In this document: one piece after another, positions 1-64,000 of the stretch
Numbering within the stretch: position 1 is the stretch's first letter
Layout: each line of letters begins with the position of its first letter
Assembly: GCF_002952055.1 (NCBI RefSeq)
Contig: NZ_CP021255.1
Location: 2,612,001-2,676,000, forward strand
DNA length: 64,000 nt
Origin: Desulfobulbus oralis
GTDB lineage: Bacteria > Desulfobacterota > Desulfobulbia > Desulfobulbales > Desulfobulbaceae
Reading direction: 5' to 3'
Notes under the pieces: model-generated
Told to the model about the DNA's origin: nothing
What the model saw: only the letters and a program-made list of their open reading frames with translations
Database searches by the model: none
Program-made: the position numbers and the translations under genes

Positions 1-744
1 CGGCGCCAGGAGCGGCGCTGACAGCGTGAAGTGGTAGCTGCCCCGACCAGTGCGGAAGGCGAAAAAGGCGAAAACCGGCGCGCCCGCGAGCCAGGCCATG
101 ACAAAGGGCGCGGCCGGGATACGGGCCCGGCCATCCAGAAAGCGCACCGTAAAATGCCGCTGTTCGGGCTTCAGCAGCACATCTCCCGGCATGGACACCA
201 CGCCGCCGGACTCCAGAAAGCGGATGCCTTCCACTGCCAGGGCCGGGTTGTTGTCTGCGGCCGCGGCCGCCAGCACCCGCACACCATCGGCCCTGAGCGC
301 CGCCTTCTGCGCCGCCTCCACGCCCTCCCGCTGCTTCTCGCCCATGAAGAGCAGCAGCTTCAGCTCCGGCAGCGCCTGGGGCAGCAGCCTTGCGGCCATC
401 TCCCAGTTGCCCAGGTGGGACATCAACAGCACCGCGCCCCGGGCCTGCAGGCAGCCTTTCAGTTGCTCCAGACCTTCGGTTGTGAAGTCGATGCTATGGC
501 AGCGCGCCCGGAAACGGTCGCTGTGAATGGTGGTAAAGCGCTGATATTGCAGGAAGACAGCCAGTTGCCGACCTGCGGCGGAGCGCTCCGGAAAGAGTCT
601 GCCGTAAAAACGCAGGCCTGCCTCCTTGCGCGGCGAAAAGAAAAAATAGCCGACCGCGACCAGCCGGGCGAATGCAGTCAGCAACCAGGGCCCGGTCACG
701 CGGGCGCAGCTTTCCAGCAGGCGGTACCAGAAGCGACTGTTCAT
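1..744 (-). CDS. LpxL/HtrB-type lysophospholipid acyltransferase (3' end outside window)
   Basis: This is the last visible gene of the leftward operon. It reads from an ATG at 744 to beyond base 1, so the C-terminus is missing. The visible ~248 residues have an N-terminal hydrophobic stretch and the motif SHLGNWE, the H-x4-E catalytic signature of LpxL/HtrB late acyltransferases (family knowledge). Such enzymes work at the inner membrane and transfer acyl groups to lipid acceptors; in aryl polyene loci a member of this family is thought to attach the polyene to its lipid anchor. The start overlaps the stop of the upstream glycosyltransferase (ATGA at 744-741), suggesting translational coupling. 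The family is well supported; the acceptor is inferred from context. Confidence 0.85.
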   Translation of the reverse strand, partial: MNSRFWYRLLESCARVTGPWLLTAFARLVAVGYFFFSPRKEAGLRFYGRLFPERSAAGRQLAVFLQYQRFTTIHSDRFRARCHSIDFTTEGLEQLKGCLQARGAVLLMSHLGNWEMAARLLPQALPELKLLLFMGEKQREGVEAAQKAALRADGVRVLAAAAADNNPALAVEGIRFLESGGVVSMPGDVLLKPEQRHFTVRFLDGRARIPAAPFVMAWLAGAPVFAFFAFRTGRGSYHFTLSAPLLAP

Positions 745-1457
745 CGCCGCCAGAGGTTGAGGAAAAAGAGCCGGGCAAACACGGCGCTGTTGCGGCAAAA
801 ATCGCGCCAGGGCCGGAAGTGGCTGATACGCTCGCCTTTTGGCTGATAGACCACGCTCACCGGCGCTTCAACCAGGGGCAGGCGCGCCCAGTTCGCCCGA
901 ACCAGCACTTCCACCTCAAACTGGTAGCGGCTGGACCTCGCGTCCAGGGCCAGCGTTTCCGGCAGCGGACAGAGCCGAAAGCCGGACTGGGTGTCGGCAA
1001 GCCAGGGCCCGCCGCAGGCCCAGACCCAGAAGTTGGAAAAGCCGCGGCCCGCCCGGCTGGTCCAGGGCACATGCTCGCCCGCCATGCCGCTCCGCGTGCC
1101 GATGACCAGGGGCCGCACGCTGCTGGCCGCGGCCGCTGCCAGAAGCCTGCTGCCGTCCGCCGCCCTGTGCTGGCCGTCGGCATCCATGCAGAGCGCCCAG
1201 TCAAAGCCCGCGGCCAGTACCGCGCTGAAAGCGGTTTTCAGGGCCGCGCCCTTGCCCCGGTTTTCCGCATGACGCAGGACGGTGAGATCCGCGTATTCCG
1301 GCTGCGACGCGAGTTCCGCCAAAAGGGCCGCCGTCCGGTCGGTCGAGCCATCATCCACCACAAAAAGCGGCAAGCCGAGCTGCCGGGCGTCGGCCAGCAC
1401 TGCGGCCAGCCGCGAACCGTGGTTATAGGCCGGGATGACCAGGGCTGCCCGCAGCAT
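741..1457 (-). CDS. Family 2 glycosyltransferase
   Basis: A 238-residue GT-A-fold transferase. It begins with the GT2 signature AALVIPAYNHG, followed by VVDDGSTDRT and a DxD-type metal/nucleotide-sugar motif CMDADGQH. There are no obvious membrane spans, so it probably acts on the cytoplasmic face of the inner membrane. Aryl polyene clusters encode a GT2, often fused to an acyltransferase (ApeJ); here the two are separate, overlapping genes. I chose the ATG at 1457 because it forms a TGATG junction with the upstream stop; TTG at 1463 and GTG at 1460 are in-frame alternatives. The sugar donor cannot be told from sequence. Confidence 0.88.
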   Translation of the reverse strand: MLRAALVIPAYNHGSRLAAVLADARQLGLPLFVVDDGSTDRTAALLAELASQPEYADLTVLRHAENRGKGAALKTAFSAVLAAGFDWALCMDADGQHRAADGSRLLAAAAASSVRPLVIGTRSGMAGEHVPWTSRAGRGFSNFWVWACGGPWLADTQSGFRLCPLPETLALDARSSRYQFEVEVLVRANWARLPLVEAPVSVVYQPKGERISHFRPWRDFCRNSAVFARLFFLNLWRR

Positions 1458-3136
1458 CACCAATCACCAAGCCTAGGACAAAGGGCCAGCGCCCAGGTGC
1501 CCGGCCCCATGTGCACGCCGGAGCTGAGCGAGAGCGGCGCCACCTGCAGCTCGCTGTCCGGCAGGATGGCCCGGATCTGCGGCGCCATTGCCTCGCGCAC
1601 CCAGGCTTCGTTGTCGCTGTACTCCAGCAGCAGCAGCTCCGGCCGGCCCTGCTTCGCGAGCGCCCGCAAACGCGCCAGCACGAAATCCCGCTGCGCGGCC
1701 TGACTGTGCGCCAGGGCCAGCCTGCGCACGCCTTCGGCCTCCGGGCTGATAACGGGCCTGATGCCAAGCAGACCCGAGGCCAGTCCGCTCAGCCTGGAGA
1801 TGCGGCCACTTCGGGCCAGATAGCGCAAATCGGCAATGCACACGTATTCCTCGCAGACTGCGCACAGCTTCCGGACAAATGCCAGCAGGAGTTCCATGTC
1901 CGCCAGCCGGCGCGCCGCCCGGGCCGCCATGAGGGCGATGACCGCCAGGCGGCCGGAAGCCGCGCCGCTGTCCACGGCGAAAAAGGACTGCCCGCCCTGC
2001 CCTGCCTGAAAGGCCGCGGCTGCCGCAAAGTTGCCGGTATAGACCGAACCAACCGCAAGATAGAGGACCGGCCCCGGCTGCTCCAGGGCGCTCTGAAAAT
2101 GCTGCCGCCGCTCGTTCTGCGAGGCCTGCGCCGTGCTGACGCGCTGCCCCGCACGCAGGGCCGCATAGATGGCGGCCGGGTCCCAGAGCGTCTCCGGTCT
2201 GGAGATGCCGCCGCAGATGACGTGGCTGTCCAGAAGTACAATGCCTTCCTGCCTGGCCAGCGGCCGGGGCAGCGACCCCGCGGCGTCGCAGAGCAGGCGC
2301 ACGAAACCCGCCTCAGGCGGCAGGGTCGCGGCCTGCATGCTTTCCGCATGCCAGGCCGTGATTTCGCCCACGCTTTGCAGGGCGGCCCGGGTGGCCTCCG
2401 GATCATGACTGTGCAGGTGCAGATGCAGAAGCCCGCCGTCCCGCCGGGCCACCACGCTTTCCCCCAGGGTGGCCAGCAGGGCCGCATCCGCCTGTCCCTG
2501 CAGAGTCAGATTGATGCAGGAGGCCGGATCAGCCTCCGCCTCCGGCAGTCTGGCCCTGAGCAGGCCGGGAAAGCGGGCGCCCGGCGCCTGCAGGAGCCCT
2601 TCGTCTCCGCTCCAGGCTGCAAAAAAGCCCTCGAAGAAGCAGAACAGGCCCAGCGCCCCCGCGTCCACCACGCCTGCCTGCCGCATTGCCGGCAGCATGT
2701 GGGCGGTGGCGCGCACCGCTCCTGCCAGCCTGTCCAGAATATCGGGGATGCTCTGTTCCGGACTACAGGCCGCAAGCCCGGACATGACATCCAGCATGGT
2801 GCCGTCCTGGGGCGCGAGCACGGCCCCGCGGGCCAGCCGGCTGCCCGCAGCACAGGCGGCAAGCAGCGCCTCCGGCCCGGCATCCTCTGCAAGCGCCAGA
2901 AGCGGCGGAAAAAAGGCCACGGCGATATTGCCCGAATTGCCGGTAGCGCCCTGTTGCAGGAGACTGCGGCACAGTGCGGCCGGACTTGTCGCATCGTGCA
3001 GCGGAGCCAGGGAAAGACGCAGATTCACCCCGGTGTCACCGTCTGCCACCGGAAACACATTGATGCGGTCCAGGAGTCCGGCCCGCGCCGCCAGGCGTTC
3101 GTAGGCAGCCGCAAAGGCCTGGCGCAGAGCAATCAT
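1457..3136 (-). CDS. DAK2-domain kinase fused to DegV fatty-acid-binding domain (FakA-FakB-like)
   Basis: A 559-residue two-domain protein. Residues ~1-200 carry the DAK2/FakA nucleotide-binding motifs NVFPVADGDTG (26-36) and QGATGNSGNIAV. Residues ~275-559 match DegV (FakB), with conserved segments such as LAVGSVYTGN, FFAVDSGAASGRL and a C-terminal VAPLSLSSGVHMGPG. In Firmicutes FakA phosphorylates fatty acids held by a separate FakB; here both parts are one polypeptide, so fatty acyl phosphorylation is a reasonable inference. It overlaps the upstream ligase by 4 bases (ATGA at 3136-3133) and so is an operon member. Its role in a polyene pathway is unproven; it may supply or recycle acyl chains. 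Confidence 0.85.
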   Translation of the reverse strand: MIALRQAFAAAYERLAARAGLLDRINVFPVADGDTGVNLRLSLAPLHDATSPAALCRSLLQQGATGNSGNIAVAFFPPLLALAEDAGPEALLAACAAGSRLARGAVLAPQDGTMLDVMSGLAACSPEQSIPDILDRLAGAVRATAHMLPAMRQAGVVDAGALGLFCFFEGFFAAWSGDEGLLQAPGARFPGLLRARLPEAEADPASCINLTLQGQADAALLATLGESVVARRDGGLLHLHLHSHDPEATRAALQSVGEITAWHAESMQAATLPPEAGFVRLLCDAAGSLPRPLARQEGIVLLDSHVICGGISRPETLWDPAAIYAALRAGQRVSTAQASQNERRQHFQSALEQPGPVLYLAVGSVYTGNFAAAAAFQAGQGGQSFFAVDSGAASGRLAVIALMAARAARRLADMELLLAFVRKLCAVCEEYVCIADLRYLARSGRISRLSGLASGLLGIRPVISPEAEGVRRLALAHSQAAQRDFVLARLRALAKQGRPELLLLEYSDNEAWVREAMAPQIRAILPDSELQVAPLSLSSGVHMGPGTWALALCPRLGDW

Positions 3137-4497
3137 CTTTCGGCAAACAGGGCCAGCATGGCCTCGCGGTCATACTTGCCGTTGGCCCGCATGGGCAGAG
3201 CCCCCAGCACGCGGATGAGCCGGGGCAGCGCATAGGGTTCGAGCCGGCGGGCCAGGGCCTGCCGCAGCGCCTCCGGCGAGGCCGTACCCGCAACCGCCGC
3301 GACAATGCGGTTTTCCCGGCTGCCGCTTTCCGGCAGCGCCGCCACAAAGGCGTCCTGCACCCCGGCCTGGGCCAGCAGCAGCCTCTTGACAGCGTCCATA
3401 TCCACACGCTGGCCGCCCACCTTGACCACCATGTCCGCCCGGCCCAGCATCCTAAACTGCGGCCCGGAGGTGGGCTGAATGCGGTCTGCGGTGTGAAACC
3501 AGCCGGCCTCGTCGCGGGGCAGTTCGGGCGAGAGGAAGGCGGAACGCACCATGAGGCGCTCGTCGGCCCCGGCCTGCCAGTCCAGCCCCGGCAGCATGGT
3601 GAATTCCCTTTCGCCGCGAAAGCGGTTTCGGGTGGCCAGACCGCCGGTTTCCGTGGAGCCGAAGACTTCGATGATGCCCAGCCGGTTGGCCTGAGCAAAG
3701 GCCAGCGCGTCGCGCTCATCCAGCATGCCGGCCGAGGAAAAGGCCAGGCGGAGCGCGCAGGGCGCCAGTCTTTTGTCGCTGGCCGCAAGGGCGTGATAGT
3801 GGGCCGGCACGCTGATGAAAACCGTGGCGGCCGTCTCCTCTACGGTCTTGGCCATTTCTTCGGGGAAGACGGGCGTGTGGGCGCAGACCGAGGCCCCGCT
3901 GACCAGGGGCAGCACCACGCCGTAGAGCAGGCCGTAAATATGGCAGACCGGCACGGTGGCCAGAATACGGTCACCGGCCCCTATGCCGTAGTGCGCGGCA
4001 ATGAAGAAGCCCTCGCCCAGAAGATTTTCCGCAGTCTTGCTCCAGATCCGGGGCGAGCCGGTGCTGCCGCCGGTGAACAGGCCCAGTATGCTGCCCTGCG
4101 CCGGATTCTGGGGCAGCGGCGGGGCGGATGCGGGCAGGCTGTCCAGGGCAAGCGGCTCCATGCCAGCGGGCAAAGGCCTGCCCGCTTCGGCCAGGGCAAG
4201 CCGGCAGCCGGCAGCCTCGTGCAGACTGGAAAGCGCGGGCAGGGACAGGGCATAGGGCAAAAGCAGGGTCGGCCCGCCCGCCAAGGCCGCCAGAATGGCG
4301 GCCGCGCACAGGGCCCGGTCCTCGCTGGCCAGACACAGCCCCTTGTGTTCTCCGCGCCGGGCCTGAAAATGCGCATGCAGCCGGGCAGCCAGCCGGTGCA
4401 AGTCGCCATGGCTCATGCCGCCCTGCAGAAAGGGCCGCGCAGCATCGGCCGGCCCGGCCAGCAGGGCGCGGCACCGCTCTCCCCCAGTCCCACTCAT
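3133..4497 (-). CDS. AMP-dependent acyl-CoA/acyl-ACP synthetase (ApeH-like)
   Basis: A 454-residue ANL-superfamily adenylate-forming enzyme. The AMP-binding P-loop is at residues 141-150 (FTGGSTGSPR), followed by an FGSTETGG motif and a C-terminal NGKYDR that carries the catalytic lysine of the mobile domain. It is shorter than typical acyl-CoA ligases (~500-550 aa), as is usual for the ligases of aryl polyene and flexirubin loci, which load an aryl starter or acyl chain onto an ACP. It overlaps genes on both sides by 4 bases. The enzyme class is secure; substrate and acceptor (CoA or ACP) are inferred from neighbours. Confidence 0.88.
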   Translation of the reverse strand: MSGTGGERCRALLAGPADAARPFLQGGMSHGDLHRLAARLHAHFQARRGEHKGLCLASEDRALCAAAILAALAGGPTLLLPYALSLPALSSLHEAAGCRLALAEAGRPLPAGMEPLALDSLPASAPPLPQNPAQGSILGLFTGGSTGSPRIWSKTAENLLGEGFFIAAHYGIGAGDRILATVPVCHIYGLLYGVVLPLVSGASVCAHTPVFPEEMAKTVEETAATVFISVPAHYHALAASDKRLAPCALRLAFSSAGMLDERDALAFAQANRLGIIEVFGSTETGGLATRNRFRGEREFTMLPGLDWQAGADERLMVRSAFLSPELPRDEAGWFHTADRIQPTSGPQFRMLGRADMVVKVGGQRVDMDAVKRLLLAQAGVQDAFVAALPESGSRENRIVAAVAGTASPEALRQALARRLEPYALPRLIRVLGALPMRANGKYDREAMLALFAER

Positions 4498-5756
4498 GCC
4501 GTCTCCCCTCTGCCGAAATGCTGGTCGCGCAGTCTCCGGCTCCTGGGCCGGAAGGTATGATCGGCCATTTCCTTCTGAACCACGCGGGCAAAGAGCCTGG
4601 CCATCTTCATGTTCTGCGGCTCGTCGGCGTAAAAGCTGGTCCAGGCGTAATCCAGCAGCTCCTGCAGGCGCTCCGCGCTCATGTGCTTCGGCTGATACAC
4701 CACCTGGTCTGCCGTGTAGCGACTCCAGTCATAGGTCAGAATGCGCCCCTGCCGGTGCAGTTCGTCAAAGGCCCTGGTGTGTGGAAAAGGCGTGAGTACC
4801 GTGAATTCAGCCAGATCAAGATCGATTTCCAGAAGAAAATCGATCAGCCGCTTGATGAAATCCTCGTCGTGGTTGTCCAGACCCAGAAGAATCGTGCCCT
4901 CCACGCCGATGCCATGGTCGTGGTAGCGCCTGATCCGCTCCCTGATGTAGTCCGAGGTGTCGAAGACCGCCTGATACACGTACCAGGCCCCGGCCCGCGC
5001 CGCCAGATCCAGCACCTCGGGCTTGTCCTCGATCGGGTGGGAGCACCACTTTTTCTTGAGCGGAATCATCTCGCGGAACAGATCCAGTTCCCATTCCGTG
5101 CTCTGCGCCAGGGAATTGTCCACGATGAAGAGCCTGTTGTTGTCGATGGCCGCCATTTCGGCAATGGCCTTGTCAATGGGCCGGGGCCGGAATCTGCGGC
5201 CGCCCAGATAGGCCACGGCGCAGGGATAGCAGTGAAAGCGGCAGCCGCGGGAGGCGTGCACCAGATCCACCATCTGCACGCCGCGGTAATTGTAGAGGTC
5301 ACGCTTCAAAAGGTCGCGCCGGGCCGTGCCCACGAGGGCGATGTCAGGCTGCTGGTCGAGATGGTTGTACACCGGCTTGAGCGCGCCTTTTCTGAAATCG
5401 GCCAGCACCTCTTCCATGCGGCCCTCGGCCTCGCCCAGAAAAACCGTGCCGTGCGCCATGCACTCTTCCGCGTGCAGCATGGTGGCAATGCCGCCGAACA
5501 TGACCCTGACCCCGCGCTTCCGGTACTCGTCGGCAATGGCCCAGCCCCGCTGCACCTGCACGGTCAGCATCATGCTGATGCCCACAAAATCCGTGGCCGC
5601 GTCAAAGTCGATGGCCTCCAGATTCTCGTCGATAAAGGTGACATCCACATAGTCGGGCAGGGCTGCGGCAAAGACCACCGGGCCGTGCGGCGGCAGGTGG
5701 AATTCGGTCTGGCGGCCCAGTTTGTGCCACTTGGGGTAAATCAGGGTGAAACGCAT
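4494..5756 (-). CDS. B12-binding-domain radical SAM protein
   Basis: A 420-residue protein. The N-terminal ~130 residues have the Rossmann-like layout of a cobalamin-binding domain (TDFVGISMMLT, RVMFGGIATMLHAEE). The radical SAM cluster motif follows: SRGCRFHCYPC with Cys172, Cys176 and Cys179 (CxxxCxxC). Enzymes of this class catalyse methylations or rearrangements at unactivated carbons, or unusual lipid reactions, in anaerobes. It lies between the acyl ligase (4-base overlap) and the DUF3261 lipoprotein (1-base gap), so it is co-transcribed with polyene genes. Canonical proteobacterial aryl polyene loci lack it as far as I know. The reaction is unknown. Confidence 0.87.
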   Translation of the reverse strand: MRFTLIYPKWHKLGRQTEFHLPPHGPVVFAAALPDYVDVTFIDENLEAIDFDAATDFVGISMMLTVQVQRGWAIADEYRKRGVRVMFGGIATMLHAEECMAHGTVFLGEAEGRMEEVLADFRKGALKPVYNHLDQQPDIALVGTARRDLLKRDLYNYRGVQMVDLVHASRGCRFHCYPCAVAYLGGRRFRPRPIDKAIAEMAAIDNNRLFIVDNSLAQSTEWELDLFREMIPLKKKWCSHPIEDKPEVLDLAARAGAWYVYQAVFDTSDYIRERIRRYHDHGIGVEGTILLGLDNHDEDFIKRLIDFLLEIDLDLAEFTVLTPFPHTRAFDELHRQGRILTYDWSRYTADQVVYQPKHMSAERLQELLDYAWTSFYADEPQNMKMARLFARVVQKEMADHTFRPRSRRLRDQHFGRGETA

Positions 5757-5757
5757 G

Positions 5758-6429
5758 CTATTGCCGATCCAGGCGCTGGGCGGAGATGAGCCGCAGATTC
5801 AGGGTGTAGCCGCTGCTGCCCGGCGCGATCAGCTCCAACTGCGAGGGCATGAGGCCGGACTCGCTCGTGTATTCGCAGGAGTAGGCGCGCACCGAGCGGT
5901 TGCGGGAAGGGTCGGGATTGTAGGTGTGCAGCCGCCAGCAGCCGTCCCGGGTTTCCATGAGGTCGGCGGTTCCCCCATTGGCCGTTTCGTAGCGGCAGAC
6001 CCGGGCCCTGTCGGCCAGCTGGCCCTGCTTCACGATACCCAGGGGCGGAATGAACAGGAGCCGGATGTCTTTCAGCAGGTTTTCGGCAAAGTGCGGGCTG
6101 TCAAAGGGCGGCAGCGCCCGCACGACCTGGATCCCTCCCCTGCTGTCGGCCCGGGCCTCAAAGAGGGTCAGGCCTTCCACCGTGGTCAGGGCGGACTGAA
6201 TGCTCTGGCCGTGCAGAATCACGATGCCGATGACCGAACCGCCGCCAATGCCGCTGGCCAATCGGAAACGGATGGCGTGCACATACTGCCAGTCGCCCTG
6301 GGGGAAAAAATCATTGCAGGTGAGCGGCGCGGAAACAGGCTGCAGAGGCGCGAGCGCCGGCGGGCGCCGGGGCTCCCGGGCGCAGGCGGCCAGCACGAGC
6401 AGGCAGGACAGCAGCACAAGACGCTTCAT
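5758..6429 (-). CDS. DUF3261-type outer-membrane lipoprotein
   Basis: A 223-residue exported lipoprotein. The N-terminus is a lipobox signal peptide ending LVLAACAREP with Cys16 as the probable lipidation site. The rest resembles the DUF3261 family that accompanies aryl polyene clusters next to the LolA-like and MMPL proteins, where it is presumed to help deliver the product to the outer membrane. It overlaps the upstream LolA-like gene by 4 bases (ATGA). The lipoprotein call is firm; the family name rests on pattern recognition and position. Confidence 0.75.
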   Translation of the reverse strand: MKRLVLLSCLLVLAACAREPRRPPALAPLQPVSAPLTCNDFFPQGDWQYVHAIRFRLASGIGGGSVIGIVILHGQSIQSALTTVEGLTLFEARADSRGGIQVVRALPPFDSPHFAENLLKDIRLLFIPPLGIVKQGQLADRARVCRYETANGGTADLMETRDGCWRLHTYNPDPSRNRSVRAYSCEYTSESGLMPSQLELIAPGSSGYTLNLRLISAQRLDRQ

Positions 6430-7028
6430 GGTCTGGTGAACAGATGTTCGTCGAGCTGACGGTTCAGCACGGCGTCCGAAAAGGTGATTTTGGTGTAGGC
6501 GTCCTGGCCCTCGTTGATAATCACGGAGTCGAGCAGCCCCTCGCTGCCGGAAAGGTGCAGCTCGATACTGCTGATAATCGCGGCCAGGCCCTTTTCCCGG
6601 GGCCGCAGGATGATGCGTTTCCGGTCAGGAAATTCGGCGCTGAAGGCCGGGTTCTCGGTGAAACGGCCGGCCAGCCAGTTGGTGATTTCCTCCAGGGCCA
6701 GATTCATCGCATCCAGGGAGGCGCCTTTCTCTTCGACCAGCTTGCCATCGTGGTCCACCAGCTTTCTGATGTCGCTGCCGTGCACCAAGAGCAGGGTGTG
6801 CAGGGGATAGAGGTATTCCCACCTGAGGGAGCGCGGGGCCTGGAAGGCAAAAACGCCGCGGGCCGAGATCGGCTGGGCCAGAATCTTCAGGTGTTTTTCC
6901 TGAAAAAAATTCGCCTGTACCGAGCGCAGCGAGACTTTCGGCGCTTCCTGCGGGGCCTGGGCCGCGCCAAGCGGAGCCGCGCCCACGATGCCCAGCAGGA
7001 AGAGCAGCGGGAAAAGCGCTGCCTTCAT
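6426..7028 (-). CDS. LolA-like outer-membrane lipoprotein carrier
   Basis: A 200-residue periplasmic protein with a cleavable signal peptide (hydrophobic residues ~4-18, [19 protein letters not shown]). It shows the LolA-like pattern [14 protein letters not shown], a sub-motif in which the substrate-carrying beta-sheet begins, then [10 protein letters not shown]. Aryl polyene loci encode a dedicated LolA paralogue (ApeL) thought to carry the finished lipid across the periplasm. It overlaps the FabG-like gene upstream and the DUF3261 gene downstream, each by 4 bases. Because it sits in this operon I read it as pathway-specific rather than the general lipoprotein chaperone. Confidence 0.85.
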
Positions 7029-7759
7029 ATCATGCCCCCATTCACGGAAAGCACCTGCCCGGTCATGTAGGAAGCGGCCTCGGAGCAGAGGAAGGCCACC
7101 ACGGCGGCCACCTCTTCCGGCTGGCCTATGCGGGCCATGGGAATGAGCTGTTTGATGTGTTCCTTGGGCGCGTTCTGGATCATGTCGGTTGCAATGAGCC
7201 CGGGCGCGACCACGTTGACGCGGATGCCCAGCCGCGCCACCTCGGCGGCCAGCGAGCGGCTGGCCGCGTTCAGCCCGGCCTTGGCCGCGGCATAGTTGCT
7301 CTGGCCGCGATTGGGCACCAGCGCGGCGGCCGAGGAAATCGACACCACGGAACCCGACTTCTGCCGGGCCATCTGCTCGATGGCGGGCCGGGTCAGGTTA
7401 TAAAAGCCGTCCAGGGTGGTGGCAATGACCCGGTGCCAGTTGTCGGAGGACATGGTCATGAAGAGCCCATCCGCAATCAGGCCCGCATTGTTGACCAGAA
7501 TGTCGAGCCGGCCGTGCCGGTCGACGAGATCGGCAACGGCTGCGGCGGAGGCTTCGGCGTCGCGCACGTCAAAGGGGTAGAGCGCACCGCTGCCGCCGGC
7601 CGCTGCAACCGCCTGAAGCGTCTCTTCGGCACGGGCGCGGCTCTTGTTGTAGTTGATGCCCACAAAGGCGCCGCCAGCGGCCAGGGCCACACTGACGGCC
7701 CGGCCGATGCCGCCCGAGGCCCCGCTGACCAGGGCGATTTTCTTCGTTTCTTCCTGCAT
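7025..7759 (-). CDS. 3-oxoacyl-ACP reductase, FabG/ApeQ-like SDR
   Basis: A 244-residue short-chain dehydrogenase/reductase. Visible motifs are the NAD(P)-binding GASGGIGRA near the N-terminus, NNAG, and the catalytic Ser ... Tyr-x3-Lys as SISSAA and SNYAAAKAG. It should reduce the 3-keto intermediate on the ACP after each ketosynthase extension. It is the second gene of the leftward operon, immediately after the dehydratase (stop 7760, start 7759) and overlapping the LolA-like gene by 4 bases. Length and motifs fit FabG fully. Confidence 0.92.
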
Positions 7760-8221
7760 TTATCCTGCTTCCTGCGGCTGATAGAGCTGCAAAAGGACCT
7801 CAGCCACCCTTGCCCCTCCGGCAAAAAGGGTGGCTGCCACTTCCTGAAATCCGCCGTAATTGATCGTCTTCCGGGCCTCCGCCCGGATGCGCGTGCCAAA
7901 AGGCAGGACAGAGGCGACAAGCCGGCTCTTCTTGATGGCCACGATCCAGCCGGTCTGGGTCGAATCCAGGCCCTTGGCCCGGATGCGCTGCCAACTGCAG
8001 CACACACCCGCGGTCTGGGCCGCGATTTCGATGAGCAGCAGCGCCTCCACGCCGGCTTCGCCTGCCAGCGGCCAGGTGGGCTGCACCACGCTTTCCGTGG
8101 CCGCACTGAGGGCATCGCCCCGCAGCACCCGATCCAGCAGCAGCATGGGACGGCGCTGGGGCAACAGCGCCTCCAGCGGCAATTCGGTCAGATTCGGGAT
8201 ATGGGAGCCGGTTTCGGACAT
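7760..8221 (-). CDS. ApeP-like hotdog 3-hydroxyacyl-ACP dehydratase
   Basis: A 153-residue single-hotdog protein with the ApeP-type motif LLPQRRPMLLLDRVL near the N-terminus and a central IEIAAQTAG helix. It should dehydrate 3-hydroxyacyl-ACP to the enoyl unit that becomes part of the conjugated polyene. It is the first gene of the leftward operon. I chose the ATG at 8221. A second in-frame ATG at 8278 would overlap the predicted promoter, and longer readings run through the divergent intergenic region and then antisense to the ACP gene. Confidence 0.87.
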   Translation of the reverse strand: MSETGSHIPNLTELPLEALLPQRRPMLLLDRVLRGDALSAATESVVQPTWPLAGEAGVEALLLIEIAAQTAGVCCSWQRIRAKGLDSTQTGWIVAIKKSRLVASVLPFGTRIRAEARKTINYGGFQEVAATLFAGGARVAEVLLQLYQPQEAG

Positions 8222-8254
8222 GCTGTGGTGAACGGGATCAAATGGCCAAAAATT

Positions 8255-8300
8255 CGTACCGATGCCTATATACTCCATGCCTGCCGAAAAGTAACGCCCC
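8255..8300 (-). promoter_or_regulatory. Candidate promoter of the leftward polyene operon
   Basis: On the minus strand TTACTT is followed after 16 bases by TATATA, ~45 bases upstream of the dehydratase ATG at 8221. The match to sigma-70 consensus is moderate. Its use would favour the 8221 start over the 8278 start. Confidence 0.3.
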
Positions 8301-8315
8301 TTTTTCCCGCGGAGC

Positions 8316-8347
8316 GTGACAAGGCGACCGCTTTTGGTGTACAAAAG
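8316..8347 (+). promoter_or_regulatory. Candidate promoter of the rightward polyene operon, with an inverted repeat over the -10
   Basis: GTGACA (8316-8321, 5/6 to consensus), an 18-base spacer and TACAAA (8340-8345, 4/6) lie ~60 bases before the ACP start. A perfect inverted repeat CTTTTG-N5-CAAAAG (8331-8336 and 8342-8347) overlaps the -10, a natural place for a repressor or a local structure. No regulator gene is adjacent. Confidence 0.4.
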
Positions 8348-8407
8348 CCGGGTCGCTGCAAGCACGCGGCCGGACAGGGAATTTCTGCGGAACCACGGAA
8401 GGAAGTC

Positions 8408-8677
8408 ATGGAAGACGAGCTGATGGAAGAACTGAAGGGCAAACTGATTGCCCTGTTGAATTTGCAGGATGTGCAGCCGGAAGATTTCGACCCGGACGCC
8501 CGGCTGGTAGGCGGCGATTTGGGCATTGACTCCATCGATGTTCTGGAGATGGTGGTCATGGTGGAAAAGGACTACGGCGTGACCATCAACAACCAGGAAA
8601 TGGGGCAGCAGGTCTTTGCCAGCCTGAGGCAACTGGCCGACTACATCCGCCGGCACAGGGTGGCGGACCTGCCTTGA
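8408..8677 (+). CDS. Acyl carrier protein (first ACP of the polyene locus)
   Basis: An 89-residue acidic ACP with the phosphopantetheine attachment motif GIDSID; Ser42 is the expected 4'-phosphopantetheine site, followed by the conserved LEMVVMVEKDYG helix. The ATG at 8408 follows a GGAAGGAAG ribosome binding site at 8397-8405. It heads the rightward operon, immediately before the ketosynthase-CLF gene. Aryl polyene systems use two ACPs (ApeE/ApeF); the second here is the C-terminal part of the 14150-14773 gene. Confidence 0.93.
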   Translation: MEDELMEELKGKLIALLNLQDVQPEDFDPDARLVGGDLGIDSIDVLEMVVMVEKDYGVTINNQEMGQQVFASLRQLADYIRRHRVADLP

Positions 8678-8688
8678 GCGGCAGCGGC

Positions 8689-10833
8689 ATGCGAGTCCGC
8701 GTGATCGGCCTGGGCCTGATCAGCGCGCTGGGCGATGGCCCCAGGGCGAGCGAAGCGGCCCTGCGCGCGGGCCGGCCCCATCTGGGCCGGGTCAGGCTCT
8801 TTCCCCTGGCGCGGGGCGCCAGCCTGCCCGTCGGCGAGGCGGATTTTCCGGACGACGCCGCAAACCCGCTGCCGCGCTGCCACCAACTGGCCCTGCATGC
8901 GGCCAGGCAGGCGCTGGCCGGCAGCGGCCCGGCTCCGGATGCCGTGGTGCTGGGCACCACCACCGGCGGCATGCTGACAACCGAGCGGTTTCTGGCCGCC
9001 CACGAAGCACGGCCCGGGGCGAATCCGTATCACAGCCTGCACACGGTGACCGCCGCGGTGGCCGAACTGGCCGGATGCAGGGGGCCGGCGCTCACGGTGT
9101 CCACGGCCTGCTCCTCGGGGGCCCTGGCCCTGGCCCTGGCCCTGCGTCTTTTGAGAAGCGGCCGGGCCAGGCGCGTGCTGGCGGGCGGCGTGGACAGCCT
9201 CTGCCGGCTCACCTATTTTGGCTTTCATGCCCTGCAGCTGGTGGACGCGGACAGGCCCAAGCCTTTCGACCGGCGCCGCGGCGGCATGGCCGTGGCCGAG
9301 GGCGCGGCCTTTCTGCTGCTGACCAGCGGCCGGGAAGGCAGGAGCCTGGCCGAGCTGGCAGGCGCAGGCCTGTCCTGCGACGCCTTTCACGAGACCAGGC
9401 CCCATCCGGAAGGCGAAGGCGCACTGGCCGCCATGCAGGACGCCCTGGACGACGCCGGCCTGCAGCCGGAAGCCATCGATTATATCAGCCTGCACGGCAC
9501 CGCAACCGTGGACAATGACCGGGCCGAGGCCCGGGCCCTGCACCGTCTCCTGGGCCCCCTGGTCCAGGGACCGCCGCTTGCCTCCATCAAGGGCGCGTGT
9601 GGCCACAGTCTGGCCGCAGCCGGCGCCCTCTCGGCCGCTGTCGGCGCCCTGGCCCTGCAGCACGGTTTTGTGCCGGCAAATACCGGCTTTGCCGAGGCAG
9701 ACCCCGAACTGGCTTTCGTCCCGCAAATCGGAGCCGAGCCCCGGAGGCTGCGCGCGGCGCTTGTCAATGCCTTTGGCTTTGGCGGCAACAACGGCGCCCT
9801 GGTGCTGACAGCTCCGGAGGCCTTCCCGCCCCGTCCGGCAGACCGTCCCGGTCTGCCGCTGACCATCAGGGCCGTGGCCTGCCTCTCCGGCGCGGGCGAC
9901 CTGAACGCGAGTCTGGCCCGCCTGGACAGCGGCCGGGGCTGCGCCGGGCTGGTGGATGAAAAGAGCGCCTTTATGAATTTGCCGCCCCGGCAGATTCGCC
10001 GCCTGAAACGACTGGCCCGGCTGGGTCTGGCCCTGAGTCTGGCTGCCCGGCCTGCCGCCGCCCGGACGCAGGAGGCCGCGGTCTTTTTCGGCACCGGCTG
10101 GGGCGCCCTGTCGGAAACCGCGGATTTCCTGGGCAAGCTCCAGGCCAGCCAGCAGCAGTTTGCAAGCCCTACGGACTTTGTCGGCTCGGTGCACAACGCG
10201 CCGGCCAGCCAGATTGCCCTGCTTCTGGGCGCCAGGGGCCCCAATATAACCACGAGCGGCGGCAGCCGCTCCTTTGCCGAGGCCGCCTTTGCGGCCACCC
10301 TGCTGGCCGGCCGGCATGAGGGCTGGGCCCTGCTGGCCGGTGCGGACGAGTATCATGCGCAGTGGTCGCCCATGCTGGATGCCGGAATCGACAGCAAGGC
10401 GGGCGCAGAAGGCGGCGGCGCGCTCTGGCTGGGGCATGCGGGGGATGACGCGCTGGCCCTGCTGCGCCACTGCGAACTGTATGGCGACAGCAGCGCCCTG
10501 CCCGCTTTGCTGGCGGATCTGGGCGGCGCTGCGGCGGTGCAGAACCGCGTGGGCCTGATTCTGGCCGACACGCCGGACATGGCGGCAGAGGCCCAGCTTG
10601 CCGAACTGAAGGCGCTGCTGCCAATCGTCCCGGTCTGGGCATTCCGGGAGCATCTGGGCCGCTTCGCCTCCGCTGCCGCGCTGGCAGCGGCCCTGGCCGT
10701 GGCCTTTCTCCACCGTGGTCATGCGCCGGCGCTGACCACCGGCAGCGCGCAAAACCTGCCGCTTGCCGGCAGGTCGGCACTCCTCGTGGGTTTGGGTCAC
10801 ACGCTGAGCGCCATGGAATTTGCCCGGCCATGA
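8689..10833 (+). CDS. Ketosynthase fused to a chain-length-factor-like domain
   Basis: A 714-residue fusion. Residues 1-~375 form a complete beta-ketoacyl-ACP synthase with Cys141 (TVSTACSSG), His269 (SLHGTATVDND) and His306 (KGACGHSLAAAG). Residues ~390-714 are a second thiolase-fold domain with FFGTGWG and GARGPNITTSGGS, where the active-site cysteine position is Gly524. That is the pattern of a PF13723-type chain-length factor (ApeC-like). Aryl polyene KS and CLF are normally separate proteins that form a heterodimer; here they are joined. Start: ATG at 8689; an in-frame TTG at 8674 overlapping the ACP stop is the alternative. The 3' end overlaps the next gene by 4 bases. Confidence 0.88.
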   Translation: MRVRVIGLGLISALGDGPRASEAALRAGRPHLGRVRLFPLARGASLPVGEADFPDDAANPLPRCHQLALHAARQALAGSGPAPDAVVLGTTTGGMLTTERFLAAHEARPGANPYHSLHTVTAAVAELAGCRGPALTVSTACSSGALALALALRLLRSGRARRVLAGGVDSLCRLTYFGFHALQLVDADRPKPFDRRRGGMAVAEGAAFLLLTSGREGRSLAELAGAGLSCDAFHETRPHPEGEGALAAMQDALDDAGLQPEAIDYISLHGTATVDNDRAEARALHRLLGPLVQGPPLASIKGACGHSLAAAGALSAAVGALALQHGFVPANTGFAEADPELAFVPQIGAEPRRLRAALVNAFGFGGNNGALVLTAPEAFPPRPADRPGLPLTIRAVACLSGAGDLNASLARLDSGRGCAGLVDEKSAFMNLPPRQIRRLKRLARLGLALSLAARPAAARTQEAAVFFGTGWGALSETADFLGKLQASQQQFASPTDFVGSVHNAPASQIALLLGARGPNITTSGGSRSFAEAAFAATLLAGRHEGWALLAGADEYHAQWSPMLDAGIDSKAGAEGGGALWLGHAGDDALALLRHCELYGDSSALPALLADLGGAAAVQNRVGLILADTPDMAAEAQLAELKALLPIVPVWAFREHLGRFASAAALAAALAVAFLHRGHAPALTTGSAQNLPLAGRSALLVGLGHTLSAMEFARP

Positions 10834-12176
10834 GGGTTCTGCTCATCTCGCCCAACACGCTGACCGTGCCCTATCCGGTCTATCCCCTGGGGCTGGACTA
10901 CGTGGCCGGTTCCATCGGCCCTGAACACGAGCTGGCGCGCTTTGATCTGAACTGCGCTTCCCTGGACGAGCTGGCCCGGCTGATCGCGGATTTCTCTCCC
11001 GAAGTCATTGGGCTGGCCTGCCGCAATATCGACAACACCGAGGCCGGAGCGCCCAAATATTTTCTGGAGCAGTTGCACGAGCTGGTCCTGTGGCTGCGGG
11101 CGCGCTGCCAGGCGGTGATCGTGTGCGGCGGCAGCGGCTTCACCATCATGCCCGAGGCCGTGCTTGCGGCCCTGGAAGCGGATTTCGGCATCATCGGCGA
11201 GGGCGAACGCTTTGGCCTCCTGGTGGAGGCCCTGGCCTGCGGCGACGACCCCGCAGCCCTGCCGGGCGTGCTGCGGCCCAACGGCCCGGTGCGGATCCCG
11301 CCGCCGTGGCCGGGTCTGCGGCAGCGCCGCATGGCCCCGCTGCCGCAGGTTGCCTTTTACGCGCAGCAGCATGGCGGCATGCTGAATCTGCAAACCAAGC
11401 GCGGCTGCTCCTTTCGCTGCGTCTACTGCCCCTACCCGCACATCGAGGGCCGCAGCCACCGGCTCATCCCCCCGGAAAGCGTGGCGCAGACAGCGCTCGA
11501 ACTGGAAGCGGCCGGAGCGCGTTACATCTTCATCACCGACTCGGCCTTCAATTCCCACCCGGGTCACAGCAGGGCCGTGGCCAGGGCCTTCAGGGCAAGC
11601 GGACTGCGGATTCCCTGGGGTGCGTTCTTTGCGCCGCTTGCGCCCGAAAGCGGCTACTTCGCCCTCATGGCCGAAGCCGGCTGCAAGCACGTGGAATTCG
11701 GCACCGAGTCGATGAGCGGCGCCATCCTCAGGAACTACCGCAAGCCCTTTCAGCCGGCCGATGTTTTTGCGGCGCACCGGGCAGCCCGGGCAGCGGGCCT
11801 GCATGTGGCCCACTATTTTCTTTTGGGCGGGCCCGGAGAAAACGCGGCCACGGTGCAGGAAAGCCTGACTGCGATCGAAGAGCTGACAGGCGCGGCTTTT
11901 TTCTTTTTTATCGGCATCCGCATCTATCCGGGCACGGAAATCTGCGAAATGGCGATCCAGCGCGGGCAAATCACGGCAGACACCGATCTGAGGCAGCCGG
12001 TGTTTTACAAAAACAGCGCCATCACCCGGGATGAGATGGAAGCCCTGGTTGTGCGCCAGGCACGGGGCCGCCTGAACTGGCTGGTGGGTGCGGGCGTCGA
12101 TCAGGTGGCGGCCCTGGTGGCCCGGATGCATGCCAAAGGCATGGTCGGGCCGCTCTGGGAGTATTTGGCAAGGTGA
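10830..12176 (+). CDS. B12-binding-domain radical SAM protein
   Basis: A 448-residue protein with an N-terminal cobalamin-type Rossmann domain (MRVLLISPNTLTVPYPVYPLG, VIVCGGSGFTIMPE, FGIIGEGE) and a radical SAM core with Cys193, Cys197 and Cys200 (KRGCSFRCVYCPYPH). This resembles the large family of B12-binding radical SAM enzymes including magnesium-protoporphyrin cyclase-like and lipid-modifying members. It overlaps the KS-CLF stop by 4 bases (ATGA), so it is co-translated with polyene genes. It is distinct from the family member at 4494-5756. Substrate unknown; modification of the aryl head group or acyl chain is an inference from position. Confidence 0.87.
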   Translation: MRVLLISPNTLTVPYPVYPLGLDYVAGSIGPEHELARFDLNCASLDELARLIADFSPEVIGLACRNIDNTEAGAPKYFLEQLHELVLWLRARCQAVIVCGGSGFTIMPEAVLAALEADFGIIGEGERFGLLVEALACGDDPAALPGVLRPNGPVRIPPPWPGLRQRRMAPLPQVAFYAQQHGGMLNLQTKRGCSFRCVYCPYPHIEGRSHRLIPPESVAQTALELEAAGARYIFITDSAFNSHPGHSRAVARAFRASGLRIPWGAFFAPLAPESGYFALMAEAGCKHVEFGTESMSGAILRNYRKPFQPADVFAAHRAARAAGLHVAHYFLLGGPGENAATVQESLTAIEELTGAAFFFFIGIRIYPGTEICEMAIQRGQITADTDLRQPVFYKNSAITRDEMEALVVRQARGRLNWLVGAGVDQVAALVARMHAKGMVGPLWEYLAR

Positions 12177-12193
12177 GGCAAGTCAGGTATAAT
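12165..12193 (+). promoter_or_regulatory. Strong sigma-70-type promoter of the ATPase/DUF4276 cassette
   Basis: TTGGCA (12165-12170, 5/6) is separated by exactly 17 bases from a perfect TATAAT (12188-12193). The -35 lies inside the last codons of the upstream radical SAM gene, 75 bases before the ATPase start at 12268. It would let the cassette be expressed independently of the polyene operon. Confidence 0.7.
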
Positions 12194-12267
12194 CAAGTCC
12201 CCCCTGCAACAAAAAAATGGAGTGTCTTATAAGTTGGACTTTTCATAACTGGACAGAGGGGGTGAAG

Positions 12268-13458
12268 ATGAAACTTGAAAAAATCCATCTGGAAAACTTC
12301 AAGACTTTCAAGGAGATGACCATCAAAGACCTGCCGGCCCTTTGCGTATTTGTGGGCGCAAACGGGGCAGGGAAAAGCACGCTTTTTGATGTCTTTTCCT
12401 TTCTCAAGGATTGCCTGGAAAGCAATGTGGGCAAGGCCCTACGGCAGAGGGGCGATTTTCGCGAGGTCGTTTCCCGTGGAGAGCATGAAAGAAACATTTG
12501 TATTGAGATTCAGTACCGCACGGAGATAACCAAACGCAAACGTCTGGTGACGTATCACCTGGAGATCGGCCGGGAACAAGGCAAGGTCTGCGTGGTAGAG
12601 GAGTTCCTGCGTTACAAGCGTGGCTCTTCCGGTTCGCCTTATTATTTTTTTAGATTTTCCAAAGGTAAGGGTTCTGCGGTCACCAACGAAGAGGACTTCA
12701 GCAAGACTGATGAAAAATTGAATCGAGAGACACAAGACTTGGGTTCCAGTGAAATTCTTGCGTTGAAGGGGCTGGGGCAGTTTGAGAAATTCAAGGCAGC
12801 AAACGAGCTTCGGGCCTTTATTGAAAACTGGCATGTGTCCAATTTCCATGTGGAGGCGTCGCGTGGACTCAAGGACGCAGCCATGTATGCCGAACATCTC
12901 TCGGAAACGGGTGACAATCTGCAGGCAGTGGCCAAGAATATTCACGAACATCATTCTGAGATTTTTGCTGCAATCGTCCGCAAGATGCAGAGGCGCGTAC
13001 CAGGCGTTTCCGGCATTGAAACAAAAGATACCGAAGATGGCCGGCTTTTGCTGAAATTTCGGAACGGAGACTTCAGAGATCCCTTTATTGATCGCTATGT
13101 CTCTGACGGCACCATGAAAATGTTTGCCTATCTGGTGCTCCTGCACGATCCGGCACCGCATCAGTTCCTGTGCATTGAAGAGCCGGAAAACCAGCTCTAC
13201 CCCACGCTTCTGCATGAACTGGCCGAGGAATTCCGGGACTACGCCCAGCGCGGTGGCCAGGTCTTTGTGTCCACCCATTCGCCGGATTTTTTGAATGCGG
13301 TGGAGCTGGATGAGGTTTTTTGGCTGGAAAAGGAGAACGGATTTACTGTGGTCAAACGCGCCAGGGATGACCAGCAGATTGCCGCCTACATGGCCGATGG
13401 CGACCAGATGGGCTCTCTCTGGAAACAGGGGCTGATGGGCAAGGTGGATCCCAGATGA
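12268..13458 (+). CDS. AAA (AAA_21-type) ATPase, probable defence protein
   Basis: A 396-residue SMC/OLD-like ATPase. Walker A is GANGAGKST (residues 30-38) after the typical KIHLENFKTFKEM start; Walker B is FLCIEEPENQLYP, followed by a D-loop/H-motif region VSTHSPDFLNA. It is paired with a DUF4276 gene by a 4-base ATGA overlap, an arrangement seen in ATPase-TOPRIM antiphage-type modules. The start at 12268 has a GAGGGGGTGAAG ribosome binding site; the upstream ATG at 12217 lacks one. The segment reads as more AT-rich than the flanking polyene genes, consistent with acquisition. ATPase is certain; defence is inference. Confidence 0.85.
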   Translation: MKLEKIHLENFKTFKEMTIKDLPALCVFVGANGAGKSTLFDVFSFLKDCLESNVGKALRQRGDFREVVSRGEHERNICIEIQYRTEITKRKRLVTYHLEIGREQGKVCVVEEFLRYKRGSSGSPYYFFRFSKGKGSAVTNEEDFSKTDEKLNRETQDLGSSEILALKGLGQFEKFKAANELRAFIENWHVSNFHVEASRGLKDAAMYAEHLSETGDNLQAVAKNIHEHHSEIFAAIVRKMQRRVPGVSGIETKDTEDGRLLLKFRNGDFRDPFIDRYVSDGTMKMFAYLVLLHDPAPHQFLCIEEPENQLYPTLLHELAEEFRDYAQRGGQVFVSTHSPDFLNAVELDEVFWLEKENGFTVVKRARDDQQIAAYMADGDQMGSLWKQGLMGKVDPR

Positions 13459-14032
13459 AAACCCTTGTTTGTCTGGTGGAGGAACGGTCGGCCAAAGCGA
13501 TGCTGGAGCGGATACTGCCAAAGCTTTTGCCGGAAAGGGCTGCTTTCCAGGTGCTGCCATTTGAGGGCAAGAAGGATCTGGAAGATCAACTGAAAAGGAA
13601 AATTTGTCAGTGGCAAAAACCGGACTCTGTATTTTTGGTAATGCGCGATCAGGACAGGGCGGATTGCCGAGACGTCAAGGCACGTCTGCAGGATCTGGTC
13701 AGAGCAACGGGCAAACAGGACAAAACGCTGATTCGTATTGCCTGCCATGAGCTGGAAAGTTTCTATCTTGGCGACCTTGAAGCCGTGGAAAAAAGCAGGC
13801 TTGGCATGCGGGGCTTGCCAACCGACAGCGCAAGAAAAAATACAGAAATCCGGACAAACTTGCCAACGCCGCGGACGAACTCAGACAGTTGACCGGTCAA
13901 AGGTACCAGAAAATAGCGGGGTCAAGGATAATTGCCGAGCACCTCAGTCTGGATGGTTCGAACCGTTCCGCCAGTTTCAATGCACTCATTCGGGGCATAG
14001 AAAAACTTATGCTGCTATCAGACGAGCCTTGA
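13455..14032 (+). pseudogene. DUF4276 (TOPRIM-like) gene with a frameshift
   Basis: The open frame 13455-13892 encodes a good DUF4276 N-terminus (CLVEERSAKAMLERILPKLL, FLVMRDQDRADC, IACHELESFYLGDLEAVEK). It loses the family pattern after LGMRGL near 13823. From there the other frame reads NRQRKKKYRNPDKLANAADE, TGQRYQKIAGSRIIAEHL, DGSNRSASFNALIRGI and stops at 14032, which is the expected DUF4276 C-terminus. Restoring one base near 13823 (TTGCC to TTGGCC) would join both parts into ~192 residues, the family's normal length. It is the partner of the overlapping ATPase. This is either a real inactivating deletion or a sequencing error. Confidence 0.82.
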
Positions 14033-14149
14033 GCGCACGCTGCCGCCGCAAAGAGGGACTCGTTCTCTGTAAACCGGGACTGTCTGCCAATGACGATGAG
14101 AAATACTCCTGCCAGGACCTGACAGTATGGGCAATTTTCGTGGACAGCG

Positions 14150-14773
14150 ATGAAAAAATTGTGGTATGCAATGGCTGCGCCCATGCGGGCCGAGTCCGGA
14201 GAAATCACGGCAAAGGCCACGGTGCCCGGGGATTCGCCCTGGTTTGCCGGCCATTTTCCGGATGCTCCGGTGCTGCCGGCTGTGGCGCAGTTGAATCTTT
14301 TGGTGCAGATGCTGGCCCAGGCCAGCGGCCGGCCGCTTTGTCTGCGGCAGGCCAGCCGCTTCAAGTTCAGGCAGCAGGTTTTGCCGGGTGCGGAGCTTGA
14401 GCTCAGCGCCCGCCCGGACGGAGCGGATCGGTATATCTGCCATATTACGGAGAACGGACAGGAAGTGTCGGGCGGCACGCTGGTTCTGGCCGACAAACAA
14501 CAGGATGGCAACATGAGCGAGCAAAGTCCCACGACCCGCCGGGTCGCGGAAATTGTGATTAACGAGCTGAAACTTGAGGACGTGACGCCAGACAGCTTTG
14601 ATCCGGACCTGGATCTGGTGGACGAGGTGGGCATCGACAGCATGGATCTGGCCACCATCGCGCTGGTTATCCGCGACGAGTTCGGCATCCGCATCGACGA
14701 GGACGACTACCCCAAACTGACCACGCTCCGGATCATCGCGGACTATATCGATCAGAAGCGGGCCGGGGCATGA
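14150..14773 (+). CDS. ApeI-like dehydratase fused to an acyl carrier protein
   Basis: A single 207-residue reading frame with two domains. Residues ~15-115 are a hotdog dehydratase with the FabZ/ApeI signature AGHFPDAPVLPAVAQL (His35). Residues ~122-207 are an ACP with GIDSMD (Ser164 as phosphopantetheine site). There is no stop between them, so the carrier should be covalently tied to the dehydratase. An internal ATG at 14513, preceded by GGATGG, begins the ACP domain and could also yield a free ACP. The gene resumes the polyene operon after the ATPase/DUF4276 cassette and overlaps the next gene by 4 bases. Confidence 0.85.
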   Translation: MKKLWYAMAAPMRAESGEITAKATVPGDSPWFAGHFPDAPVLPAVAQLNLLVQMLAQASGRPLCLRQASRFKFRQQVLPGAELELSARPDGADRYICHITENGQEVSGGTLVLADKQQDGNMSEQSPTTRRVAEIVINELKLEDVTPDSFDPDLDLVDEVGIDSMDLATIALVIRDEFGIRIDEDDYPKLTTLRIIADYIDQKRAGA

Positions 14774-15816
14774 GCGCTGCCTGCAAGTTCGGCGACATTC
14801 TGGCCGACCCGCAGATCCGTCCCCGCTGGGAAAAGGTGCGCCGTTACTTTTTCCTGCGGGAATCCACCTACGACATGACAAAGCGTTGCAACATCCATTG
14901 CGACGGCTGCTACTACTTCGAAGGCGAAAAGCATCTGGCGGCGGAGAACCGGGATCCCGCGGCCTGGCGGGAGCTGATGGCCGCGGAAAAGGCCCGGGGC
15001 ATCACCTTTGCCGTCCTGGCCGGGGCTGAACCTTCGCTCGTGCCGGAGCTCTGCCGGGTCTGCTCCGAACACATTCCTCTGGGCGCAATCGCCACCAATG
15101 GGCTGAAGCCGATTCCCGGGGATATCGCCTACCGCATCCACGTGTCCGTGTGGGGCACGGACGAGACGAGCCTGGCGGTGCGGGGGGCGGCCGACATGCT
15201 GGCGCGGCAGTTGGAGAACTACCGGGAGGACCCGCGCGCCATCTTCATCTACACCTTCACGCCCTACAACATCGAAGAGGCGGACACGGTGGCCGGCATC
15301 CTGGCCAAGGCGGGGCAGAAGATGAGCTTCAACATGTTCTCCGCGCCCCTGGGCTACAGCGGCCGGCTCAGGCATACGCCGGAGAGCCTGAAGGCCACGG
15401 CCGAAATGATGGCGGCCCTCCTGAACCGCTATCCGGAAACCGTGCTCTACTCGCCCTACAACATCACCGTGCATACCAACGCGCTGGGGCTGGACGCTCT
15501 CTTCTCCTGCCCCTATCCGCGCCGGAATCCGTCCACCGCCGTGGGCCTGGGCCGGACTTTCCGCCAGTACCGGACCGATCTGAACTGGGATCGGGCCGCG
15601 GCCTGCTGCGTGCCGGACACCGACTGCGCCGACTGCCGTCACTATGCGGCGGGCAGCGCCGTGGTCACCGCCCGCATGTACCGCCATGCGAACGACCGCG
15701 AAAGCTTCGTCGCCTGGCTGGACTACGTGGACAGCTACCTCGCGGTCTGGGTGCACGGCTACGAGAAAGGCCCGAATCTGGGCAGAGCCGGCACCGCGGT
15801 GCCGGCAAAGGATTGA
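14770..15816 (+). CDS. Radical SAM protein (first of a tandem pair)
   Basis: A 348-residue radical SAM enzyme without a B12 domain. The cluster motif is TKRCNIHCDGCYYF (Cys40, Cys44, Cys47). The C-terminal part holds a second cysteine set (CCVPDTDCADC) that may bind an auxiliary iron-sulfur cluster. It overlaps the DH-ACP gene by 4 bases and precedes a clear paralogue by 4 bases. The layout recalls HpnH-like lipid radical SAM enzymes, but I cannot assign a reaction. Placement between an ACP and two ketosynthases suggests an acyl-chain or aryl substrate. Confidence 0.85.
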   Translation: MSAACKFGDILADPQIRPRWEKVRRYFFLRESTYDMTKRCNIHCDGCYYFEGEKHLAAENRDPAAWRELMAAEKARGITFAVLAGAEPSLVPELCRVCSEHIPLGAIATNGLKPIPGDIAYRIHVSVWGTDETSLAVRGAADMLARQLENYREDPRAIFIYTFTPYNIEEADTVAGILAKAGQKMSFNMFSAPLGYSGRLRHTPESLKATAEMMAALLNRYPETVLYSPYNITVHTNALGLDALFSCPYPRRNPSTAVGLGRTFRQYRTDLNWDRAAACCVPDTDCADCRHYAAGSAVVTARMYRHANDRESFVAWLDYVDSYLAVWVHGYEKGPNLGRAGTAVPAKD

Positions 15817-15820
15817 TCCC

Positions 15821-16819
15821 ATGAAAACCGTCAGTTCCCTGCTGGACGCCGCCTGGTACGAGCGCTACCGGCGTATCTCCAGGCTGAATATCCGCAGCTC
15901 CATCTACGATGTCACCGACCGCTGCAACCTGCGCTGCAAGGGCTGCTTCTTCTTTTCCTCCGGCGAGCAGAACGCGGCGCACGAGGAAAAGGACATTGCC
16001 AGGTGGCACGGCTTTGTCGATGCGGAGATGGCCAGGGGCGTCAATCTGGCCATCCTGATTGGCGGCGAGCCGACCCTCTGCCTGGACCGTATCGAGGCCT
16101 TTTATAAAAGGCTGCCCACCTTCTGTGCCACCAACGGGCTGATCAAGGTGCCCCGGGACCGCTTTCCGGACATGATGGTGGGGCTCTCGCTCTGGGGCGA
16201 CGAGGCGGACGAGACCATTCTGCGCGGCCGGGACGTGTTCAAAGTCTCCAGCGCCAACTATGCGGGCGATCCCCACGCCTATTACCTCTTCACCATCACC
16301 CCGAAACAACTCGGCAAGTGCGATAAAATCGTCCGCAAGATCCGGGATGTGGGCCTGAAGGTGCACATGCAGCTGCTGTCCAACGACGAGGGCGTGGACG
16401 GCTTTTCCTGGACGCCTGAAGAGTTGACGGCGGTGCGCGCCGAGATGGACGCCATGCTGGACAGCTATCCGGAGACCGTGGTGTCCTGCAAATATTACCA
16501 CGAGGTCATCACCTCGGGCCGCATGCTGGGCCGGCCCTTCGGCTGGCTGGAGTGCCCCTCGGTCACCATTTTTGCCGACCAGCGGGAGCCCCGGCCCAAA
16601 AGGCTCATCAACTTCGTGCGCTGGGCCTCGGATCTGAAAACCACCCACCGCTGCTGCACCTCGGAAACCCGGGACTGCTCCACCTGCAAGGACGGGGCTG
16701 CCCACATGAGCTGGATCATGGTGAACAAGCGGGCGCACATGAACACGACCCAGGACCTGCAGAACTGGATCGAGGTCTATGAGATGTTCGCCAAGCTCTA
16801 CCAATTCATCCCCTGGTGA
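15821..16819 (+). CDS. Radical SAM protein (second of a tandem pair)
   Basis: A 332-residue paralogue of the preceding gene. Radical SAM cysteines are Cys35, Cys39 and Cys42 (TDRCNLRCKGCFFF). The shared layout includes LAILIGGEPTLC, an ATNGL-type segment and a C-terminal cysteine cluster (CCTSETRDCSTC). I chose ATG at 15821; the longer open frame from 15644 would overlap the upstream gene by more than 170 bases. Two divergent copies side by side suggest successive or heterodimeric action. The next gene starts 3 bases after the stop. Confidence 0.86.
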   Translation: MKTVSSLLDAAWYERYRRISRLNIRSSIYDVTDRCNLRCKGCFFFSSGEQNAAHEEKDIARWHGFVDAEMARGVNLAILIGGEPTLCLDRIEAFYKRLPTFCATNGLIKVPRDRFPDMMVGLSLWGDEADETILRGRDVFKVSSANYAGDPHAYYLFTITPKQLGKCDKIVRKIRDVGLKVHMQLLSNDEGVDGFSWTPEELTAVRAEMDAMLDSYPETVVSCKYYHEVITSGRMLGRPFGWLECPSVTIFADQREPRPKRLINFVRWASDLKTTHRCCTSETRDCSTCKDGAAHMSWIMVNKRAHMNTTQDLQNWIEVYEMFAKLYQFIPW

Positions 16820-16822
16820 GCC

Positions 16823-18073
16823 ATGCAGGGCCGGGGGCCGCTGATTGTCGGCTATGACTGCGTAACGCCTCTGGGCCTCGAGCTGGAAGACCAGTGGCAG
16901 GCGGCCCTTGCCGGCAAGAGCGGCATCGGCCCGCTGACCCGCTTCGATGCCGGCCCGGATTTTCCGGTGCGCATTGCCGGGCAACTGCCGGACACCGGGC
17001 ATCTGGACTACCCCTTTTTGAGCCCCCGGCAGCAGGCCATGTGGTCTTCGCCGGTCTTCAGGTATGCGCTGCTGGTGGTGACCCGCGCCCTGGAAAAAAG
17101 CGGCATCGAGATCGACGCCCGGCTCGGGCCCCGGGTGGCCGTGACCTTCAGTTCCGCGGTGGGCGGGCTGGACGCCGTGCTTGTGGCCGACCGCAACCTG
17201 CAGGCTGCGGGCAGACTGCCGCATCCCTATGCCAATCCCAATTCCTGCATCAACATGGTGAGCGGCAAGGTGGCCATGCATACCGGCGCCACCGGGCCGA
17301 TCATGTCCACCATCACCGCCTGCGCGACCGGCCTGAGCTCGCTCCTGACCGGCGCGATGCTGATCGCGTTGCAGCGCGCGGATCTGGCCATCTGCGGGGC
17401 CGTGGACTGTGCCGTGGTCGCGCCGATTACGGCCGGCTTCCACACCATGAACGGCATTTTCCACCCCAAGGACGAGGCGGAAAACGGAGCGCCCGAAGCG
17501 GCCAGCCGGCCCTTTGCCCTGCATCGCCGGGGCTTTGTGCTCTCGGAAGGCGCAGGGGCGCTGATTCTGTGCAGCCGCGACTTTGCCCGGGCCCACGGCC
17601 TCGGAGGCCTGGCCGAGCTGGCCGGCTGGGGCATGAGTTCAGACGCGCACCATCCGGTTCTGCCCCATGCGCCCACCATCGAGCAGTGCATCAGAGGCGC
17701 GCTCGCCGACGCGGCCGTGCCCCCGGAGCGGATCGATGTGGTCAACGCCCATGCCACCGCCACCAAGGCAGGCGATCTGGCCGAGTACACGGCGCTGCGC
17801 GCTGTCTTCGGCCGGCATCTGCCGCCGCTCTGCGCCAACAAGTCGCTCTTTGGTCATGCCATGGGCGCAGGCAGCGCGGTGGAAACGGTTTTTGCCCTGC
17901 ACGGCATGCTTGAGGCCCGGGTGCCGCCCACCATCAACTACCGGCCCGATCCGGAGATGGAACTGGACTGCGTGGCCCAGGGCGCGCGGGCGATCAGCCA
18001 GGAATTCGTGATGAAAAACGCCTTTGGCTTCGGCGGCTGCAACGCCTGCGCCATTTTCCGGCAATGCCGGTGA
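16823..18073 (+). CDS. Beta-ketoacyl-ACP synthase (FabF-like, ApeO/ApeR type)
   Basis: A 416-residue condensing enzyme with the complete Cys-His-His triad: Cys167 (TITACATG), His310 (VNAHATATKAGD) and His345 (NKSLFGHAMGAG). It closes with the FGFGGCNAC glycine loop. It should catalyse decarboxylative extension of the ACP-bound polyene. The usual GTxT after the first histidine is ATAT here, a mild deviation shared by some pathway-specific synthases. It begins 3 bases after the second radical SAM gene and ends 9 bases before the next ketosynthase. Confidence 0.92.
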   Translation: MQGRGPLIVGYDCVTPLGLELEDQWQAALAGKSGIGPLTRFDAGPDFPVRIAGQLPDTGHLDYPFLSPRQQAMWSSPVFRYALLVVTRALEKSGIEIDARLGPRVAVTFSSAVGGLDAVLVADRNLQAAGRLPHPYANPNSCINMVSGKVAMHTGATGPIMSTITACATGLSSLLTGAMLIALQRADLAICGAVDCAVVAPITAGFHTMNGIFHPKDEAENGAPEAASRPFALHRRGFVLSEGAGALILCSRDFARAHGLGGLAELAGWGMSSDAHHPVLPHAPTIEQCIRGALADAAVPPERIDVVNAHATATKAGDLAEYTALRAVFGRHLPPLCANKSLFGHAMGAGSAVETVFALHGMLEARVPPTINYRPDPEMELDCVAQGARAISQEFVMKNAFGFGGCNACAIFRQCR

Positions 18074-18082
18074 GGAAGGAAG

Positions 18083-19348
18083 ATGCGTCCACCACAAAAC
18101 AGACGGGTTTTTGTAGTCGGCTATGCGGCGGCGACTGCCCTGGGCAGGGATTTTGCCACGACCTGGCGACGGGCCCTGGCCGGCGAGGCCGGTTTCCGGC
18201 GGCTCAGCCGCTGCGTGGTGGAGACGAGAAGCAATGTGGTCGGCGAAATCCCGGACTGGGACCCGGCAGCCCTCCCCGGCGTGAGCGCCAAGGAGGCCCT
18301 GGTCTGGAACGCGGGCTACATCTTCCTGACCGTGGAGATGTGCCGGCAGGCGCTTGCCGATGCCGGGCTCGAGATGGATGCCGGCAGCGGCCCGCGCACC
18401 GCCTGCCTGATCGGCTCGGCCCTGAACGGCTCCGACGCCTACCGCATTGCCATGGACAATTACACGAAGCTGGGGCCGCTCAAGGTGAGTCCCTACCTCC
18501 TGCCCAATCTCTGTGCCAATGTGCCGGCCGGCAAGGCGGGCATGAGCCTGGGCTTCACCGGGCCGATCATCGCGCCGGAGGGGGCCTGCGCCACGGGCAA
18601 TCACGCCATTGCGCTGGCCGCCCGCATGATTCAGGGCGGAGATGCGGACTTTGCCCTGGCAGGCGGCGTGGAGAGCTGTCTGATCCCTGAAATCATTCTG
18701 GGCTTTACCAACATGCTGGCCACGATCAAGGTGGGCGAAAGGGACCGGGCCTATAACGACCCCGGCCAGGCCAGCCGCCCCTTCAGCCTGGACCGGAAGG
18801 GCTTTGTGCTCGCCGAAGGCGCAGGGGTTTTGCTGCTCGCCGCCGAGGACTGCGTGCGGGAGCGCGGCCTCAGGGCCAGGGCCGAAATCGCGGGCCTGGG
18901 CTGGAACTCCGACGCCCACCACATTACGCGGCCCAGGGCGGACACCGTGGTCGCCTGCATGCAGGCCGCCATCGCCGATGCCGGGCTCAGGCCGGAAGAC
19001 ATCGGCTGCGTGAGCGCCCACGGCACCTCCACCAAGGCTGGCGACAGCACCGAGGCCCAGTGCCTGCGTGCGGTCTTTGGCCCCCATCTGCCCCAGGTGC
19101 CCATAACGGCCGCCAAGTCGCAGATCGGCCACAGTCTGGGCGCGGCGGCGGCCATCGAGGCGGCGCTGGCCATAGAATCCATGCAGCAGGGCCTGATGCT
19201 GCCCACGATCAATCATATTCCCGACCCGGAGCTGGCGGATCTGGACTTGGTCGCGAATCAGGCGCGCCGCCAGCACTGCGAGCATGTGCTTTCCAATGCC
19301 TTTGGCTTTGGCGGCACCAACTGCTGTCTTGTCCTGCGAGGTCTCTGA
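18083..19348 (+). CDS. Beta-ketoacyl-ACP synthase (FabF-like, ApeO/ApeR type)
   Basis: A 421-residue ketosynthase with Cys169 (EGACATG), His313 (VSAHGTSTKAGDS) and His350 (KSQIGHSLGAAA), and a C-terminal AFGFGGTN loop. All catalytic residues are present. It is the third ketosynthase of the operon, beside the KS-CLF fusion and the gene at 16823, so extension may be split between initiation and elongation enzymes. The stop shares a base with the next start (TGATG). Confidence 0.92.
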   Translation: MRPPQNRRVFVVGYAAATALGRDFATTWRRALAGEAGFRRLSRCVVETRSNVVGEIPDWDPAALPGVSAKEALVWNAGYIFLTVEMCRQALADAGLEMDAGSGPRTACLIGSALNGSDAYRIAMDNYTKLGPLKVSPYLLPNLCANVPAGKAGMSLGFTGPIIAPEGACATGNHAIALAARMIQGGDADFALAGGVESCLIPEIILGFTNMLATIKVGERDRAYNDPGQASRPFSLDRKGFVLAEGAGVLLLAAEDCVRERGLRARAEIAGLGWNSDAHHITRPRADTVVACMQAAIADAGLRPEDIGCVSAHGTSTKAGDSTEAQCLRAVFGPHLPQVPITAAKSQIGHSLGAAAAIEAALAIESMQQGLMLPTINHIPDPELADLDLVANQARRQHCEHVLSNAFGFGGTNCCLVLRGL

Positions 19349-19830
19349 TGCGGCCCAAACCTTTTCGTCCCGAAACCATCCCCGGCCTGGACTCCTGCTA
19401 TGTACGCGACGCGGCCACCTCTTTGGTCTGGCACCGCTCGACAGGCCGGGCGCTCTACGTGGACACCGACCGCTCGCAGGTGGTCTATCACGCCAACTAT
19501 CTGCGCTATTTCGAAATCGGCCGCGCCGAACTGATGCGGCAGGCGCAGTACACCTACCGGCAGATCGAGGAAAGCGGCTACATCTATCCCATCATCAGGA
19601 CCGAGCTGAACTACTACACGCCGCTCTACTACGACGACCTCTTCCATATCCACACCCGGCCCGCCAGGCTGGAGCTGGTCAAGGCGCAGTTCGACTATCT
19701 GATTACCCGGGCCGCTGACGGCGAAATCATCTGCACCGGTTTTACCCTGCACTGCGCCACCAACAGCAGGGGCATTCCCGTGGAAATCGACGCCAAAACC
19801 ATTGCCCTCTGGCAGGGTTTTCCGGTCTGA
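19348..19830 (+). CDS. 4-hydroxybenzoyl-CoA-type (YbgC/FadM-like) thioesterase
   Basis: A 160-residue hotdog thioesterase with the 4HBT signature YVDTDRSQVVYHANYLRYFEIGRAEL, here cited by its key residues: Asp in DTD, then VVYHANY. This family hydrolyses aryl or acyl thioesters; aryl polyene loci carry such an enzyme (ApeK) for chain release or proofreading. The ATG at 19348 overlaps the ketosynthase stop. The longer frame from 19060 is antisense-free but runs over the ketosynthase and is not used. Confidence 0.9.
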   Translation: MRPKPFRPETIPGLDSCYVRDAATSLVWHRSTGRALYVDTDRSQVVYHANYLRYFEIGRAELMRQAQYTYRQIEESGYIYPIIRTELNYYTPLYYDDLFHIHTRPARLELVKAQFDYLITRAADGEIICTGFTLHCATNSRGIPVEIDAKTIALWQGFPV

Positions 19831-19832
19831 AC

Positions 19833-20723
19833 GTGCTGGCCTTTTCCTATCCCCTGAGTCCGTGGCTGCACGATCACCGCTTTGCCGGCCGTACCGTTTT
19901 CCCGGCGGTGGAAAGCATGCGGGTGCTCCTGGCCGCCTATGCCGGGATGCAGGACAAGGACGGCCCGAGGCTGCCGCTGGTTGTGAGCGGGGCCCGTTTT
20001 CCGCACCTGATTGCCGTGGACAGGGCCGCGCGCAGGCTGGACTTTCAGGTCACGGCAGAGCCGGAGCCTGTTCCGGCCGAAGGGGCCGGGCTGGCAGCCT
20101 GTCCTGCGACCGCCACGGTTCTGACCCTGTTCTGGCGGAAGCCGCTCAAGGCCATGACCCGGCTGCTTCGGGTGGCTGAGCTGAAAATCAACGGCACGGG
20201 AACGACGGCCGGACCGCCGCCCCCATGCCCGGATGGCACCCTGGCGGCAGATGCACGGCGCATTCCCGCGGAACGCATCTACCGGGAACTGGTGCCTTTC
20301 GGCCCGGCCTTCCACAGTTTGCAGGGCGATTTGCTGCTGGCCGGCAGGGAGGCTCTTGGCCGGCTGCAGGCCCTGCCCGCCCCGGAGCTGCCCGGCGCCG
20401 ACTGGCTGGGCACGCCCCTGCCGCTGGACGGGGCCATGCACGCGGCCTGCGTCCACGGCCAGCAGCTTGCGGACTTTGTGCCCTTTCCGGTTGCCCTTGG
20501 CAGGCGCCGGATCTGCCGGCCCCTCCGGATCGGAGCGGATGTGCAGGTACGGGCGCGGCAGACAGGGCGCACGGCAGAGGCGCTGTTCTACGACCTTTGG
20601 CTTTTCCAAAGCGGCGAACTTGCCGAAGAGATCAGGGGGCTTGAGATGCGGGACCTGAGCGGCGGTGCCATCCGGCCGCCCGCCTGGCTGGCTGACGCCC
20701 CTAACCGGCAGGATTCGCCATGA
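19833..20723 (+). CDS. Stand-alone PKS-type dehydratase (double hotdog)
   Basis: A 296-residue protein resembling the dehydratase domain of modular polyketide synthases (PF14765-like). The N-terminal hotdog has SPWLHDHRFAGRTVFPAVE (catalytic His at 13 or 15), and the second hotdog has PLDGAMHAACVHG (Asp199), matching the His/Asp pair of PS-DH domains. It starts with GTG at 19833, 2 bases after the thioesterase stop. A discrete PKS-DH in a type II-like operon would be a third dehydratase beside the ApeP-like and ApeI-like ones. Catalysis is inferred from the two motifs. Confidence 0.72.
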   Translation: MLAFSYPLSPWLHDHRFAGRTVFPAVESMRVLLAAYAGMQDKDGPRLPLVVSGARFPHLIAVDRAARRLDFQVTAEPEPVPAEGAGLAACPATATVLTLFWRKPLKAMTRLLRVAELKINGTGTTAGPPPPCPDGTLAADARRIPAERIYRELVPFGPAFHSLQGDLLLAGREALGRLQALPAPELPGADWLGTPLPLDGAMHAACVHGQQLADFVPFPVALGRRRICRPLRIGADVQVRARQTGRTAEALFYDLWLFQSGELAEEIRGLEMRDLSGGAIRPPAWLADAPNRQDSP

Positions 20724-20770
20724 ATGCCGTGCGTTTTATGCCGTTATGCAGGGAGCCCAGGGGGAGCCGT

Positions 20771-21136
20771 CTAGCCGCGTTCCTGCCATTTGAGCAGCCT
20801 TTCCACGCTCACGCGGGTAAGCCAGCGCAGAAAGATGGCCGTGTACTCCGCACCGGAAAGGTACATGCCGGCCAGAAAGACCAGGTGCGACAGGCCGTAC
20901 ACCACCGGCCCCAGCGCCGCCAGCCAGGGCAGGCCCAGATAGAAGGCCAGCGCGCAGAGGCCTGCCACCGCGGGCCAGCCCAGGGGAAAGCTGAGGAGGA
21001 TGAGCAAGACCCCCCCAAGAATGCGCAGGGTGGGCCTTTTTCTGAAGGCGCTCAAATCCGCCTGTTCGGCAATCGCCCGCTGCACATAGGGCCGGGCGGC
21101 GAGGCGGGCGACGAGGCAATGGACAGGGCGGTTCAT
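20771..21136 (-). CDS. Small inner-membrane protein of unknown function
   Basis: A 121-residue protein that I do not recognise. It has about two to three hydrophobic segments (LRILGGVLLILLSFPLGW; AVAGLCALAFYLGLPWLAALG; VVYGLSHLVFLAGMYL) and a basic, amphipathic C-terminus. The ATG at 21136 has an AAGGAAA ribosome binding site; longer readings begin in the intergenic DNA. It lies opposite to the polyene operon, tail-to-tail with the PKS-DH gene and divergent from the exporter. It could correspond functionally to the small membrane proteins of aryl polyene loci, but I see no motif that shows this. Confidence 0.6.
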   Translation of the reverse strand: MNRPVHCLVARLAARPYVQRAIAEQADLSAFRKRPTLRILGGVLLILLSFPLGWPAVAGLCALAFYLGLPWLAALGPVVYGLSHLVFLAGMYLSGAEYTAIFLRWLTRVSVERLLKWQERG

Positions 21137-21163
21137 GACGTTTCCTTGATTTGACATGCGGGC

Positions 21164-21192
21164 ACTATACCGCCGCACCTTTCCTACGGCAA
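21164..21192 (-). promoter_or_regulatory. Candidate promoter of the small membrane protein gene
   Basis: On the minus strand TTGCCG (21192-21187) is followed after 17 bases by TATAGT (21169-21164, 5/6), about 28 bases upstream of the ATG at 21136. It gives this reversed gene an independent transcription start. Confidence 0.4.
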
Positions 21193-21240
21193 GGCATAGC
21201 CCCCGGTTTTTTCACCGCTTTTTGTCCGAAAGGATGTGTG

Positions 21241-24200
21241 ATGCGTTTACCTCTTGCTCCCAGAGCCTGCCTTCTGCTGCTCCTCTCGCTTGCCGCCGCC
21301 GCCGCTCTGAGCTGGGCCGCGCTGACCCGGCTCCAGGTGGATACGGACATTGTCCATGCCATGCCCAGAACCGAGGCGGTTCTCAGGGATGCCATGACCA
21401 TCTTTGCCAGCCACCCGGTGCATGACCAGATTGCCGTGGACCTGGCCCTGGACGAGGCCGCACCGGACAGGCTGCTGGCGCTGGGCCAGGCGCTGGAGGC
21501 CAGGATGCGGGCCAGCGGCCTCTTTGCCCAGGTGGGCAACCAGGAATGGGGGGACCTGCTGCCGGAGCTGGTGGCCGGGCTGCCGGAGCGGCTGCCCCAT
21601 CTCCTCGGCAGGGAGGAGCTTGAGCGCGAGGTGGCGCCCAGACTGGAAGCGCAGGCCCTGAGCGCGCAGGTGGCGGCATGCGCCCGCACGCTTGCCGGCA
21701 TGGAGGGCATCGGTCAGGCGCGGCTGATTGCCGGCGATCCCCTGAATCTGCGGGAACTGCTGCTCGCGAAAATGGCTCCGCTGGCGCCCGTGCAGGGAGC
21801 CGTGCTGTATCGCGGCGCCCTGCTGAGCCGCGATCAAAAACATCTTCTGGTGACTGCCCGGCCCAGACTTCCGGGTTCGGACACCGGGCAGGCCCGCGCC
21901 CTCGCCGCCTTTTTTGCAGATGTCGAGGCCGGGCTGCTGGCCCCGCTCCGGGCCCAGGGCCTGAACCCGCAGTGCACGCCGATGGGCGCCTACCGGGCTG
22001 CCCTGGACAACGAAGAGGTGGTGCGCCACGATGTGGCCTTTGCCCTCCTGCTCTCGACCTTTGGCATTGCGCTTCTGCTGCTCTTCACCTTTCCCAGACC
22101 CTGGCTGGGCCTGCTTTCGCTGGTGCCGTCGCTTGTGGGCACGGCGGCCGCGCTCTTCGTGTACTCCCTCATTTTCCGCTCCGTTTCCATTCTGGTTCTG
22201 GGCTTTGGCGGAGCGCTGATTTCAATCACCGTGGATTACGGCATCAGCTATCTGCTGCTGCTGGACCGCAGGCACGAGACCCATGGCAAGGCCGTGGCAC
22301 GGGAGCTGCAATCCATCGGCGGCCGCATTGCGCTGCTGACCACGGTCGGCGCCTTTCTGGCGCTTGCCCTGAGCGGTTTTCCCCTGTTCGCCGAGCTGGG
22401 CCTGTTCACCGCCCTGGGTTTTCTGGGCACCTATCTCTTTGTGATGCTGGTGTTCCCGAAAATCTTCCCCGTCCTGCCGCCCGGCCCGGCCCGGCCCCTG
22501 CCGCTCAGAACGCTCGTGCGCTGGCTGGGTTCACGCGGCAGAGCGGGCGCGGTGCTGGCGGCCCTGCTCCTGCTCTTGCTGCTGCCCTTTGCCAAGCCGG
22601 TTTTTCACATCAGCCTGCAGGAGATGAACTCGGTTCGGCCGGCCACCCAGGCGGCCGAGGCCCGTTTCACCAAGATCTGGGGCGACATGGGCAGCCAGGT
22701 GGCGCTGATGCTGCGGGCAGACAGCCTGGAGCGCATGCAGTCCGAAAACGACCGGCTGCTCCGGCAACTCGCCGAAGACCGGCGGGCTGAGCGCATCGGG
22801 CCATACTTTGCACCGGCCATGCTCTTTCCGGGCGAGGAGCTGGCGCGGCAGCATCTGGCGGACTGGCGCGCCTTCTGGACGCCGGAACGGGTACAATCAG
22901 TGCAGGAGGGCCTTGCCGAGGCCGGCCGCAAGGCCGGTTTCGCCCCTGACGCCTTTGCCCCCTTTCTGCGGCTTCTGCACACCGAAAAGCTGCCGGAAAA
23001 CATGGCGCCGCCACCGGGCCTGCTGCCGCTGCTGGGCATACGCGGCGGAAACGGACAGGGCTATGCCCAGTTCATCAGCGTACGGCCCGGCCCGGCCTAC
23101 GAAGCCGCCGCCTTCTTTGCACGCTACCATGGCCTCGCGCACATCTTTGACGGCCCCTATTTCGCCGAGCGTCTGGGCCACCTGCTCTGCACAAACTTTA
23201 TACAGGGTCTGGCTCTGGTGGTGGCGCTGGTGTTCTTTTTTCATCTCGTCTTTTCCCTGAACCTGCGGCTGAGCCTGCTCACCATGCTGCCCCCGTTCTT
23301 CGCCTTTGTCTGCACCCTGGGCACCCTGAAGCTGCTGGGCCATCCGCTGGACATTCCGGCCCTGATGCTGGCCATTGTCATCTTCGGCATGGGCGACGAC
23401 TACGCCGTCTATACGGTCTATGGCTTTCAGCGCTACCTAGACAGCGACCATCCCTCGTATCTGCTGGCCCGCACCACGGTGTTCATGTCCGCCGCCTCCA
23501 CCCTGATCGGCTTTGGCGTGCTCTGCTGTGCCGAGCACCCTCTGCTGAAAAGCGTGGGACTGACCTCGCTCCTGGGCGTGGGCTATTCGCTGCTGGGCGC
23601 CTCATTGCTGCTGCCGCCGCTTCTGCGGCATGCCTTCCGGGAAAAGCCGCTGCCCGCGGACAGCCCCCTGCGACCGCGGGTTCTGCAGCACTTCCGTCTG
23701 CTGGAGGCCTATCCCCGCGTGTTCGCCCGCTGCAAGCTGGCCCTTGATCCCATGTTCCGCGATCTGCCGGAGCTTTTGGCGGAGAAACGCGACATCCACA
23801 CCATTTACGACATCGGCTGCGGTTTCGGCGTGCCTGCCTGCTGGGCGCTGGAACGCTGGCCCGGGGCGCGTATCTACGGCGTGGATCCGGACCCGGAGCG
23901 GGTGCACGTGGCCTCGCGGGCCGTAGGCGAGCGGGGCGAAATCCGGTGCGGCTGGGCCACGGACAGGCCATTTTTTACGGACAGGGCCGATCTCGTGCTC
24001 CTGCTCGACATGCTGCACTATCTGGACGGGGCCGCACTGGAAAAAACGCTGGATCAGGCGCTGAAGGCCTTGGCCCCGGGCGGTCTCCTGCTCATTCGCC
24101 ACTCCCAGAAGCCGGCGGGCCCGCGCAGTTGGCGCTGGCATCTGGAAGAACGTCGCGTGCGCCTGGCCGGACACGCCACCTTCTACCGCAGCGCGGACGA

Positions 24201-24297
24201 ACTGGCCGCCCTCCTCCGGCGCCGGAACTGCTCCGTGCTGCACAGCGGGCCCACGGCGGGCGACCCGGAACTCGCCTGGCTGCTCTGCCAAAGGTGA
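21241..24297 (+). CDS. MMPL-family RND exporter fused to a SAM methyltransferase
   Basis: A 1018-residue fusion. Residues ~1-800 are an MMPL-type RND exporter: a signal-anchor start, large periplasmic loops and two blocks of membrane helices (including IALLLLFTFPRPWLGLLSL and MLAIVIFGMGDDYAVYTVYG, whose paired Asp fit proton relay). Residues ~820-1018 are a class I methyltransferase with the SAM motif YDIGCGFGVPA (Gly at ~859) and VLLLDMLHYLDG. Aryl polyene loci encode exporter (ApeM) and methyltransferase (ApeB) separately. Start ATG at 21241 follows AGGATG. It closes the rightward polyene operon. Confidence 0.88.
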   Translation: MRLPLAPRACLLLLLSLAAAAALSWAALTRLQVDTDIVHAMPRTEAVLRDAMTIFASHPVHDQIAVDLALDEAAPDRLLALGQALEARMRASGLFAQVGNQEWGDLLPELVAGLPERLPHLLGREELEREVAPRLEAQALSAQVAACARTLAGMEGIGQARLIAGDPLNLRELLLAKMAPLAPVQGAVLYRGALLSRDQKHLLVTARPRLPGSDTGQARALAAFFADVEAGLLAPLRAQGLNPQCTPMGAYRAALDNEEVVRHDVAFALLLSTFGIALLLLFTFPRPWLGLLSLVPSLVGTAAALFVYSLIFRSVSILVLGFGGALISITVDYGISYLLLLDRRHETHGKAVARELQSIGGRIALLTTVGAFLALALSGFPLFAELGLFTALGFLGTYLFVMLVFPKIFPVLPPGPARPLPLRTLVRWLGSRGRAGAVLAALLLLLLLPFAKPVFHISLQEMNSVRPATQAAEARFTKIWGDMGSQVALMLRADSLERMQSENDRLLRQLAEDRRAERIGPYFAPAMLFPGEELARQHLADWRAFWTPERVQSVQEGLAEAGRKAGFAPDAFAPFLRLLHTEKLPENMAPPPGLLPLLGIRGGNGQGYAQFISVRPGPAYEAAAFFARYHGLAHIFDGPYFAERLGHLLCTNFIQGLALVVALVFFFHLVFSLNLRLSLLTMLPPFFAFVCTLGTLKLLGHPLDIPALMLAIVIFGMGDDYAVYTVYGFQRYLDSDHPSYLLARTTVFMSAASTLIGFGVLCCAEHPLLKSVGLTSLLGVGYSLLGASLLLPPLLRHAFREKPLPADSPLRPRVLQHFRLLEAYPRVFARCKLALDPMFRDLPELLAEKRDIHTIYDIGCGFGVPACWALERWPGARIYGVDPDPERVHVASRAVGERGEIRCGWATDRPFFTDRADLVLLLDMLHYLDGAALEKTLDQALKALAPGGLLLIRHSQKPAGPRSWRWHLEERRVRLAGHATFYRSADELAALLRRRNCSVLHSGPTAGDPELAWLLCQR

Positions 24298-24345
24298 CCG
24301 TGAAAAGGCGACCCTGAGAGCCGGTTGAGCGGGCGTAAAAAATAA

Positions 24346-24374
24346 TTGCATACATTCATGCTTGTATATATATT
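24346..24374 (+). promoter_or_regulatory. RND operon promoter with embedded TetR-type operator
   Basis: TTGCAT (24346-24351), a 17-base spacer and TATATT (24369-24374) form a sigma-70-like promoter 77 bases before the adaptor start. The palindrome ATACATTCATGCTTGTAT (24350-24367; 14 of 18 positions symmetric, centred on CATG) fills the spacer. This is the position and style of AcrR/TtgR operators, and a TetR gene closes the operon at 30268. Confidence 0.72.
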
Positions 24375-24450
24375 CCTCCGCCTTTCCGGGATGGAAATCC
24401 CCTGCCCGGTGCGGGCCCTCGCGCCGGGAACCATGCAATGCAGGTAACTT

Positions 24451-25641
24451 ATGAAGAAAACAGTGCAAAACAGAAATGTGACCCGAGCCGGCGTGCTGTG
24501 CTGCGCCCTGTTGCTGACGCTCGCGTCGGCGTGCAAAAGAGACGGGGGACAGGATGCGGCCGCAAGGGCCGGCTTTGCCCCGGAGGTCGAAGTCTATCGG
24601 GTGACCGAGCAGATGCTCAAACCCCAGGTGGAGCTGCCCGGCCGCACGGCCGCCTATCGGGTGGCCGAGGTACGGCCCCAGGTGAGCGGCATCCTGCAGA
24701 AGCGGCTCTTCACCGAGGGCAGCGAGGTCAGGGAGGGTCAGGTGCTCTACCAGATCGACCCGGCCCTGTTCCAGGCCGCGGTGAAGAGCGCCGAAGCGCG
24801 GCTGGCCCAGGCCCAGGCCCAGGAATACTCCACCCGCCAGAAGGCCGAGCGCTACCGGACCCTGGTGAAAACCAGGGCGGTCAGCGCCCAGGACCAGGTG
24901 GAGATGGAGGCGACCTGGAAGGAGGCCCAGGCCTCGGTGGCTGCGGCCAGGGCCGCCCTGGAAACGGCCCGCATCAACCTGAACTATACCAAAGTCAAAG
25001 CGCCGATCAGCGGCCGCATCGGCAAGAGCAAGGTCACCGAGGGCGCATTGATGACCGCCCAGCAGGCCGAGGCCATGGCGGTGATCCAGCAGATCGATCC
25101 GCTCTATGTGGACGTGAACGCGCCGGCAAACGAGCTTCTGGCCCTGCGCACCAAGCTGGAGAGCAGCGGCGCGAACGCCGCCGCCTCGGCGCCTGCGAGC
25201 GTGCAGGTGCTCATGGCCGACGGCGCGCCGCTGGAGCAGCAGGGCACGATGGAGTTTTCGGACATCACCGTGGACCAGGGCACGGGCACGGTCAGCATCC
25301 GCGCCACAGTGCCCAATCGGGAGCGCAAGCTGCTGCCCGGCATGTTCATCCGCGCCCGTCTGACCAGCCCCCAGGAGATGCCAACGATCATGGCGCCCCT
25401 GGCCGCCCTGACCCGCACCCAGAGGGGCGAGCCGATGGCCTACGTGGTGGACGAGCAGTCCAGGGCCCAGATCCGTCTCATCCAGACCGGCCGCACCGAG
25501 GGCCAGATGATGGTGATCACCAGTGGCCTCAAGGCCGGCGAGCGCGTGATCGTGCAGGGGCTCCAAAAGATCCGTCCCGAGGTCCAGGTCAGGGTGGTGG
25601 ACAAGGCCGCAGCCCCGGCGGACGCAGGCAAAGCGGAGTGA
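24451..25641 (+). CDS. RND efflux periplasmic adaptor (AcrA/MexA family)
   Basis: A 396-residue membrane-fusion protein. It has a lipoprotein signal ending LTLASACKRD, a lipoyl half (VRPQVSGILQKRLFTEGSEV), a coiled-coil hairpin (AEARLAQAQAQEYS and following), the second lipoyl half (YTKVKAPISGRIGKS) and a beta-barrel/membrane-proximal domain. It bridges the inner-membrane pump at 25645 to the outer-membrane factor at 28834. The next gene starts 3 bases after its stop. It is probably repressed by the TetR encoded at the operon's end through the palindrome in its promoter. Confidence 0.95.
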   Translation: MKKTVQNRNVTRAGVLCCALLLTLASACKRDGGQDAAARAGFAPEVEVYRVTEQMLKPQVELPGRTAAYRVAEVRPQVSGILQKRLFTEGSEVREGQVLYQIDPALFQAAVKSAEARLAQAQAQEYSTRQKAERYRTLVKTRAVSAQDQVEMEATWKEAQASVAAARAALETARINLNYTKVKAPISGRIGKSKVTEGALMTAQQAEAMAVIQQIDPLYVDVNAPANELLALRTKLESSGANAAASAPASVQVLMADGAPLEQQGTMEFSDITVDQGTGTVSIRATVPNRERKLLPGMFIRARLTSPQEMPTIMAPLAALTRTQRGEPMAYVVDEQSRAQIRLIQTGRTEGQMMVITSGLKAGERVIVQGLQKIRPEVQVRVVDKAAAPADAGKAE

Positions 25642-25644
25642 GCC

Positions 25645-28600
25645 ATGGCCAGATTCTTTATCGACCGGCCCATCTTCGCCTGGGTCATTGCCATTGTCAT
25701 CATGCTGGCGGGCCTGCTCGCCATCGACACGCTGCCCATTGCCCAGTATCCGGAAATCGCGCCGCCCTCGGTCCGCGTCACCACCTCCTACCGGGGCGCC
25801 GCGGCCAGCACCGTGGAAAGCAACGTGGTGCAGGTCATCGAGGAGAACATGACCGGCCTGGACAACTTCCTCTACATGAAGAGCGAAAGCGCCTCTTCGG
25901 GCCGGGTCTCCATGACCCTGACCTTCGAGTCCGGCACTGATCCGGACATGGCCCAGGTGCAGGTGCAGAACAAGCTGCAGGGCGCGCTCAGCAATCTGCC
26001 CCAGGCGGTGCAGCAGGAAGGCGTGAGCGTGGCCAAGGCCAACGACACCTTCCTCATGCTGGTCTCGCTGATCTCCCCTGACGGCAGCCTCGACAACTAC
26101 GACCTGAACGATTTCCTCGTCTCCAACATGCGCGATCCGGTAAGCCGGCTGGAGGGCGTGGGTTCGGTGCAGGTCTTTGGTTCCGGTTACGCCATGCGCG
26201 TCTGGCTGGACCCGCACAAGCTGAACAGCCACAAGCTCACCCCTTCGGATGTGACCAACGCCATTGCCGTACAGAACAAGCAGGTGACTGTGGGCGCCCT
26301 GGGCGGCGCGCCCAGCATTCCGGGCCAGCAGACCTCCTTTACGCTGATGGCCCAGATGATGATGACCAATATCGACGAGTTCAAGGACATCCTGCTCAAA
26401 GTGAATGCGGACGGCTCCCAGGTGCGGCTCAGGGACGTGGCCCGGATTTCGGTGGGGGCGGAAAATTACAACGCTTACGGCGTCTACGCCAAGGATGGCC
26501 AGATCCAGCCCTCCGCCTCCATGGCCATCATGCTGGGCAGCGGCGCCAACGCCATGGCCACGGCCCAGCGGGTGCGCGCCAAGGTCAAGGAACTGGAGAT
26601 CTACTTTCCGCCGGGCGTCCAGGCCCTCTTTCCCTACGACACCACCACCTTCGTCAAAGTCTCCATCACCGAGGTGGCCCATACCCTGGTCGAGGCCATC
26701 ATCCTGGTCTTCCTCGTCATGTACCTCTTTCTCCAGAATTTCCGCGCCACCCTGGTGCCGACCATTGCGGTGCCGGTGGTGCTTCTGGGCACCTTTGGCA
26801 TCATGTCGCTCCTGGGCTACTCCATCAACACCCTCACCATGTTCGGTCTGGTACTGGCCATTGGTCTGCTGGTGGATGACGCCATCGTGGTGGTGGAGAA
26901 CGTGGAACGCGTGATGCGGGAAGAGGGGCTGTCGCCCAGGGAGGCCACCCGCAAATCCATGGACCAGATCACCGGCGCCCTTATCGGCATCGCCCTGGTG
27001 CTCTCCGCCGTGTTCGTGCCCATGGCCTTCATGGGCGGCGCCACCGGCCAGATCTACCGCCAGTTCTCGATCACCATCGTCTCGGCCATGGGCCTCTCGG
27101 TGCTGGTGGCCCTGACCCTGTCGCCCGCGCTCTGCGCCTCGCTGCTGCAGCCGGTCAACCAGGCGAAGCATCAGGAGAAAAGGGGCTTTTTCGGCTGGTT
27201 CAACCGGGGTTTCGAAGCCAGCGCCGACCGCTACCGCGACACGGTGCGCCATGTGCTGTACGCACCGGGCCGCGGCATTCTGACCTATCTGGTCATTCTG
27301 GGCATTATGGGCCTGCTCTTCGCGAAGCTGCCCTCTGCCTTCATTCCTGAAGAGGATCAGGGCGTATTCGTGACCCTGTTTCAGCTCCCGGCCGGCGCCA
27401 CCCTGGAGCGCACCATGGCGGTGCAAAAGGAGGTGCTGAAATACTACACCACCGATGAAGGGGAAAATATAGAGGGCGTCATTGGCATAGTTGGCTTCAG
27501 TTTTGCCGGCATGGCCCAGAACATGGGCATGGCCTTTGCCCAGCTCAAAGACTGGAGCCTGCGGCCCCGGGCCGACCAGAGTGTGGACGCGATCCTGGGC
27601 CGGGCCATGCAGCGCTTTGCCCGGATCAAGGAGGGCATAGTCATTTCCTTCAACCTGCCGGCCGTGCCCGCCCTGGGGCTGGCCACAGGCTTCGACCTCT
27701 TTCTGCAGGACCGCGCCGGTCTGGGCCATGCGAAGCTGCTGGAGGCCAGAAACCAGTTGCTGGGCCTGGCCAGCCAGAACCCGAATCTGGTGCGGGTGCG
27801 GCCCAACGGCATGGATGATGTGCCGGAATATCATCTCGATATGGATTACGAACAGGTCATGGCCCAGGGCGTGAGCATCTCCGACCTGAACAACACCCTG
27901 GCCATAGCCTGGGGTTCCAGCTATGTGAACGACTTTCTCTACAAGGGCCGGGTCAAGAAGGTCATGGTCCAGGCCGACGCGCCCTACCGCATGACGCCCG
28001 AGAATGTGGACCAGTGGTATGTGCGCAACAATCAGGGCGCCATGGTGCCGATCTCGGCCGTGACCTCGGGCGCGTGGAGCTACGGCTCGCCGCGTCTGGA
28101 ACGCTACAACAGCTATCCGGCCGTGGAGATCCAGGGCGAGCCCATACGGGGCAAGTCCAGCGGCGATGCCATGCGGATCATGGAGGAACTGATAAAACAA
28201 CTCCCTGAAGGTTTCGGCTTCGAGTGGACCGGCACCTCCTTCCAGGAGCAGCGGGCCGGCCAACAGGCGCCTTTCCTCTATGCGGTTTCACTGCTGGTCG
28301 TCTTCCTCTGCCTCGCCGCCCTGTATGAAAGCTGGACCGTGCCTTTTGCGGTCATCATGTCAGTGCCGCTGGGCGTGCTGGGCGCCCTGGCCGCCACCTG
28401 GCTGCGCGGGCTGGAAAACGACGTGTACTTCCAGGTCGGCCTGCTCACCACCATCGGGCTGTCGGCGAAAAACGCCATTCTGATTGTCGAATTCGCCAAG
28501 CGCCGCGTGGACAAGGGCCGGGAAGTGGTGGAGGCCACGGTGCGCGCCGCCAGGCAGCGCCTGCGCCCGATCCTGATGACCTCCATGGCCTTCATCTTCG

Positions 28601-28824
28601 GCGTCCTGCCGCTGGCAATCAGCAGCGGCGCGGGCGCGAACGCCCGGCATGCCATCGGCACCGGCGTGGCGGGCGGCATGCTGTCAGCCACCTTCCTGGC
28701 CGTTATTTTTGTGCCGGTGTTCTACGTGGTGGTGGTGAAAACCTTTACCAGGCACGGCGGCAAGGCCCGCAACCCGGAAACGGACAAGGCCTCTGCGCCG
28801 GCCGGCCCTGTGCAATCCAACTGA
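25645..28824 (+). CDS. RND multidrug efflux pump (AcrB/MexB, HAE-1 family)
   Basis: A 1059-residue inner-membrane proton-drug antiporter. The start [23 protein letters not shown] is typical. The proton-relay helix reads [21 protein letters not shown], where the two adjacent Asp match AcrB Asp407/Asp408, and the second-half helix [19 protein letters not shown] carries the conserved Lys. Twelve membrane helices and two large periplasmic loops are evident. It is full length for the HAE-1 family and lies between the adaptor and outer-membrane factor of the same operon. Confidence 0.96.
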
Positions 28825-28833
28825 GGAATTGCC

Positions 28834-30225
28834 ATGCAAAAAACACATCTGTTTCTGGGCGCCGGCCTGCTGCTCTGCGTCCTTTCCGGCTGCACCATGG
28901 CTCCACGGTACCTGCGGCCGGACATGCCGGTACCGGCCCAGCTCCCGATCGCGGACAGTCAAGGCCAGGCGGGCACGGATGTCAGCGACATCGGCTGGCA
29001 GACTTTCTACACGGACCCGGGCCTGCGACAGGCCATTGCCACGGCGCTGGAGAACAACCGCGATCTCAGGGCCGCAGCCCTGAGCGTCGAGAGCTATCAG
29101 GCCCAGTACCGCATTCAGCGGGCGGCCCTGTTTCCGAGCCTCGGCGCGAACGGGAGCTGGAGCAAACAGCGGACGCTTGCCAGCGGCCAGTATGTCACCG
29201 GCGAGATGTATTCCGCAGCCGTGGGCGTCACGTCCTATGAACTCGACCTCTTCGGCCGGGTGCGCAGCCTGAAGGCAGAGGCCCTGGAACAGTATCTGGG
29301 CCAGGTGGCGACGCACCGCTCCGCAGTCATCTCGCTGGTGGCGGAAACGGCCCGCTCCTATCTGAGTCTGCTGGCCGACCGGGAACTGCTGGCCATCAGC
29401 CAGGATACCTTCAAGAGCCAGGGCGAGTCCTTTGGACTCGTGCAGCAGCGCTTTGAGAGCGGCATTGCCAACAGTCTGGAAATAGCCCAGTCGCGCACCA
29501 TGCTGGAACAGGTGCGCGCCTCCCTGGCCCAGTACCAGCTCCAGAGCGAGCAGGACAAAAACGCGCTGAACCTGCTGGCCGGCGTGGCCATGCCCGATCC
29601 CGCAGGCGGCCAGCGGCTCGAGGATCATGACCTGACCCTGCAACTGCCCGCCAACCTGCCCTCCACCGTGCTCCTGCAGCGTCCGGACATCCAGGCGGCG
29701 GAACATGCGCTCAAGGCGGCCAACGCCAATATCGGCGCGGCCCGGGCCGCCTTTTTCCCGACCATCAGCCTGACCGGCCAGGCCGGCTACATGGCTCCGG
29801 ATTTCGGCGACCTCTTTGACAGCAAAAGCGGCGTCTGGGCTTTTACGCCCTCGATCAGCATTCCGATTTTCACGGGCGGCCGGCTCACGGCCCAACTGGA
29901 CCTGGCGGAGATCCGCAAGGAGGCGGCCGTCGTGAACTACGAAAAGGCCATCCAGACCGCATTCCGGGAGGTCGCGGACGGGCTGGCGGCCCGGAAATGG
30001 CTGGCCGAGCGGGTGGCGGCGCAGAAGGCCCTGGTGGATGCGGCCCAGGAATATTACAAGCTGGCATCCTTCCGCTATCAGGAGGGCATCGACAGCTTCC
30101 TGACCCAGCTCGATGCGGAGCGTTCCCTGTTTGCGGCCCGGCAGACCTATGTGACCCTGCGTCTGGCGCAGCAGAACAACCAGGTGAATCTGTTCAAGGC
30201 GCTGGGAGGCGGGTGGCAGCAGTGA
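28834..30225 (+). CDS. Outer-membrane efflux lipoprotein (OprM/NodT family)
   Basis: A 463-residue TolC-like outer-membrane factor with a lipobox signal peptide (LLCVLSGCTMAPRY, Cys20). It has the duplicated outer-membrane efflux repeats, with characteristic segments DIGWQTFYTDPGLRQAI, SYELDLFGRV, LLQRPDIQAAEHALKAANANIG and FRYQEGIDSFLTQLDAER. It would form the exit duct of the tripartite pump. It starts 9 bases after the pump gene. Confidence 0.95.
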   Translation: MQKTHLFLGAGLLLCVLSGCTMAPRYLRPDMPVPAQLPIADSQGQAGTDVSDIGWQTFYTDPGLRQAIATALENNRDLRAAALSVESYQAQYRIQRAALFPSLGANGSWSKQRTLASGQYVTGEMYSAAVGVTSYELDLFGRVRSLKAEALEQYLGQVATHRSAVISLVAETARSYLSLLADRELLAISQDTFKSQGESFGLVQQRFESGIANSLEIAQSRTMLEQVRASLAQYQLQSEQDKNALNLLAGVAMPDPAGGQRLEDHDLTLQLPANLPSTVLLQRPDIQAAEHALKAANANIGAARAAFFPTISLTGQAGYMAPDFGDLFDSKSGVWAFTPSISIPIFTGGRLTAQLDLAEIRKEAAVVNYEKAIQTAFREVADGLAARKWLAERVAAQKALVDAAQEYYKLASFRYQEGIDSFLTQLDAERSLFAARQTYVTLRLAQQNNQVNLFKALGGGWQQ

Positions 30226-30267
30226 GCGCCGGCCGCCTTGAGCCCCCGCTGCGCGAGAGGTAGCGCC

Positions 30268-30921
30268 ATGGCGAGAAAAACCAAGGAAGAGGCCAGGGAA
30301 ACCCGGGCTGCCATTCAAAAGGCGGCTTTGGCGCTCTTTGCCACCCGAGGCATCTCGGAGACCACGCTTTCCGATGTGGCCAGGATCGCCGGCGTGACCC
30401 GCGGCGCGATTTACTGGCACTTCGAGAACAAGGAGGCGCTGCTGCGCTCGCTCCGCGACGAAACCTGCCTGCCCTACGAGCAGATTGCCCTGGCAGGCGA
30501 AAAAGAGGATGAGCCCGATCCCCTGGGCAGGCTGCGGGATATGCTGCGTGCCCTGATTGAGGATGCGGCGGAATCCGGCGTGACCCGTCAGGTGTTTCAG
30601 ATCTGGCTGGATCGGGGCAGGCTGGGCATCAAGGATCGGGGCGAAAACGCCCAGGAAGAGGAGGAGCGCCGCCACGCGGCCATTCGCAAAACGGAAAGCA
30701 TCCTGAAAAATGCGGTGCGGCAGGGCCAGTTGCCGAAAAATTTCGATATTCGTCTGGGGGCCGTGTCCATGATGAGCTTTATCGACGGCAGCATTGTTGC
30801 CGTGTTGCTGGCCCCGGCCGGCCGGAACATCAAGAACGACATCCTCCGGCTGATCGATGCCTTTCTGTTTGCCATGCAGGCCGATAACAATCCCTATCTG
30901 CTGCAGGAGCCCGCAGCCTGA
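30268..30921 (+). CDS. TetR-family repressor (AcrR/TtgR-like)
   Basis: A 217-residue TetR regulator. The N-terminal helix-turn-helix reads ATRGISETTLSDVARIAGVTRGAIYWHFENKEAL, close to AcrR; the variable C-terminal ligand domain follows. I chose the ATG at 30268 (MARKTKEEA) over an earlier one at 30238 because it matches the family's usual start. It is the fourth gene of the efflux operon and most likely autoregulates it through the palindrome at 24350-24367. Confidence 0.92.
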   Translation: MARKTKEEARETRAAIQKAALALFATRGISETTLSDVARIAGVTRGAIYWHFENKEALLRSLRDETCLPYEQIALAGEKEDEPDPLGRLRDMLRALIEDAAESGVTRQVFQIWLDRGRLGIKDRGENAQEEEERRHAAIRKTESILKNAVRQGQLPKNFDIRLGAVSMMSFIDGSIVAVLLAPAGRNIKNDILRLIDAFLFAMQADNNPYLLQEPAA

Positions 30922-30939
30922 AGGGGCTGCCGCAGCAAC

Positions 30940-30974
30940 AAAAAGGGGGCGGAGGATGCACAGATCCCGCCCCC
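30940..30974 (-). terminator. Rho-independent terminator of the DnaJ-like gene (minus strand)
   Basis: An 8-base-pair GC stem, GGGGGCGG (30945-30952) with CCGCCCCC (30967-30974), is preceded on the plus strand by ACAAAAA. On the minus strand this is a stem followed by a T-run, 60 bases past the stop of the gene ending at 31037. Confidence 0.6.
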
Positions 30975-31036
30975 GTCCCGCACGTGCAACTCCCCTGCGG
31001 CGGCTCCTGCCCGCGAAAGCGGAACCGGCTCCTGGC

Positions 31037-32017
31037 TCACAGTCCGTCTGCCGCCAGCTCCCGCACCAGCTTTTCCTGCGTTTCCGTCAAATGTCTGGGC
31101 ACCGCCACAGCCACCCGCACCAGGAGGTCGCCGCGCGCGTCCCCGATCGGACCAGCCGGCAGCCCAAAGCCCTTGATACGCAGCCGCGCGTCCTGCTGGA
31201 CACCGGCCGGCACCCGGACATGAAAGCGCCTGCCCTCCAGGCTCTCCACCTCGATCTCCGTGCCCAGACAGGCCTGACTGAAACTGATTCGCCGTTCCAC
31301 CACCAGATCATCCTCATCCCGCTGAAAATGGGGATGGGGCGCCAACTGGATCTTCAGATACATGTCGCCGTTCGGGCCGCCGCTGGCAGAGGGTGCGCCC
31401 TTGCCCGCCACCCGCAGTTTCTTGCCGTTTTCTATGCCTCTGGGCACCCGGACCGAAATGCTCTGCTGGACGCCGTCCGGCTGGCGCAGGCTCACGGTCT
31501 TTTCCGCGCCATGCAGCACGTCCTCGAGGGTGATGGCCAGCGTGTAGTGCAGGTCCGCACCCGCCGCAGGCTGCCGGCAGTCCTGCTGACAGCCGCCGCC
31601 AGCCCCGCGGAACATCTGCTCAAAGGGTGAGGTTCCACCACCTCTGCCCGTGCGGAAGCTGCCGCCCCCGAAGGCGCTGGCCCCGCCGAAGCCGCTGGCC
31701 CCGCCGAAGCCGCCGCCAAAGCCGAACTGGCGCAGGATGCTGTCCAGATCGAAATTTCTGAAAATGTCTTCCTGACTGAAGCGCTGGTGAAAGCCCGCCG
31801 AACCAAAGGTATCGTACTGGCGGCGTTTCTCGGGATCGGAGAGCACGGCATAGGCCTCACTGATTTCCTTGAATTTTTCTTCCGCCACCTTGTTGCCCGG
31901 ATTTTTGTCCGGGTGATACCTGAGGGCAAGCTTCCGGTAGGCCTTCTTGATCTCTCCCGCAGTGGCGCCTTTGGCGAGGCCCAGGGCTTCGTAGTAGTCA
32001 GTCTTCTTTTTATTCAT
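31037..32017 (-). CDS. DnaJ/CbpA-like cochaperone without zinc finger
   Basis: A 326-residue type II J-protein. The J-domain ([21 protein letters not shown] ... RYHPDKNPG, with the HPD that stimulates DnaK) is followed by a Gly/Phe-rich linker with repeated [10 protein letters not shown] units. Two C-terminal beta-sandwich domains ([33 protein letters not shown]) complete it. The CxxCxGxG zinc motifs of DnaJ are absent, as in CbpA. Start ATG at 32017; a GTG 9 bases earlier is possible. Confidence 0.9.
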
Positions 32018-32094
32018 GGTGTGCACAGATGGGAGAAAAATACAGGAAAGTATTCGGCAAGTATAAGAACGATGCCTGCTTCGGCAAGGGCCGG

Positions 32095-33339
32095 CTATTT
32101 TTTCCGGCTCCTGCCCTGGCGCCGGCCCCTGTCTGCCGCCTGGTCGCGGCCCTGCAGCCTGGCCAGCACGCGGTCACGCGTGTTTTTGGGCTGGTTCAGC
32201 ATGATCACGTAAGCCCGGCCATCCGGCAGGTAGCCGGCCAGATTGTACACGCCGCTCATGGTTCCGCTTTTACTGGCCACCCCGTGCTGCTGCTGCAACA
32301 CGCCGCGGTAGGGCCGGAAACGCTGCAGGATGGTCAGCATGCTGCGGCAACTGACCCGATCCTGCCGGGAAATGCCCGAAGCTTCCACCAGGTGAACGGC
32401 AGCCTTCGGGCCCAGCAGTTCCCGCAGTTCCGCCTGCATCATCTTCTGGCCCTTGGCCCAGGTGGCGGGAAAACCGTATCGCTTCGCGCCGGCCTGCAAA
32501 AACAGGAGGTTGGCGATAAAGTTGGAGGAGGAACGCATGAGATCCTGGGCAATAAGCTCCAGGTTCCCGCTGCTCTCGTAGCGGAGCAGCAGCCGGGCAT
32601 CCTGCGGCACGACGCCACGGCCGCCCAGCCCTTCGACCCTGATCCCCGCCTGCTCCAGCAGGGCACGGAAGAGCTCCTCCGCGTAGCGGATACTGCACTG
32701 CTCCGTGTCCGCCCCGCCCATGCAGACGTTCAGGCGCATGCGACCGGAGGCCTGGTTTCTGGCCAGCTCCTGCATGAGGGGCAGTTCCGGCGTCTGGGCC
32801 TCACCGGAGGCGATGCCGGCCTGGGTTTTCACAATGGCCAGGGTATTGAAATTGACCGCCAGTGCGGCCACCGGCGCATCATAGGGATTGGCGCTTGCGC
32901 TCTGGCCGGGCATGGGCCCTTCCAGCGCAAAGGCGCTGTCGTCCACGAAAAGTGTGGCCACCCGGGTCAGGCCCAGGCTCCGCAGACGAGTTGCAATCCG
33001 GGCCACCTCCTCGGAGACCAGCGTGGGATCGCCCAGCCCCCGGATGTAGAGATTGCCCAGCTGATCCTGATAAAATTCGGTTGCAAAGTGGTAATCCGGC
33101 CCCAGGATCCGCATGGCCGCCAAAACCGTTGCCACCTTGATGATGCTGGCCGGCATCAGGCTTTCGTCCAGATTGCAGCCGGCCGTGATGCGGCCGGAGC
33201 TATCGGCCACGCCGTAGGCGCCGTGGCTGATCAGATCGGTCATGCCGGGGCAGGAGGCGGCGGGAGCGCTGCCCTGGGTCCCCAGGATCGCGGCCGCAAG
33301 GGCCAGGAGGCGCAGGGCATGGTGGAACGATTTCGGCAT
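32095..33339 (-). CDS. dacB: D-alanyl-D-alanine carboxypeptidase/endopeptidase (PBP4, peptidase S13)
   Basis: A 414-residue periplasmic penicillin-binding protein. It has a signal peptide ending near GSAPAASC and the three serine-peptidase motifs: SxxK in PASIIKVAT, SxN in SSSNFIAN and KSGT in ASKSGTMSG (KTG box). The large insertion between the first two motifs is typical of PBP4. It trims peptidoglycan cross-links and D-Ala. The ATG has a GGAGGG ribosome binding site. It is transcribed away from the TrpB2 gene's 3' end with a 113-base gap. Confidence 0.9.
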
Positions 33340-33452
33340 GAGGTTTTCCCTCCTGGTTCAAGGGCCGGACACAGGAACAGCCTGCCGCATGCCGCGGCAG
33401 GCTGCACAAACTGGCCCTGGCCAGGAGCGGACAGGGCCAGTGACAGGCGCGT

Positions 33453-34796
33453 TCAGACAATCTCCGGCAGACGGGCCAGGGATTTTTCGATGTCCTCCTG
33501 CGGATAGCTGTAATCCTGCAAGCCGCCCCTGAGGTATGTGTCATAGGAGGGCAGATCGATGACGCCGGTGCCTGAGAGGTTGAAGAGGATCGTCTTCGGC
33601 TCCTTGAGGTCTCTTGTCGCCTCGATGATGGCCCCGCGAATGGCATGGGTGCTCTCCGGCGCGGGAATAATGCCTTCGGTGCGGGCAAACAGCAGGCCTG
33701 CCTGAAAGCATTCGAGCTGCTGCAGGGCCATGGGCTCGACAATGCCCTCGCGGGTCAGGGCCGAAATCACCGGGGCCATGCCGTGATAGCGCAGGCCGCC
33801 CGCGTGCAGGCCCGGCGGCACGAAGTCGTGGCCCAGGGTGTACATGAACAGAAGCGGGGTCATCATGGCCACGTCGCCCGCGTCATAGGCCAGCCTGCCG
33901 CTGGTCAGGGTGGGGCAGGAGGCCGGTTCGCAGCCCACAAAGCGGATCTTTCTGCCGTTGAGATAATCGGGCACAAAGGGGGTCATGAGACCGGCAAAGT
34001 TGGAACCGCCGCCGCAGCAGCCGATCACCACGTCCGGGAAGTCCCCGGCCAGTTCCATCTGCTTTCTGGCCTCCAGGCCCGCAATGGTCTGGTGCAGGGC
34101 CACGTGGTTCAGCACCGAGCCAAGGGCATAATGGGTGTCGCTGCGGCTCGCGGCGTCCGCCAGGGCCTCGGAAATCGCCATGCCGAGCGAACCGGGCGTG
34201 TCCGGCATCCGGGCCAGAATGTCGCGGCCGACCTGGGTGTCCCCGCTGGGGCTGGCCACCACCTCGCCGCCGTAGGTCTGCATCATGAACTTGCGGTAGG
34301 GCTTCTGATCGTAGGACACGCGCACCATATACACCTTGCACTGCATGCCGAACTTGGAGGCGGCAAAGCAGAGCGCGCTGCCCCACTGACCCGCCCCGGT
34401 TTCGGTGGTGAGCCGCCTGATGCCTTCGCGCCTGTTGAAATAGGCCTGGGCCACGGCGGAGTTGGGCTTGTGGCTGCCCACCGGGGAAACGCTTTCGTTT
34501 TTGAAATAGATTCTGGCCTTGGTGCCCAGGGCCTCTTCCAGCTTGTTGGCGCGCACCAGGGGGCTGGGCCGCCAGATGGCATAGATATCCAGCACCTCTT
34601 CCGGAATGGGAATGAAGCGCTCCTGACTCATCTCCTGCTCCAGCAGGCCCTCCGGGAAGATGGCGCCCAGCTTCTCCGCACTGACGGGCTCATGGGTCAC
34701 GGGGTCCAGCGACGGCTTGATACCGCCGGGAATGTCCGGCACCACATTGTACCATTGCCGGGGCATTTCATCTTCGCGCAGCACGATCTTTTTCAT
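33453..34796 (-). CDS. Tryptophan synthase beta chain-like protein, TrpB2 type
   Basis: A 447-residue PLP enzyme of the TrpB2 subfamily, longer at the N-terminus than TrpB1. The PLP lysine lies in [16 protein letters not shown], the phosphate-binding loop is [12 protein letters not shown], and the allosteric-type N-terminal [14 protein letters not shown] is characteristic. It makes tryptophan from indole and serine, or salvages indole, without a TrpA partner nearby. ATG at 34796 follows AAGGAG; the longer frame from 34835 has no ribosome binding site. Confidence 0.93.
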
Positions 34797-34876
34797 GGCT
34801 TCTCCTTGGCAAAAAGCGGCAGCGCCGTGCCGCACGGATTTCTTGAAAAACGGCCCGCATTAGTACCGCAAAGCGG

Positions 34877-37453
34877 TCAATTGCTCAAGCCGGAACCGAC
34901 ATCCCCGCTTTCCAGCCTGACGATTCGGGCGCAGAGGGCATCTTCGTGGGCCAAAGCGCAGACCTGCTCCAGCACCTCGCGGGGGCTCACGCCGGGCCTG
35001 CCCTGCTCCTGGATGAGTGCAAGCCGTATTTTGCCGGCTCCGACCTCCAGACTGGCCACCAGCGGCCGGATGTCAAAGGTGGCGCTTTTGCCCTTGCGGA
35101 AGCGGGTCAGGGGAAAGCGCTCGGCAGCCCGGAAGGCCTCGACCTTTGCCGCAAGCGCCGCCGCGTCGGCATGCTCCGGCAGGTCGATTTCATACAGGTT
35201 TCTGACCGCTCCCGCCTGCTTTTTCGGGGCCGGCGTCACCCGGCTCACCACCAGACCGGGCGGCAGCTCACGGTTCAGGGCCTCGACCAGAGCGGCGTCC
35301 GCCATCACAGGCCGGGTCAGCTCCATGTCAAAGTATTCGGCCAGACTTTCCATACCCACCGGCAGGGCCTGGCTGAAGGAGACCCTGGGCGAGGGATTGA
35401 AGCCCTGGGTATAGGCGATCGGCAGGCCGGCGCGTCTGAGGGCGCGGAACACCAGCACCAACAGCTCCAGATGGCCCAGCAGATGGCTGGGCGGACGGCG
35501 GCTGTAGCGGACCCGGTAGCAGCAGCGCGGCGGTTGGCCGCCCTCGGCCGGGGCTTCGGCGGGCAGGCTCTGTGCCGACTGCTCCGGCGCTTCCCGATGC
35601 AGCGTCGGTTTGATGGTCCTGAAGTCGCAAATGCCGCAGCCCTGGCAGCCGTGGGTACGGCAGTCCGGCGTATAGATCCCTGAGAAGGCCCGTTCCCGCT
35701 CCCGCAGCAGGAAGTCGCGACTGACCCCGCAATCCAGATGCTCCCAAGGCAGGGCCTCATCCAGACAACGGGGCCGCAGATAATCGTCCGGATTCAGGCC
35801 GCAGTCCGCGGCCGCCTCCTGCCAGAGCGCCAGATTGAACTGCTCCCCCCAACTGTCCAGCCGCGCGCCGCGCTGCCAGGCCGCCTCGACGAGCAGGCTC
35901 AGGCGGCGGTCGCCCCTGGCGAACACGCCTTCCAGATAAGACTGCCTGGGATCATGCCATTTCAGATGATAACCGCGCGCCGGGAGCAATCGCTTCAACA
36001 GGTGAATGCGCTCCTGCGCCGCCTCGAGTCCCAACTGGCCCTCCCACTGAAAGGCGGTGCAGGCCTTGGGGACAAAGGTGCCCACGCCCAGGTTGATCTG
36101 CACGCTCTTCCAGGCGGCCCCGGCCTGGTTGCGCGCCGCCCTGACCAGCTCGACGATGGCCTCGACATCGGCCTCTGTTTCCGTGGGCAGGCCGGTCATG
36201 AAGTAGCATTTGACGAGCTTCCAGCCAAGACTGAAGGCGTTTTTGCAGGTGGCCAGGAGATCCGCCTCGGTAATGCCCTTGTTGATGACCCGGCGAAGTC
36301 GCTCGCTGCCCGCCTCGGGCGCGACCGTGAAACCGGTTTTGCGCACCCGCCGGATCTGCTCCATGATGGCCGGCGTGATGGTGCCGACCCGCATGGAGGG
36401 CATGGACAGAGACACCCGTTTCCGGGCAAAGCGGTTCATCAGGGCCAGCACCAGTTCGTCCAGGCAGGAATAGTCGCCGGTCGAGAGCGAGAGCAGGGCC
36501 ATCTCCTCAAAGCCGCTGGCAGCGATGCCCCTATCGGCCCAGTCCAGAATCTGCGCCACGCTGCGTTCCCGTACGGGCCGGTAAATGATGCCGGCCTGGC
36601 AGAAACGGCAGCCGCGCGTGCAGCCGCGGGCGATTTCCATGGCGAGCCGGTCATGCACCGTGCCGACCACGGGCACCAGCGGGCGGCACTGGTTTCCGCC
36701 GTCGTCCAGCTCGGGCAGAATCGCGCGCCGCACCCTGGTGTATCCTGCCCTGAGCGGCTTCATGCCGGCAAAACGGCCATTTTCGTAGCGGGGTGCAAAA
36801 AAGGCCGGCACATAGACGCCGGTCACCGTGGCAAGCCGCGCCAGCACCCCGTCCCGGTCTGTTTTCTCAGCCTTGGCTGTCCGCAAGACCTCTGCGATCC
36901 GGACCACCGCCTCTTCGGCATCGCCCACAAGAATGGCGTCGAAAAAGTCTGCCACCGGCTCCGGATTGAAGGCGCAGGAGCCGCCGCCCAGCACCAGCGG
37001 ATATCCTTCGTCCCGATCCCGCGCCCGGAGCGGCAGGCCGGCCAGATCCAGCACGGTGAGGATATTGGTAAAGCAGAGTTCATAGGGCAGGGTAATGCCC
37101 AGAACATCGTAACGGGCGAGCGGCATGCCCGCTTCCAGGGAGCAGAGCGGCAGTTTCTGCTCCCTGAGGAGCGCCTCCATGTCGGTGTCCGGCGCATAGG
37201 AGCGGTGCGCGGTCACGCCTGGCTGGCTGTTCAGGATATGGTAGAGAATCTGCAGACCCTGGTGGGACATGCCGATTTCGTAGATATCCGGAAAGAGCAG
37301 GCAGAAGTTCAGGTCATGGGGCCTGAATTCGCCGGAGACGGCGTTGTGTTCAAGGCCCAGGTACTGCGCTGGCTTGCGGACCAGCGGCAGACGGGCCTGC
37401 AGGGCCGCCCGCGCGGCAGCGGCAGACAGGGGGGCAGAGGAATCTGGTGTCAT
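34877..37453 (-). CDS. B12-binding radical SAM protein fused to DUF2344 domain (TIGR03960 + TIGR03936)
   Basis: An 858-residue two-part protein. The N-terminal ~600 residues are the TIGR03960-type B12-binding radical SAM module (LGGGSCAFNPEPV; cluster motif ARGCTRGCRFCQAGIIYRP). The C-terminal ~230 residues are the TIGR03936/DUF2344 module (CCYRVRYSRRPPSHLLGHLELL; TQGFNPSPRVSFSQALPVG). Many anaerobes encode these together near ribosomal or RNase genes; function is unproven though RNA modification has been suggested. I chose the ATG at 37453; the frame extends to 37567 with a spurious hydrophobic leader. Confidence 0.9.
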   Translation of the reverse strand: MTPDSSAPLSAAAARAALQARLPLVRKPAQYLGLEHNAVSGEFRPHDLNFCLLFPDIYEIGMSHQGLQILYHILNSQPGVTAHRSYAPDTDMEALLREQKLPLCSLEAGMPLARYDVLGITLPYELCFTNILTVLDLAGLPLRARDRDEGYPLVLGGGSCAFNPEPVADFFDAILVGDAEEAVVRIAEVLRTAKAEKTDRDGVLARLATVTGVYVPAFFAPRYENGRFAGMKPLRAGYTRVRRAILPELDDGGNQCRPLVPVVGTVHDRLAMEIARGCTRGCRFCQAGIIYRPVRERSVAQILDWADRGIAASGFEEMALLSLSTGDYSCLDELVLALMNRFARKRVSLSMPSMRVGTITPAIMEQIRRVRKTGFTVAPEAGSERLRRVINKGITEADLLATCKNAFSLGWKLVKCYFMTGLPTETEADVEAIVELVRAARNQAGAAWKSVQINLGVGTFVPKACTAFQWEGQLGLEAAQERIHLLKRLLPARGYHLKWHDPRQSYLEGVFARGDRRLSLLVEAAWQRGARLDSWGEQFNLALWQEAAADCGLNPDDYLRPRCLDEALPWEHLDCGVSRDFLLRERERAFSGIYTPDCRTHGCQGCGICDFRTIKPTLHREAPEQSAQSLPAEAPAEGGQPPRCCYRVRYSRRPPSHLLGHLELLVLVFRALRRAGLPIAYTQGFNPSPRVSFSQALPVGMESLAEYFDMELTRPVMADAALVEALNRELPPGLVVSRVTPAPKKQAGAVRNLYEIDLPEHADAAALAAKVEAFRAAERFPLTRFRKGKSATFDIRPLVASLEVGAGKIRLALIQEQGRPGVSPREVLEQVCALAHEDALCARIVRLESGDVGSGLSN

Positions 37454-37628
37454 ACGGATCGGCAGGTCATGGGAGGCTGCGTACGGGCCCATGCTGCACG
37501 CAAGTCCTGAAAAGAAAAGGGCAATAGTGCCCGGTAGTATGAAAAATACTTGCTTCCTGAGCGGCAACTGCGTATCTCTTTCAGAGCGTTTTTGCCGCTT
37601 TCAGTCTCATTTCCGCCTTATCAAAATC

Positions 37629-38732
37629 ATGAAAATTCTCTTTTCTACCATGTTTGGCTGGCTCGCACCCGCTTTTTTCCTGATTTTTTGCGCAAGCGCC
37701 TCTGTCCAGGCTGCACAGTTGCAAAAAATTGAACACCGGAGCGGTGCGAACGGCGAAGAAGTGGTGCTCAGCTTCGATGCCGCGGTCCACCCCAAGACCT
37801 TTACCATGAACGGCAGCAATCCCCGCATGGTCTTCGATTTTCCCGACACCCAGACCGGCCGGGGCGTCCGCAACCTGTCGCCGAAATCTGCGGTGGTCAA
37901 GGGCCTTCGGGTCGGCGTCCACCGGGATGGCGGGCTCAAAACCAGGCTGGTCATGGACCTGGCGACTGCGAGTGCCAAGCCCAGCTACAGCGTGTCGGGC
38001 AATACGGTCGTCATCCATCTTGGAAACAAGGCCGGCAGGACTGCGGCCCATGAAGAGGCGCCGACCAGATTGCAGCCCCAGAATGCCAGGAAAAAAAGCC
38101 CTGCCCAGACCCGGGCCCCGGCCGCTGCCGACCAGCCAGCCAGCGCTCCGGCCGGGTCTGCCACGCCCAAAGGCCGAAAGAAGGAGCAGGCCAGGCCCGC
38201 GCCGCCCAAGACGCCGGAGTCGCCGGCTCAGGAGAGTGAGGCCAAGGCGCCCGACCAGAAGGCCGCAGCCGAAAAAGCAGAGCAGGACGAACCCGCCGCC
38301 GGGCAGCAGGCGGCGCAGCCCGCCCAGCCGGAAGCCGCCGCGCCAGCGGCCGCCGTCGACCAGCAGGCGCCTCAGGCCGCTGCCACGGAACCGCCCTACC
38401 TCTCGGCCATCCAGTTCGATCCGGATTCGCCCAAGGGCGAGCTGGTGCAGTTCAGATTGAACGGCTTCTATCCGCCGGTGCTGCGCAGCGTGGAAACCGG
38501 CACGCCGCAGGTCATCTGCGAGTTCAGCAATCTGGAAGTGGCTCCGGCTTTGGAAGGACCGCTCAAGATCAGCGGCAAGCTGGTCCAGGCCATTCGTATG
38601 GACAAATCGGCCGGCAGCGGCAAGGTGCGGGTCTTTATCGAGCTGCTGCCCAACAAGCGCTACAATCTGCAGCAGGTCTTCTTCAAGGAAGACAATTTCT
38701 TCGTGCTGATCATCAATGCCGCACAGGACTGA
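37629..38732 (+). CDS. Exported AMIN-domain protein
   Basis: A 367-residue periplasmic protein with a signal peptide (PAFFLIFCASASVQAAQ). An AMIN-type beta domain follows at residues ~30-120 (VVLSFDAAVHPKTF, RMVFDFPDTQTGRG), then a long Pro/Ala/Lys-rich disordered linker (~140-250) and a second AMIN-like beta domain at the C-terminus. AMIN domains localise proteins to peptidoglycan or secretin assemblies. No amidase domain is attached, so it is probably a cell-envelope localisation or pilus-associated factor. ATG at 37629. Confidence 0.85.
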   Translation: MKILFSTMFGWLAPAFFLIFCASASVQAAQLQKIEHRSGANGEEVVLSFDAAVHPKTFTMNGSNPRMVFDFPDTQTGRGVRNLSPKSAVVKGLRVGVHRDGGLKTRLVMDLATASAKPSYSVSGNTVVIHLGNKAGRTAAHEEAPTRLQPQNARKKSPAQTRAPAAADQPASAPAGSATPKGRKKEQARPAPPKTPESPAQESEAKAPDQKAAAEKAEQDEPAAGQQAAQPAQPEAAAPAAAVDQQAPQAAATEPPYLSAIQFDPDSPKGELVQFRLNGFYPPVLRSVETGTPQVICEFSNLEVAPALEGPLKISGKLVQAIRMDKSAGSGKVRVFIELLPNKRYNLQQVFFKEDNFFVLIINAAQD

Positions 38733-38848
38733 GCGCGGCAATCCCGTTTTCAGGCTGCAGGGCGCCGGTCTTGCACCGCAGCGCCCTGCGTTTTCCGGCA
38801 AACATTGACGAACAGGGGCAGGCTGCCACCCGCAACTCTTTTAATGCC

Positions 38849-39577
38849 ATGGAACCGTTCAATTTTCTGCGTGACGTGACCGCCTTCAACCCGAACAACC
38901 TGGAAATGCTGTTACGGTTGCTGGCGGCTCTTGTGGCCGGCACCATCGTCGGCTTTGAACGCACCTACCGCGGCCGGCCGGCCGGCTTCCGCACCCACGC
39001 GCTGGTCTGCATGACCTCCTGCCTGCTGATGCTGGTGACCGTGTTCCAATCCCAGTGGGTTCTGGAAAAAAGCGATTACCTGATCCGTCTCGACCCGACC
39101 CGCATGGCCCAGGGCATCATGACCGGCATCGGTTTCCTGGGCGCCGGCGTGATCATGAAAGAAGGCCCCACGGTACGCGGGCTGACCACGGCCGCATCCA
39201 TCTGGATCACCGCGGCCATCGGCATTCTGGCCGGCATTGGCTTCTATTTTCCCCTCGTGGTTTCGGTGGCGCTCACCATTCTGGTGCTGTCCATACTGCG
39301 GGTGATCGAGAACCTGCTGCCATCCGAGGCCTATTACAACTTCGACGTACGCGGCGAGCGCAACAACGAGTTTACCGAGCAGATCGTCCGCGACCTGCTG
39401 AAATCCTGCGGCTTTCGCATCGCCCACACCAGCTACCGGCTGGACGACAAGGGCTGCGAACGCCGTTTCAGCATGGTGCTGCGCACCAGCCGCCGCACCG
39501 GCTCCGCCTGCCTGTCCGGCAAGCTGGAACAGATCGACGCTGTGCACGCCTTTCGCATCACGCCGATCAGCGAGTAG
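38849..39577 (+). CDS. MgtC/SapB-family membrane protein
   Basis: A 242-residue protein whose N-terminal ~150 residues form the MgtC membrane domain: LLRLLAALVAGTIVGFERTYRGRPAGFRTH and MTGIGFLGAGVIMKEG are the family's two signature blocks. The cytoplasmic C-terminus (~150-242) resembles an ACT-like fold. MgtC proteins help growth at low magnesium and influence the membrane ATPase; SapB relatives are of unknown role. ATG at 38849 (MEPFNFL) begins the conserved part; the frame upstream to 38771 lacks family similarity. Confidence 0.9.
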   Translation: MEPFNFLRDVTAFNPNNLEMLLRLLAALVAGTIVGFERTYRGRPAGFRTHALVCMTSCLLMLVTVFQSQWVLEKSDYLIRLDPTRMAQGIMTGIGFLGAGVIMKEGPTVRGLTTAASIWITAAIGILAGIGFYFPLVVSVALTILVLSILRVIENLLPSEAYYNFDVRGERNNEFTEQIVRDLLKSCGFRIAHTSYRLDDKGCERRFSMVLRTSRRTGSACLSGKLEQIDAVHAFRITPISE

Positions 39578-40062
39578 CGCTCGGGCGCGCCGCCGGCCCT
39601 GTGCCAGGCCGGCCCATGGCTGCCTTGCCGGCAAAAGGGCGGAGCCCAATGGGCGGCTGGGGCAAGGCGCCGCTGCATTCCGCCCCATTCCAGGATGGGC
39701 AGCAGCCGTGCCTGTCCGGCAGCCCCCGGGCAGGAGCCATCCCTGGCATGTCCCCTGCCCTGCAGCCATGAACATGCCGGCCTGTGGCAGGGCATCTGCT
39801 CCAGCCACAGCATCCTGGCTCCAAAAAACTGGCACAAAAGCCTACCCAACCTGAAGCAAGTTGGGTAGGTATTGTCTCTGCAGACAAAAAACTACACGGG
39901 CAGAGACGCGCCCGGGCGTGCCTCCCCCGTTCCCAGGCCGGAACGAGCCATGACAGCGGCTCCCTGGCGGGCGGAGAGCGCAGTACGAAACCATCACCTG
40001 TCCTTCTTTCCGCCCCCTCCCCCGCTGCGGGCCTGTTCCCCGGACACCCCGGAGGCACCTGT
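39578..40062. other. Intergenic region with one strong hairpin
   Basis: These 485 bases contain no convincing gene. The only clear element is a perfect 10-base-pair inverted repeat, described separately. I checked for riboswitch-like conserved boxes (cobalamin, magnesium) and saw none. The final bases hold the GGAGG ribosome binding site (40051-40055) of the following adaptor. Confidence 0.6.
39841..39869. repeat. Perfect 10-bp inverted repeat (hairpin)
   Basis: CCTACCCAAC (39841-39850) and GTTGGGTAGG (39860-39869) pair perfectly around a 9-base loop. There is no following T-run on the plus strand, so it is not a textbook terminator; it could be an operator or an RNA structure upstream of the RND adaptor. 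Confidence 0.65.
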
Positions 40063-41148
40063 ATGATGAGGATGATGAACATGGCCAGACTGTTGCCGCT
40101 GCTCCTGCTGTTCGCCCTGGCCGGCTGCAGGGAGCAGGCTGCGCCGGAAGAGCCGCTGCGCCCCGTGAAGAGCGTGGTGGTGACGGCGGACAGGCCCACG
40201 GCGCAGAGCCTGCCCGCCGGCCGCGTGCAGGCCCATACCGAGGTCAGCGTCGCCTTCCGCATGACGGGCAAGGTGGCGGCGCGTCACGCGGCCGTTGGCG
40301 ACCGGGTCCGGGCCGGGCAAAAGCTGGCCCGGCTTGACGACACGGTAGCGCGCGATGCGCTGACTGCGGCCGGGGCCGAGGTGGCCGCGGCCAGGGCCGC
40401 TTTGGAGCAGAGCCAAAAACAGGCGGAGCGCACAGCCCGTCTGCTGCGCCGGCATGCGGTGTCGCAGAGCGAGCGGGAAATTGCCCAGCGCCAGTTTCGG
40501 GCCGCCAAAGCCCAGCTCGAGGCAGCCCTGGCCAGGGAGCATGCCGCGGCGGAACAGCTCGACTACGCCGTACTACAGACCCCGGCCGACGGGGTGATCA
40601 CGGAGCGGCTGGTGGAAAGCGGCGAGGTGGTGGCTGCCGGCCAGCCCGTCTTCCGTCTGGCTGCCGACACGGGCCGGGATGCGGTCTTCGATGCGCCGGA
40701 AAGCCTGCTTGGGACCCTCAGGATCGGCGGCAGGCTCGAGGTCTGTCTGACAGATCGCCGGAACCTGTGTTCATCCGCCACCCTCTACGAAATTGCGCCG
40801 AAAGCGGACAGGATCACCGGTACCTATCAAATCAGGGCCCTGCTTGACAATGCGGCAGACATGCCCCTGGGCGCGGCCCTCACCGGCGCCCTGCCGGCCG
40901 GCGGCGCCCCGGCCATCAGCATCCCCGCCGCAGCGCTCGGCAATGTGGACGGCAGGCCGGTGGTCTGGATTGTTGACCCTGCGAGCGCCACGGTCAGCAC
41001 CAGAGTGGTGCGCATCGGCAACTATCTGAAGGACACTGTGATCATCGAGGCAGGGCTCGCAGCCGGAGAAACCGTGGTCACCGCGGGCGTGCAGAACCTG
41101 CGGCAGGGGCAGAAAGTCAGACTCATGAACAGCGATGCCCGGCCTTAA
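40063..41148 (+). CDS. RND efflux periplasmic adaptor (second system)
   Basis: A 361-residue membrane-fusion lipoprotein with a lipobox (LLLFALAGCREQ), lipoyl halves (GKVAARHAAVGDRVRAGQKLARLDD and LQTPADGVITERLVESGEVV, cited by position ~70-95 and ~165-190), a short coiled hairpin and beta-barrel. ATG at 40063 has an upstream GGAGG. It overlaps the following pump by 14 bases, so the pair is co-translated. No outer-membrane factor follows, so it may share one, perhaps the OprM-like protein at 28834. Confidence 0.93.
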   Translation: MMRMMNMARLLPLLLLFALAGCREQAAPEEPLRPVKSVVVTADRPTAQSLPAGRVQAHTEVSVAFRMTGKVAARHAAVGDRVRAGQKLARLDDTVARDALTAAGAEVAAARAALEQSQKQAERTARLLRRHAVSQSEREIAQRQFRAAKAQLEAALAREHAAAEQLDYAVLQTPADGVITERLVESGEVVAAGQPVFRLAADTGRDAVFDAPESLLGTLRIGGRLEVCLTDRRNLCSSATLYEIAPKADRITGTYQIRALLDNAADMPLGAALTGALPAGGAPAISIPAAALGNVDGRPVVWIVDPASATVSTRVVRIGNYLKDTVIIEAGLAAGETVVTAGVQNLRQGQKVRLMNSDARP

Positions 41149-44100
41149 TCTTTCCAAATGGGCCATAGAGCATCGTGCGCTCATGGTCTTTTGCATGATG
41201 CTGGTGGCGGTGGCGGGCGTGCGCGCCTACTTCCATCTGGGCCAGAACGAAGACCCGGCCTTCACCGTCAAGACCATGGTGGTGCGGGCCTATCTGCCCG
41301 GCGCCACCATGGAGGAGACCCTGCTGCAGCTCACGGAGCGGCTGGAAAAGAAACTCCAGGAAACCCCCCATCTGGACACGCTGGAGAGCTATACCCTGCC
41401 CGGGCAGACCACGATTTTTGTGGGGCTCAGGGAGAGCACGGACAAAAAGATCGTGCCGGACTGCTGGTATCAGGTGCGGAAAAAGGCGGGCGACATCCGC
41501 CACGAATTGCCGGCCGAAACCCTGGGGCCCTACTTCGACGACGAGTTCGGCGAGACCTATGGCATCATCTACGCCTTCACCGCGGCCGGAGGCTTCAGCC
41601 ACCGTGAGCTGAAAGACCTTGTGGAGGAGCTGCGCGGCGAACTGCTGCGCGTGCAGGATGTGGCAAAGATCACCACCATTGGCGCGCAGGACGAACGATT
41701 CTATGTGACCTTCCAGCCCAAACGCCTGGCCAGCCTGGGCATCAGCCGCGAGGCCCTGCTGCTGGCCATCCGCCAGCAGAACGCGCTCACGCCCGCAGGC
41801 ATTGTGGACACCGGCAAGGAGCAGATTGCGCTGGAAAGCACGGGCCGCTTCCTCTCCGAATCCGACCTGGCCAATGTGTCGCTCCATGCGGGCGGTCGCA
41901 GCATCCGGCTGGGCGACATCGCGGAGATCCGCCGCACTACCGCCGACCCGCCCCAACCGATCTTCCGCTACAATGGCCGAGACGCCGTGGGGCTGGGCCT
42001 TTCCATGCAGGAGGGCGGCGACGTGCTGCAACTGGAAAAGAACATGGCAGCCGCCATGAAGCGCCTGGAGGCCGAGCTGCCGGTGGGCATCGAGGCCCAT
42101 CTGGTGTCCAACCAGCCCAGGGTGGTACGCGAGGCGGTCGCCGAGTTTCTGGAGGCGCTCTTCGAGGCCGTGGCCATCGTGCTGGCCATCAGCTTCATCA
42201 GCCTGGGCCTGCGCGCGGGCACGGTGGTGGCCTTTTCCATCCCCTTTGTCCTGGCCTTCGTCTTCCTGGGCATGGAACTCTGCGGCATAGATCTGCAACG
42301 GGTTTCTCTGGGCGCGCTCATCATTTCCCTGGGCCTCTTGGTGGATGACGCCATGATCACCGTGGAAAGCATGGTCTCCAGGCTGGAAGCCGGCTGGCCC
42401 AAGGCCAGGGCCGCCACCTTTGCCTACACCTCCACGGCCTTTCCCATGCTGACCGGCACGCTGGTCACCATCTTCGGCTTCATCCCGATCGGCCTTTCCA
42501 GGAGCATGGCCGGCGAATACACCTTTTCGCTCTTCGCCGTGGTGGGCATGGCGCTTTTGGTGTCGTGGTTCGTGGCCGTGCTCTTTGCCCCGGTGATCGG
42601 CATGAAGATGCTGAAGGAAAACCCGGGCCAGCACGAGCCCAGACCCAGCCGGCCGGCACGGATCTTCCACAGGATGCTGCGCCTGGCCATGCGCCGGCCC
42701 AGAACCACGGTCACGGCAACCCTGCTCCTCTTTGCCGCCGCCATTCTGGCCCTGCCGCTGGTGCCGGAACAGTTCTTTCCCTCCTCCGACCGGCCCGAGC
42801 TGCTGGTGGACATGACGCTCCGCCACGGCGTGTCGATCAGGGCCACGGACGAGGTTTCCAAACGGATGGACGCGCTGCTGAAAGACGATCCTGACATTGC
42901 GCACTGGAGTTCCTACGTGGGGCGGGGCGCCATCCGCTTCTATCTGCCGCTGGACGAGAAACTGCCAAACGATTTCTTTGCCCAGACCGTGATTGTCACC
43001 AGGGGCAACGAGGCGCGGGAACGGGTGCGCAAACGGCTGCAGCATGCCCTGGACCACGATTTCCCGGAGCTGCTGGGCCGCATCTCGTCCCTGGAGCTGG
43101 GGCCGCCCGTGGGCTGGCCGGTCCAGTACCGGATCGCCGGCAGGGATGCGGATCTGGTGCAGCACTATGGCCGCCGCCTGGCAGCCATCATGGCCGCCAA
43201 CGCCGATCTGCACACCATCAACGGCAACTGGGGCACCAAGGCCCGCAAGCTCAGGCTGCGCATCCGGCAGGACGAGGCCAGGCGGCTGGGCCTGTCATCG
43301 GCCGGCATCGCCCAGGCGCTCTACAGCACGGTCAGCGGGGTGAGGGCCACCGCGGTGCGGGATGACATCTATCTCATCGACGTGGTCCTGCGGGCGGACG
43401 AGGAGAGCCGCACCAGCATCGAAAACCTCAAGACCCTGGATCTGCCGCTGCCCGGCGGCAAAAGCGTGGCCCTGGCCGCGGTTGCGGACATCGACTTTGT
43501 GCAGGATTATCCGCTCGTCTGGCGGCGGGACCGGCTGCCCACCCTGACCGTGCAGGCCGATGTGCGGAAAGGCGTCATGCCCGCGACCGTGGTGCGGGCG
43601 CTGCAGCGGGATGTGCAGGCGCTGCAGGAGGAACTGCCGCCCGGCTACCGGATTGCAACCGGCGGCGCGGTGGAGGAAAGTGAAAAGGCCCAGGCCTCGG
43701 TTCTGGCAACCATGCCGGTCATGGCGATTCTGATGCTCTTCGTGCTCATGGTGCAGCTCGGCAATTTCCGGCATCTGGTCCTGGTCATCTGCGTCGCGCC
43801 CCTGGGGCTCATCGGCGTGGTGCTGGGCCTGCTCGTCACGCGGCAGCCGCTCGGCTTTGTGGCGCTTCTGGGCGTGGTCGCCATGATCGGCATGATCATC
43901 CGCAACTCGGTCATCCTGGTGCACCAGATCGACCGGGAAAAACAGGCAGGCAAATCCGACTGGGATGCGCTGGAGGCTGCGGCCACCGTCCGTTTCCGGC
44001 CCATCATGCTGACCGCGGTGGCGGCCATCCTGGGCATGGCGCCCATCGCGCCGACCGTGTTCTGGGGGCCGATGGCCAATGCCATCATGGGCGGGCTGGC

Positions 44101-44251
44101 CGTGGCCACGGCGCTGACCCTGCTCTTTCTGCCCGCCTGCTATGTGCTCTGGTATGGGCTGCAGGCGCCAGAGGAGCCGGCAGCTCCGGGCAAAAAAGGG
44201 CCGAGTCCGGGAAGACCCCGGGCAGCCGGCGGGTTCGATGGGCATCCATGA
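41135..44251 (+). CDS. RND efflux pump (AcrB superfamily, second system)
   Basis: A 1038-residue inner-membrane RND permease. Conserved helix IISLGLLVDDAMITVESMV carries the paired Asp of the proton relay; the second half has GMIIRNSVILVHQID. Two large periplasmic loops are present. The start NLSKWAIEHRALMVFCMMLV and the overall pattern are closer to the shorter-signature RND group than to AcrB of the first system. It overlaps its adaptor by 14 bases and is followed by convergent transcription from the YvcK-like gene. Confidence 0.94.
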   Translation: MPGLNLSKWAIEHRALMVFCMMLVAVAGVRAYFHLGQNEDPAFTVKTMVVRAYLPGATMEETLLQLTERLEKKLQETPHLDTLESYTLPGQTTIFVGLRESTDKKIVPDCWYQVRKKAGDIRHELPAETLGPYFDDEFGETYGIIYAFTAAGGFSHRELKDLVEELRGELLRVQDVAKITTIGAQDERFYVTFQPKRLASLGISREALLLAIRQQNALTPAGIVDTGKEQIALESTGRFLSESDLANVSLHAGGRSIRLGDIAEIRRTTADPPQPIFRYNGRDAVGLGLSMQEGGDVLQLEKNMAAAMKRLEAELPVGIEAHLVSNQPRVVREAVAEFLEALFEAVAIVLAISFISLGLRAGTVVAFSIPFVLAFVFLGMELCGIDLQRVSLGALIISLGLLVDDAMITVESMVSRLEAGWPKARAATFAYTSTAFPMLTGTLVTIFGFIPIGLSRSMAGEYTFSLFAVVGMALLVSWFVAVLFAPVIGMKMLKENPGQHEPRPSRPARIFHRMLRLAMRRPRTTVTATLLLFAAAILALPLVPEQFFPSSDRPELLVDMTLRHGVSIRATDEVSKRMDALLKDDPDIAHWSSYVGRGAIRFYLPLDEKLPNDFFAQTVIVTRGNEARERVRKRLQHALDHDFPELLGRISSLELGPPVGWPVQYRIAGRDADLVQHYGRRLAAIMAANADLHTINGNWGTKARKLRLRIRQDEARRLGLSSAGIAQALYSTVSGVRATAVRDDIYLIDVVLRADEESRTSIENLKTLDLPLPGGKSVALAAVADIDFVQDYPLVWRRDRLPTLTVQADVRKGVMPATVVRALQRDVQALQEELPPGYRIATGGAVEESEKAQASVLATMPVMAILMLFVLMVQLGNFRHLVLVICVAPLGLIGVVLGLLVTRQPLGFVALLGVVAMIGMIIRNSVILVHQIDREKQAGKSDWDALEAAATVRFRPIMLTAVAAILGMAPIAPTVFWGPMANAIMGGLAVATALTLLFLPACYVLWYGLQAPEEPAAPGKKGPSPGRPRAAGGFDGHP

Positions 44252-44297
44252 AGTTCTGATGGGCGCCCTGCGGCTCTCCGTTTTGAGACGCCGTGAA

Positions 44298-44341
44298 CGC
44301 CGGTGTTCCGGCGGCCGCAAGCAGGATGCCCGCCATCCTGC
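44298..44341. repeat. Two adjacent hairpins between convergent genes
   Basis: CGCCGG-TGTT-CCGGCG (44298-44313) and GCAGGATG-N5-CATCCTGC (44321-44341) are perfect stems in the 141-base gap between the RND pump and the YvcK-like gene. They could act as bidirectional transcription barriers, but neither has a T-run. Confidence 0.5.
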
Positions 44342-44392
44342 CTGGGCTGACGGAGGAAAAGCGCCGGCCCGGGCTGCGGCTGGAGCGGGCAC

Positions 44393-46765
44393 TCAGCGGG
44401 CGGCGGACAGCAGCGCTCCCTGCCGGAAGACCTTCTCACGGAAAAAGTCGATGGTATCCCCGCGGCGCCGGCTCATGCGGGCCTGCTCTGCAATCATGCT
44501 GGCGCGGGCATTGCGCATGATGGCCATCTTGTACTCGATGGTGGGCGCGAGCGCATTGTCCAGATACCAGGCATAAAAAAGCCCAAAATAGAGCCCCGGC
44601 GGCGTGAAGCCTTCGGCAAGGTTCACCGCCCGGGTGAACACCCCCTGTTCCGTGGCGCTGGGCCGCATCCGGATAAGCTGCAGATAGGAGCCGATGTCGC
44701 TCCATTTCAGAAAACTTTTGAGCCGCTCCGGCTCCGCCATCTGCAGGCGATAGACCAGCCCCACCGGGCTGCCGCGAAAGAGCAGCGGCTCCATGCTCTT
44801 CTGGGCCGCATAGTTGCCCAGAAGCGACTGGCCCAGGGCCTGCAGGAAGGCGCTCTCCAGCATCCTGCCGTCCCTCACCTGATCGTCGCGGATCAGGATC
44901 CGGCGGGTTTCGGGCTGATAGGTGGAAACGATATTGTCCCATTCCTGGGCGTACTTCCAGACCGTGGTATCCACGAGCCAGATCTTCTGCGGCTCGGCCA
45001 AATGCTCCAGGGGAATGTCCGGATGCCGCCAGAGAATGGCCAGGAGCGCCTGCAGCAGCGCCTGTCTTTTGCCGGGCGTGAGCGGCGCCGGGGATTCGGT
45101 CTCGGCCTGGACCATGGTATCGACACGGCCAATGCCCAGAGCGGCAAGCCGCTGCCGCATCCGGGCGTAGCGCTCGCAGGGCACGAGCCTGGGCACGGTG
45201 CGGTGCGGCGCGCCGGCCGGGGGCAGATCCTGCAGGGGCCGGGTGGCCGCGGGCTGTTTCAGCAGTCCCACATGGCGCAACAGCCAGAGGGCCTTCACAG
45301 TCCGGGCCAGGGCGTCCGGATCGTGCTGAATGCGCTTTTGCCGGCTCAGCAGCGGGCGGGAGAAGACCGCCGCCTCGATCAGCCCAAAGCCCAGTTCCTG
45401 CACGCGGCCGCGATCCACCATGATGGGCTCCTTGGCCTCCAGCGCGTAGCCCTGCAGCACCGAGCCCGGAATGTCCGCCATGTCGAGGGCGATGACATGG
45501 GAAAAGAGCCCCTGCACGCCGCCCGGGATGTTGCGGTGATAGGCGGTGACCATGTCGGAAACATAGAATTTCCGTTCCGGCGCTTCCCGGGTGGCGTCGG
45601 TCTCGCCCATCTGCACCCAGATGTTGGCCACCAGCAGCTTCAGGGCCCGGTGGTTGGCGCGGATGGCTCCGGCCACGCCCGGAATCTGCAGAATCGGGAT
45701 GATGGAGGTATAGAGACTGCCCGGGGCAAAGAGCAGGATATCCGCCTCGGCAATGAGGCCCAGCAGTCCGGGATGCAGCGCCGCCTCGCCGCAAAACGCG
45801 GTCATGACGCGGTCCACCGGGTAAAAACGGCGCACAGCGCTGGACTTGTCTTCGCTGGTGGACAGTACGCCGTTGCTGTACAAAAGACTGAGTTCGGCCG
45901 GCGTGAGTGCTGCAGGCAGCACAGCGTCTTCCTGCACGCCCAGCGCACGCGCCAGATCGGCCAGGCCCTGTATCGTGGCCTGCTGCAGGTCGTTAGGCTG
46001 CCGGGCCAAGGCGAAGCTGCCCCCGGCACTGTCCTTAAGCCGCAGATGCCGGTAGATGGCCGCAGCCAGCAGCAGATTGCCCAGACACTGGGGATAGGCC
46101 AAAACCGGGCTGAGGCGCGGATCGAGGAAGAGCGACTCCAAAAGCGGCAAGAGCAGCTCGCGAAGCGGGCCGGGCAAGGCATCCGGCCGCAGGCCGGACG
46201 CGCTCAGCAGCGCCCCGGCCGACTTGGGCGGCACGGAAAAACGGTAGTTGAAGAGACGGTGCAGGTTCAGCGCCAGTTGACCGGCCCCGGCCTCGGAGAG
46301 CGCGTAGATCCGGATCAGGGCGTCCCGCCGGACAGCGGCCAGGAGCACGTGACGCAGATCGCCCAGGGCCACGAGCGGCAGGGTCTTGCGCAATTCGCCC
46401 GTGGAACCGCCGTCATCGGTCACGCAGACCACGCTGTGCAGATCGGAAAAGTACTGCTTCAGGCCCGTGAAGGGGCGTTCGGGCCAGTCCTCGCGCCGGG
46501 AATCACCGCCCACGATGGTGGCCAGGCCCGTGCCGCCGCCAAAGACCACGACCTTGACGCCAGAGGTGTCGATGCCCTCCATCTGCTCGCGAAAACGGCC
46601 GAAGAGGCCCAAAAGATCGGGCGACACAGACTTCATGGCGCCGCCCAGCAGCAGGGACACCAACCGCTCCTCGGCGCTGTTGTCTGCAAAAAGGTCGAGC
46701 GGCGTGTAGCGGGCCGTACGCAGTTGGGCCAGGATTTCGGCGGCCGACCGGGCGCAGTCCCGCAT
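44393..46765 (-). CDS. YvcK/CofD-like (gluconeogenesis factor family) protein with a long C-terminal extension
   Basis: A 790-residue protein. Residues ~65-450 carry the YvcK/CofD fold: VVVFGGGTGLATIVGG, SVVCVTDDGGSTGELRK, ALGDLRHVL and ILLFAPGSLYTSIIPILQIPGV. The ~60 N-terminal and ~330 C-terminal residues are extra; ordinary YvcK is ~320-340 aa. YvcK binds UDP-sugars and influences cell shape and carbon use in other bacteria. It overlaps the kdsB stop (TAATG), so the two are coupled. I chose ATG at 46765; a GTG just upstream is possible. Confidence 0.8.
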   Translation of the reverse strand: MRDCARSAAEILAQLRTARYTPLDLFADNSAEERLVSLLLGGAMKSVSPDLLGLFGRFREQMEGIDTSGVKVVVFGGGTGLATIVGGDSRREDWPERPFTGLKQYFSDLHSVVCVTDDGGSTGELRKTLPLVALGDLRHVLLAAVRRDALIRIYALSEAGAGQLALNLHRLFNYRFSVPPKSAGALLSASGLRPDALPGPLRELLLPLLESLFLDPRLSPVLAYPQCLGNLLLAAAIYRHLRLKDSAGGSFALARQPNDLQQATIQGLADLARALGVQEDAVLPAALTPAELSLLYSNGVLSTSEDKSSAVRRFYPVDRVMTAFCGEAALHPGLLGLIAEADILLFAPGSLYTSIIPILQIPGVAGAIRANHRALKLLVANIWVQMGETDATREAPERKFYVSDMVTAYHRNIPGGVQGLFSHVIALDMADIPGSVLQGYALEAKEPIMVDRGRVQELGFGLIEAAVFSRPLLSRQKRIQHDPDALARTVKALWLLRHVGLLKQPAATRPLQDLPPAGAPHRTVPRLVPCERYARMRQRLAALGIGRVDTMVQAETESPAPLTPGKRQALLQALLAILWRHPDIPLEHLAEPQKIWLVDTTVWKYAQEWDNIVSTYQPETRRILIRDDQVRDGRMLESAFLQALGQSLLGNYAAQKSMEPLLFRGSPVGLVYRLQMAEPERLKSFLKWSDIGSYLQLIRMRPSATEQGVFTRAVNLAEGFTPPGLYFGLFYAWYLDNALAPTIEYKMAIMRNARASMIAEQARMSRRRGDTIDFFREKVFRQGALLSAAR

Positions 46766-47514
46766 TACCACCCCTGGGCCAGCATCTGCTCCACCCGGTC
46801 GACATCCGCGGCCGTGTCCACCTCGATGGAGTCGTGGCTGGTCAGCGCCACGCGGATGGTGTAGCCGTGTTCCAGGGCACGAAGCTGTTCCAGCTTCTCC
46901 AGCCGCTCCCACTGGCCCATGGGCAGGGCCACGAAGGTGTCGAGGAATTGCTTGCGGTAGGCGTAAAAGCCCAGATGCCGGTAGCTGGGGGCCTCGAGCT
47001 GGTTGCCGTCGCGAAAGCAGGGAATCGGCGAGCGGGAAAAGTAGAGCGCCCGGCCCCTTCGGTCAAACACGGTTTTCACGTGATTGGGATTGGTTATTTC
47101 TTCGGGCCGGGTGATCCTGTAGACAAGGGTGGCCATGGGCAGTTCCGGCTCGTCCAGCAGCGGCTGGACGACCTCGGCCAGGATGGCCGGCGCGAACAGG
47201 GGCTGATCGCCCTGGACATTGACCACGATATCGTCGTCGGAGAGACCGAGCTTGCCGGCCGCCTCGGCCAGGCGGTCGGTGCCGCTTTTGTGCCCGATAT
47301 TCGTCATGACAAAGCTGCCGCCAAAGGCCGCGACCGCATCCGCTATGCGCTCGTCATCGGTGGCCACCACCACCTGCCTGACCAGGGGCGAGGCGGACGC
47401 GCGCTCGACCACGTGCTGGATCATGGGTTTGCCGGCGATCAGAACCAGTGGTTTGCCCGCGAGGCGGCTGCTCTGATAGCGGGACGGGATAATGACGGAA
47501 ACAGATGGGCTCAT
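46765..47514 (-). CDS. kdsB: 3-deoxy-manno-octulosonate cytidylyltransferase
   Basis: A 249-residue KdsB. It opens with [17 protein letters not shown] (CTP-binding loop), then [26 protein letters not shown] and [10 protein letters not shown], all diagnostic. It activates KDO with CTP to CMP-KDO for lipid A-core assembly in the cytoplasm. Full length. It is followed within one base by the YvcK-like gene on the same strand and is divergent from rsmJ with an ~83-base gap. Confidence 0.97.
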
Positions 47515-47597
47515 GGGCGTTCGGGGATGGAGAAGTGGTCGGCTTTTTTACTGCGGAACGAGCGGAATCACCTTAACGGGAGGAGGGGAAAAAGGCA

Positions 47598-48407
47598 ATG
47601 ATCAAGGAACATTGGCCACTGAAAAGCCTGGAGGAAACGGCTGCCCTGAGCGTCTGGGCAGACAGCGGCGCGGACAGGATACAGGCCGGGCGGCTGGCCG
47701 AACGGCTCGGCCTGCCGATGGCGCAGGGGCAGCCCGCCCATGGTCTGGCACTGCGCTTCGGCGCCCATGGTCTTGAGTTGTGCTGCACCCGCGGCGGGGC
47801 AGATGTGCTGTGTCTGAGAGGCGATTTCACCCGGATGCTGCCGCGCCTGCAGCCAGGCAGTCTCCAGCGTGAACTGCTGGTACGGGCTGCCCGGATCCGA
47901 CGCCCAACAGGCCGGCTGGTGGCCATTGACGCCACCGCCGGACTGGGCGAAGACGCCATGCTGCTGGCAGCCGCCGGATTTTCGGTGCAGCTCTACGAGT
48001 CCAATCCGGTGATCGCGGCCCTGCTTGCCGATGCCCTGGACAGGGCGGCCGGCGTGCCGGCACTGGCCCCGGTGGTCAGCCGGATGCAGCTCCACGAGAC
48101 CGACAGCCGCACGGCCCTGCCCAAACTGCCCGCCCCACCCGATGTCATCCTGCTGGACCCCATGTTTCCGGCCCGCCACAAGAGCGCTCTGGTCAAGAAA
48201 AAGCTCCAGCTGCTCCAGATGCTGGCCTGCCCCTGCGCGGACGAAGCCGCGCTCCTCATGGCGGCCATTGCGGCCCGGCCCCGCAAGGTGCTGGTCAAGC
48301 GGCCGCTCAAGGGCGCCTGTCTTGCCGGCATCAAAGCCTCCCATTCGTTCACCGGCCGGGCCATCCGCATTGACTGTCTGGTCCTGCCCGGTCCCCAGAC
48401 GCATTGA
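47598..48407 (+). CDS. rsmJ: 16S rRNA (guanine1516-N2)-methyltransferase
   Basis: A 269-residue class I methyltransferase with the RsmJ pattern: VAIDATAGLGEDAMLLAAAGFSV as SAM-binding motif and DVILLDPMFPARHKSALVKKK as the catalytic DPMFP loop. It methylates G1516 of 16S rRNA in E. coli (family knowledge). The N-terminal ~80 residues match the RsmJ leader. Its 3' end overlaps an unused longer frame of the next gene. The start ATG at 47598 has a preceding GGAGG-like run at ~47580. Confidence 0.9.
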   Translation: MIKEHWPLKSLEETAALSVWADSGADRIQAGRLAERLGLPMAQGQPAHGLALRFGAHGLELCCTRGGADVLCLRGDFTRMLPRLQPGSLQRELLVRAARIRRPTGRLVAIDATAGLGEDAMLLAAAGFSVQLYESNPVIAALLADALDRAAGVPALAPVVSRMQLHETDSRTALPKLPAPPDVILLDPMFPARHKSALVKKKLQLLQMLACPCADEAALLMAAIAARPRKVLVKRPLKGACLAGIKASHSFTGRAIRIDCLVLPGPQTH

Positions 48408-48472
48408 CAGCGCCGTACCTGCCGGGTATGTTCGAAGGTTTCAACAACTTTGCCAGGCTTGGAGTGGTGATC

Positions 48473-49549
48473 ATGAAAGTGCTGATTCCGGTTCTTTTTG
48501 TTCTTGGTCTCGTTTGCCCTGCAGGCAGCGCTCCGGCTGCGCCTGCCCCGGGCATCGCCAAAACGCCCTATTGCTCGGCCCTGAGCATCAACGCGGAAAC
48601 CGGCGAAGTCCTTTTTGAAGACAATGCCGATGCCCAGGTCTATCCGGCCAGTGTCCTCAAACTAATGGATCTCTACATCGTGCTCAGCCGTATAGAATCA
48701 GGAAAACTGGCGCTGAGCGACATGGTGCAGGTTACGCCGGAGGCGGCCGGAATGGGCGGGTCCCAGGTCTATCTGGACGAAAAGGAACAGTTCCCGGTGG
48801 AGGAACTCCTCTATGCCCTCATGGTGCAATCGGCCAACGATGCCGCCACCGCGCTGGCCATTCACATCGCCGGTTCCCGGGAGGCCTTTGTCGGGCTGAT
48901 GAATCAGACCGCGCAGGAACTGGGCATGACGCATACCACCTTTCACAGCGAACACGGCCTGCCGCCCGGCAAAGGCCAAGAGCCGGACGTGACCACGGCC
49001 CGGGATATGGCGATCCTCTGCCGGGAGCTGGTCAAACGGCCCAATGCCCTGCACTATACCAGCACCATCACCCGGGGCTTTCGCAATGACCAATTCATCA
49101 TGCACAATCACAACAAGCTGCTCGGCCTGGCTCCGGGCGTGGATGGCCTGAAAACCGGCTACTTCCGGCAGGCCGGCTATTCCATCGCCGCCACCGCCCC
49201 GCAGAACGGACAAAGGGTGATTACGCTTGTGATGGGCAGTGCCAGCGCCAAGGAACGGGACGCCAAGGCACTGGAAATTCTGCGCACCTCTCTGGCCAGG
49301 TTGCCGCCCAGAACAGAAGCCCCCAAGGCCTCGCAGCTTGCCCAGCCGCAGCACCTGCCGTCGGCGCCGCAGGAGGCTGCGCCGGCCGTGGAGGAAAAAC
49401 CGGCGGCCAGGGGCCCCTTATCCGCAGGCTGGGGCAAATTCTTCCTCGGCCTGGGGATCGGACTGCTCGTTTTTGTCGGCATCATTCTGGCCGCCGGCCG
49501 CTATCTGCGCAACCAACGGAGCAGAGGCATGTATCTCCGCAGGCGTTAG
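48473..49549 (+). CDS. D-alanyl-D-alanine carboxypeptidase (PBP5/6 type, peptidase S11)
   Basis: A 358-residue DacA-like enzyme. It has a signal peptide (VLIPVLFVLGLVCPAGSAPAA) and the catalytic SxxK at Ser60/Lys63 (PASVLK), then SAND as SxN and DGLKTGY as KTG. Unlike classical PBP5, which ends with an amphipathic anchor, it ends with a Pro/Ala linker and a true membrane span (LGLGIGLLVFVGIILAAG). It trims terminal D-Ala. ATG at 48473 follows GGAGTGG. Confidence 0.9.
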   Translation: MKVLIPVLFVLGLVCPAGSAPAAPAPGIAKTPYCSALSINAETGEVLFEDNADAQVYPASVLKLMDLYIVLSRIESGKLALSDMVQVTPEAAGMGGSQVYLDEKEQFPVEELLYALMVQSANDAATALAIHIAGSREAFVGLMNQTAQELGMTHTTFHSEHGLPPGKGQEPDVTTARDMAILCRELVKRPNALHYTSTITRGFRNDQFIMHNHNKLLGLAPGVDGLKTGYFRQAGYSIAATAPQNGQRVITLVMGSASAKERDAKALEILRTSLARLPPRTEAPKASQLAQPQHLPSAPQEAAPAVEEKPAARGPLSAGWGKFFLGLGIGLLVFVGIILAAGRYLRNQRSRGMYLRRR

Positions 49550-49615
49550 ACATCCGCCCTGCAAAAGACCTTTTAGAGGCGTTTCATATCAAAATTTGCA
49601 CAGGAAAACTCAGTC

Positions 49616-50773
49616 ATGACAGATAACAAAAAGAGTGAAAGCAGTGAAAAGCAGGTCAGCGAAGCGGGGCTTGCCGATGTGGTGGCCTGCAACTCGGGCA
49701 TTTCGCTGATCGATGGCCAGGCAGGGCAACTGCTCTACCGGGGCTACGATGCGGTAGAGCTGGCCCGGCATTCCACCTTCGAGGAGGTGGCCTACCTGCT
49801 CTGGTACGGCCGGCTGCCGGGCTTAAGCGAGTTCGAGGCCTTTCTGGACGGCTTCACCGGGTCCATGCGCCTGCCCGTGGAAACGGTCATGATTATGCGT
49901 ATGTTCCCCCATGTCGCCACGCCGATGGAGATCCTGCGCACCGCCGTATCCTCCATGGGTCACTGGGATCCGGACAGCGGCGTCACCCGCCTGGACGCCC
50001 TCATGCGCAAGGCCCAGCGCATCACCGAACGCATGCCGCTGATCATCTCCTCCTATCAGCGTCTGCGAAACGGCATGGAGCCCATCGAACCGCGCAGCAA
50101 CAGCGGCATTGCCATGAACTTCCTCTACACGCTGACCGGCAAGGAGCCCGATCCGGTCATGGTCAGGGCCATGGACAGCGCGCTCATTCTGCATGCCGAC
50201 CATGAGCTGAACGCGTCCACCTTCACCGCGCGGGTCGTGGCTGCCACCCTGACCGACATTTATTCGTGCATCACCAGCGCCATTGCAGCCCTGAAAGGAC
50301 CGCTGCACGGCGGCGCGAACGCCGAGGTCATGAACATGCTGGATGCAATCGGCGATCCGGCCCGGGCCGATTCCTGGGTCAAGCAGCGGCTCTCGGAAAA
50401 GAAAAAGATTCCGGGTTTCGGCCACCGGGTCTACCGCTGCGAAGACCCACGCGCCACGGCCCTCAGGGAAACCGCCCGGAAAATCACCACCATGACCGGC
50501 AATACCCACTACTTTGAAATTGCCGAGGAGGTGGAGAAAACCATGCTGGCGAACACCAAGGTTTTCCCCAATGTGGACTTCTTCTCCGGGACGCTCTACA
50601 ACGCCATGGGCATCCCCAGCGAGCTGTTCACCCCCATTTTCGCCATCAGCCGCGTCGTGGGCTGGACGGCCCACATCCTGGAGCAATTGAAAAACAACCG
50701 GCTCATCAGGCCAACCGCCAACTACGTCGGGCCGTCACTGACGCCCTACGTCGATATCAGCGCCCGCTCCTGA
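49616..50773 (+). CDS. Citrate synthase
   Basis: A 385-residue citrate synthase. It has the active-site segments LHADHELNASTFTARV, PLHGGANAEVM (His of substrate binding), FGHRVYRCEDPRA (second His) and VDFFSGTLYNAMG (Asp), in family order. Length and the compact N-terminus fit the type II/Gram-positive-like short form rather than the NADH-regulated long E. coli form. It condenses acetyl-CoA and oxaloacetate. It could also be a 2-methylcitrate synthase; no prp genes are near, so I favour citrate. Confidence 0.92.
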   Translation: MTDNKKSESSEKQVSEAGLADVVACNSGISLIDGQAGQLLYRGYDAVELARHSTFEEVAYLLWYGRLPGLSEFEAFLDGFTGSMRLPVETVMIMRMFPHVATPMEILRTAVSSMGHWDPDSGVTRLDALMRKAQRITERMPLIISSYQRLRNGMEPIEPRSNSGIAMNFLYTLTGKEPDPVMVRAMDSALILHADHELNASTFTARVVAATLTDIYSCITSAIAALKGPLHGGANAEVMNMLDAIGDPARADSWVKQRLSEKKKIPGFGHRVYRCEDPRATALRETARKITTMTGNTHYFEIAEEVEKTMLANTKVFPNVDFFSGTLYNAMGIPSELFTPIFAISRVVGWTAHILEQLKNNRLIRPTANYVGPSLTPYVDISARS

Positions 50774-50855
50774 AGCTGGGCTCACAGGGCCTTGTCATGC
50801 TGTGACCATGGACATACAATGACCTGTTATGCGCCAGATGACGCGGGTCAGGCGG

Positions 50856-51419
50856 TCACCAGCGCTCCCGGGGATGCATTTTCCGCCATGCCCAGGGTGG
50901 CGCCGGGTCTGGTTCCTGCCACAGTCCCAAACGGGCGGAGCGGGCCTCGTCCTGCAAGCGGGCCCATTCACCGCACAGGCTGGGAAACTTGCAAAAATGC
51001 GGATACATCCAGGCAGCCCCGCATCGCACCATCTCGCGGTTGACCAGCCGGCCGTCAGCCCAGACCAGCGCTACCACGCGGCCATAGGAATCCCTGGATA
51101 CGGTTTGCAGCACCACCTCACGACCTGCCAGCAAATGCCGGGCAGCCTGCAGCGCTGCCCGGCCATAGCTTTGCCGAAGCTCCGGACTGTCAATGCCGTG
51201 CAGGCGCACGCGCAGCGTTTTGCCACTGCGCCGCACCTGGAAGGAATCCCCATCTGCCAGACTGACGACCTGTGCCGTCCACACACTGCCCTGCCCGGGC
51301 CTTTCCGTATCGCTGTTCCCCTCAAAAAAGCCAACCCGCCCGGCAGCCGGCCAGGCAACAAGTACAAAGAGGCTACAAAAAGACAACAAAAAAATAATTT
51401 TTCGTTTCTCAGCTTGCAT
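50856..51419 (-). CDS. Secreted staphylococcal-nuclease-like endonuclease
   Basis: A 187-residue protein with an N-terminal hydrophobic export segment (KIIFLLSFCSLFVLVAW) and a thermonuclease (SNase) OB-fold: VVSLADGDSFQV, RVRLHGIDSPELRQSYG with the catalytic Arg/Glu pattern, and SRDSYGRVVALVWADG. It probably degrades nucleic acid in the periplasm or outside. I chose ATG at 51419, which follows GGGGAGG; the frame upstream to 51593 is not expected to be coding. It converges on the citrate synthase gene. Confidence 0.87.
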   Translation of the reverse strand: MQAEKRKIIFLLSFCSLFVLVAWPAAGRVGFFEGNSDTERPGQGSVWTAQVVSLADGDSFQVRRSGKTLRVRLHGIDSPELRQSYGRAALQAARHLLAGREVVLQTVSRDSYGRVVALVWADGRLVNREMVRCGAAWMYPHFCKFPSLCGEWARLQDEARSARLGLWQEPDPAPPWAWRKMHPRERW

Positions 51420-51691
51420 TCTGCCTCCCCTTCCCGGAAAATGGCCACAACTGATCCGTGGCCTGACTCCGATGCGCAGCGAAATCGGGAAAATAAAAAT
51501 ATGACGCAAAAAAAACTTCATATCGGCCTGCGTGTCGCGTATAGTATCGTACTTTTTGGGATAAAATGCATGTAGTGTCAAGCCCGGGCACACAGGCGCC
51601 TATCGTTTCGGCATGGCAAAATTGACCGATCCGGGCGAGATGAGTCTGAGTCCATTTTGTCTTACAAGATCGCATGTCATGAGGTAATTCT

Positions 51692-52090
51692 ATGAATTAT
51701 GGCGTTGTCAGTCAGGAGCAGCTGGAGCAAATCGACAAGATTCTCAATGAAAAATTGATCAGAATCGGCGTTGATTGTGTCATTATCATCGATATGGCGG
51801 GCAATATCATCACCGCGAAGGAAAACGGCAAGACAAAATATGACGTTTATTCCTTTGCCGCTTTGGCTGCCGGCAACTTTGCCACGGTTGATGCCATGGC
51901 CAAGCTGGTTGGTGAAACTGAATTCTCCCTGCTTTTCCACAAGGGCACGGAATGCAACATTCATTTCTCGAAAATTGATGATGAACTCCTGCTGATTACC
52001 ATGTTTGGCAAAACCATTTCTTTGGGCTATCTCCGACTCAATGTGGTGGAAGCCATTGAAGAAATCAGAAAGCTCTGGGCAAACGGCTGA
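51692..52090 (+). CDS. Roadblock/LC7-domain protein
   Basis: A 132-residue single-domain roadblock/LC7 protein with the pattern GVDCVIIIDMAGNIITAKENG, a central FAALAAGNFATVDAMAKLVG helix and LLITMFGKTISLGYLRL. In MglAB-type systems roadblock proteins (MglB) act as GTPase-activating partners of small Ras-like GTPases. ATG at 51692 follows GAGGTAATTC. It is 66 bases before the MglA-like GTPase and almost certainly works with it. Confidence 0.9.
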   Translation: MNYGVVSQEQLEQIDKILNEKLIRIGVDCVIIIDMAGNIITAKENGKTKYDVYSFAALAAGNFATVDAMAKLVGETEFSLLFHKGTECNIHFSKIDDELLLITMFGKTISLGYLRLNVVEAIEEIRKLWANG

Positions 52091-52156
52091 TCTTTCCTCC
52101 CTGCTCTTGCTATCGTGTGCAATTTGGTTTAATCGATACACAATCAGGAGACTGTC

Positions 52157-52762
52157 GTGAGTTTCGTAAATCTCAGGGAACGGATCGTTCAGGTCAAGAT
52201 TGTCTATTATGGCCCAGGGCGTGGCGGCAAAACCACGAATCTTGAATACATCAACAAAAAATTTCAAAAACAGATTCAGTCAGAGATGGTCAGCCTGAAA
52301 ACCCATGGCGACCGTACGCTGTTTTTTGACTTTCTCCCCTTCGACATGGGGCAAATCAAGGGGTACGACCTCAAAATTCAGTTGTACACCGTACCTGGTC
52401 AGGTTAAATATAATGCTACCAGGAAATTGGTCCTGAAGGGGGTTGATGGCATTGTTTTTGTTGCAGATGCCCAGGAACAGATGCGCGAGAAGAATATCCG
52501 CTCTCTGAACCAGTTGCACGAAAATCTGGTGGAGTACAATGAATCCATTTTCCGGCTGCCGCTGGTTCTGCAGTACAACAAGGTGGATCTGCGAAATCAG
52601 GGCATACCGATTCTCCCCACTGCCATTCTGGAAAAGGATCTCAACAGCAAACTCAAAGCGCCCCACTTTGAAGCCAGTGCCATTACCGGGTACAATGTCC
52701 CGGAAACCCTCAAAAAAATTATCTCTCTCACTGTGCTTTCCATTCAGAAAAAGCTGATGTAA
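52157..52762 (+). CDS. MglA-like small Ras-family GTPase
   Basis: A 201-residue bacterial Ras-like GTPase. The P-loop is GPGRGGKT (residues 19-26), the switch II region is TVPGQVKYNATRKLVLKG, and base recognition is by QYNKVDLR (NKxD). MglA switches polarity proteins between cell poles in Myxococcus and has homologues of unknown role in many Deltaproteobacteria. It starts with GTG at 52157 after AGGAG. It lies between the roadblock protein and the 1229-residue repeat protein, which is the natural candidate effector. Confidence 0.92.
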   Translation: MSFVNLRERIVQVKIVYYGPGRGGKTTNLEYINKKFQKQIQSEMVSLKTHGDRTLFFDFLPFDMGQIKGYDLKIQLYTVPGQVKYNATRKLVLKGVDGIVFVADAQEQMREKNIRSLNQLHENLVEYNESIFRLPLVLQYNKVDLRNQGIPILPTAILEKDLNSKLKAPHFEASAITGYNVPETLKKIISLTVLSIQKKLM

Positions 52763-52801
52763 ACGGGCCTCACCCGTGAACCCTGACAGTAGCTGCGGGA
52801 T

Positions 52802-55800
52802 ATGACAAACCAAACGAATGTACCAGAAGACGTCAACGAGTATGACGATTTGACCCGCTTTGCGGATGAAAATTTCGACACAGGCGAGGTCGATCTGTTC
52901 CAGTTCATTGGTGACGATTCTTCCCCACTGACCCGGCTCAAGTCAGTGATTCTGTCGCTGGACTGGGATATTACCGACGAATATCTGCAGGAGCTGGCCG
53001 AAGAACTGGCCGAGCTGGCCCCTGACTGGCAGGATGACAGGGCCGCGACCATCTACCTGCAGGGCATGGGAAAAATTGGCAAATATCTTCGCCTGCGTGG
53101 CGCCCATGCCCATCCCAATGCCATCAAATTACTGCTGACCTACTTTTACGACTTCGAAAAAATCTTCTCCACCCCTGATCTCGGCGAAGCACAGATCACC
53201 CAGATGTTGCAGAACGACGTCAGGAAATTCAATGTGCTCCAGTACCAGATCAAACTCGCGGAAGAGGCAGCGAACGAAGAGGTCAGAGGTTTAAACGGCG
53301 GACGCGAGACCGGCAAGGCAGGCAACGCGCTGCGGCAGTTCAAGGCCGCCATTCTCGAATTGGACTGGGAGGTCACCGACGACAGTCTGGCCCGGTTTGC
53401 CGAGGCGCTCAAGGTCTTGGGGGATGTGCAAATCAAGAACAAGGCCGCCCTGCTCCTGATTCATGGCATGCAGGTCCTGGGCAGGTATATTTCCGACGAA
53501 CGCGCTCATGCCCACCCAGGCGTCTTCAATCTGCTGCACGCCTTTCATGACGGTTTGGAGCGCATTCTGGATACCGGCTCTGGAGCGCTCAACCAGCAAC
53601 AGAAAAAAAATATTCTGCTGGACCGGGTCAACCGCCTGAACCATCTGAAATCCCTGATCGCTCCGCAGAATGACCAGGCTGCCGCCACCAGCTCCGTCCC
53701 TGCCGGAGAAGGGGCTGAACTCAAAAAAGAGCCAGTCTCCGTTGAGGCAATACCGGAATTTGAAAATGTGGTCAAGCCGGCAAGCATGACCCAGACTGCA
53801 GCCCGTGAAGCGCTTCCCCTGCAAACAACGCCATTTTCCGGGCAGCAGGCATACACCGGCGAGTTCGAACTGGTCAACGAGCACGAAGCGGTCGCTTCCA
53901 TTGATGGCTTACCGTCCTTTGAAGGACAGGAACTGGATGCCGACTCTCCCGCCACAGCGGCGAACATGCGGCCGTTGCAGACAACGACTGCAGCAGAACC
54001 GCTCCAGGAGGCGGAGGACAGCGATCACGACTTTGAACTCTTTGATAATAATGGCGTTGCCCATACGCTTGATGCCACTCCGGACGAAGATGCAGCCCTG
54101 TTTGCCGGCGAGACGGCGCTTGCAGGAGAGTTTTCCGACAATGGCGGACTGGACAAGGTCACCGATTCTGCAGACATGGTCCAGGATATCGACGATGTTT
54201 TTGGCAATGACCCGAAACGGGCCATGCTCAGTGCAGAAGAGGAATATCCGATCGAAGAGTTGCCCGCGAGCGCTTTCGAGGCTGTTGATGACAAGGTCTC
54301 CGATGGCTTTCGCGACCGCTACCTGGGGAGCCGCGACGAGATCATGCCAGCCCTCACCGAGGTGGAGGAAGAGGCAGCGCTGACTGAGGAGGATAACGAT
54401 TTGCTGGACACCGAAACCCAGGCCGAACTGAACGAAAAACTCGACTTTTTCTTTGGCGAGGCGGCTCGCAAGCAGCATAAAGCCACCCCCGCCCTGACCA
54501 CCACAGCGACTGCGGACAGAGCATTCGACGATGACGATGAGGCAGCTCTTTTTCCGCCCACGTCCAGCGATGATGAACTGCCTGCAGCCCTGACCGATGC
54601 TGAACCGCCCGAAGAGGCAGTGCTTTTTGACAGGGAAGACAGCGAGATCGCCGCCAAACTGGACGGCTTTTTCGGCAACTCGGACGAAAAGGCGGCAGAC
54701 AGCGGCAGTGCATCGGCCCCGCTGGGTGCTGACGAAGCCGATCTTTTCACCCGGGAAGCATCCGATGCCACGGCCGCGCTGGCCGATGTCGAGCGGCCTG
54801 CGGACGCGGCGTCTTTCGAGACCGAAGACCGGGAATTTTCTGCAGAGCTGGACGACTTCTTTGGCAGCTCGGATGAACAGGCGGGAGCAGGCCAGCCGCT
54901 ACCCGGTGAAGAGGATGCCCTGTTCGCCGATGACGCCGATTTCTTTGCCGGGGAACCGGCTGCCCCGGCAGTCCTTGCCGACGACGACGCCCTCCTGGCC
55001 GACACGCGGGGTCAAGAAGCGAAAGCGACTCTGCCTGCTGCACTGGCCGATGTCGAAGCGCCTGAGGACGCCGCTCTTTTCGCTGGCGAAGGCAGGGAAC
55101 TCTCGGCAGAGCTGGACGACTTCTTTGGCAGCTCGGATGAAAAGGCGCCCATTACGGCGCAGGAAAGTCCTGCCGATGCCAGGTCGGCCCTGAGAGGAGA
55201 CGTAAGCCCGCACTTTGAATTTTCAGAACCGGAGGAGAAAACGCTGAACGCAGAAGAACGCTTTGCCGACAAGGGTGCTGCAGCGCCGATCGAAGCAGAC
55301 GGCGACAGAGAGGCCCTGCTGATCCCGGATGACGGGGGCGCCATTCAGCCTGCCTCCTGCAGCATTGACGACAACATTGTGGCCGCCCTGTCGGATGTCG
55401 AAGTCACCGGCAAGACCGCGGGCATGCTCTACGATGAGGCGGAGCCCGATTTCCAGAATCAGCTGGACAATTTTTTCAATCTGCCTTCCGATGAGATCCA
55501 GCAGGCGTTCTCTCCCGAGCCGGCGGCGGAACCCGCGGTCCAGGAGAGTCCCAGCGCCGGGCCCCGGGAAGCTGCTCTGCCCCCTGCCCCCGGCACAGAG
55601 CCCAGGTTGTCGCTCGACGATGCTCCCTTTGCCCTGTCCGAGGAAGAAAGTGCCGAAAGCTATCAGCAGGAGCCTGCTCCGGCACCCAGCAGCTTTGACG
55701 ATCTGGTTGACAGTGCCGAAGTGCATGATTTCCTCCTCAGTGGCCACGATATAGAGGAAATCCCGGATGAGGAGCTCGCATTCACCGAAGAGGAAATCTT

Positions 55801-56491
55801 TGTGGATGAGCTGCCCGGTACGGAAGAAGCCGGGGCTGCGGCTGAAACACCGGCAGACGACCTGTTTGCCGACCCGGATATGGCAGAGGCCGCAGGCGAT
55901 GCTCCAATCGATCAGCCCGAGCCTGTCTGGATTGCGGAGCCTGCGGACAGCGTCCTGGCCATGGACGAGCTGCTGTCAGGCGAAGAGACCCAGGCAATCC
56001 TGAACGAGGATGCCCCCGAAATCCCAACAGCGCCATCTTCTGTCGACGCCCTCGCCACTCTGGGGGCATCCCTGCCGGCTCTGCTGAGCCAGTGCTCGCC
56101 CCGCCATCTGAGCGAGGCCCGGGAACAACTGCAGACGCTGCGCTCCACGGTGGCGCTGTCTCCGATGCAGATGGCTGCGGCCGGCATGCTGGACACCGTC
56201 CTGTCAGGGCTGTCAGGTCAGATGGGCCCCTGCACTCCGGCGACTGCTTCCGTCATGGACAGACTCTACAGGTCGCTGGCCGAACCCCGGGAGCACATGC
56301 CCCTGGAAACGGTCACCGCCTTCACCCAGTGGGTACAGGGCCTGCTGGCCACGGCCAGACCTGCGGCTGAAGAAGAAGCATCTGCAGACGAGACGCTTTC
56401 TGCCCGCGAGCTGCACCGCGAACTCTCCGCTTTCCGTTCCAGTATGGAGCGGACATTGGCCCGGATTCAGGACGAACTGCGGCAGCGATAA
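52802..56491 (+). CDS. Large acidic repeat protein of unknown function next to MglA/roadblock
   Basis: A 1229-residue, strongly acidic protein that I do not recognise. Residues ~45-260 hold two related ~85-residue helical domains, each with the motif HAHP (GAHAHPNAIKLLL; RAHAHPGVFNLLH) and an upstream LDWxxTD segment. The middle (~300-1050) is disordered and repetitive, with units of the form LxDVExPxxAxLF ... LDxFFGxSDE. The C-terminal ~180 residues are helical and end in a coiled-coil-like segment. No signal peptide or membrane span, so cytoplasmic. It is probably co-transcribed with the MglA-like GTPase 40 bases upstream. Confidence 0.85.
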   Translation: MTNQTNVPEDVNEYDDLTRFADENFDTGEVDLFQFIGDDSSPLTRLKSVILSLDWDITDEYLQELAEELAELAPDWQDDRAATIYLQGMGKIGKYLRLRGAHAHPNAIKLLLTYFYDFEKIFSTPDLGEAQITQMLQNDVRKFNVLQYQIKLAEEAANEEVRGLNGGRETGKAGNALRQFKAAILELDWEVTDDSLARFAEALKVLGDVQIKNKAALLLIHGMQVLGRYISDERAHAHPGVFNLLHAFHDGLERILDTGSGALNQQQKKNILLDRVNRLNHLKSLIAPQNDQAAATSSVPAGEGAELKKEPVSVEAIPEFENVVKPASMTQTAAREALPLQTTPFSGQQAYTGEFELVNEHEAVASIDGLPSFEGQELDADSPATAANMRPLQTTTAAEPLQEAEDSDHDFELFDNNGVAHTLDATPDEDAALFAGETALAGEFSDNGGLDKVTDSADMVQDIDDVFGNDPKRAMLSAEEEYPIEELPASAFEAVDDKVSDGFRDRYLGSRDEIMPALTEVEEEAALTEEDNDLLDTETQAELNEKLDFFFGEAARKQHKATPALTTTATADRAFDDDDEAALFPPTSSDDELPAALTDAEPPEEAVLFDREDSEIAAKLDGFFGNSDEKAADSGSASAPLGADEADLFTREASDATAALADVERPADAASFETEDREFSAELDDFFGSSDEQAGAGQPLPGEEDALFADDADFFAGEPAAPAVLADDDALLADTRGQEAKATLPAALADVEAPEDAALFAGEGRELSAELDDFFGSSDEKAPITAQESPADARSALRGDVSPHFEFSEPEEKTLNAEERFADKGAAAPIEADGDREALLIPDDGGAIQPASCSIDDNIVAALSDVEVTGKTAGMLYDEAEPDFQNQLDNFFNLPSDEIQQAFSPEPAAEPAVQESPSAGPREAALPPAPGTEPRLSLDDAPFALSEEESAESYQQEPAPAPSSFDDLVDSAEVHDFLLSGHDIEEIPDEELAFTEEEIFVDELPGTEEAGAAAETPADDLFADPDMAEAAGDAPIDQPEPVWIAEPADSVLAMDELLSGEETQAILNEDAPEIPTAPSSVDALATLGASLPALLSQCSPRHLSEAREQLQTLRSTVALSPMQMAAAGMLDTVLSGLSGQMGPCTPATASVMDRLYRSLAEPREHMPLETVTAFTQWVQGLLATARPAAEEEASADETLSARELHRELSAFRSSMERTLARIQDELRQR
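54842..55141 (+). repeat. Direct repeat inside the acidic protein gene
   Basis: A 36-base segment is identical at 54842-54877 and 55106-55141, exactly 264 bases (88 codons) apart. Both copies encode AELDDFFGSSDE. The flanks are also similar (GGCCGATGTCGA at 54781 and 55045), indicating a recent in-frame duplication of one 88-codon unit. Confidence 0.85.
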
Positions 56492-56519
56492 CCCAGCCCC
56501 ATCACAAAAAAAGCAGCGA

Positions 56520-56549
56520 GGAGCCGGAGCGATCCGGCTCCTTTTTTTT
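56520..56549 (+). terminator. Rho-independent terminator
   Basis: GGAGCCGGA (56520-56528), loop GCGA and TCCGGCTCC (56533-56541) form a perfect 9-base-pair stem followed by eight T (56542-56549). It lies 28 bases after the acidic protein's stop and ends the roadblock-GTPase transcript. Confidence 0.95.
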
Positions 56550-56758
56550 GTGGGCAAGGCGCGCATAAAGGGAGCGGAGTCCTGCTGTCAGGGCGCAAGG
56601 GCCACCCCGTAACAGCCGGGGGAGGGCAAGGCTTGCCGCGTTCACTGGAATACAGGGGAGTCCCGAGCGCTGCACAAAGGAGACCTGTAGTCCTTCTCAT
56701 CAGGATACTCAGGGCAATTTTCGGAAAAGGCACAGGTCCCGCCGGTCACGCCTGTGCC

Positions 56759-57799
56759 CTATTCGTCCCGGGTCTGCCTAGGATCGAAGGCGTCGCGCAG
56801 GGCATCGCCTATGAAGATCAGAAGCACCAGGGTGCCGACCAGCACCAGAAAGGTGGAGAGCGACAACCACCAGGCATCGATATTGGCCTTGCCCTGGGCC
56901 AGGAGTTCGCCCAGACTGGGTGTGGAGGGGGGGACGCCCAAACCCAGAAAATCGAGACTGGTCAGGGCAAAGATGGCGCCAGACATGCGGAAGGGCAGGA
57001 AGGTAATGACCGGCGTCATGCAGTTGGGCAGCAGGTGCCGGTACATGATGCTCAGGTTTCCGGCGCCCAGCGCCCTGGCCGCGCGCACATAGTCCAGATT
57101 GCGCCCCTTGAGGAACTCGGCCCGGACATAGTCCGAGAGCCCCATCCAGCCAAAGAGTGAGAGCAGGATCAAAAGGAGCAGCATGCTGGGCTTGAAGAGG
57201 GAGGCAAAGATGATGAGCAGATACAACTCCGGCATGGCGCTCCAGATCTCGATGAAACGCTGCAGCAAGAGATCGGTTTTACCCCCGAAATAGCCCTGCA
57301 CCGCGCCGGCGACAATCCCCAGAAAGGTGCCCACCACGGTCAGGGCCAGGCCAAAGAGCACACTCAGACGAAAACCATAGATGAGGCGCGCCAGCACATC
57401 GCGGCCGCGGTCATCGGTACCCAGGTAATTGACCCGGGTGGGGGGCGAGGGCACCGGCTGGTTGATGTAGAAATTGATCGAGTTGTAACTGTGCGGGTTG
57501 ACGGGAAAGATGACAAAATTGCCTTCTGCCCGCAGACGACCGAGAATATAGGGATCGCGATAGTCGGCGGCAGTGGCGAAGTCGCCGCCGAATTCCGTTT
57601 CCGCGTAGTCGTGCCAGATGGGAAAGTACCAGTGGCCCTGGTAGCGGATCACCAGAGGCCGGTCATTGCTCAGGAACTCGGCAAAAAGGCTCAGGCCAAA
57701 GAAGCAGAGAAAAATCCACAAGGACCAGTAGCCGCGGCGGTTCATGGCAAAACGGCGCCAGCGGCGACGAGACGGGGACTGGGATGCAGCGCTGGCCAT
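56759..57799 (-). CDS. yejE: ABC transporter permease, YejE-like (oligopeptide/microcin C type)
   Basis: A 346-residue integral membrane permease of the DppC/YejE type. It has an N-terminal span (YWSLWIFLCFFGLSLFAEFL), a periplasmic segment (YLGTDDRGRDVLARLIYGFRLSVLFGLALT) and the EAA-like cytoplasmic loop region (VRAARALGAGNLSIMYRHLLPN) that couples to the ATPase. The YejE-type FLSNDRPLV segment is present. It starts 1 base after YejB-like stop. No ATPase or substrate-binding protein gene lies beside it in this window. Confidence 0.9.
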   Translation of the reverse strand: MASAASQSPSRRRWRRFAMNRRGYWSLWIFLCFFGLSLFAEFLSNDRPLVIRYQGHWYFPIWHDYAETEFGGDFATAADYRDPYILGRLRAEGNFVIFPVNPHSYNSINFYINQPVPSPPTRVNYLGTDDRGRDVLARLIYGFRLSVLFGLALTVVGTFLGIVAGAVQGYFGGKTDLLLQRFIEIWSAMPELYLLIIFASLFKPSMLLLLILLSLFGWMGLSDYVRAEFLKGRNLDYVRAARALGAGNLSIMYRHLLPNCMTPVITFLPFRMSGAIFALTSLDFLGLGVPPSTPSLGELLAQGKANIDAWWLSLSTFLVLVGTLVLLIFIGDALRDAFDPRQTRDE

Positions 57800-57800
57800 C

Positions 57801-58844
57801 TCAGCCCTGGCTCTCGAAGCTGATGCGCGGATCCACCAGCACGTAGGACAGATCGGACAGGAGCCGCGATACCAGGCCCAGAAGGGTAAAGAAGTACAGG
57901 GTGCCCAGCACCACGGGATAGTCCCGGTTCACGACCGACTGGTAGGCCAGAAGGCCCATGCCGTCGAGCGAAAAAATGGTTTCAATCAGCAGGCTGCCGG
58001 TAAAAAAGGCGGTGATGAAGCTGCCTGGAAAGCCGGTGATGATGGGGATGATGGCGTTTCTGAACACGTGGCCGTAGAGCACCTGATGATCGCTCAGTCC
58101 CTTGGCTCTGGCCGTGATGACGTACTGCTTGCGGATGTCTTCCAGAAAGGAGTTTTTGGTGAGCAGGGTCATCAGCGCCAGACTGCCCACGGTGGATGAC
58201 AGGACCGGCAGGACCATGTGCCAGAGGTAGTCCAGCACCTTGTGGCAGAGCGTCATCCCGGCCCAGTTGTCGGAGGTCAGGCCGCGAAGGGGAAAAAAAC
58301 TCCAGAAACTGCCGCCGCCGAAGAGCACCAGCAGCACAATGCCCAGCACGAAACCCGGGATGGCGTAGCCGATCAGGAGCACCGTGGTCGTGGCCACGTC
58401 AAAGGTGCTGCCTGCCCGTACCGCCTTGGCAATGCCCAAGGGGATGCAGGTGGCGTACACGATGACAAAACTCCAGAGGCCAAGCGACATGGACACCGGC
58501 ATCTTGGAGATGACCAGTTGCACCACACTCTGATGGTGGTAATAGGACTGGCCGAAGTCGAAGACCAGGTAGGAACGCATCATCCGGAAAAAACGGGTCA
58601 TGGCCGGCTGGTCGAAACCGTAGAGCCTGTTCAACTGCTCCAGCCGCTCCGGATCCAGCCCTCGTTTGCCCTGATACAGAGCTCCGCCGCCCGTCTCGCC
58701 GCCCGCGCCATAACCGCTCATCTGCGCGACCATGCGTTCCACCGGCCCTCCAGGCACGAACTGGGTGATCGTAAAGGTGAGCAGCATGATCCCGAACACC
58801 GTCGGGATCATCAGCAGGAGGCGTTTGACGATATAGGCCAGCAT
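57801..58844 (-). CDS. yejB: ABC transporter permease, YejB-like
   Basis: A 347-residue permease of the DppB/YejB type, starting with MLAYIVKRLLLMIPTVFGIML and FVPGGPVERM, a YejB hallmark. The EAA-like motif TARAKGLSDHQVLYGHVFRNA is present. With the YejE-like protein it forms the membrane part of a peptide importer. It is preceded by a small DUF4177-like gene (26-base gap), so the transcript seems to begin further up, possibly at the MORN gene. Confidence 0.91.
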   Translation of the reverse strand: MLAYIVKRLLLMIPTVFGIMLLTFTITQFVPGGPVERMVAQMSGYGAGGETGGGALYQGKRGLDPERLEQLNRLYGFDQPAMTRFFRMMRSYLVFDFGQSYYHHQSVVQLVISKMPVSMSLGLWSFVIVYATCIPLGIAKAVRAGSTFDVATTTVLLIGYAIPGFVLGIVLLVLFGGGSFWSFFPLRGLTSDNWAGMTLCHKVLDYLWHMVLPVLSSTVGSLALMTLLTKNSFLEDIRKQYVITARAKGLSDHQVLYGHVFRNAIIPIITGFPGSFITAFFTGSLLIETIFSLDGMGLLAYQSVVNRDYPVVLGTLYFFTLLGLVSRLLSDLSYVLVDPRISFESQG

Positions 58845-58870
58845 GCAGGACAGGGCAAACGCGCCGTGAA

Positions 58871-59332
58871 TCAGGAAATGCGGATGCCGCCGATCCGGTC
58901 GTTGTCCTGGGGCAAATCCCCGGCTTCCTCGCGCTGCCCGGGCGCCAGGTCCTCCACCTGCCGCACCCGCTCGCGCAGGTTATCGAGGCTCAGCGGCGGA
59001 CGGACCGCATGGGCGCCGCGCAGCGACAGGCGAGGCGACTGGCGGGCCAGGGGGCGCTGCTGCCCCGCCTGCTGGGGGGCAATGGGCGGAGTGTTCGCGG
59101 GCAACACCCCATCCTGCCGGGGCGAGAGGCCGGAAAGTGCCGCGGAATCGGCTTCAGGCCTTTTCAGAAAGGCCAGCAGACCGTCCTGCAGCAGGGCCAC
59201 GCTCACCAGTTCCCAGCCCTGCTGTCCAAGCTGGTTCAGATTGCGCTCCAACTCCTCGTCATCCACGTAGCGATTGCTTAAAAGACCATCCTTGGAAAAC
59301 TCGAAGAGCACCGTTTTATATTCCCAAATCAT
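58871..59332 (-). CDS. Small DUF4177-like protein
   Basis: A 153-residue protein. Residues ~1-60 resemble DUF4177 (IWEYKTVLFEF ... ELERNLNQLGQQGWELVSVALLQDGLLAFLKRP). The rest is a Pro/Gln/Arg-rich tail without recognisable fold. DUF4177 is a small beta-alpha domain of unknown role. It sits between the MORN protein and the YejB-like permease on the same strand and may be part of their transcript. Confidence 0.75.
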   Translation of the reverse strand: MIWEYKTVLFEFSKDGLLSNRYVDDEELERNLNQLGQQGWELVSVALLQDGLLAFLKRPEADSAALSGLSPRQDGVLPANTPPIAPQQAGQQRPLARQSPRLSLRGAHAVRPPLSLDNLRERVRQVEDLAPGQREEAGDLPQDNDRIGGIRIS

Positions 59333-59352
59333 CGTTTCCTTTCCTCTGGAGC

Positions 59353-61044
59353 TTATTCCACCTGCCGGCCATCCTCGAAACGCACGTCAATGCTCCGTCC
59401 GTCCGGATAGATGATGCGGCCTCTGCCATCGCACCTGCCCCGGCGAAAGCCGCCCCGGTACTCCCTGCCGTCCGGCTCGGTGAGCACCCCCTCGCCTTCC
59501 GGCAGGTCATGAGCGAATTCGCCTACATATTTCTTGCCGCCCGCATAGGTCAGCGTGCCCTGACCGGAGAACAGGCCCCGGTCGAATTCCCCCTCATACC
59601 GGCTGCCGTCCGAAAAACGGTAGCTGCCCCGGCCCTGAAAGCGGCCATGGGCGAACTGGCCTTCATAGCTGGATGCATCCGGGAAACGCATGCTGCCCTG
59701 GCCGGATTTGAGGTCATTGTCAAAATGGCCTTTATAGATCCGGCCATCGGCATGGCGCAACACGCCCTCACCGTGTTTTTTGCCCTGCCTGAAGCTGCCC
59801 TGATACTCGTCGCCCTGGCCGGAGTGCCACAGCCCCTGACCATCCATGAGACCGTTTTTGAAACTCCCCCTGTAGCTGCTGCCATCGGCAAAGGTATTGA
59901 AAGCCTCGCCGCTGAAAGGCCGGGTGGCCGCCCGATCCAGATACAGGACCCCATCCAGGGTGTAGAGCCGGCCGCCCTGCGGAGGCGAGCCGGCGGTCTT
60001 TTTCCGCGGTGCGGCCGTGCCTTTGCCGGCGCCGTCATCGCTGCGACTGCGGACGCTCATGTACGGCAGAGGGCTTGCCTGCTGCCGGGGACTCTCCCCA
60101 GCAGCGGCAGGCTCCTGAGCCGGAGATTCGACCCCAGCAGCAACCTCAGCCCGCTCTTCCTCAGCAGCCGGCGGCCCGGCGTCCACCGGCCGGTCGTCGG
60201 CAAAACGGCCCCGGTAGCGGCGACCGTCGGCATAGTCCAGGCGGCCCTTGCCGCTTCGCTTGCCGGCCAGCCATTGGCCCCGGTAGCGGGCGCCGTCCGC
60301 ATAGTGCATTTCACCTTCGCCCTCGGGCAGACTGTGAACAAATTCGCCTTCATAGCGGCGGCCATCCGGCCAGGTTCCAGTCCCTGCGCCCTCAAGCCGG
60401 CCCCGGACAAAGCCGCCCCTCAGCACGGAACCGTCAGCCTGCCGCAGCACGCCGGCGCCCTCGGGCTGATCGGCTGCAAAGCCGCCTTCATAGCGGGAGC
60501 CGTCGAAGCCCTGCAGAAGGCCCTGCCCCTCACGGCGGCCGGCCACGAATCCACCCTCGTAGACCGAACCATCCAGATAACGCCTCAGGCCCCTGCCCTG
60601 GGGCTTCCCATTCAGGAAAGCGCCCTCGTAGGAGGAACCGTCCGCATACTGGAGCCGGCCGTGGCCGTCGATGAGGTTGTCGCGAAAATCGCCCACATAC
60701 TCGCGGCCATCGGAGCAGAGCAGAATGCCCTTGCCGTGCAGGCGGCCCCGATCAAAAGTGCCCCGATAGACGCTGCCGTCACTGCGGGTCAGCGTGCCCT
60801 TGCCGTGGTAAACGCCATGGACAAAGTGACCCACATACACCGTGCCGCCGGGCAGGCTCAGGCGACCCTCGCCCCAGGGCAGGCCCTTTTTGAAGACGCC
60901 GGTATAGACCAGACCGTTCTTCCCGGTCAGCACGCCCCTGCCGTTCTGGCAGTTTCCCGCGGTACAGGCGGCCTGCGTGTCCACCGCCGGCAACAGTGGA
61001 GCACAGGCCAGCAACAGAGACAGGATAACCAAGCTTTGCCGCAC
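59353..61044 (-). CDS. Exported MORN-repeat protein (about 18 MORN motifs)
   Basis: A ~563-residue protein with a probable signal peptide (RQSLVILSLLLACAPLLPAVDTQA) and, by my count, 11 + 7 MORN motifs of the form YxGxFxxGxxxGxGxxxxxDG, split by a ~100-residue Pro/Ala/Glu-rich linker. MORN repeats form elongated beta-hairpin sheets that bind lipids or proteins. I chose the GTG at 61044 with GGAGG at 61056-61060; the open frame to 61350 has no ribosome binding site and would bury the signal peptide. Exported MORN proteins are poorly characterised. Confidence 0.8.
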   Translation of the reverse strand: MRQSLVILSLLLACAPLLPAVDTQAACTAGNCQNGRGVLTGKNGLVYTGVFKKGLPWGEGRLSLPGGTVYVGHFVHGVYHGKGTLTRSDGSVYRGTFDRGRLHGKGILLCSDGREYVGDFRDNLIDGHGRLQYADGSSYEGAFLNGKPQGRGLRRYLDGSVYEGGFVAGRREGQGLLQGFDGSRYEGGFAADQPEGAGVLRQADGSVLRGGFVRGRLEGAGTGTWPDGRRYEGEFVHSLPEGEGEMHYADGARYRGQWLAGKRSGKGRLDYADGRRYRGRFADDRPVDAGPPAAEEERAEVAAGVESPAQEPAAAGESPRQQASPLPYMSVRSRSDDGAGKGTAAPRKKTAGSPPQGGRLYTLDGVLYLDRAATRPFSGEAFNTFADGSSYRGSFKNGLMDGQGLWHSGQGDEYQGSFRQGKKHGEGVLRHADGRIYKGHFDNDLKSGQGSMRFPDASSYEGQFAHGRFQGRGSYRFSDGSRYEGEFDRGLFSGQGTLTYAGGKKYVGEFAHDLPEGEGVLTEPDGREYRGGFRRGRCDGRGRIIYPDGRSIDVRFEDGRQVE

Positions 61045-61366
61045 GGTGCGCGCTTCCTCCAAAAAAGGGGCGGGATGAAAACGGGCCGGCGCAGGCGCCT
61101 CCCTGGCGCCTTTGCTGACAGGGGAGCGATTGTACCCGTTTCCCCGCGAAAATACCAGGAAAGATGCGGCTCGGCAGGCGGGTTCAGCGACCGCAGCCCG
61201 CATCGCGGCAGGGCTGGCAGCCCAGGTGCCGGCATCGGTCCGGCAGCCACTGTGGTGATCAAGGCTTGCGAAAAAATGCAATACAGGTGATAGTAGGCGC
61301 GAAAATCCGGACAGCCCCATCCTCTGCCCTGGTCGCGCAAGGCCGGGCAAGCGCTATCATCACATC
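61045..61366. other. Divergent intergenic region between MORN gene and minC
   Basis: These 322 bases carry no convincing gene. The MORN reading frame continues through them without a likely start. The only candidate element is the minC promoter noted separately. Confidence 0.55.
61266..61294 (+). promoter_or_regulatory. Candidate minCDE promoter
   Basis: TTGCGA (61266-61271), 17 bases and GATAGT (61289-61294) match sigma-70 at 4/6 each, ~73 bases before the minC start. Weak but correctly placed. Confidence 0.3.
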
Positions 61367-62206
61367 ATGCAGCAGGCACAGTCTTCAAAACCGCACGACG
61401 CCCTCGAGCTGAAGGGCAGCGCCCTTGCCGTGGTGGTTCTGCACCTGAAAAGCAGTGACCCCAGGGTGCTGTATCCCCAACTGGAAGAAGTAATTGACGA
61501 AGCCGGCTCCTTTTTGAGCAGGGCCCCCCTTCTCATTGATGTCGCCTCGCTGGACGATACCGCCCGCGAAGGGCTGGACTTTGCCTATCTGGCGCGGTAT
61601 CTGCGCGGCGCGGGCGTCATGCCTGTGGGTGTGCAGGGGGCGCAGCCCGGCCTGCAAAACGCCATCGCCAATACGGGGCTTTTGTGGCTGCCAGGAAAGG
61701 GCAGCCAGTCGGCCGCGGCAGGCAATGCGCCGAAGCGGGAGGCAACTGAACCCATGACCAGGCCGGAGCCAAAGCCGGAGCCCAAACCGGAGCCCAAGCC
61801 GGAACGGAACAGCGCGGCGGCAAAAGCGGAAACCGGCAAGCGCCGTACCGCAGAGCCGGCAGCCGTGCCGCCTCTGGTCATCACCCGGCCGGTTCGGGCA
61901 GGCCAGCAGATCAACGCGGCCGAAGGCGATCTCATCGTGATGGGCCCGGTCAACACCGGCTCGGAACTCTTTGCCGCGGGCAATATCCACGTGTACGGCC
62001 CGCTGCGCGGCCGGGCTCTCGCCGGCGTGAACGGCGACACCAATGCCCGCATCTTTGCCCTGCAGGGCAACCCGGAACTGCTGGCCATTGCCGGCGAATA
62101 CGTGGTCAACGAGGAACTCCCGCCCAGAGCGGTCAACCGGAGTTTTGCCGTGAGCTGGTCCCAGTCGGGCCTTCGTTTTCATATTCTGGGCTCCTTTGAG
62201 CCGTAA
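61367..62206 (+). CDS. minC: Septum site-determining protein MinC
   Basis: A 279-residue division inhibitor. The N-terminal domain (~12-105; ALELKGSALAVVVLHLKS, PLLIDVASLDD) blocks FtsZ. A Pro/Glu/Lys-rich linker with a PEPKPEPKPEPK run follows. The C-terminal beta-helix (~170-279; VITRPVRAGQQINAAEGDLIVMG, GNIHVYGPLRGRALAGVNGD) binds MinD. The linker is longer and more repetitive than in E. coli. It is the first gene of minCDE, 26 bases before minD. Confidence 0.95.
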   Translation: MQQAQSSKPHDALELKGSALAVVVLHLKSSDPRVLYPQLEEVIDEAGSFLSRAPLLIDVASLDDTAREGLDFAYLARYLRGAGVMPVGVQGAQPGLQNAIANTGLLWLPGKGSQSAAAGNAPKREATEPMTRPEPKPEPKPEPKPERNSAAAKAETGKRRTAEPAAVPPLVITRPVRAGQQINAAEGDLIVMGPVNTGSELFAAGNIHVYGPLRGRALAGVNGDTNARIFALQGNPELLAIAGEYVVNEELPPRAVNRSFAVSWSQSGLRFHILGSFEP

Positions 62207-62232
62207 TTCACCACTTACATTTCGAGCAGCAC

Positions 62233-63084
62233 ATGAGCGACACGAACACAGCAGGCGACGAGGGACGCAATCTGGCCACCGTGGTGGTGGTCACTTCCGG
62301 CAAGGGCGGAGTCGGCAAAACCACCACCAGCGCTGCCTTTGCCGCTGGCCTGGCCAAACGCGGCTATTCGACCGTGGTGGTCGATTTCGATGTCGGCCTG
62401 CGCAACCTGGATCTGATCATGGGCTGCGAGCGCCGGGTCGTCTATGACCTCCTGAACGTCATTCACGGCGAAGGCTCGCTCAACCAGGCGCTCATCAAGG
62501 ACAAGCGGGAGGACAAGCTCTTCATCCTGCCCGCCTCGCAGACCAGAAACAAGGACGCCCTGTCCTTCGAGGGGGTGCGCAGCGTGATTGCCGAACTGCA
62601 GGAGCGCTTCGACTTCGTGGTCTGCGATTCTCCGGCCGGCATCGAAAAGGGCGCCATGGCCGCCATGTACTTTGCCGACGAGGCCCTGGTCGTCACCAAT
62701 CCGGAAATCTCCTCGGTGCGGGATTCCGACCGCATCATCGGCATGCTGGACAGCAAAACCCGCAGGGCCGAGGAAGGGCTGGATCCCGTGGCCCGGCACC
62801 TGGTCATCACCCGCTACGATGCCCAGCGGGTCAGTCAGGGCGACATGCTGAGCGCCGCGGACATTCAGGAAGTCCTGTCCATCCCCTTTCTGGGCGTGGT
62901 GCCGGAATCCAAAGACGTGGTCATCGCCTCCAATGCGGGCATTCCCCTCACGCTCTGCGAACCGAATGACGCCGGCGAAGCCTATTTTGACATCGTTGAC
63001 CGCTTCCTGGGAACGGACAAGCCCCAGCGCTTTCTGGACGCGCCCAAAAAAGGCTTTTTCGGCAGGCTGTTCGGCAAGGAGTGA
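62233..63084 (+). CDS. minD: Septum site-determining ATPase MinD
   Basis: A 283-residue deviant Walker ATPase. The P-loop GKGGVGKT is at residues 23-30, with FDVGLRNLDLIMGCERRVVYD and FVVCDSPAGIEKGA following. The C-terminus FFGRLFGKE is the amphipathic membrane-targeting helix. It recruits MinC to the membrane and is released by MinE. A ~15-residue N-terminal extension precedes the usual start; a shorter start is possible. MinE starts 3 bases after its stop. Confidence 0.97.
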   Translation: MSDTNTAGDEGRNLATVVVVTSGKGGVGKTTTSAAFAAGLAKRGYSTVVVDFDVGLRNLDLIMGCERRVVYDLLNVIHGEGSLNQALIKDKREDKLFILPASQTRNKDALSFEGVRSVIAELQERFDFVVCDSPAGIEKGAMAAMYFADEALVVTNPEISSVRDSDRIIGMLDSKTRRAEEGLDPVARHLVITRYDAQRVSQGDMLSAADIQEVLSIPFLGVVPESKDVVIASNAGIPLTLCEPNDAGEAYFDIVDRFLGTDKPQRFLDAPKKGFFGRLFGKE

Positions 63085-63087
63085 CCT

Positions 63088-63429
63088 ATGGCACTGGATC
63101 TTTTTTCCTTCTTCCGTCAAAAAAAGCCGAGTTCCGCGGAGATCGCCAAGGAGCGCCTGCAGATCATCGTCGCTCACGGCGGCCGCACGGCCAGTTCTCC
63201 GGATTTCCTGACCAGGCTGGAAAAGGACATTCTGGAAGTGGTCCGGAAGTACATCAAAATCAGTGAAGACCAGATCAACGTCTCCCTGGACAAGGAGGAT
63301 GACTGCGAAATGCTGGGCATCAATATTTCCCTGTCCGAGCGGGTGGAAGAGCCCAGCGACGAGCCGCCCCCGCACCGGGCGCCGGCCCCGCAGAAGCCCT
63401 ACAAGTCCACCCAGGAGACGCCCTTTTAA
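63088..63429 (+). CDS. minE: Cell division topological specificity factor MinE
   Basis: A 113-residue MinE. The N-terminal anti-MinCD region (LDLFSFFRQKKPSSAEIAKERLQIIVAH) and topological beta-sheet (LEKDILEVVRKYIKISEDQINVSL) are clear. The C-terminus is ~25 residues longer than E. coli MinE, Pro-rich and of unknown role. It completes minCDE and lies 41 bases before thrC. Confidence 0.95.
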   Translation: MALDLFSFFRQKKPSSAEIAKERLQIIVAHGGRTASSPDFLTRLEKDILEVVRKYIKISEDQINVSLDKEDDCEMLGINISLSERVEEPSDEPPPHRAPAPQKPYKSTQETPF

Positions 63430-63470
63430 GGCGCCTTCTCCCTTTTCTGCCGAAACGGCAGGAGCAAGCC

Positions 63471-64000
63471 ATGCGATATATCAGCACCAGAGGCGGCATC
63501 GCCCCCCTGCCCTTTCAGGATGCGCTCATGATGGGCCTGGCCAGGGACGGTGGCCTGCTCGTGCCGGAACGGCTGCCCTCGGTCAGCGAGGCCACGCTTG
63601 AACAGTGGCAGCGCTTCAGCTACCAGCAACTCGCGCTGGAGCTGCTCTCCCTCTTCATTGACGACATCGGGCGACAGACGCTCAACGAGCTGATCGAAAG
63701 CGCCTACGCGCACTTCGACCACCCGCAGGTCACGCCCATGCGACGGCAGGGAGAGCTGTTCATCCTGGAGCTCTTTCACGGCCCGACCCTGGCCTTCAAG
63801 GACGTGGCCCTGCAGCTTCTGGGCAACCTCTTTACCCATGTGCTGGGCCAGCGCGGCGGCTGCATGAACATTCTGGGCGCGACCTCCGGCGACACCGGCA
63901 GCGCGGCCATTGCCGGCGTGCGCGGCAAGCCGGGCATCAACATCTTCATCCTGCACCCCCACGGCCGCACCAGCCCGCTGCAGGCCCTGCAGATGACCAC
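63471..64000 (+). CDS. thrC: Threonine synthase (3' end outside window)
   Basis: The first ~176 residues of a threonine synthase. The start MRYISTRGGIAPLPFQDAL and the PLP-lysine segment FHGPTLAFKDVALQLLG are diagnostic of the long (ThrC type 2, E. coli/yeast-like) form; ILGATSGDTGSAAI is the phosphate loop. It converts O-phosphohomoserine to threonine. ATG at 63471 follows AGGAG. Truncated by the window edge, not by mutation. Confidence 0.95.
   Translation, partial: MRYISTRGGIAPLPFQDALMMGLARDGGLLVPERLPSVSEATLEQWQRFSYQQLALELLSLFIDDIGRQTLNELIESAYAHFDHPQVTPMRRQGELFILELFHGPTLAFKDVALQLLGNLFTHVLGQRGGCMNILGATSGDTGSAAIAGVRGKPGINIFILHPHGRTSPLQALQMT

What the first reader, a model, noticed from the sequence alone, without database searches (positions are those of the whole stretch)
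1..24297. Aryl-polyene-like locus that carries four radical SAM genes
Seen: nearly the whole aryl polyene toolkit (ACPs, ketosynthases, CLF-like domain, FabG, ApeP/ApeI-like dehydratases, 4HBT thioesterase, ligase, acyltransferase, GT2, methyltransferase, LolA-like, DUF3261, MMPL) in two divergent operons. Four radical SAM genes (4494, 10830, 14770, 15821) are tightly coupled to them, two with B12-binding domains. Known: described aryl polyene clusters of aerobes and enterobacteria lack these. Inference: an anaerobe-adapted polyene-like lipid whose head group or chain is modified by radical chemistry.
Basis: partly seen in the sequence, partly recalled or inferred. Interest (0 to 1): 0.85.

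Follow-up and report, generated by a model that had tools for sequence, protein, structure and literature searches.

The report
Anaerobic aryl-polyene-like lipid gene cluster
A bacterium related to sulfate reducers carries a gene set that resembles the one for yellow aryl-polyene lipids but is tied to oxygen-sensitive radical enzymes, a conserved and chemically unexplored variant related to the still-unsolved ladderane-type clusters.

Summary
In detail: two divergent operons carry aryl-polyene (APE) homologues and four radical SAM genes (A 4494, B 10830, C 14770, D 15821) with an invariant CxxxCxxC motif. Only the DUF3261 label is weak.

The coupling is conserved. In 193 genomes of the order (Desulfobulbales, inferred; own genome included), 67 have D; all 67 have C, 65 the high-identity A, 64 the fatty-acid-kinase-like fusion at 1457, 52 a full B-class gene. 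With an ACP domain, A and D are the most conserved products.

Profiles match E. coli ApeC, E, H-M and O-R; ApeD/ApeF-like genes and two more radical SAM genes form a second operon, which joins the cluster in some relatives.

It is not without precedent: radical-SAM-rich FASII clusters of Kuenenia and Desulfotalea were described in 2009. B lies 3.4 bits under the TIGR04072 'ladder' cut-off, and A has 58-62% orthologues beside genes over that cut-off. C, D and the kinase fusion mark this variant.

Best reading: an anaerobic APE-type outer-membrane lipid with a conserved core modified by radical chemistry. Starter, product and radical steps are untested; no aromatic ammonia-lyase was found in this genome. 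New variant of a known kind.

The parts
1..798 (-). LpxL-type acyltransferase (ApeJ C-half homologue); continues 183 bases beyond the window
   Evidence: PF03279 E 5e-11; hhalign to ApeJ 347-551, prob 98.3; full ORF in L001
741..1463 (-). GT2 glycosyltransferase (ApeJ N-half homologue)
   Evidence: PF00535 E 6e-19; ApeJ 5-237, prob 99.9
1457..3136 (-). DAK2-DegV fusion, single-chain fatty-acid-kinase-like (FakA N/M + FakB)
   Evidence: PF02734, PF21645, PF02645; in 69 of 193 order genomes at E <= 1e-60, 64 of the 67 with rSAM_D; no Ape counterpart
3133..4497 (-). AMP-forming ligase, ApeH homologue
   Evidence: PF00501; ApeH prob 99.8; best NCBIfam hit 4-coumarate-CoA ligase 120.5 bits, cut-off 334.7
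4494..5756 (-). rSAM_A: B12-binding-domain radical SAM protein
   Evidence: PF02310 32.2 bits; invariant C172/C176/C179; 99 of 193 order genomes, in two identity classes, 73-100% and 58-62%
5758..6429 (-). probable lipoprotein in the place of ApeN; DUF3261 only at E 0.049
   Evidence: invariant Cys16 in 9 sequences; Pfam; ApeN prob 1.9
6426..7028 (-). LolA-like carrier (ApeL homologue)
   Evidence: PF03548; best NCBIfam model flexirubin LolA2 80.9 bits, cut-off 125; ApeL prob 95.2
7025..7759 (-). FabG-type ketoreductase (ApeQ homologue)
   Evidence: PF13561; ApeQ prob 100; best NCBIfam model plain FabG 278.9 bits over its cut-off, second FlxB 258.7 under its cut-off 340
7760..8221 (-). ApeP-like dehydratase
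   Evidence: PF22817 28.2 bits, cut-off 27; ApeP prob 98.2
8408..8677 (+). acyl carrier protein (ApeE homologue)
   Evidence: DSID motif read; ApeE prob 99.1
8674..10833 (+). KS-CLF fusion (ApeO + ApeC)
   Evidence: Cys146/His274/His311 invariant; ApeO prob 100, ApeC prob 92.5 to the C-part
10830..12176 (+). rSAM_B: TIGR04072-like B12 radical SAM protein
   Evidence: TIGR04072 356.6 bits, cut-off 360
12217..13892 (+). inserted HEC-01 defence pair (AAA + DUF4276, the second gene probably broken); not part of the pathway
   Evidence: PADLOC 658 and 163 bits; no hit in 13 of 13 relatives' stretches at E <= 1e-4; GC 0.51 against 0.66
14150..14773 (+). hotdog dehydratase (ApeI-like) fused to an ACP
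   Evidence: PF07977, PF22818, PF00550; ApeI prob 96.6; fused also in G004, G013, G021, two pieces in most other stretches
14770..15816 (+). rSAM_C: radical SAM with C-terminal conserved Cys set
   Evidence: invariant C40/C44/C47 and C247, C279, C280, C286, C289
15821..16819 (+). rSAM_D: radical SAM, with rSAM_A among the most conserved proteins of the cluster
   Evidence: 67-88% identity in 20 relatives; invariant C35/C39/C42 and C245, C278, C279, C286, C289; model best matched by TigE, BlsE, DesII
16823..18073 (+). ketosynthase KS2
   Evidence: Cys167/His310/His345 invariant; ApeR prob 99.8
18083..19348 (+). ketosynthase KS3 (ApeR homologue)
   Evidence: ApeR prob 100
19348..19830 (+). 4HBT thioesterase (ApeK homologue)
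   Evidence: PF13279; ApeK prob 98.6
19833..20723 (+). PS-DH-type dehydratase, no Ape counterpart
   Evidence: PF14765 E 2e-13; best Ape match prob 3.6
20771..21178 (-). small membrane-type protein, antisense to the plus operon, conserved
   Evidence: family F10 in 15 of 23 regions; no Pfam hit for the G001 copy
21151..24297 (+). MMPL transporter (ApeM) with C-terminal methyltransferase (ApeB-like)
   Evidence: ApeM prob 99.0, ApeB prob 77.4 to the tail

Best explanation
This is an anaerobic, radical-SAM-rich variant of the APE-type outer-membrane lipid clusters, sister to the 'ladderane-type' clusters. Shown by sequence: homologues of most of the E. coli ape set; four radical SAM genes kept with it across the order; a second operon (ACP, KS, ApeD-like acyltransferase, B12-radical SAM, SPASM-radical SAM) whose relatives stand in or beside the cluster in other genomes. 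Inferred: the ApeH-like ligase loads a starter acid on an ACP; the KS-CLF and the ApeR-like KS with ketoreductase and dehydratases, no enoyl reductase being recognised in the cluster, build a polyene acyl chain; the radical SAM enzymes (two with B12-type domains, C and D with a C-terminal Cys set that suggests an extra iron-sulfur cluster) modify the starter or chain by C-C bond formation, methylation or oxidation; the thioesterase frees the acid, which the DAK2-DegV kinase can turn into an acyl phosphate for the LpxL/PlsC-type acyltransferases; GT2 supplies a sugar; MMPL, LolA and a lipoprotein export the lipid to the outer membrane. That A and D are 75-88% identical where KS-CLF is about 50% suggests a constant radical-modified core on chains that vary.
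For: Homology map to ApeC, E, H, I, J, K, L, M, O, P, Q, R and, for the second operon's families, D and F. Same gene order in relatives, with exceptions told in the report. A, C, D and the kinase fusion: 63 genomes have all four of 73 with any, in 193. dN/dS about 0.10-0.33 for 12 cluster genes against G004 (the neighbouring RND gene 0.19). LolA's best model is flexirubin LolA2 and the ligase's is a 4-coumarate ligase, both under cut-off. In 7 of 8 cases an aromatic-lyase subclass lies within 5 kb of a classic TIGR04072 gene, and in four genomes that block is 5-8 kb from rSAM_D.
Against: No product known. No aromatic ammonia-lyase in this genome, and in only 18 of 193 order genomes. FabG's best model is a plain FabG. 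ApeG and ApeN counterparts not established. KS-CLF is missing from its place in two clusters of Desulfobacterales-type genomes (L126, L142), so the chain builder may differ there. 15 of 67 D genomes have no full B-class gene: 6 have a classic TIGR04072 gene instead, 2 a contig-edge piece, 7 neither. The model of D is of middling quality (mean pLDDT 74.9) and uncertain at both cysteine regions.
Confidence: 0.62

Rival explanations
1. The cluster makes polyunsaturated fatty acids or hydrocarbons (skipped double bonds), as proposed for Desulfotalea psychrophila, and not a conjugated aryl polyene.
For: D. psychrophila makes C31:8 and C31:9 hydrocarbons and has the FASII/SAM cluster syntenic with Kuenenia (PMC2649909); rSAM_A and B have relatives in the classic clusters.
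Against: The CrtD/CrtI-like oxidoreductase of the classic cluster (G037) is not among the genes of this cluster and gave no hit at the second operon; ApeH/J/K/L/M-type anchoring and export genes fit a membrane-bound ester better. The classic clusters, however, hold similar export genes.
Confidence: 0.2
2. It makes a cyclised, ladderane-like or otherwise strained lipid, radical SAM enzymes doing the ring closure.
For: TIGR04072 near-match; the Kuenenia clusters share radical SAM genes, a membrane protein likened to Mmp and a ligase.
Against: No ladderanes found in D. psychrophila; the link of these genes to ladderanes was never shown and heterologous expression efforts were not successful (PMC4790861 abstract); B belongs to a lower-scoring TIGR04072 class (337-402 against 561-626 bits).
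Confidence: 0.08
3. An ordinary APE cluster; the radical SAM genes serve cofactor or other unrelated metabolism and are only neighbours.
For: This genome has 32 radical SAM matches, so neighbours are possible; A or B can lie far from D in some genomes.
Against: Co-occurrence of A, C, D and kinase in 63 of 73; C next to D in 65 of 68 loci; 4-base gene overlaps between KS-CLF and B and between hotdog-ACP and C.
Confidence: 0.07

Closest known systems
Aryl polyene clusters, E. coli CFT073 apeA-R
   Same: Profile matches for KS-CLF, ApeR-type KS, KR, both dehydratase types, ACPs, ligase, GT2/acyltransferase, thioesterase, LolA, MMPL; weaker for the methyltransferase tail
   Different: Four radical SAM genes here (up to seven in and beside the cluster in G001), DAK2-DegV kinase, PS-DH, extra KS2; ApeJ split in two genes; MMPL and methyltransferase fused; ApeD/ApeF-like genes in a second operon here
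Ladderane-type FASII/radical SAM clusters (Kuenenia, Desulfotalea; TIGR04072)
   Same: B12-radical SAM of TIGR04072 kind, rSAM_A orthologue, SPASM-radical SAM relative, MMPL, GT, ACPs, KS in the classic clusters seen here; radical SAM, ligase and membrane protein by the 2009 paper
   Different: B 3.4 bits under the TIGR04072 cut-off; no CrtI/CrtD-like desaturase seen; D and kinase absent from 29 of 29 order genomes that carry only the 58-62% rSAM_A, none of which is in the C list either
Flexirubin clusters
   Same: LolA's best NCBIfam model and FabG's second-best are flexirubin ones, both under cut-off; aromatic lyase beside the pathway in some relatives
   Different: No lyase in this genome; gene content of flexirubin clusters was not compared here

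Membership tests
Aryl polyene cluster | KS with chain-length factor (ApeO/ApeC) | tested here: met
Aryl polyene cluster | second KS (ApeR), KR (ApeQ), dehydratases (ApeI, ApeP), ACP | tested here: met
   hhalign prob 96.6-100
Aryl polyene cluster | ApeH-type ligase | tested here: met
   homology only, prob 99.8; substrate unknown
Aryl polyene cluster | membrane anchoring and export (ApeD, J, K, L, M) | tested here: met
   ApeD-like gene in the second operon
Aryl polyene cluster | ApeN (DUF3261) and ApeG | tested here: inconclusive
   DUF3261 E 0.049 in 1 of 9, which printed the three best Ape matches of each family, no family reached ApeG above prob 1.5
Aryl polyene cluster | aromatic starter and conjugated polyene product | not testable with these tools
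   lyase absent from own genome, present in 18 of 193 order genomes; no chemistry
Ladderane-type cluster (TIGR04072) | TIGR04072 member over its cut-off | tested here: not met
   356.6 bits against 360; 50 order genomes have a copy of the same score class over 360
Ladderane-type cluster (TIGR04072) | phytoene-desaturase-like oxidoreductase | tested here: not met
   none among the cluster genes or by tblastn at the second operon; rest of genome not searched
Ladderane-type cluster (TIGR04072) | rSAM_A-type gene | tested here: met
   58-62% orthologue in 30 order genomes, 25 of which have a classic TIGR04072 gene; within 3 kb of it in all 24 same-contig cases
Ladderane-type cluster (TIGR04072) | ladderane or PUHC product | not testable with these tools
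   needs lipid chemistry

The most novel reading that the evidence does not exclude
The C/D radical SAM pair, rSAM_A and the DAK2-DegV kinase define an undescribed class of anaerobic bacterial lipid: an APE-type acyl chain whose invariant core is built or closed by consecutive radical SAM steps, and the evolutionary bridge between aryl polyenes and ladderane-type lipids, present in cultured sulfate reducers.
Probability: 0.35. Interest if true: 0.8.

Novelty: new variant of a known kind. Interest (0 to 1): 0.6.

Why it matters
APE lipids are among the commonest products of Gram-negative gene clusters, and how ladderanes are made is an old open question. A conserved cluster that combines APE machinery with radical SAM enzymes, in named culture-collection strains such as Desulfofustis glycolicus DSM 9705 (L089), gives a direct way to test what these radical enzymes do to an ACP-bound or membrane-bound polyene, and whether the ladderane-type clusters are APE relatives.

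Tried and rejected
Structure: rSAM_D was modelled (job, collected: mean pLDDT 74.9, pTM 0.80; the stretches under 50, residues 35-50, 241-256 and 258-284, are the two cysteine regions). Foldseek against solved structures gave TigE, BlsE and DesII as the only matches with E <= 0.001, TM-scores about 0.42 to the model: a radical SAM barrel, with no hint of the substrate. rSAM_A was not accepted by the busy machine, nor was B or C modelled. PDB sequence search with the D profile found two weak radical SAM matches (SkfB E 0.003; 5v1q E 0.0096). PDB searches with the methyltransferase tail and the hotdog-ACP listed nothing that I could tie to anammox clusters by its name.

The aromatic-starter idea for this genome was tested with PF00221 and failed, although it holds beside the pathway in some relatives. 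The RND-TolC-type operon at 24451-30225 was considered and rejected as a part: of the 23 regions, its genes are beside the cluster here, in G004 and in G013 only.

Counts: for the TIGR04072 classes I gave only part of the rows. One search got all rows of 300 bits or more plus three contig-edge pieces of 154-160 bits; the other rows of 139-295 bits were dropped. One search used the rows of 300-402 bits. Rows of 301-319 bits may be another subclass; the class border at 337 is by score alone.

Literature: 10 searches of an open-licence library only. 'aryl polyene' + 'radical SAM' + 'Desulfovibrio' gave 0 papers; 'aryl polyene' + 'radical SAM' gave 8, none with either term in its title, of which I saw the listing and, for two, passages; I saw no description of this cluster type there. 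The host name was not established: relatives' record titles point to Desulfobulbales; I considered Desulfobulbus oralis from recall of its genome size, but its paper was not held.
Full report
What is there. The window is bases 2,612,001-2,676,000 of a single-contig genome of 2,774,417 bases. Two divergent operons meet near 8.3 kb. The minus operon runs ApeP-like dehydratase, FabG, LolA, a probable lipoprotein, radical SAM A, ligase, DAK2-DegV fusion, GT2, LpxL-type acyltransferase, the last running 183 bases past the window start. The plus operon runs ACP, KS-CLF fusion, radical SAM B, (insertion), hotdog-ACP fusion, radical SAM C and D, two ketosynthases, 4HBT thioesterase, PS-DH dehydratase and an MMPL transporter with a methyltransferase tail.

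Radical SAM genes. PF04055 scores are 69 bits for B but only 20-24 for A, C and D. The CxxxCxxC motif is invariant in 15, 18, 23 and 23 aligned sequences of A, B, C and D. C and D each have five further invariant cysteines near the C-terminus, which suggests an auxiliary iron-sulfur cluster (inference). A and B carry B12-binding-type domains without the DxHxxG motif. A model of D (mean pLDDT 74.9; both cysteine regions uncertain) is best matched by the radical SAM enzymes TigE, BlsE and DesII with TM-scores of about 0.42.

Conservation of the locus. In 13 stretches from relatives the gene order is kept where the stretch is long enough, with these exceptions: G048 lacks B, G023 shows no MMPL match downstream, the 4HBT gene of G004 is matched in two pieces, and gaps occur (for example in G022 and G032). 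C and D are adjacent in 13 of 13. B is present in 11 of 13; G048 has a methyltransferase and a U32-peptidase-like gene in its place, and G054, whose contig ends there, has no B at E <= 1e-40 in the whole genome. In some genomes (G478, G378, G373) the lipoprotein and LolA genes are missing between FabG and A. Identities to relatives outside the host's nearest kin are about 75-84% for A, 78-84% for D and 71-86% for the ACP part of the hotdog-ACP, against about 41-52% for KS-CLF. D is found in 22 of 297 genomes drawn from the phylum, own genome included (one of them, G071, has only a 34% match), with 67-88% identity in the 20 relatives aligned. A scan of genome contigs found 293 stretches that encode relatives. 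The 80 best, all that were listed, bear titles of Desulfobulbales- and Desulfobacterales-type bacteria (one Desulfoarculaceae), among them Desulfofustis glycolicus, Desulfogranum japonicum and Desulfosarcina widdelii, or broader labels such as Deltaproteobacteria, Proteobacteria or 'bacterium'.

Co-occurrence. In the same 193 genomes of the order (own included), 70 have a match to the D query, of which 67 are D and 3 are C alone. All 67 have C; 65 have the A copy of 70% identity or more (lowest seen 73%); 64 have the kinase fusion; 52 have a full B-class gene and 2 more a contig-edge piece of it, 37 of these 54 on D's contig within 10 kb. 63 genomes have A, C, D and kinase, of 73 with any of them. 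121 of 126 genomes without D also lack the high-identity A. Fisher tests give p about 1e-42 for A and 4e-41 for the kinase, but genomes are related, so these are not independent trials. A is on D's contig in 38 cases, within 20 kb in 33. Against full linkage: in G453, G450 and G433 A and B lie more than 170 kb from D. Among the genomes without D, 7 have a full B-class gene. Eight genomes of the host's own genus in the draw have no D, A or kinase, two of them under 85% complete; this suggests gain or loss as a block.

Relation to aryl polyenes. I compared profiles of each family (4-23 members) with the 18 Ape proteins of E. coli CFT073, taken singly (the three best matches of each family were printed). 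Best matches, as probabilities: FabG-ApeQ 100, KS-CLF N-part-ApeO 100, C-part-ApeC 92.5, KS3-ApeR 100, KS2-ApeR 99.8, ligase-ApeH 99.8, GT2-ApeJ N-half 99.9, acyltransferase-ApeJ C-half 98.3, thioesterase-ApeK 98.6, LolA-ApeL 95.2, MMPL-ApeM 99.0, ApeP-ApeP 98.2, hotdog-ApeI 96.6, ACP-ApeE 99.1, methyltransferase tail-ApeB 77.4. The radical SAM proteins, the kinase and PS-DH have no Ape counterpart (best probability 6.7). The gene roles in E. coli are from Table 1 of PMC8253772 (passages seen). KS-type matches alone would not tell APE from ordinary FASII; the anchoring and export genes do.

A second operon. Relatives carry extra genes beside the cluster: KSIII, two B12-radical SAM, one SPASM-radical SAM, PlsC-type acyltransferase, ACP, GT25, polysaccharide deacetylase and, in G048, PagL. 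Five kinds of these (ACP, KS, acyltransferase, B12-radical SAM, SPASM-radical SAM) form a same-strand run at 910,882-915,723 of this genome with 49-74% identity to the genes next to the cluster in G001. The relatives' family profiles match ApeR for this KS, ApeD (98.9) for the acyltransferase and ApeF (91.2) for the ACP. In G453 all five, and in G478 and G378 four of the five (no B12-radical SAM there), stand directly upstream of the hotdog-ACP-C-D block. So the pathway here probably has at least six radical SAM genes in two loci.

Relation to ladderane-type clusters. Rattray et al. 2009 (PMC2649909; abstract, first parts of Results and Discussion and one review section read) described FASII clusters with radical SAM and phytoene-dehydrogenase-like genes in Kuenenia and Desulfotalea and noted similar ones in Geobacter and Pelobacter; D. 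psychrophila makes C31 polyunsaturated hydrocarbons and no ladderanes were found. TIGR04072 matches in the order fall by score into a class of 561-626 bits (33 genomes) and one of 337-402 bits (59 genomes, 50 of them with a copy over the cut-off), with further weaker rows; B here has 356. Copies of A at 58-62% identity occur in 30 genomes; 25 of these have a classic TIGR04072 gene, within 3 kb in all 24 same-contig cases, 5 have none; 8 genomes with a classic gene lack the low-identity A, 6 of which have D. Classic clusters in G037, G475 and G373 also hold MMPL, LolA, GT2, acyltransferase, KS and ACP relatives; G037 and G475 have the low-identity A and a SPASM-radical SAM; G037 has a CrtD-like oxidoreductase. 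The 29 genomes with only the low-identity A have neither D nor the kinase. In G373 both cluster types stand side by side. The present locus is thus a distinct sister class, linked to both APE and ladderane-type clusters. I could not compare with Kuenenia or Desulfotalea directly; that the classic clusters here are of the Desulfotalea kind is inferred from TIGR04072 and the desaturase-like gene.

Aryl or not. The ligase's best NCBIfam hit is a 4-coumarate ligase model, well under cut-off. An aromatic amino-acid lyase occurs in 18 of 193 order genomes. A subclass of 539-553 bits (8 loci) lies within 5 kb of a classic TIGR04072 gene in 7 cases, and in G461, G378, G478 and G482 that block is also 5-8 kb from D. 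This genome has none. An aromatic head group is therefore plausible for some relatives and open here.

Insertion. Between B and the hotdog-ACP gene this genome, alone of the 14 compared, carries a HEC-01 defence pair in a gap of 1,973 bases of 51% GC (flanks 66%); the partner gene matches only the first 126 of 190 model positions and is probably broken. Downstream genes are open, and dN/dS against G004 is about 0.10-0.33 for the 12 cluster genes compared, so the pathway looks maintained, though a recent insertion could still be polar.

Verdict. It works like an APE lipid pathway with added radical chemistry. As a member, it meets most APE features but has no shown aryl starter or product, and it fails the strict TIGR04072 cut-off and the desaturase feature of ladderane-type clusters. 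I file it as a new variant of a known kind.

Noticed in passing
window 12177-14149: HEC-01 anti-phage defence pair inserted inside a biosynthetic operon, GC 51%, with its second gene probably broken; absent from 13 of 13 relatives' stretches.
   Followed up: partly
window 20771-21178 (minus): Small membrane-type protein encoded antisense between PS-DH and MMPL, conserved in 15 of 23 regions, no Pfam hit for the G001 copy.
   Followed up: partly
window 24451-30921: RND efflux genes (membrane fusion protein, RND pump, outer-membrane factor) and a TetR-like gene directly after the cluster; of 23 regions also in G004 and G013.
   Followed up: partly
L040:12655-14798: In G048 a methyltransferase and a U32-peptidase-like gene stand where rSAM_B is in other clusters.
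   Followed up: partly
L158-L160 (G373): A classic TIGR04072 cluster with aromatic amino-acid lyase stands next to a cluster of the present type.
   Followed up: partly
L001:8741-10042 (minus), about 8 kb upstream of the window: Another radical SAM gene of this genome outside the cluster.
   Followed up: no
window 50000-54000: Second low-GC stretch (0.52-0.57 against 0.64 for the window) with open frames up to 1229 aa.
   Followed up: no
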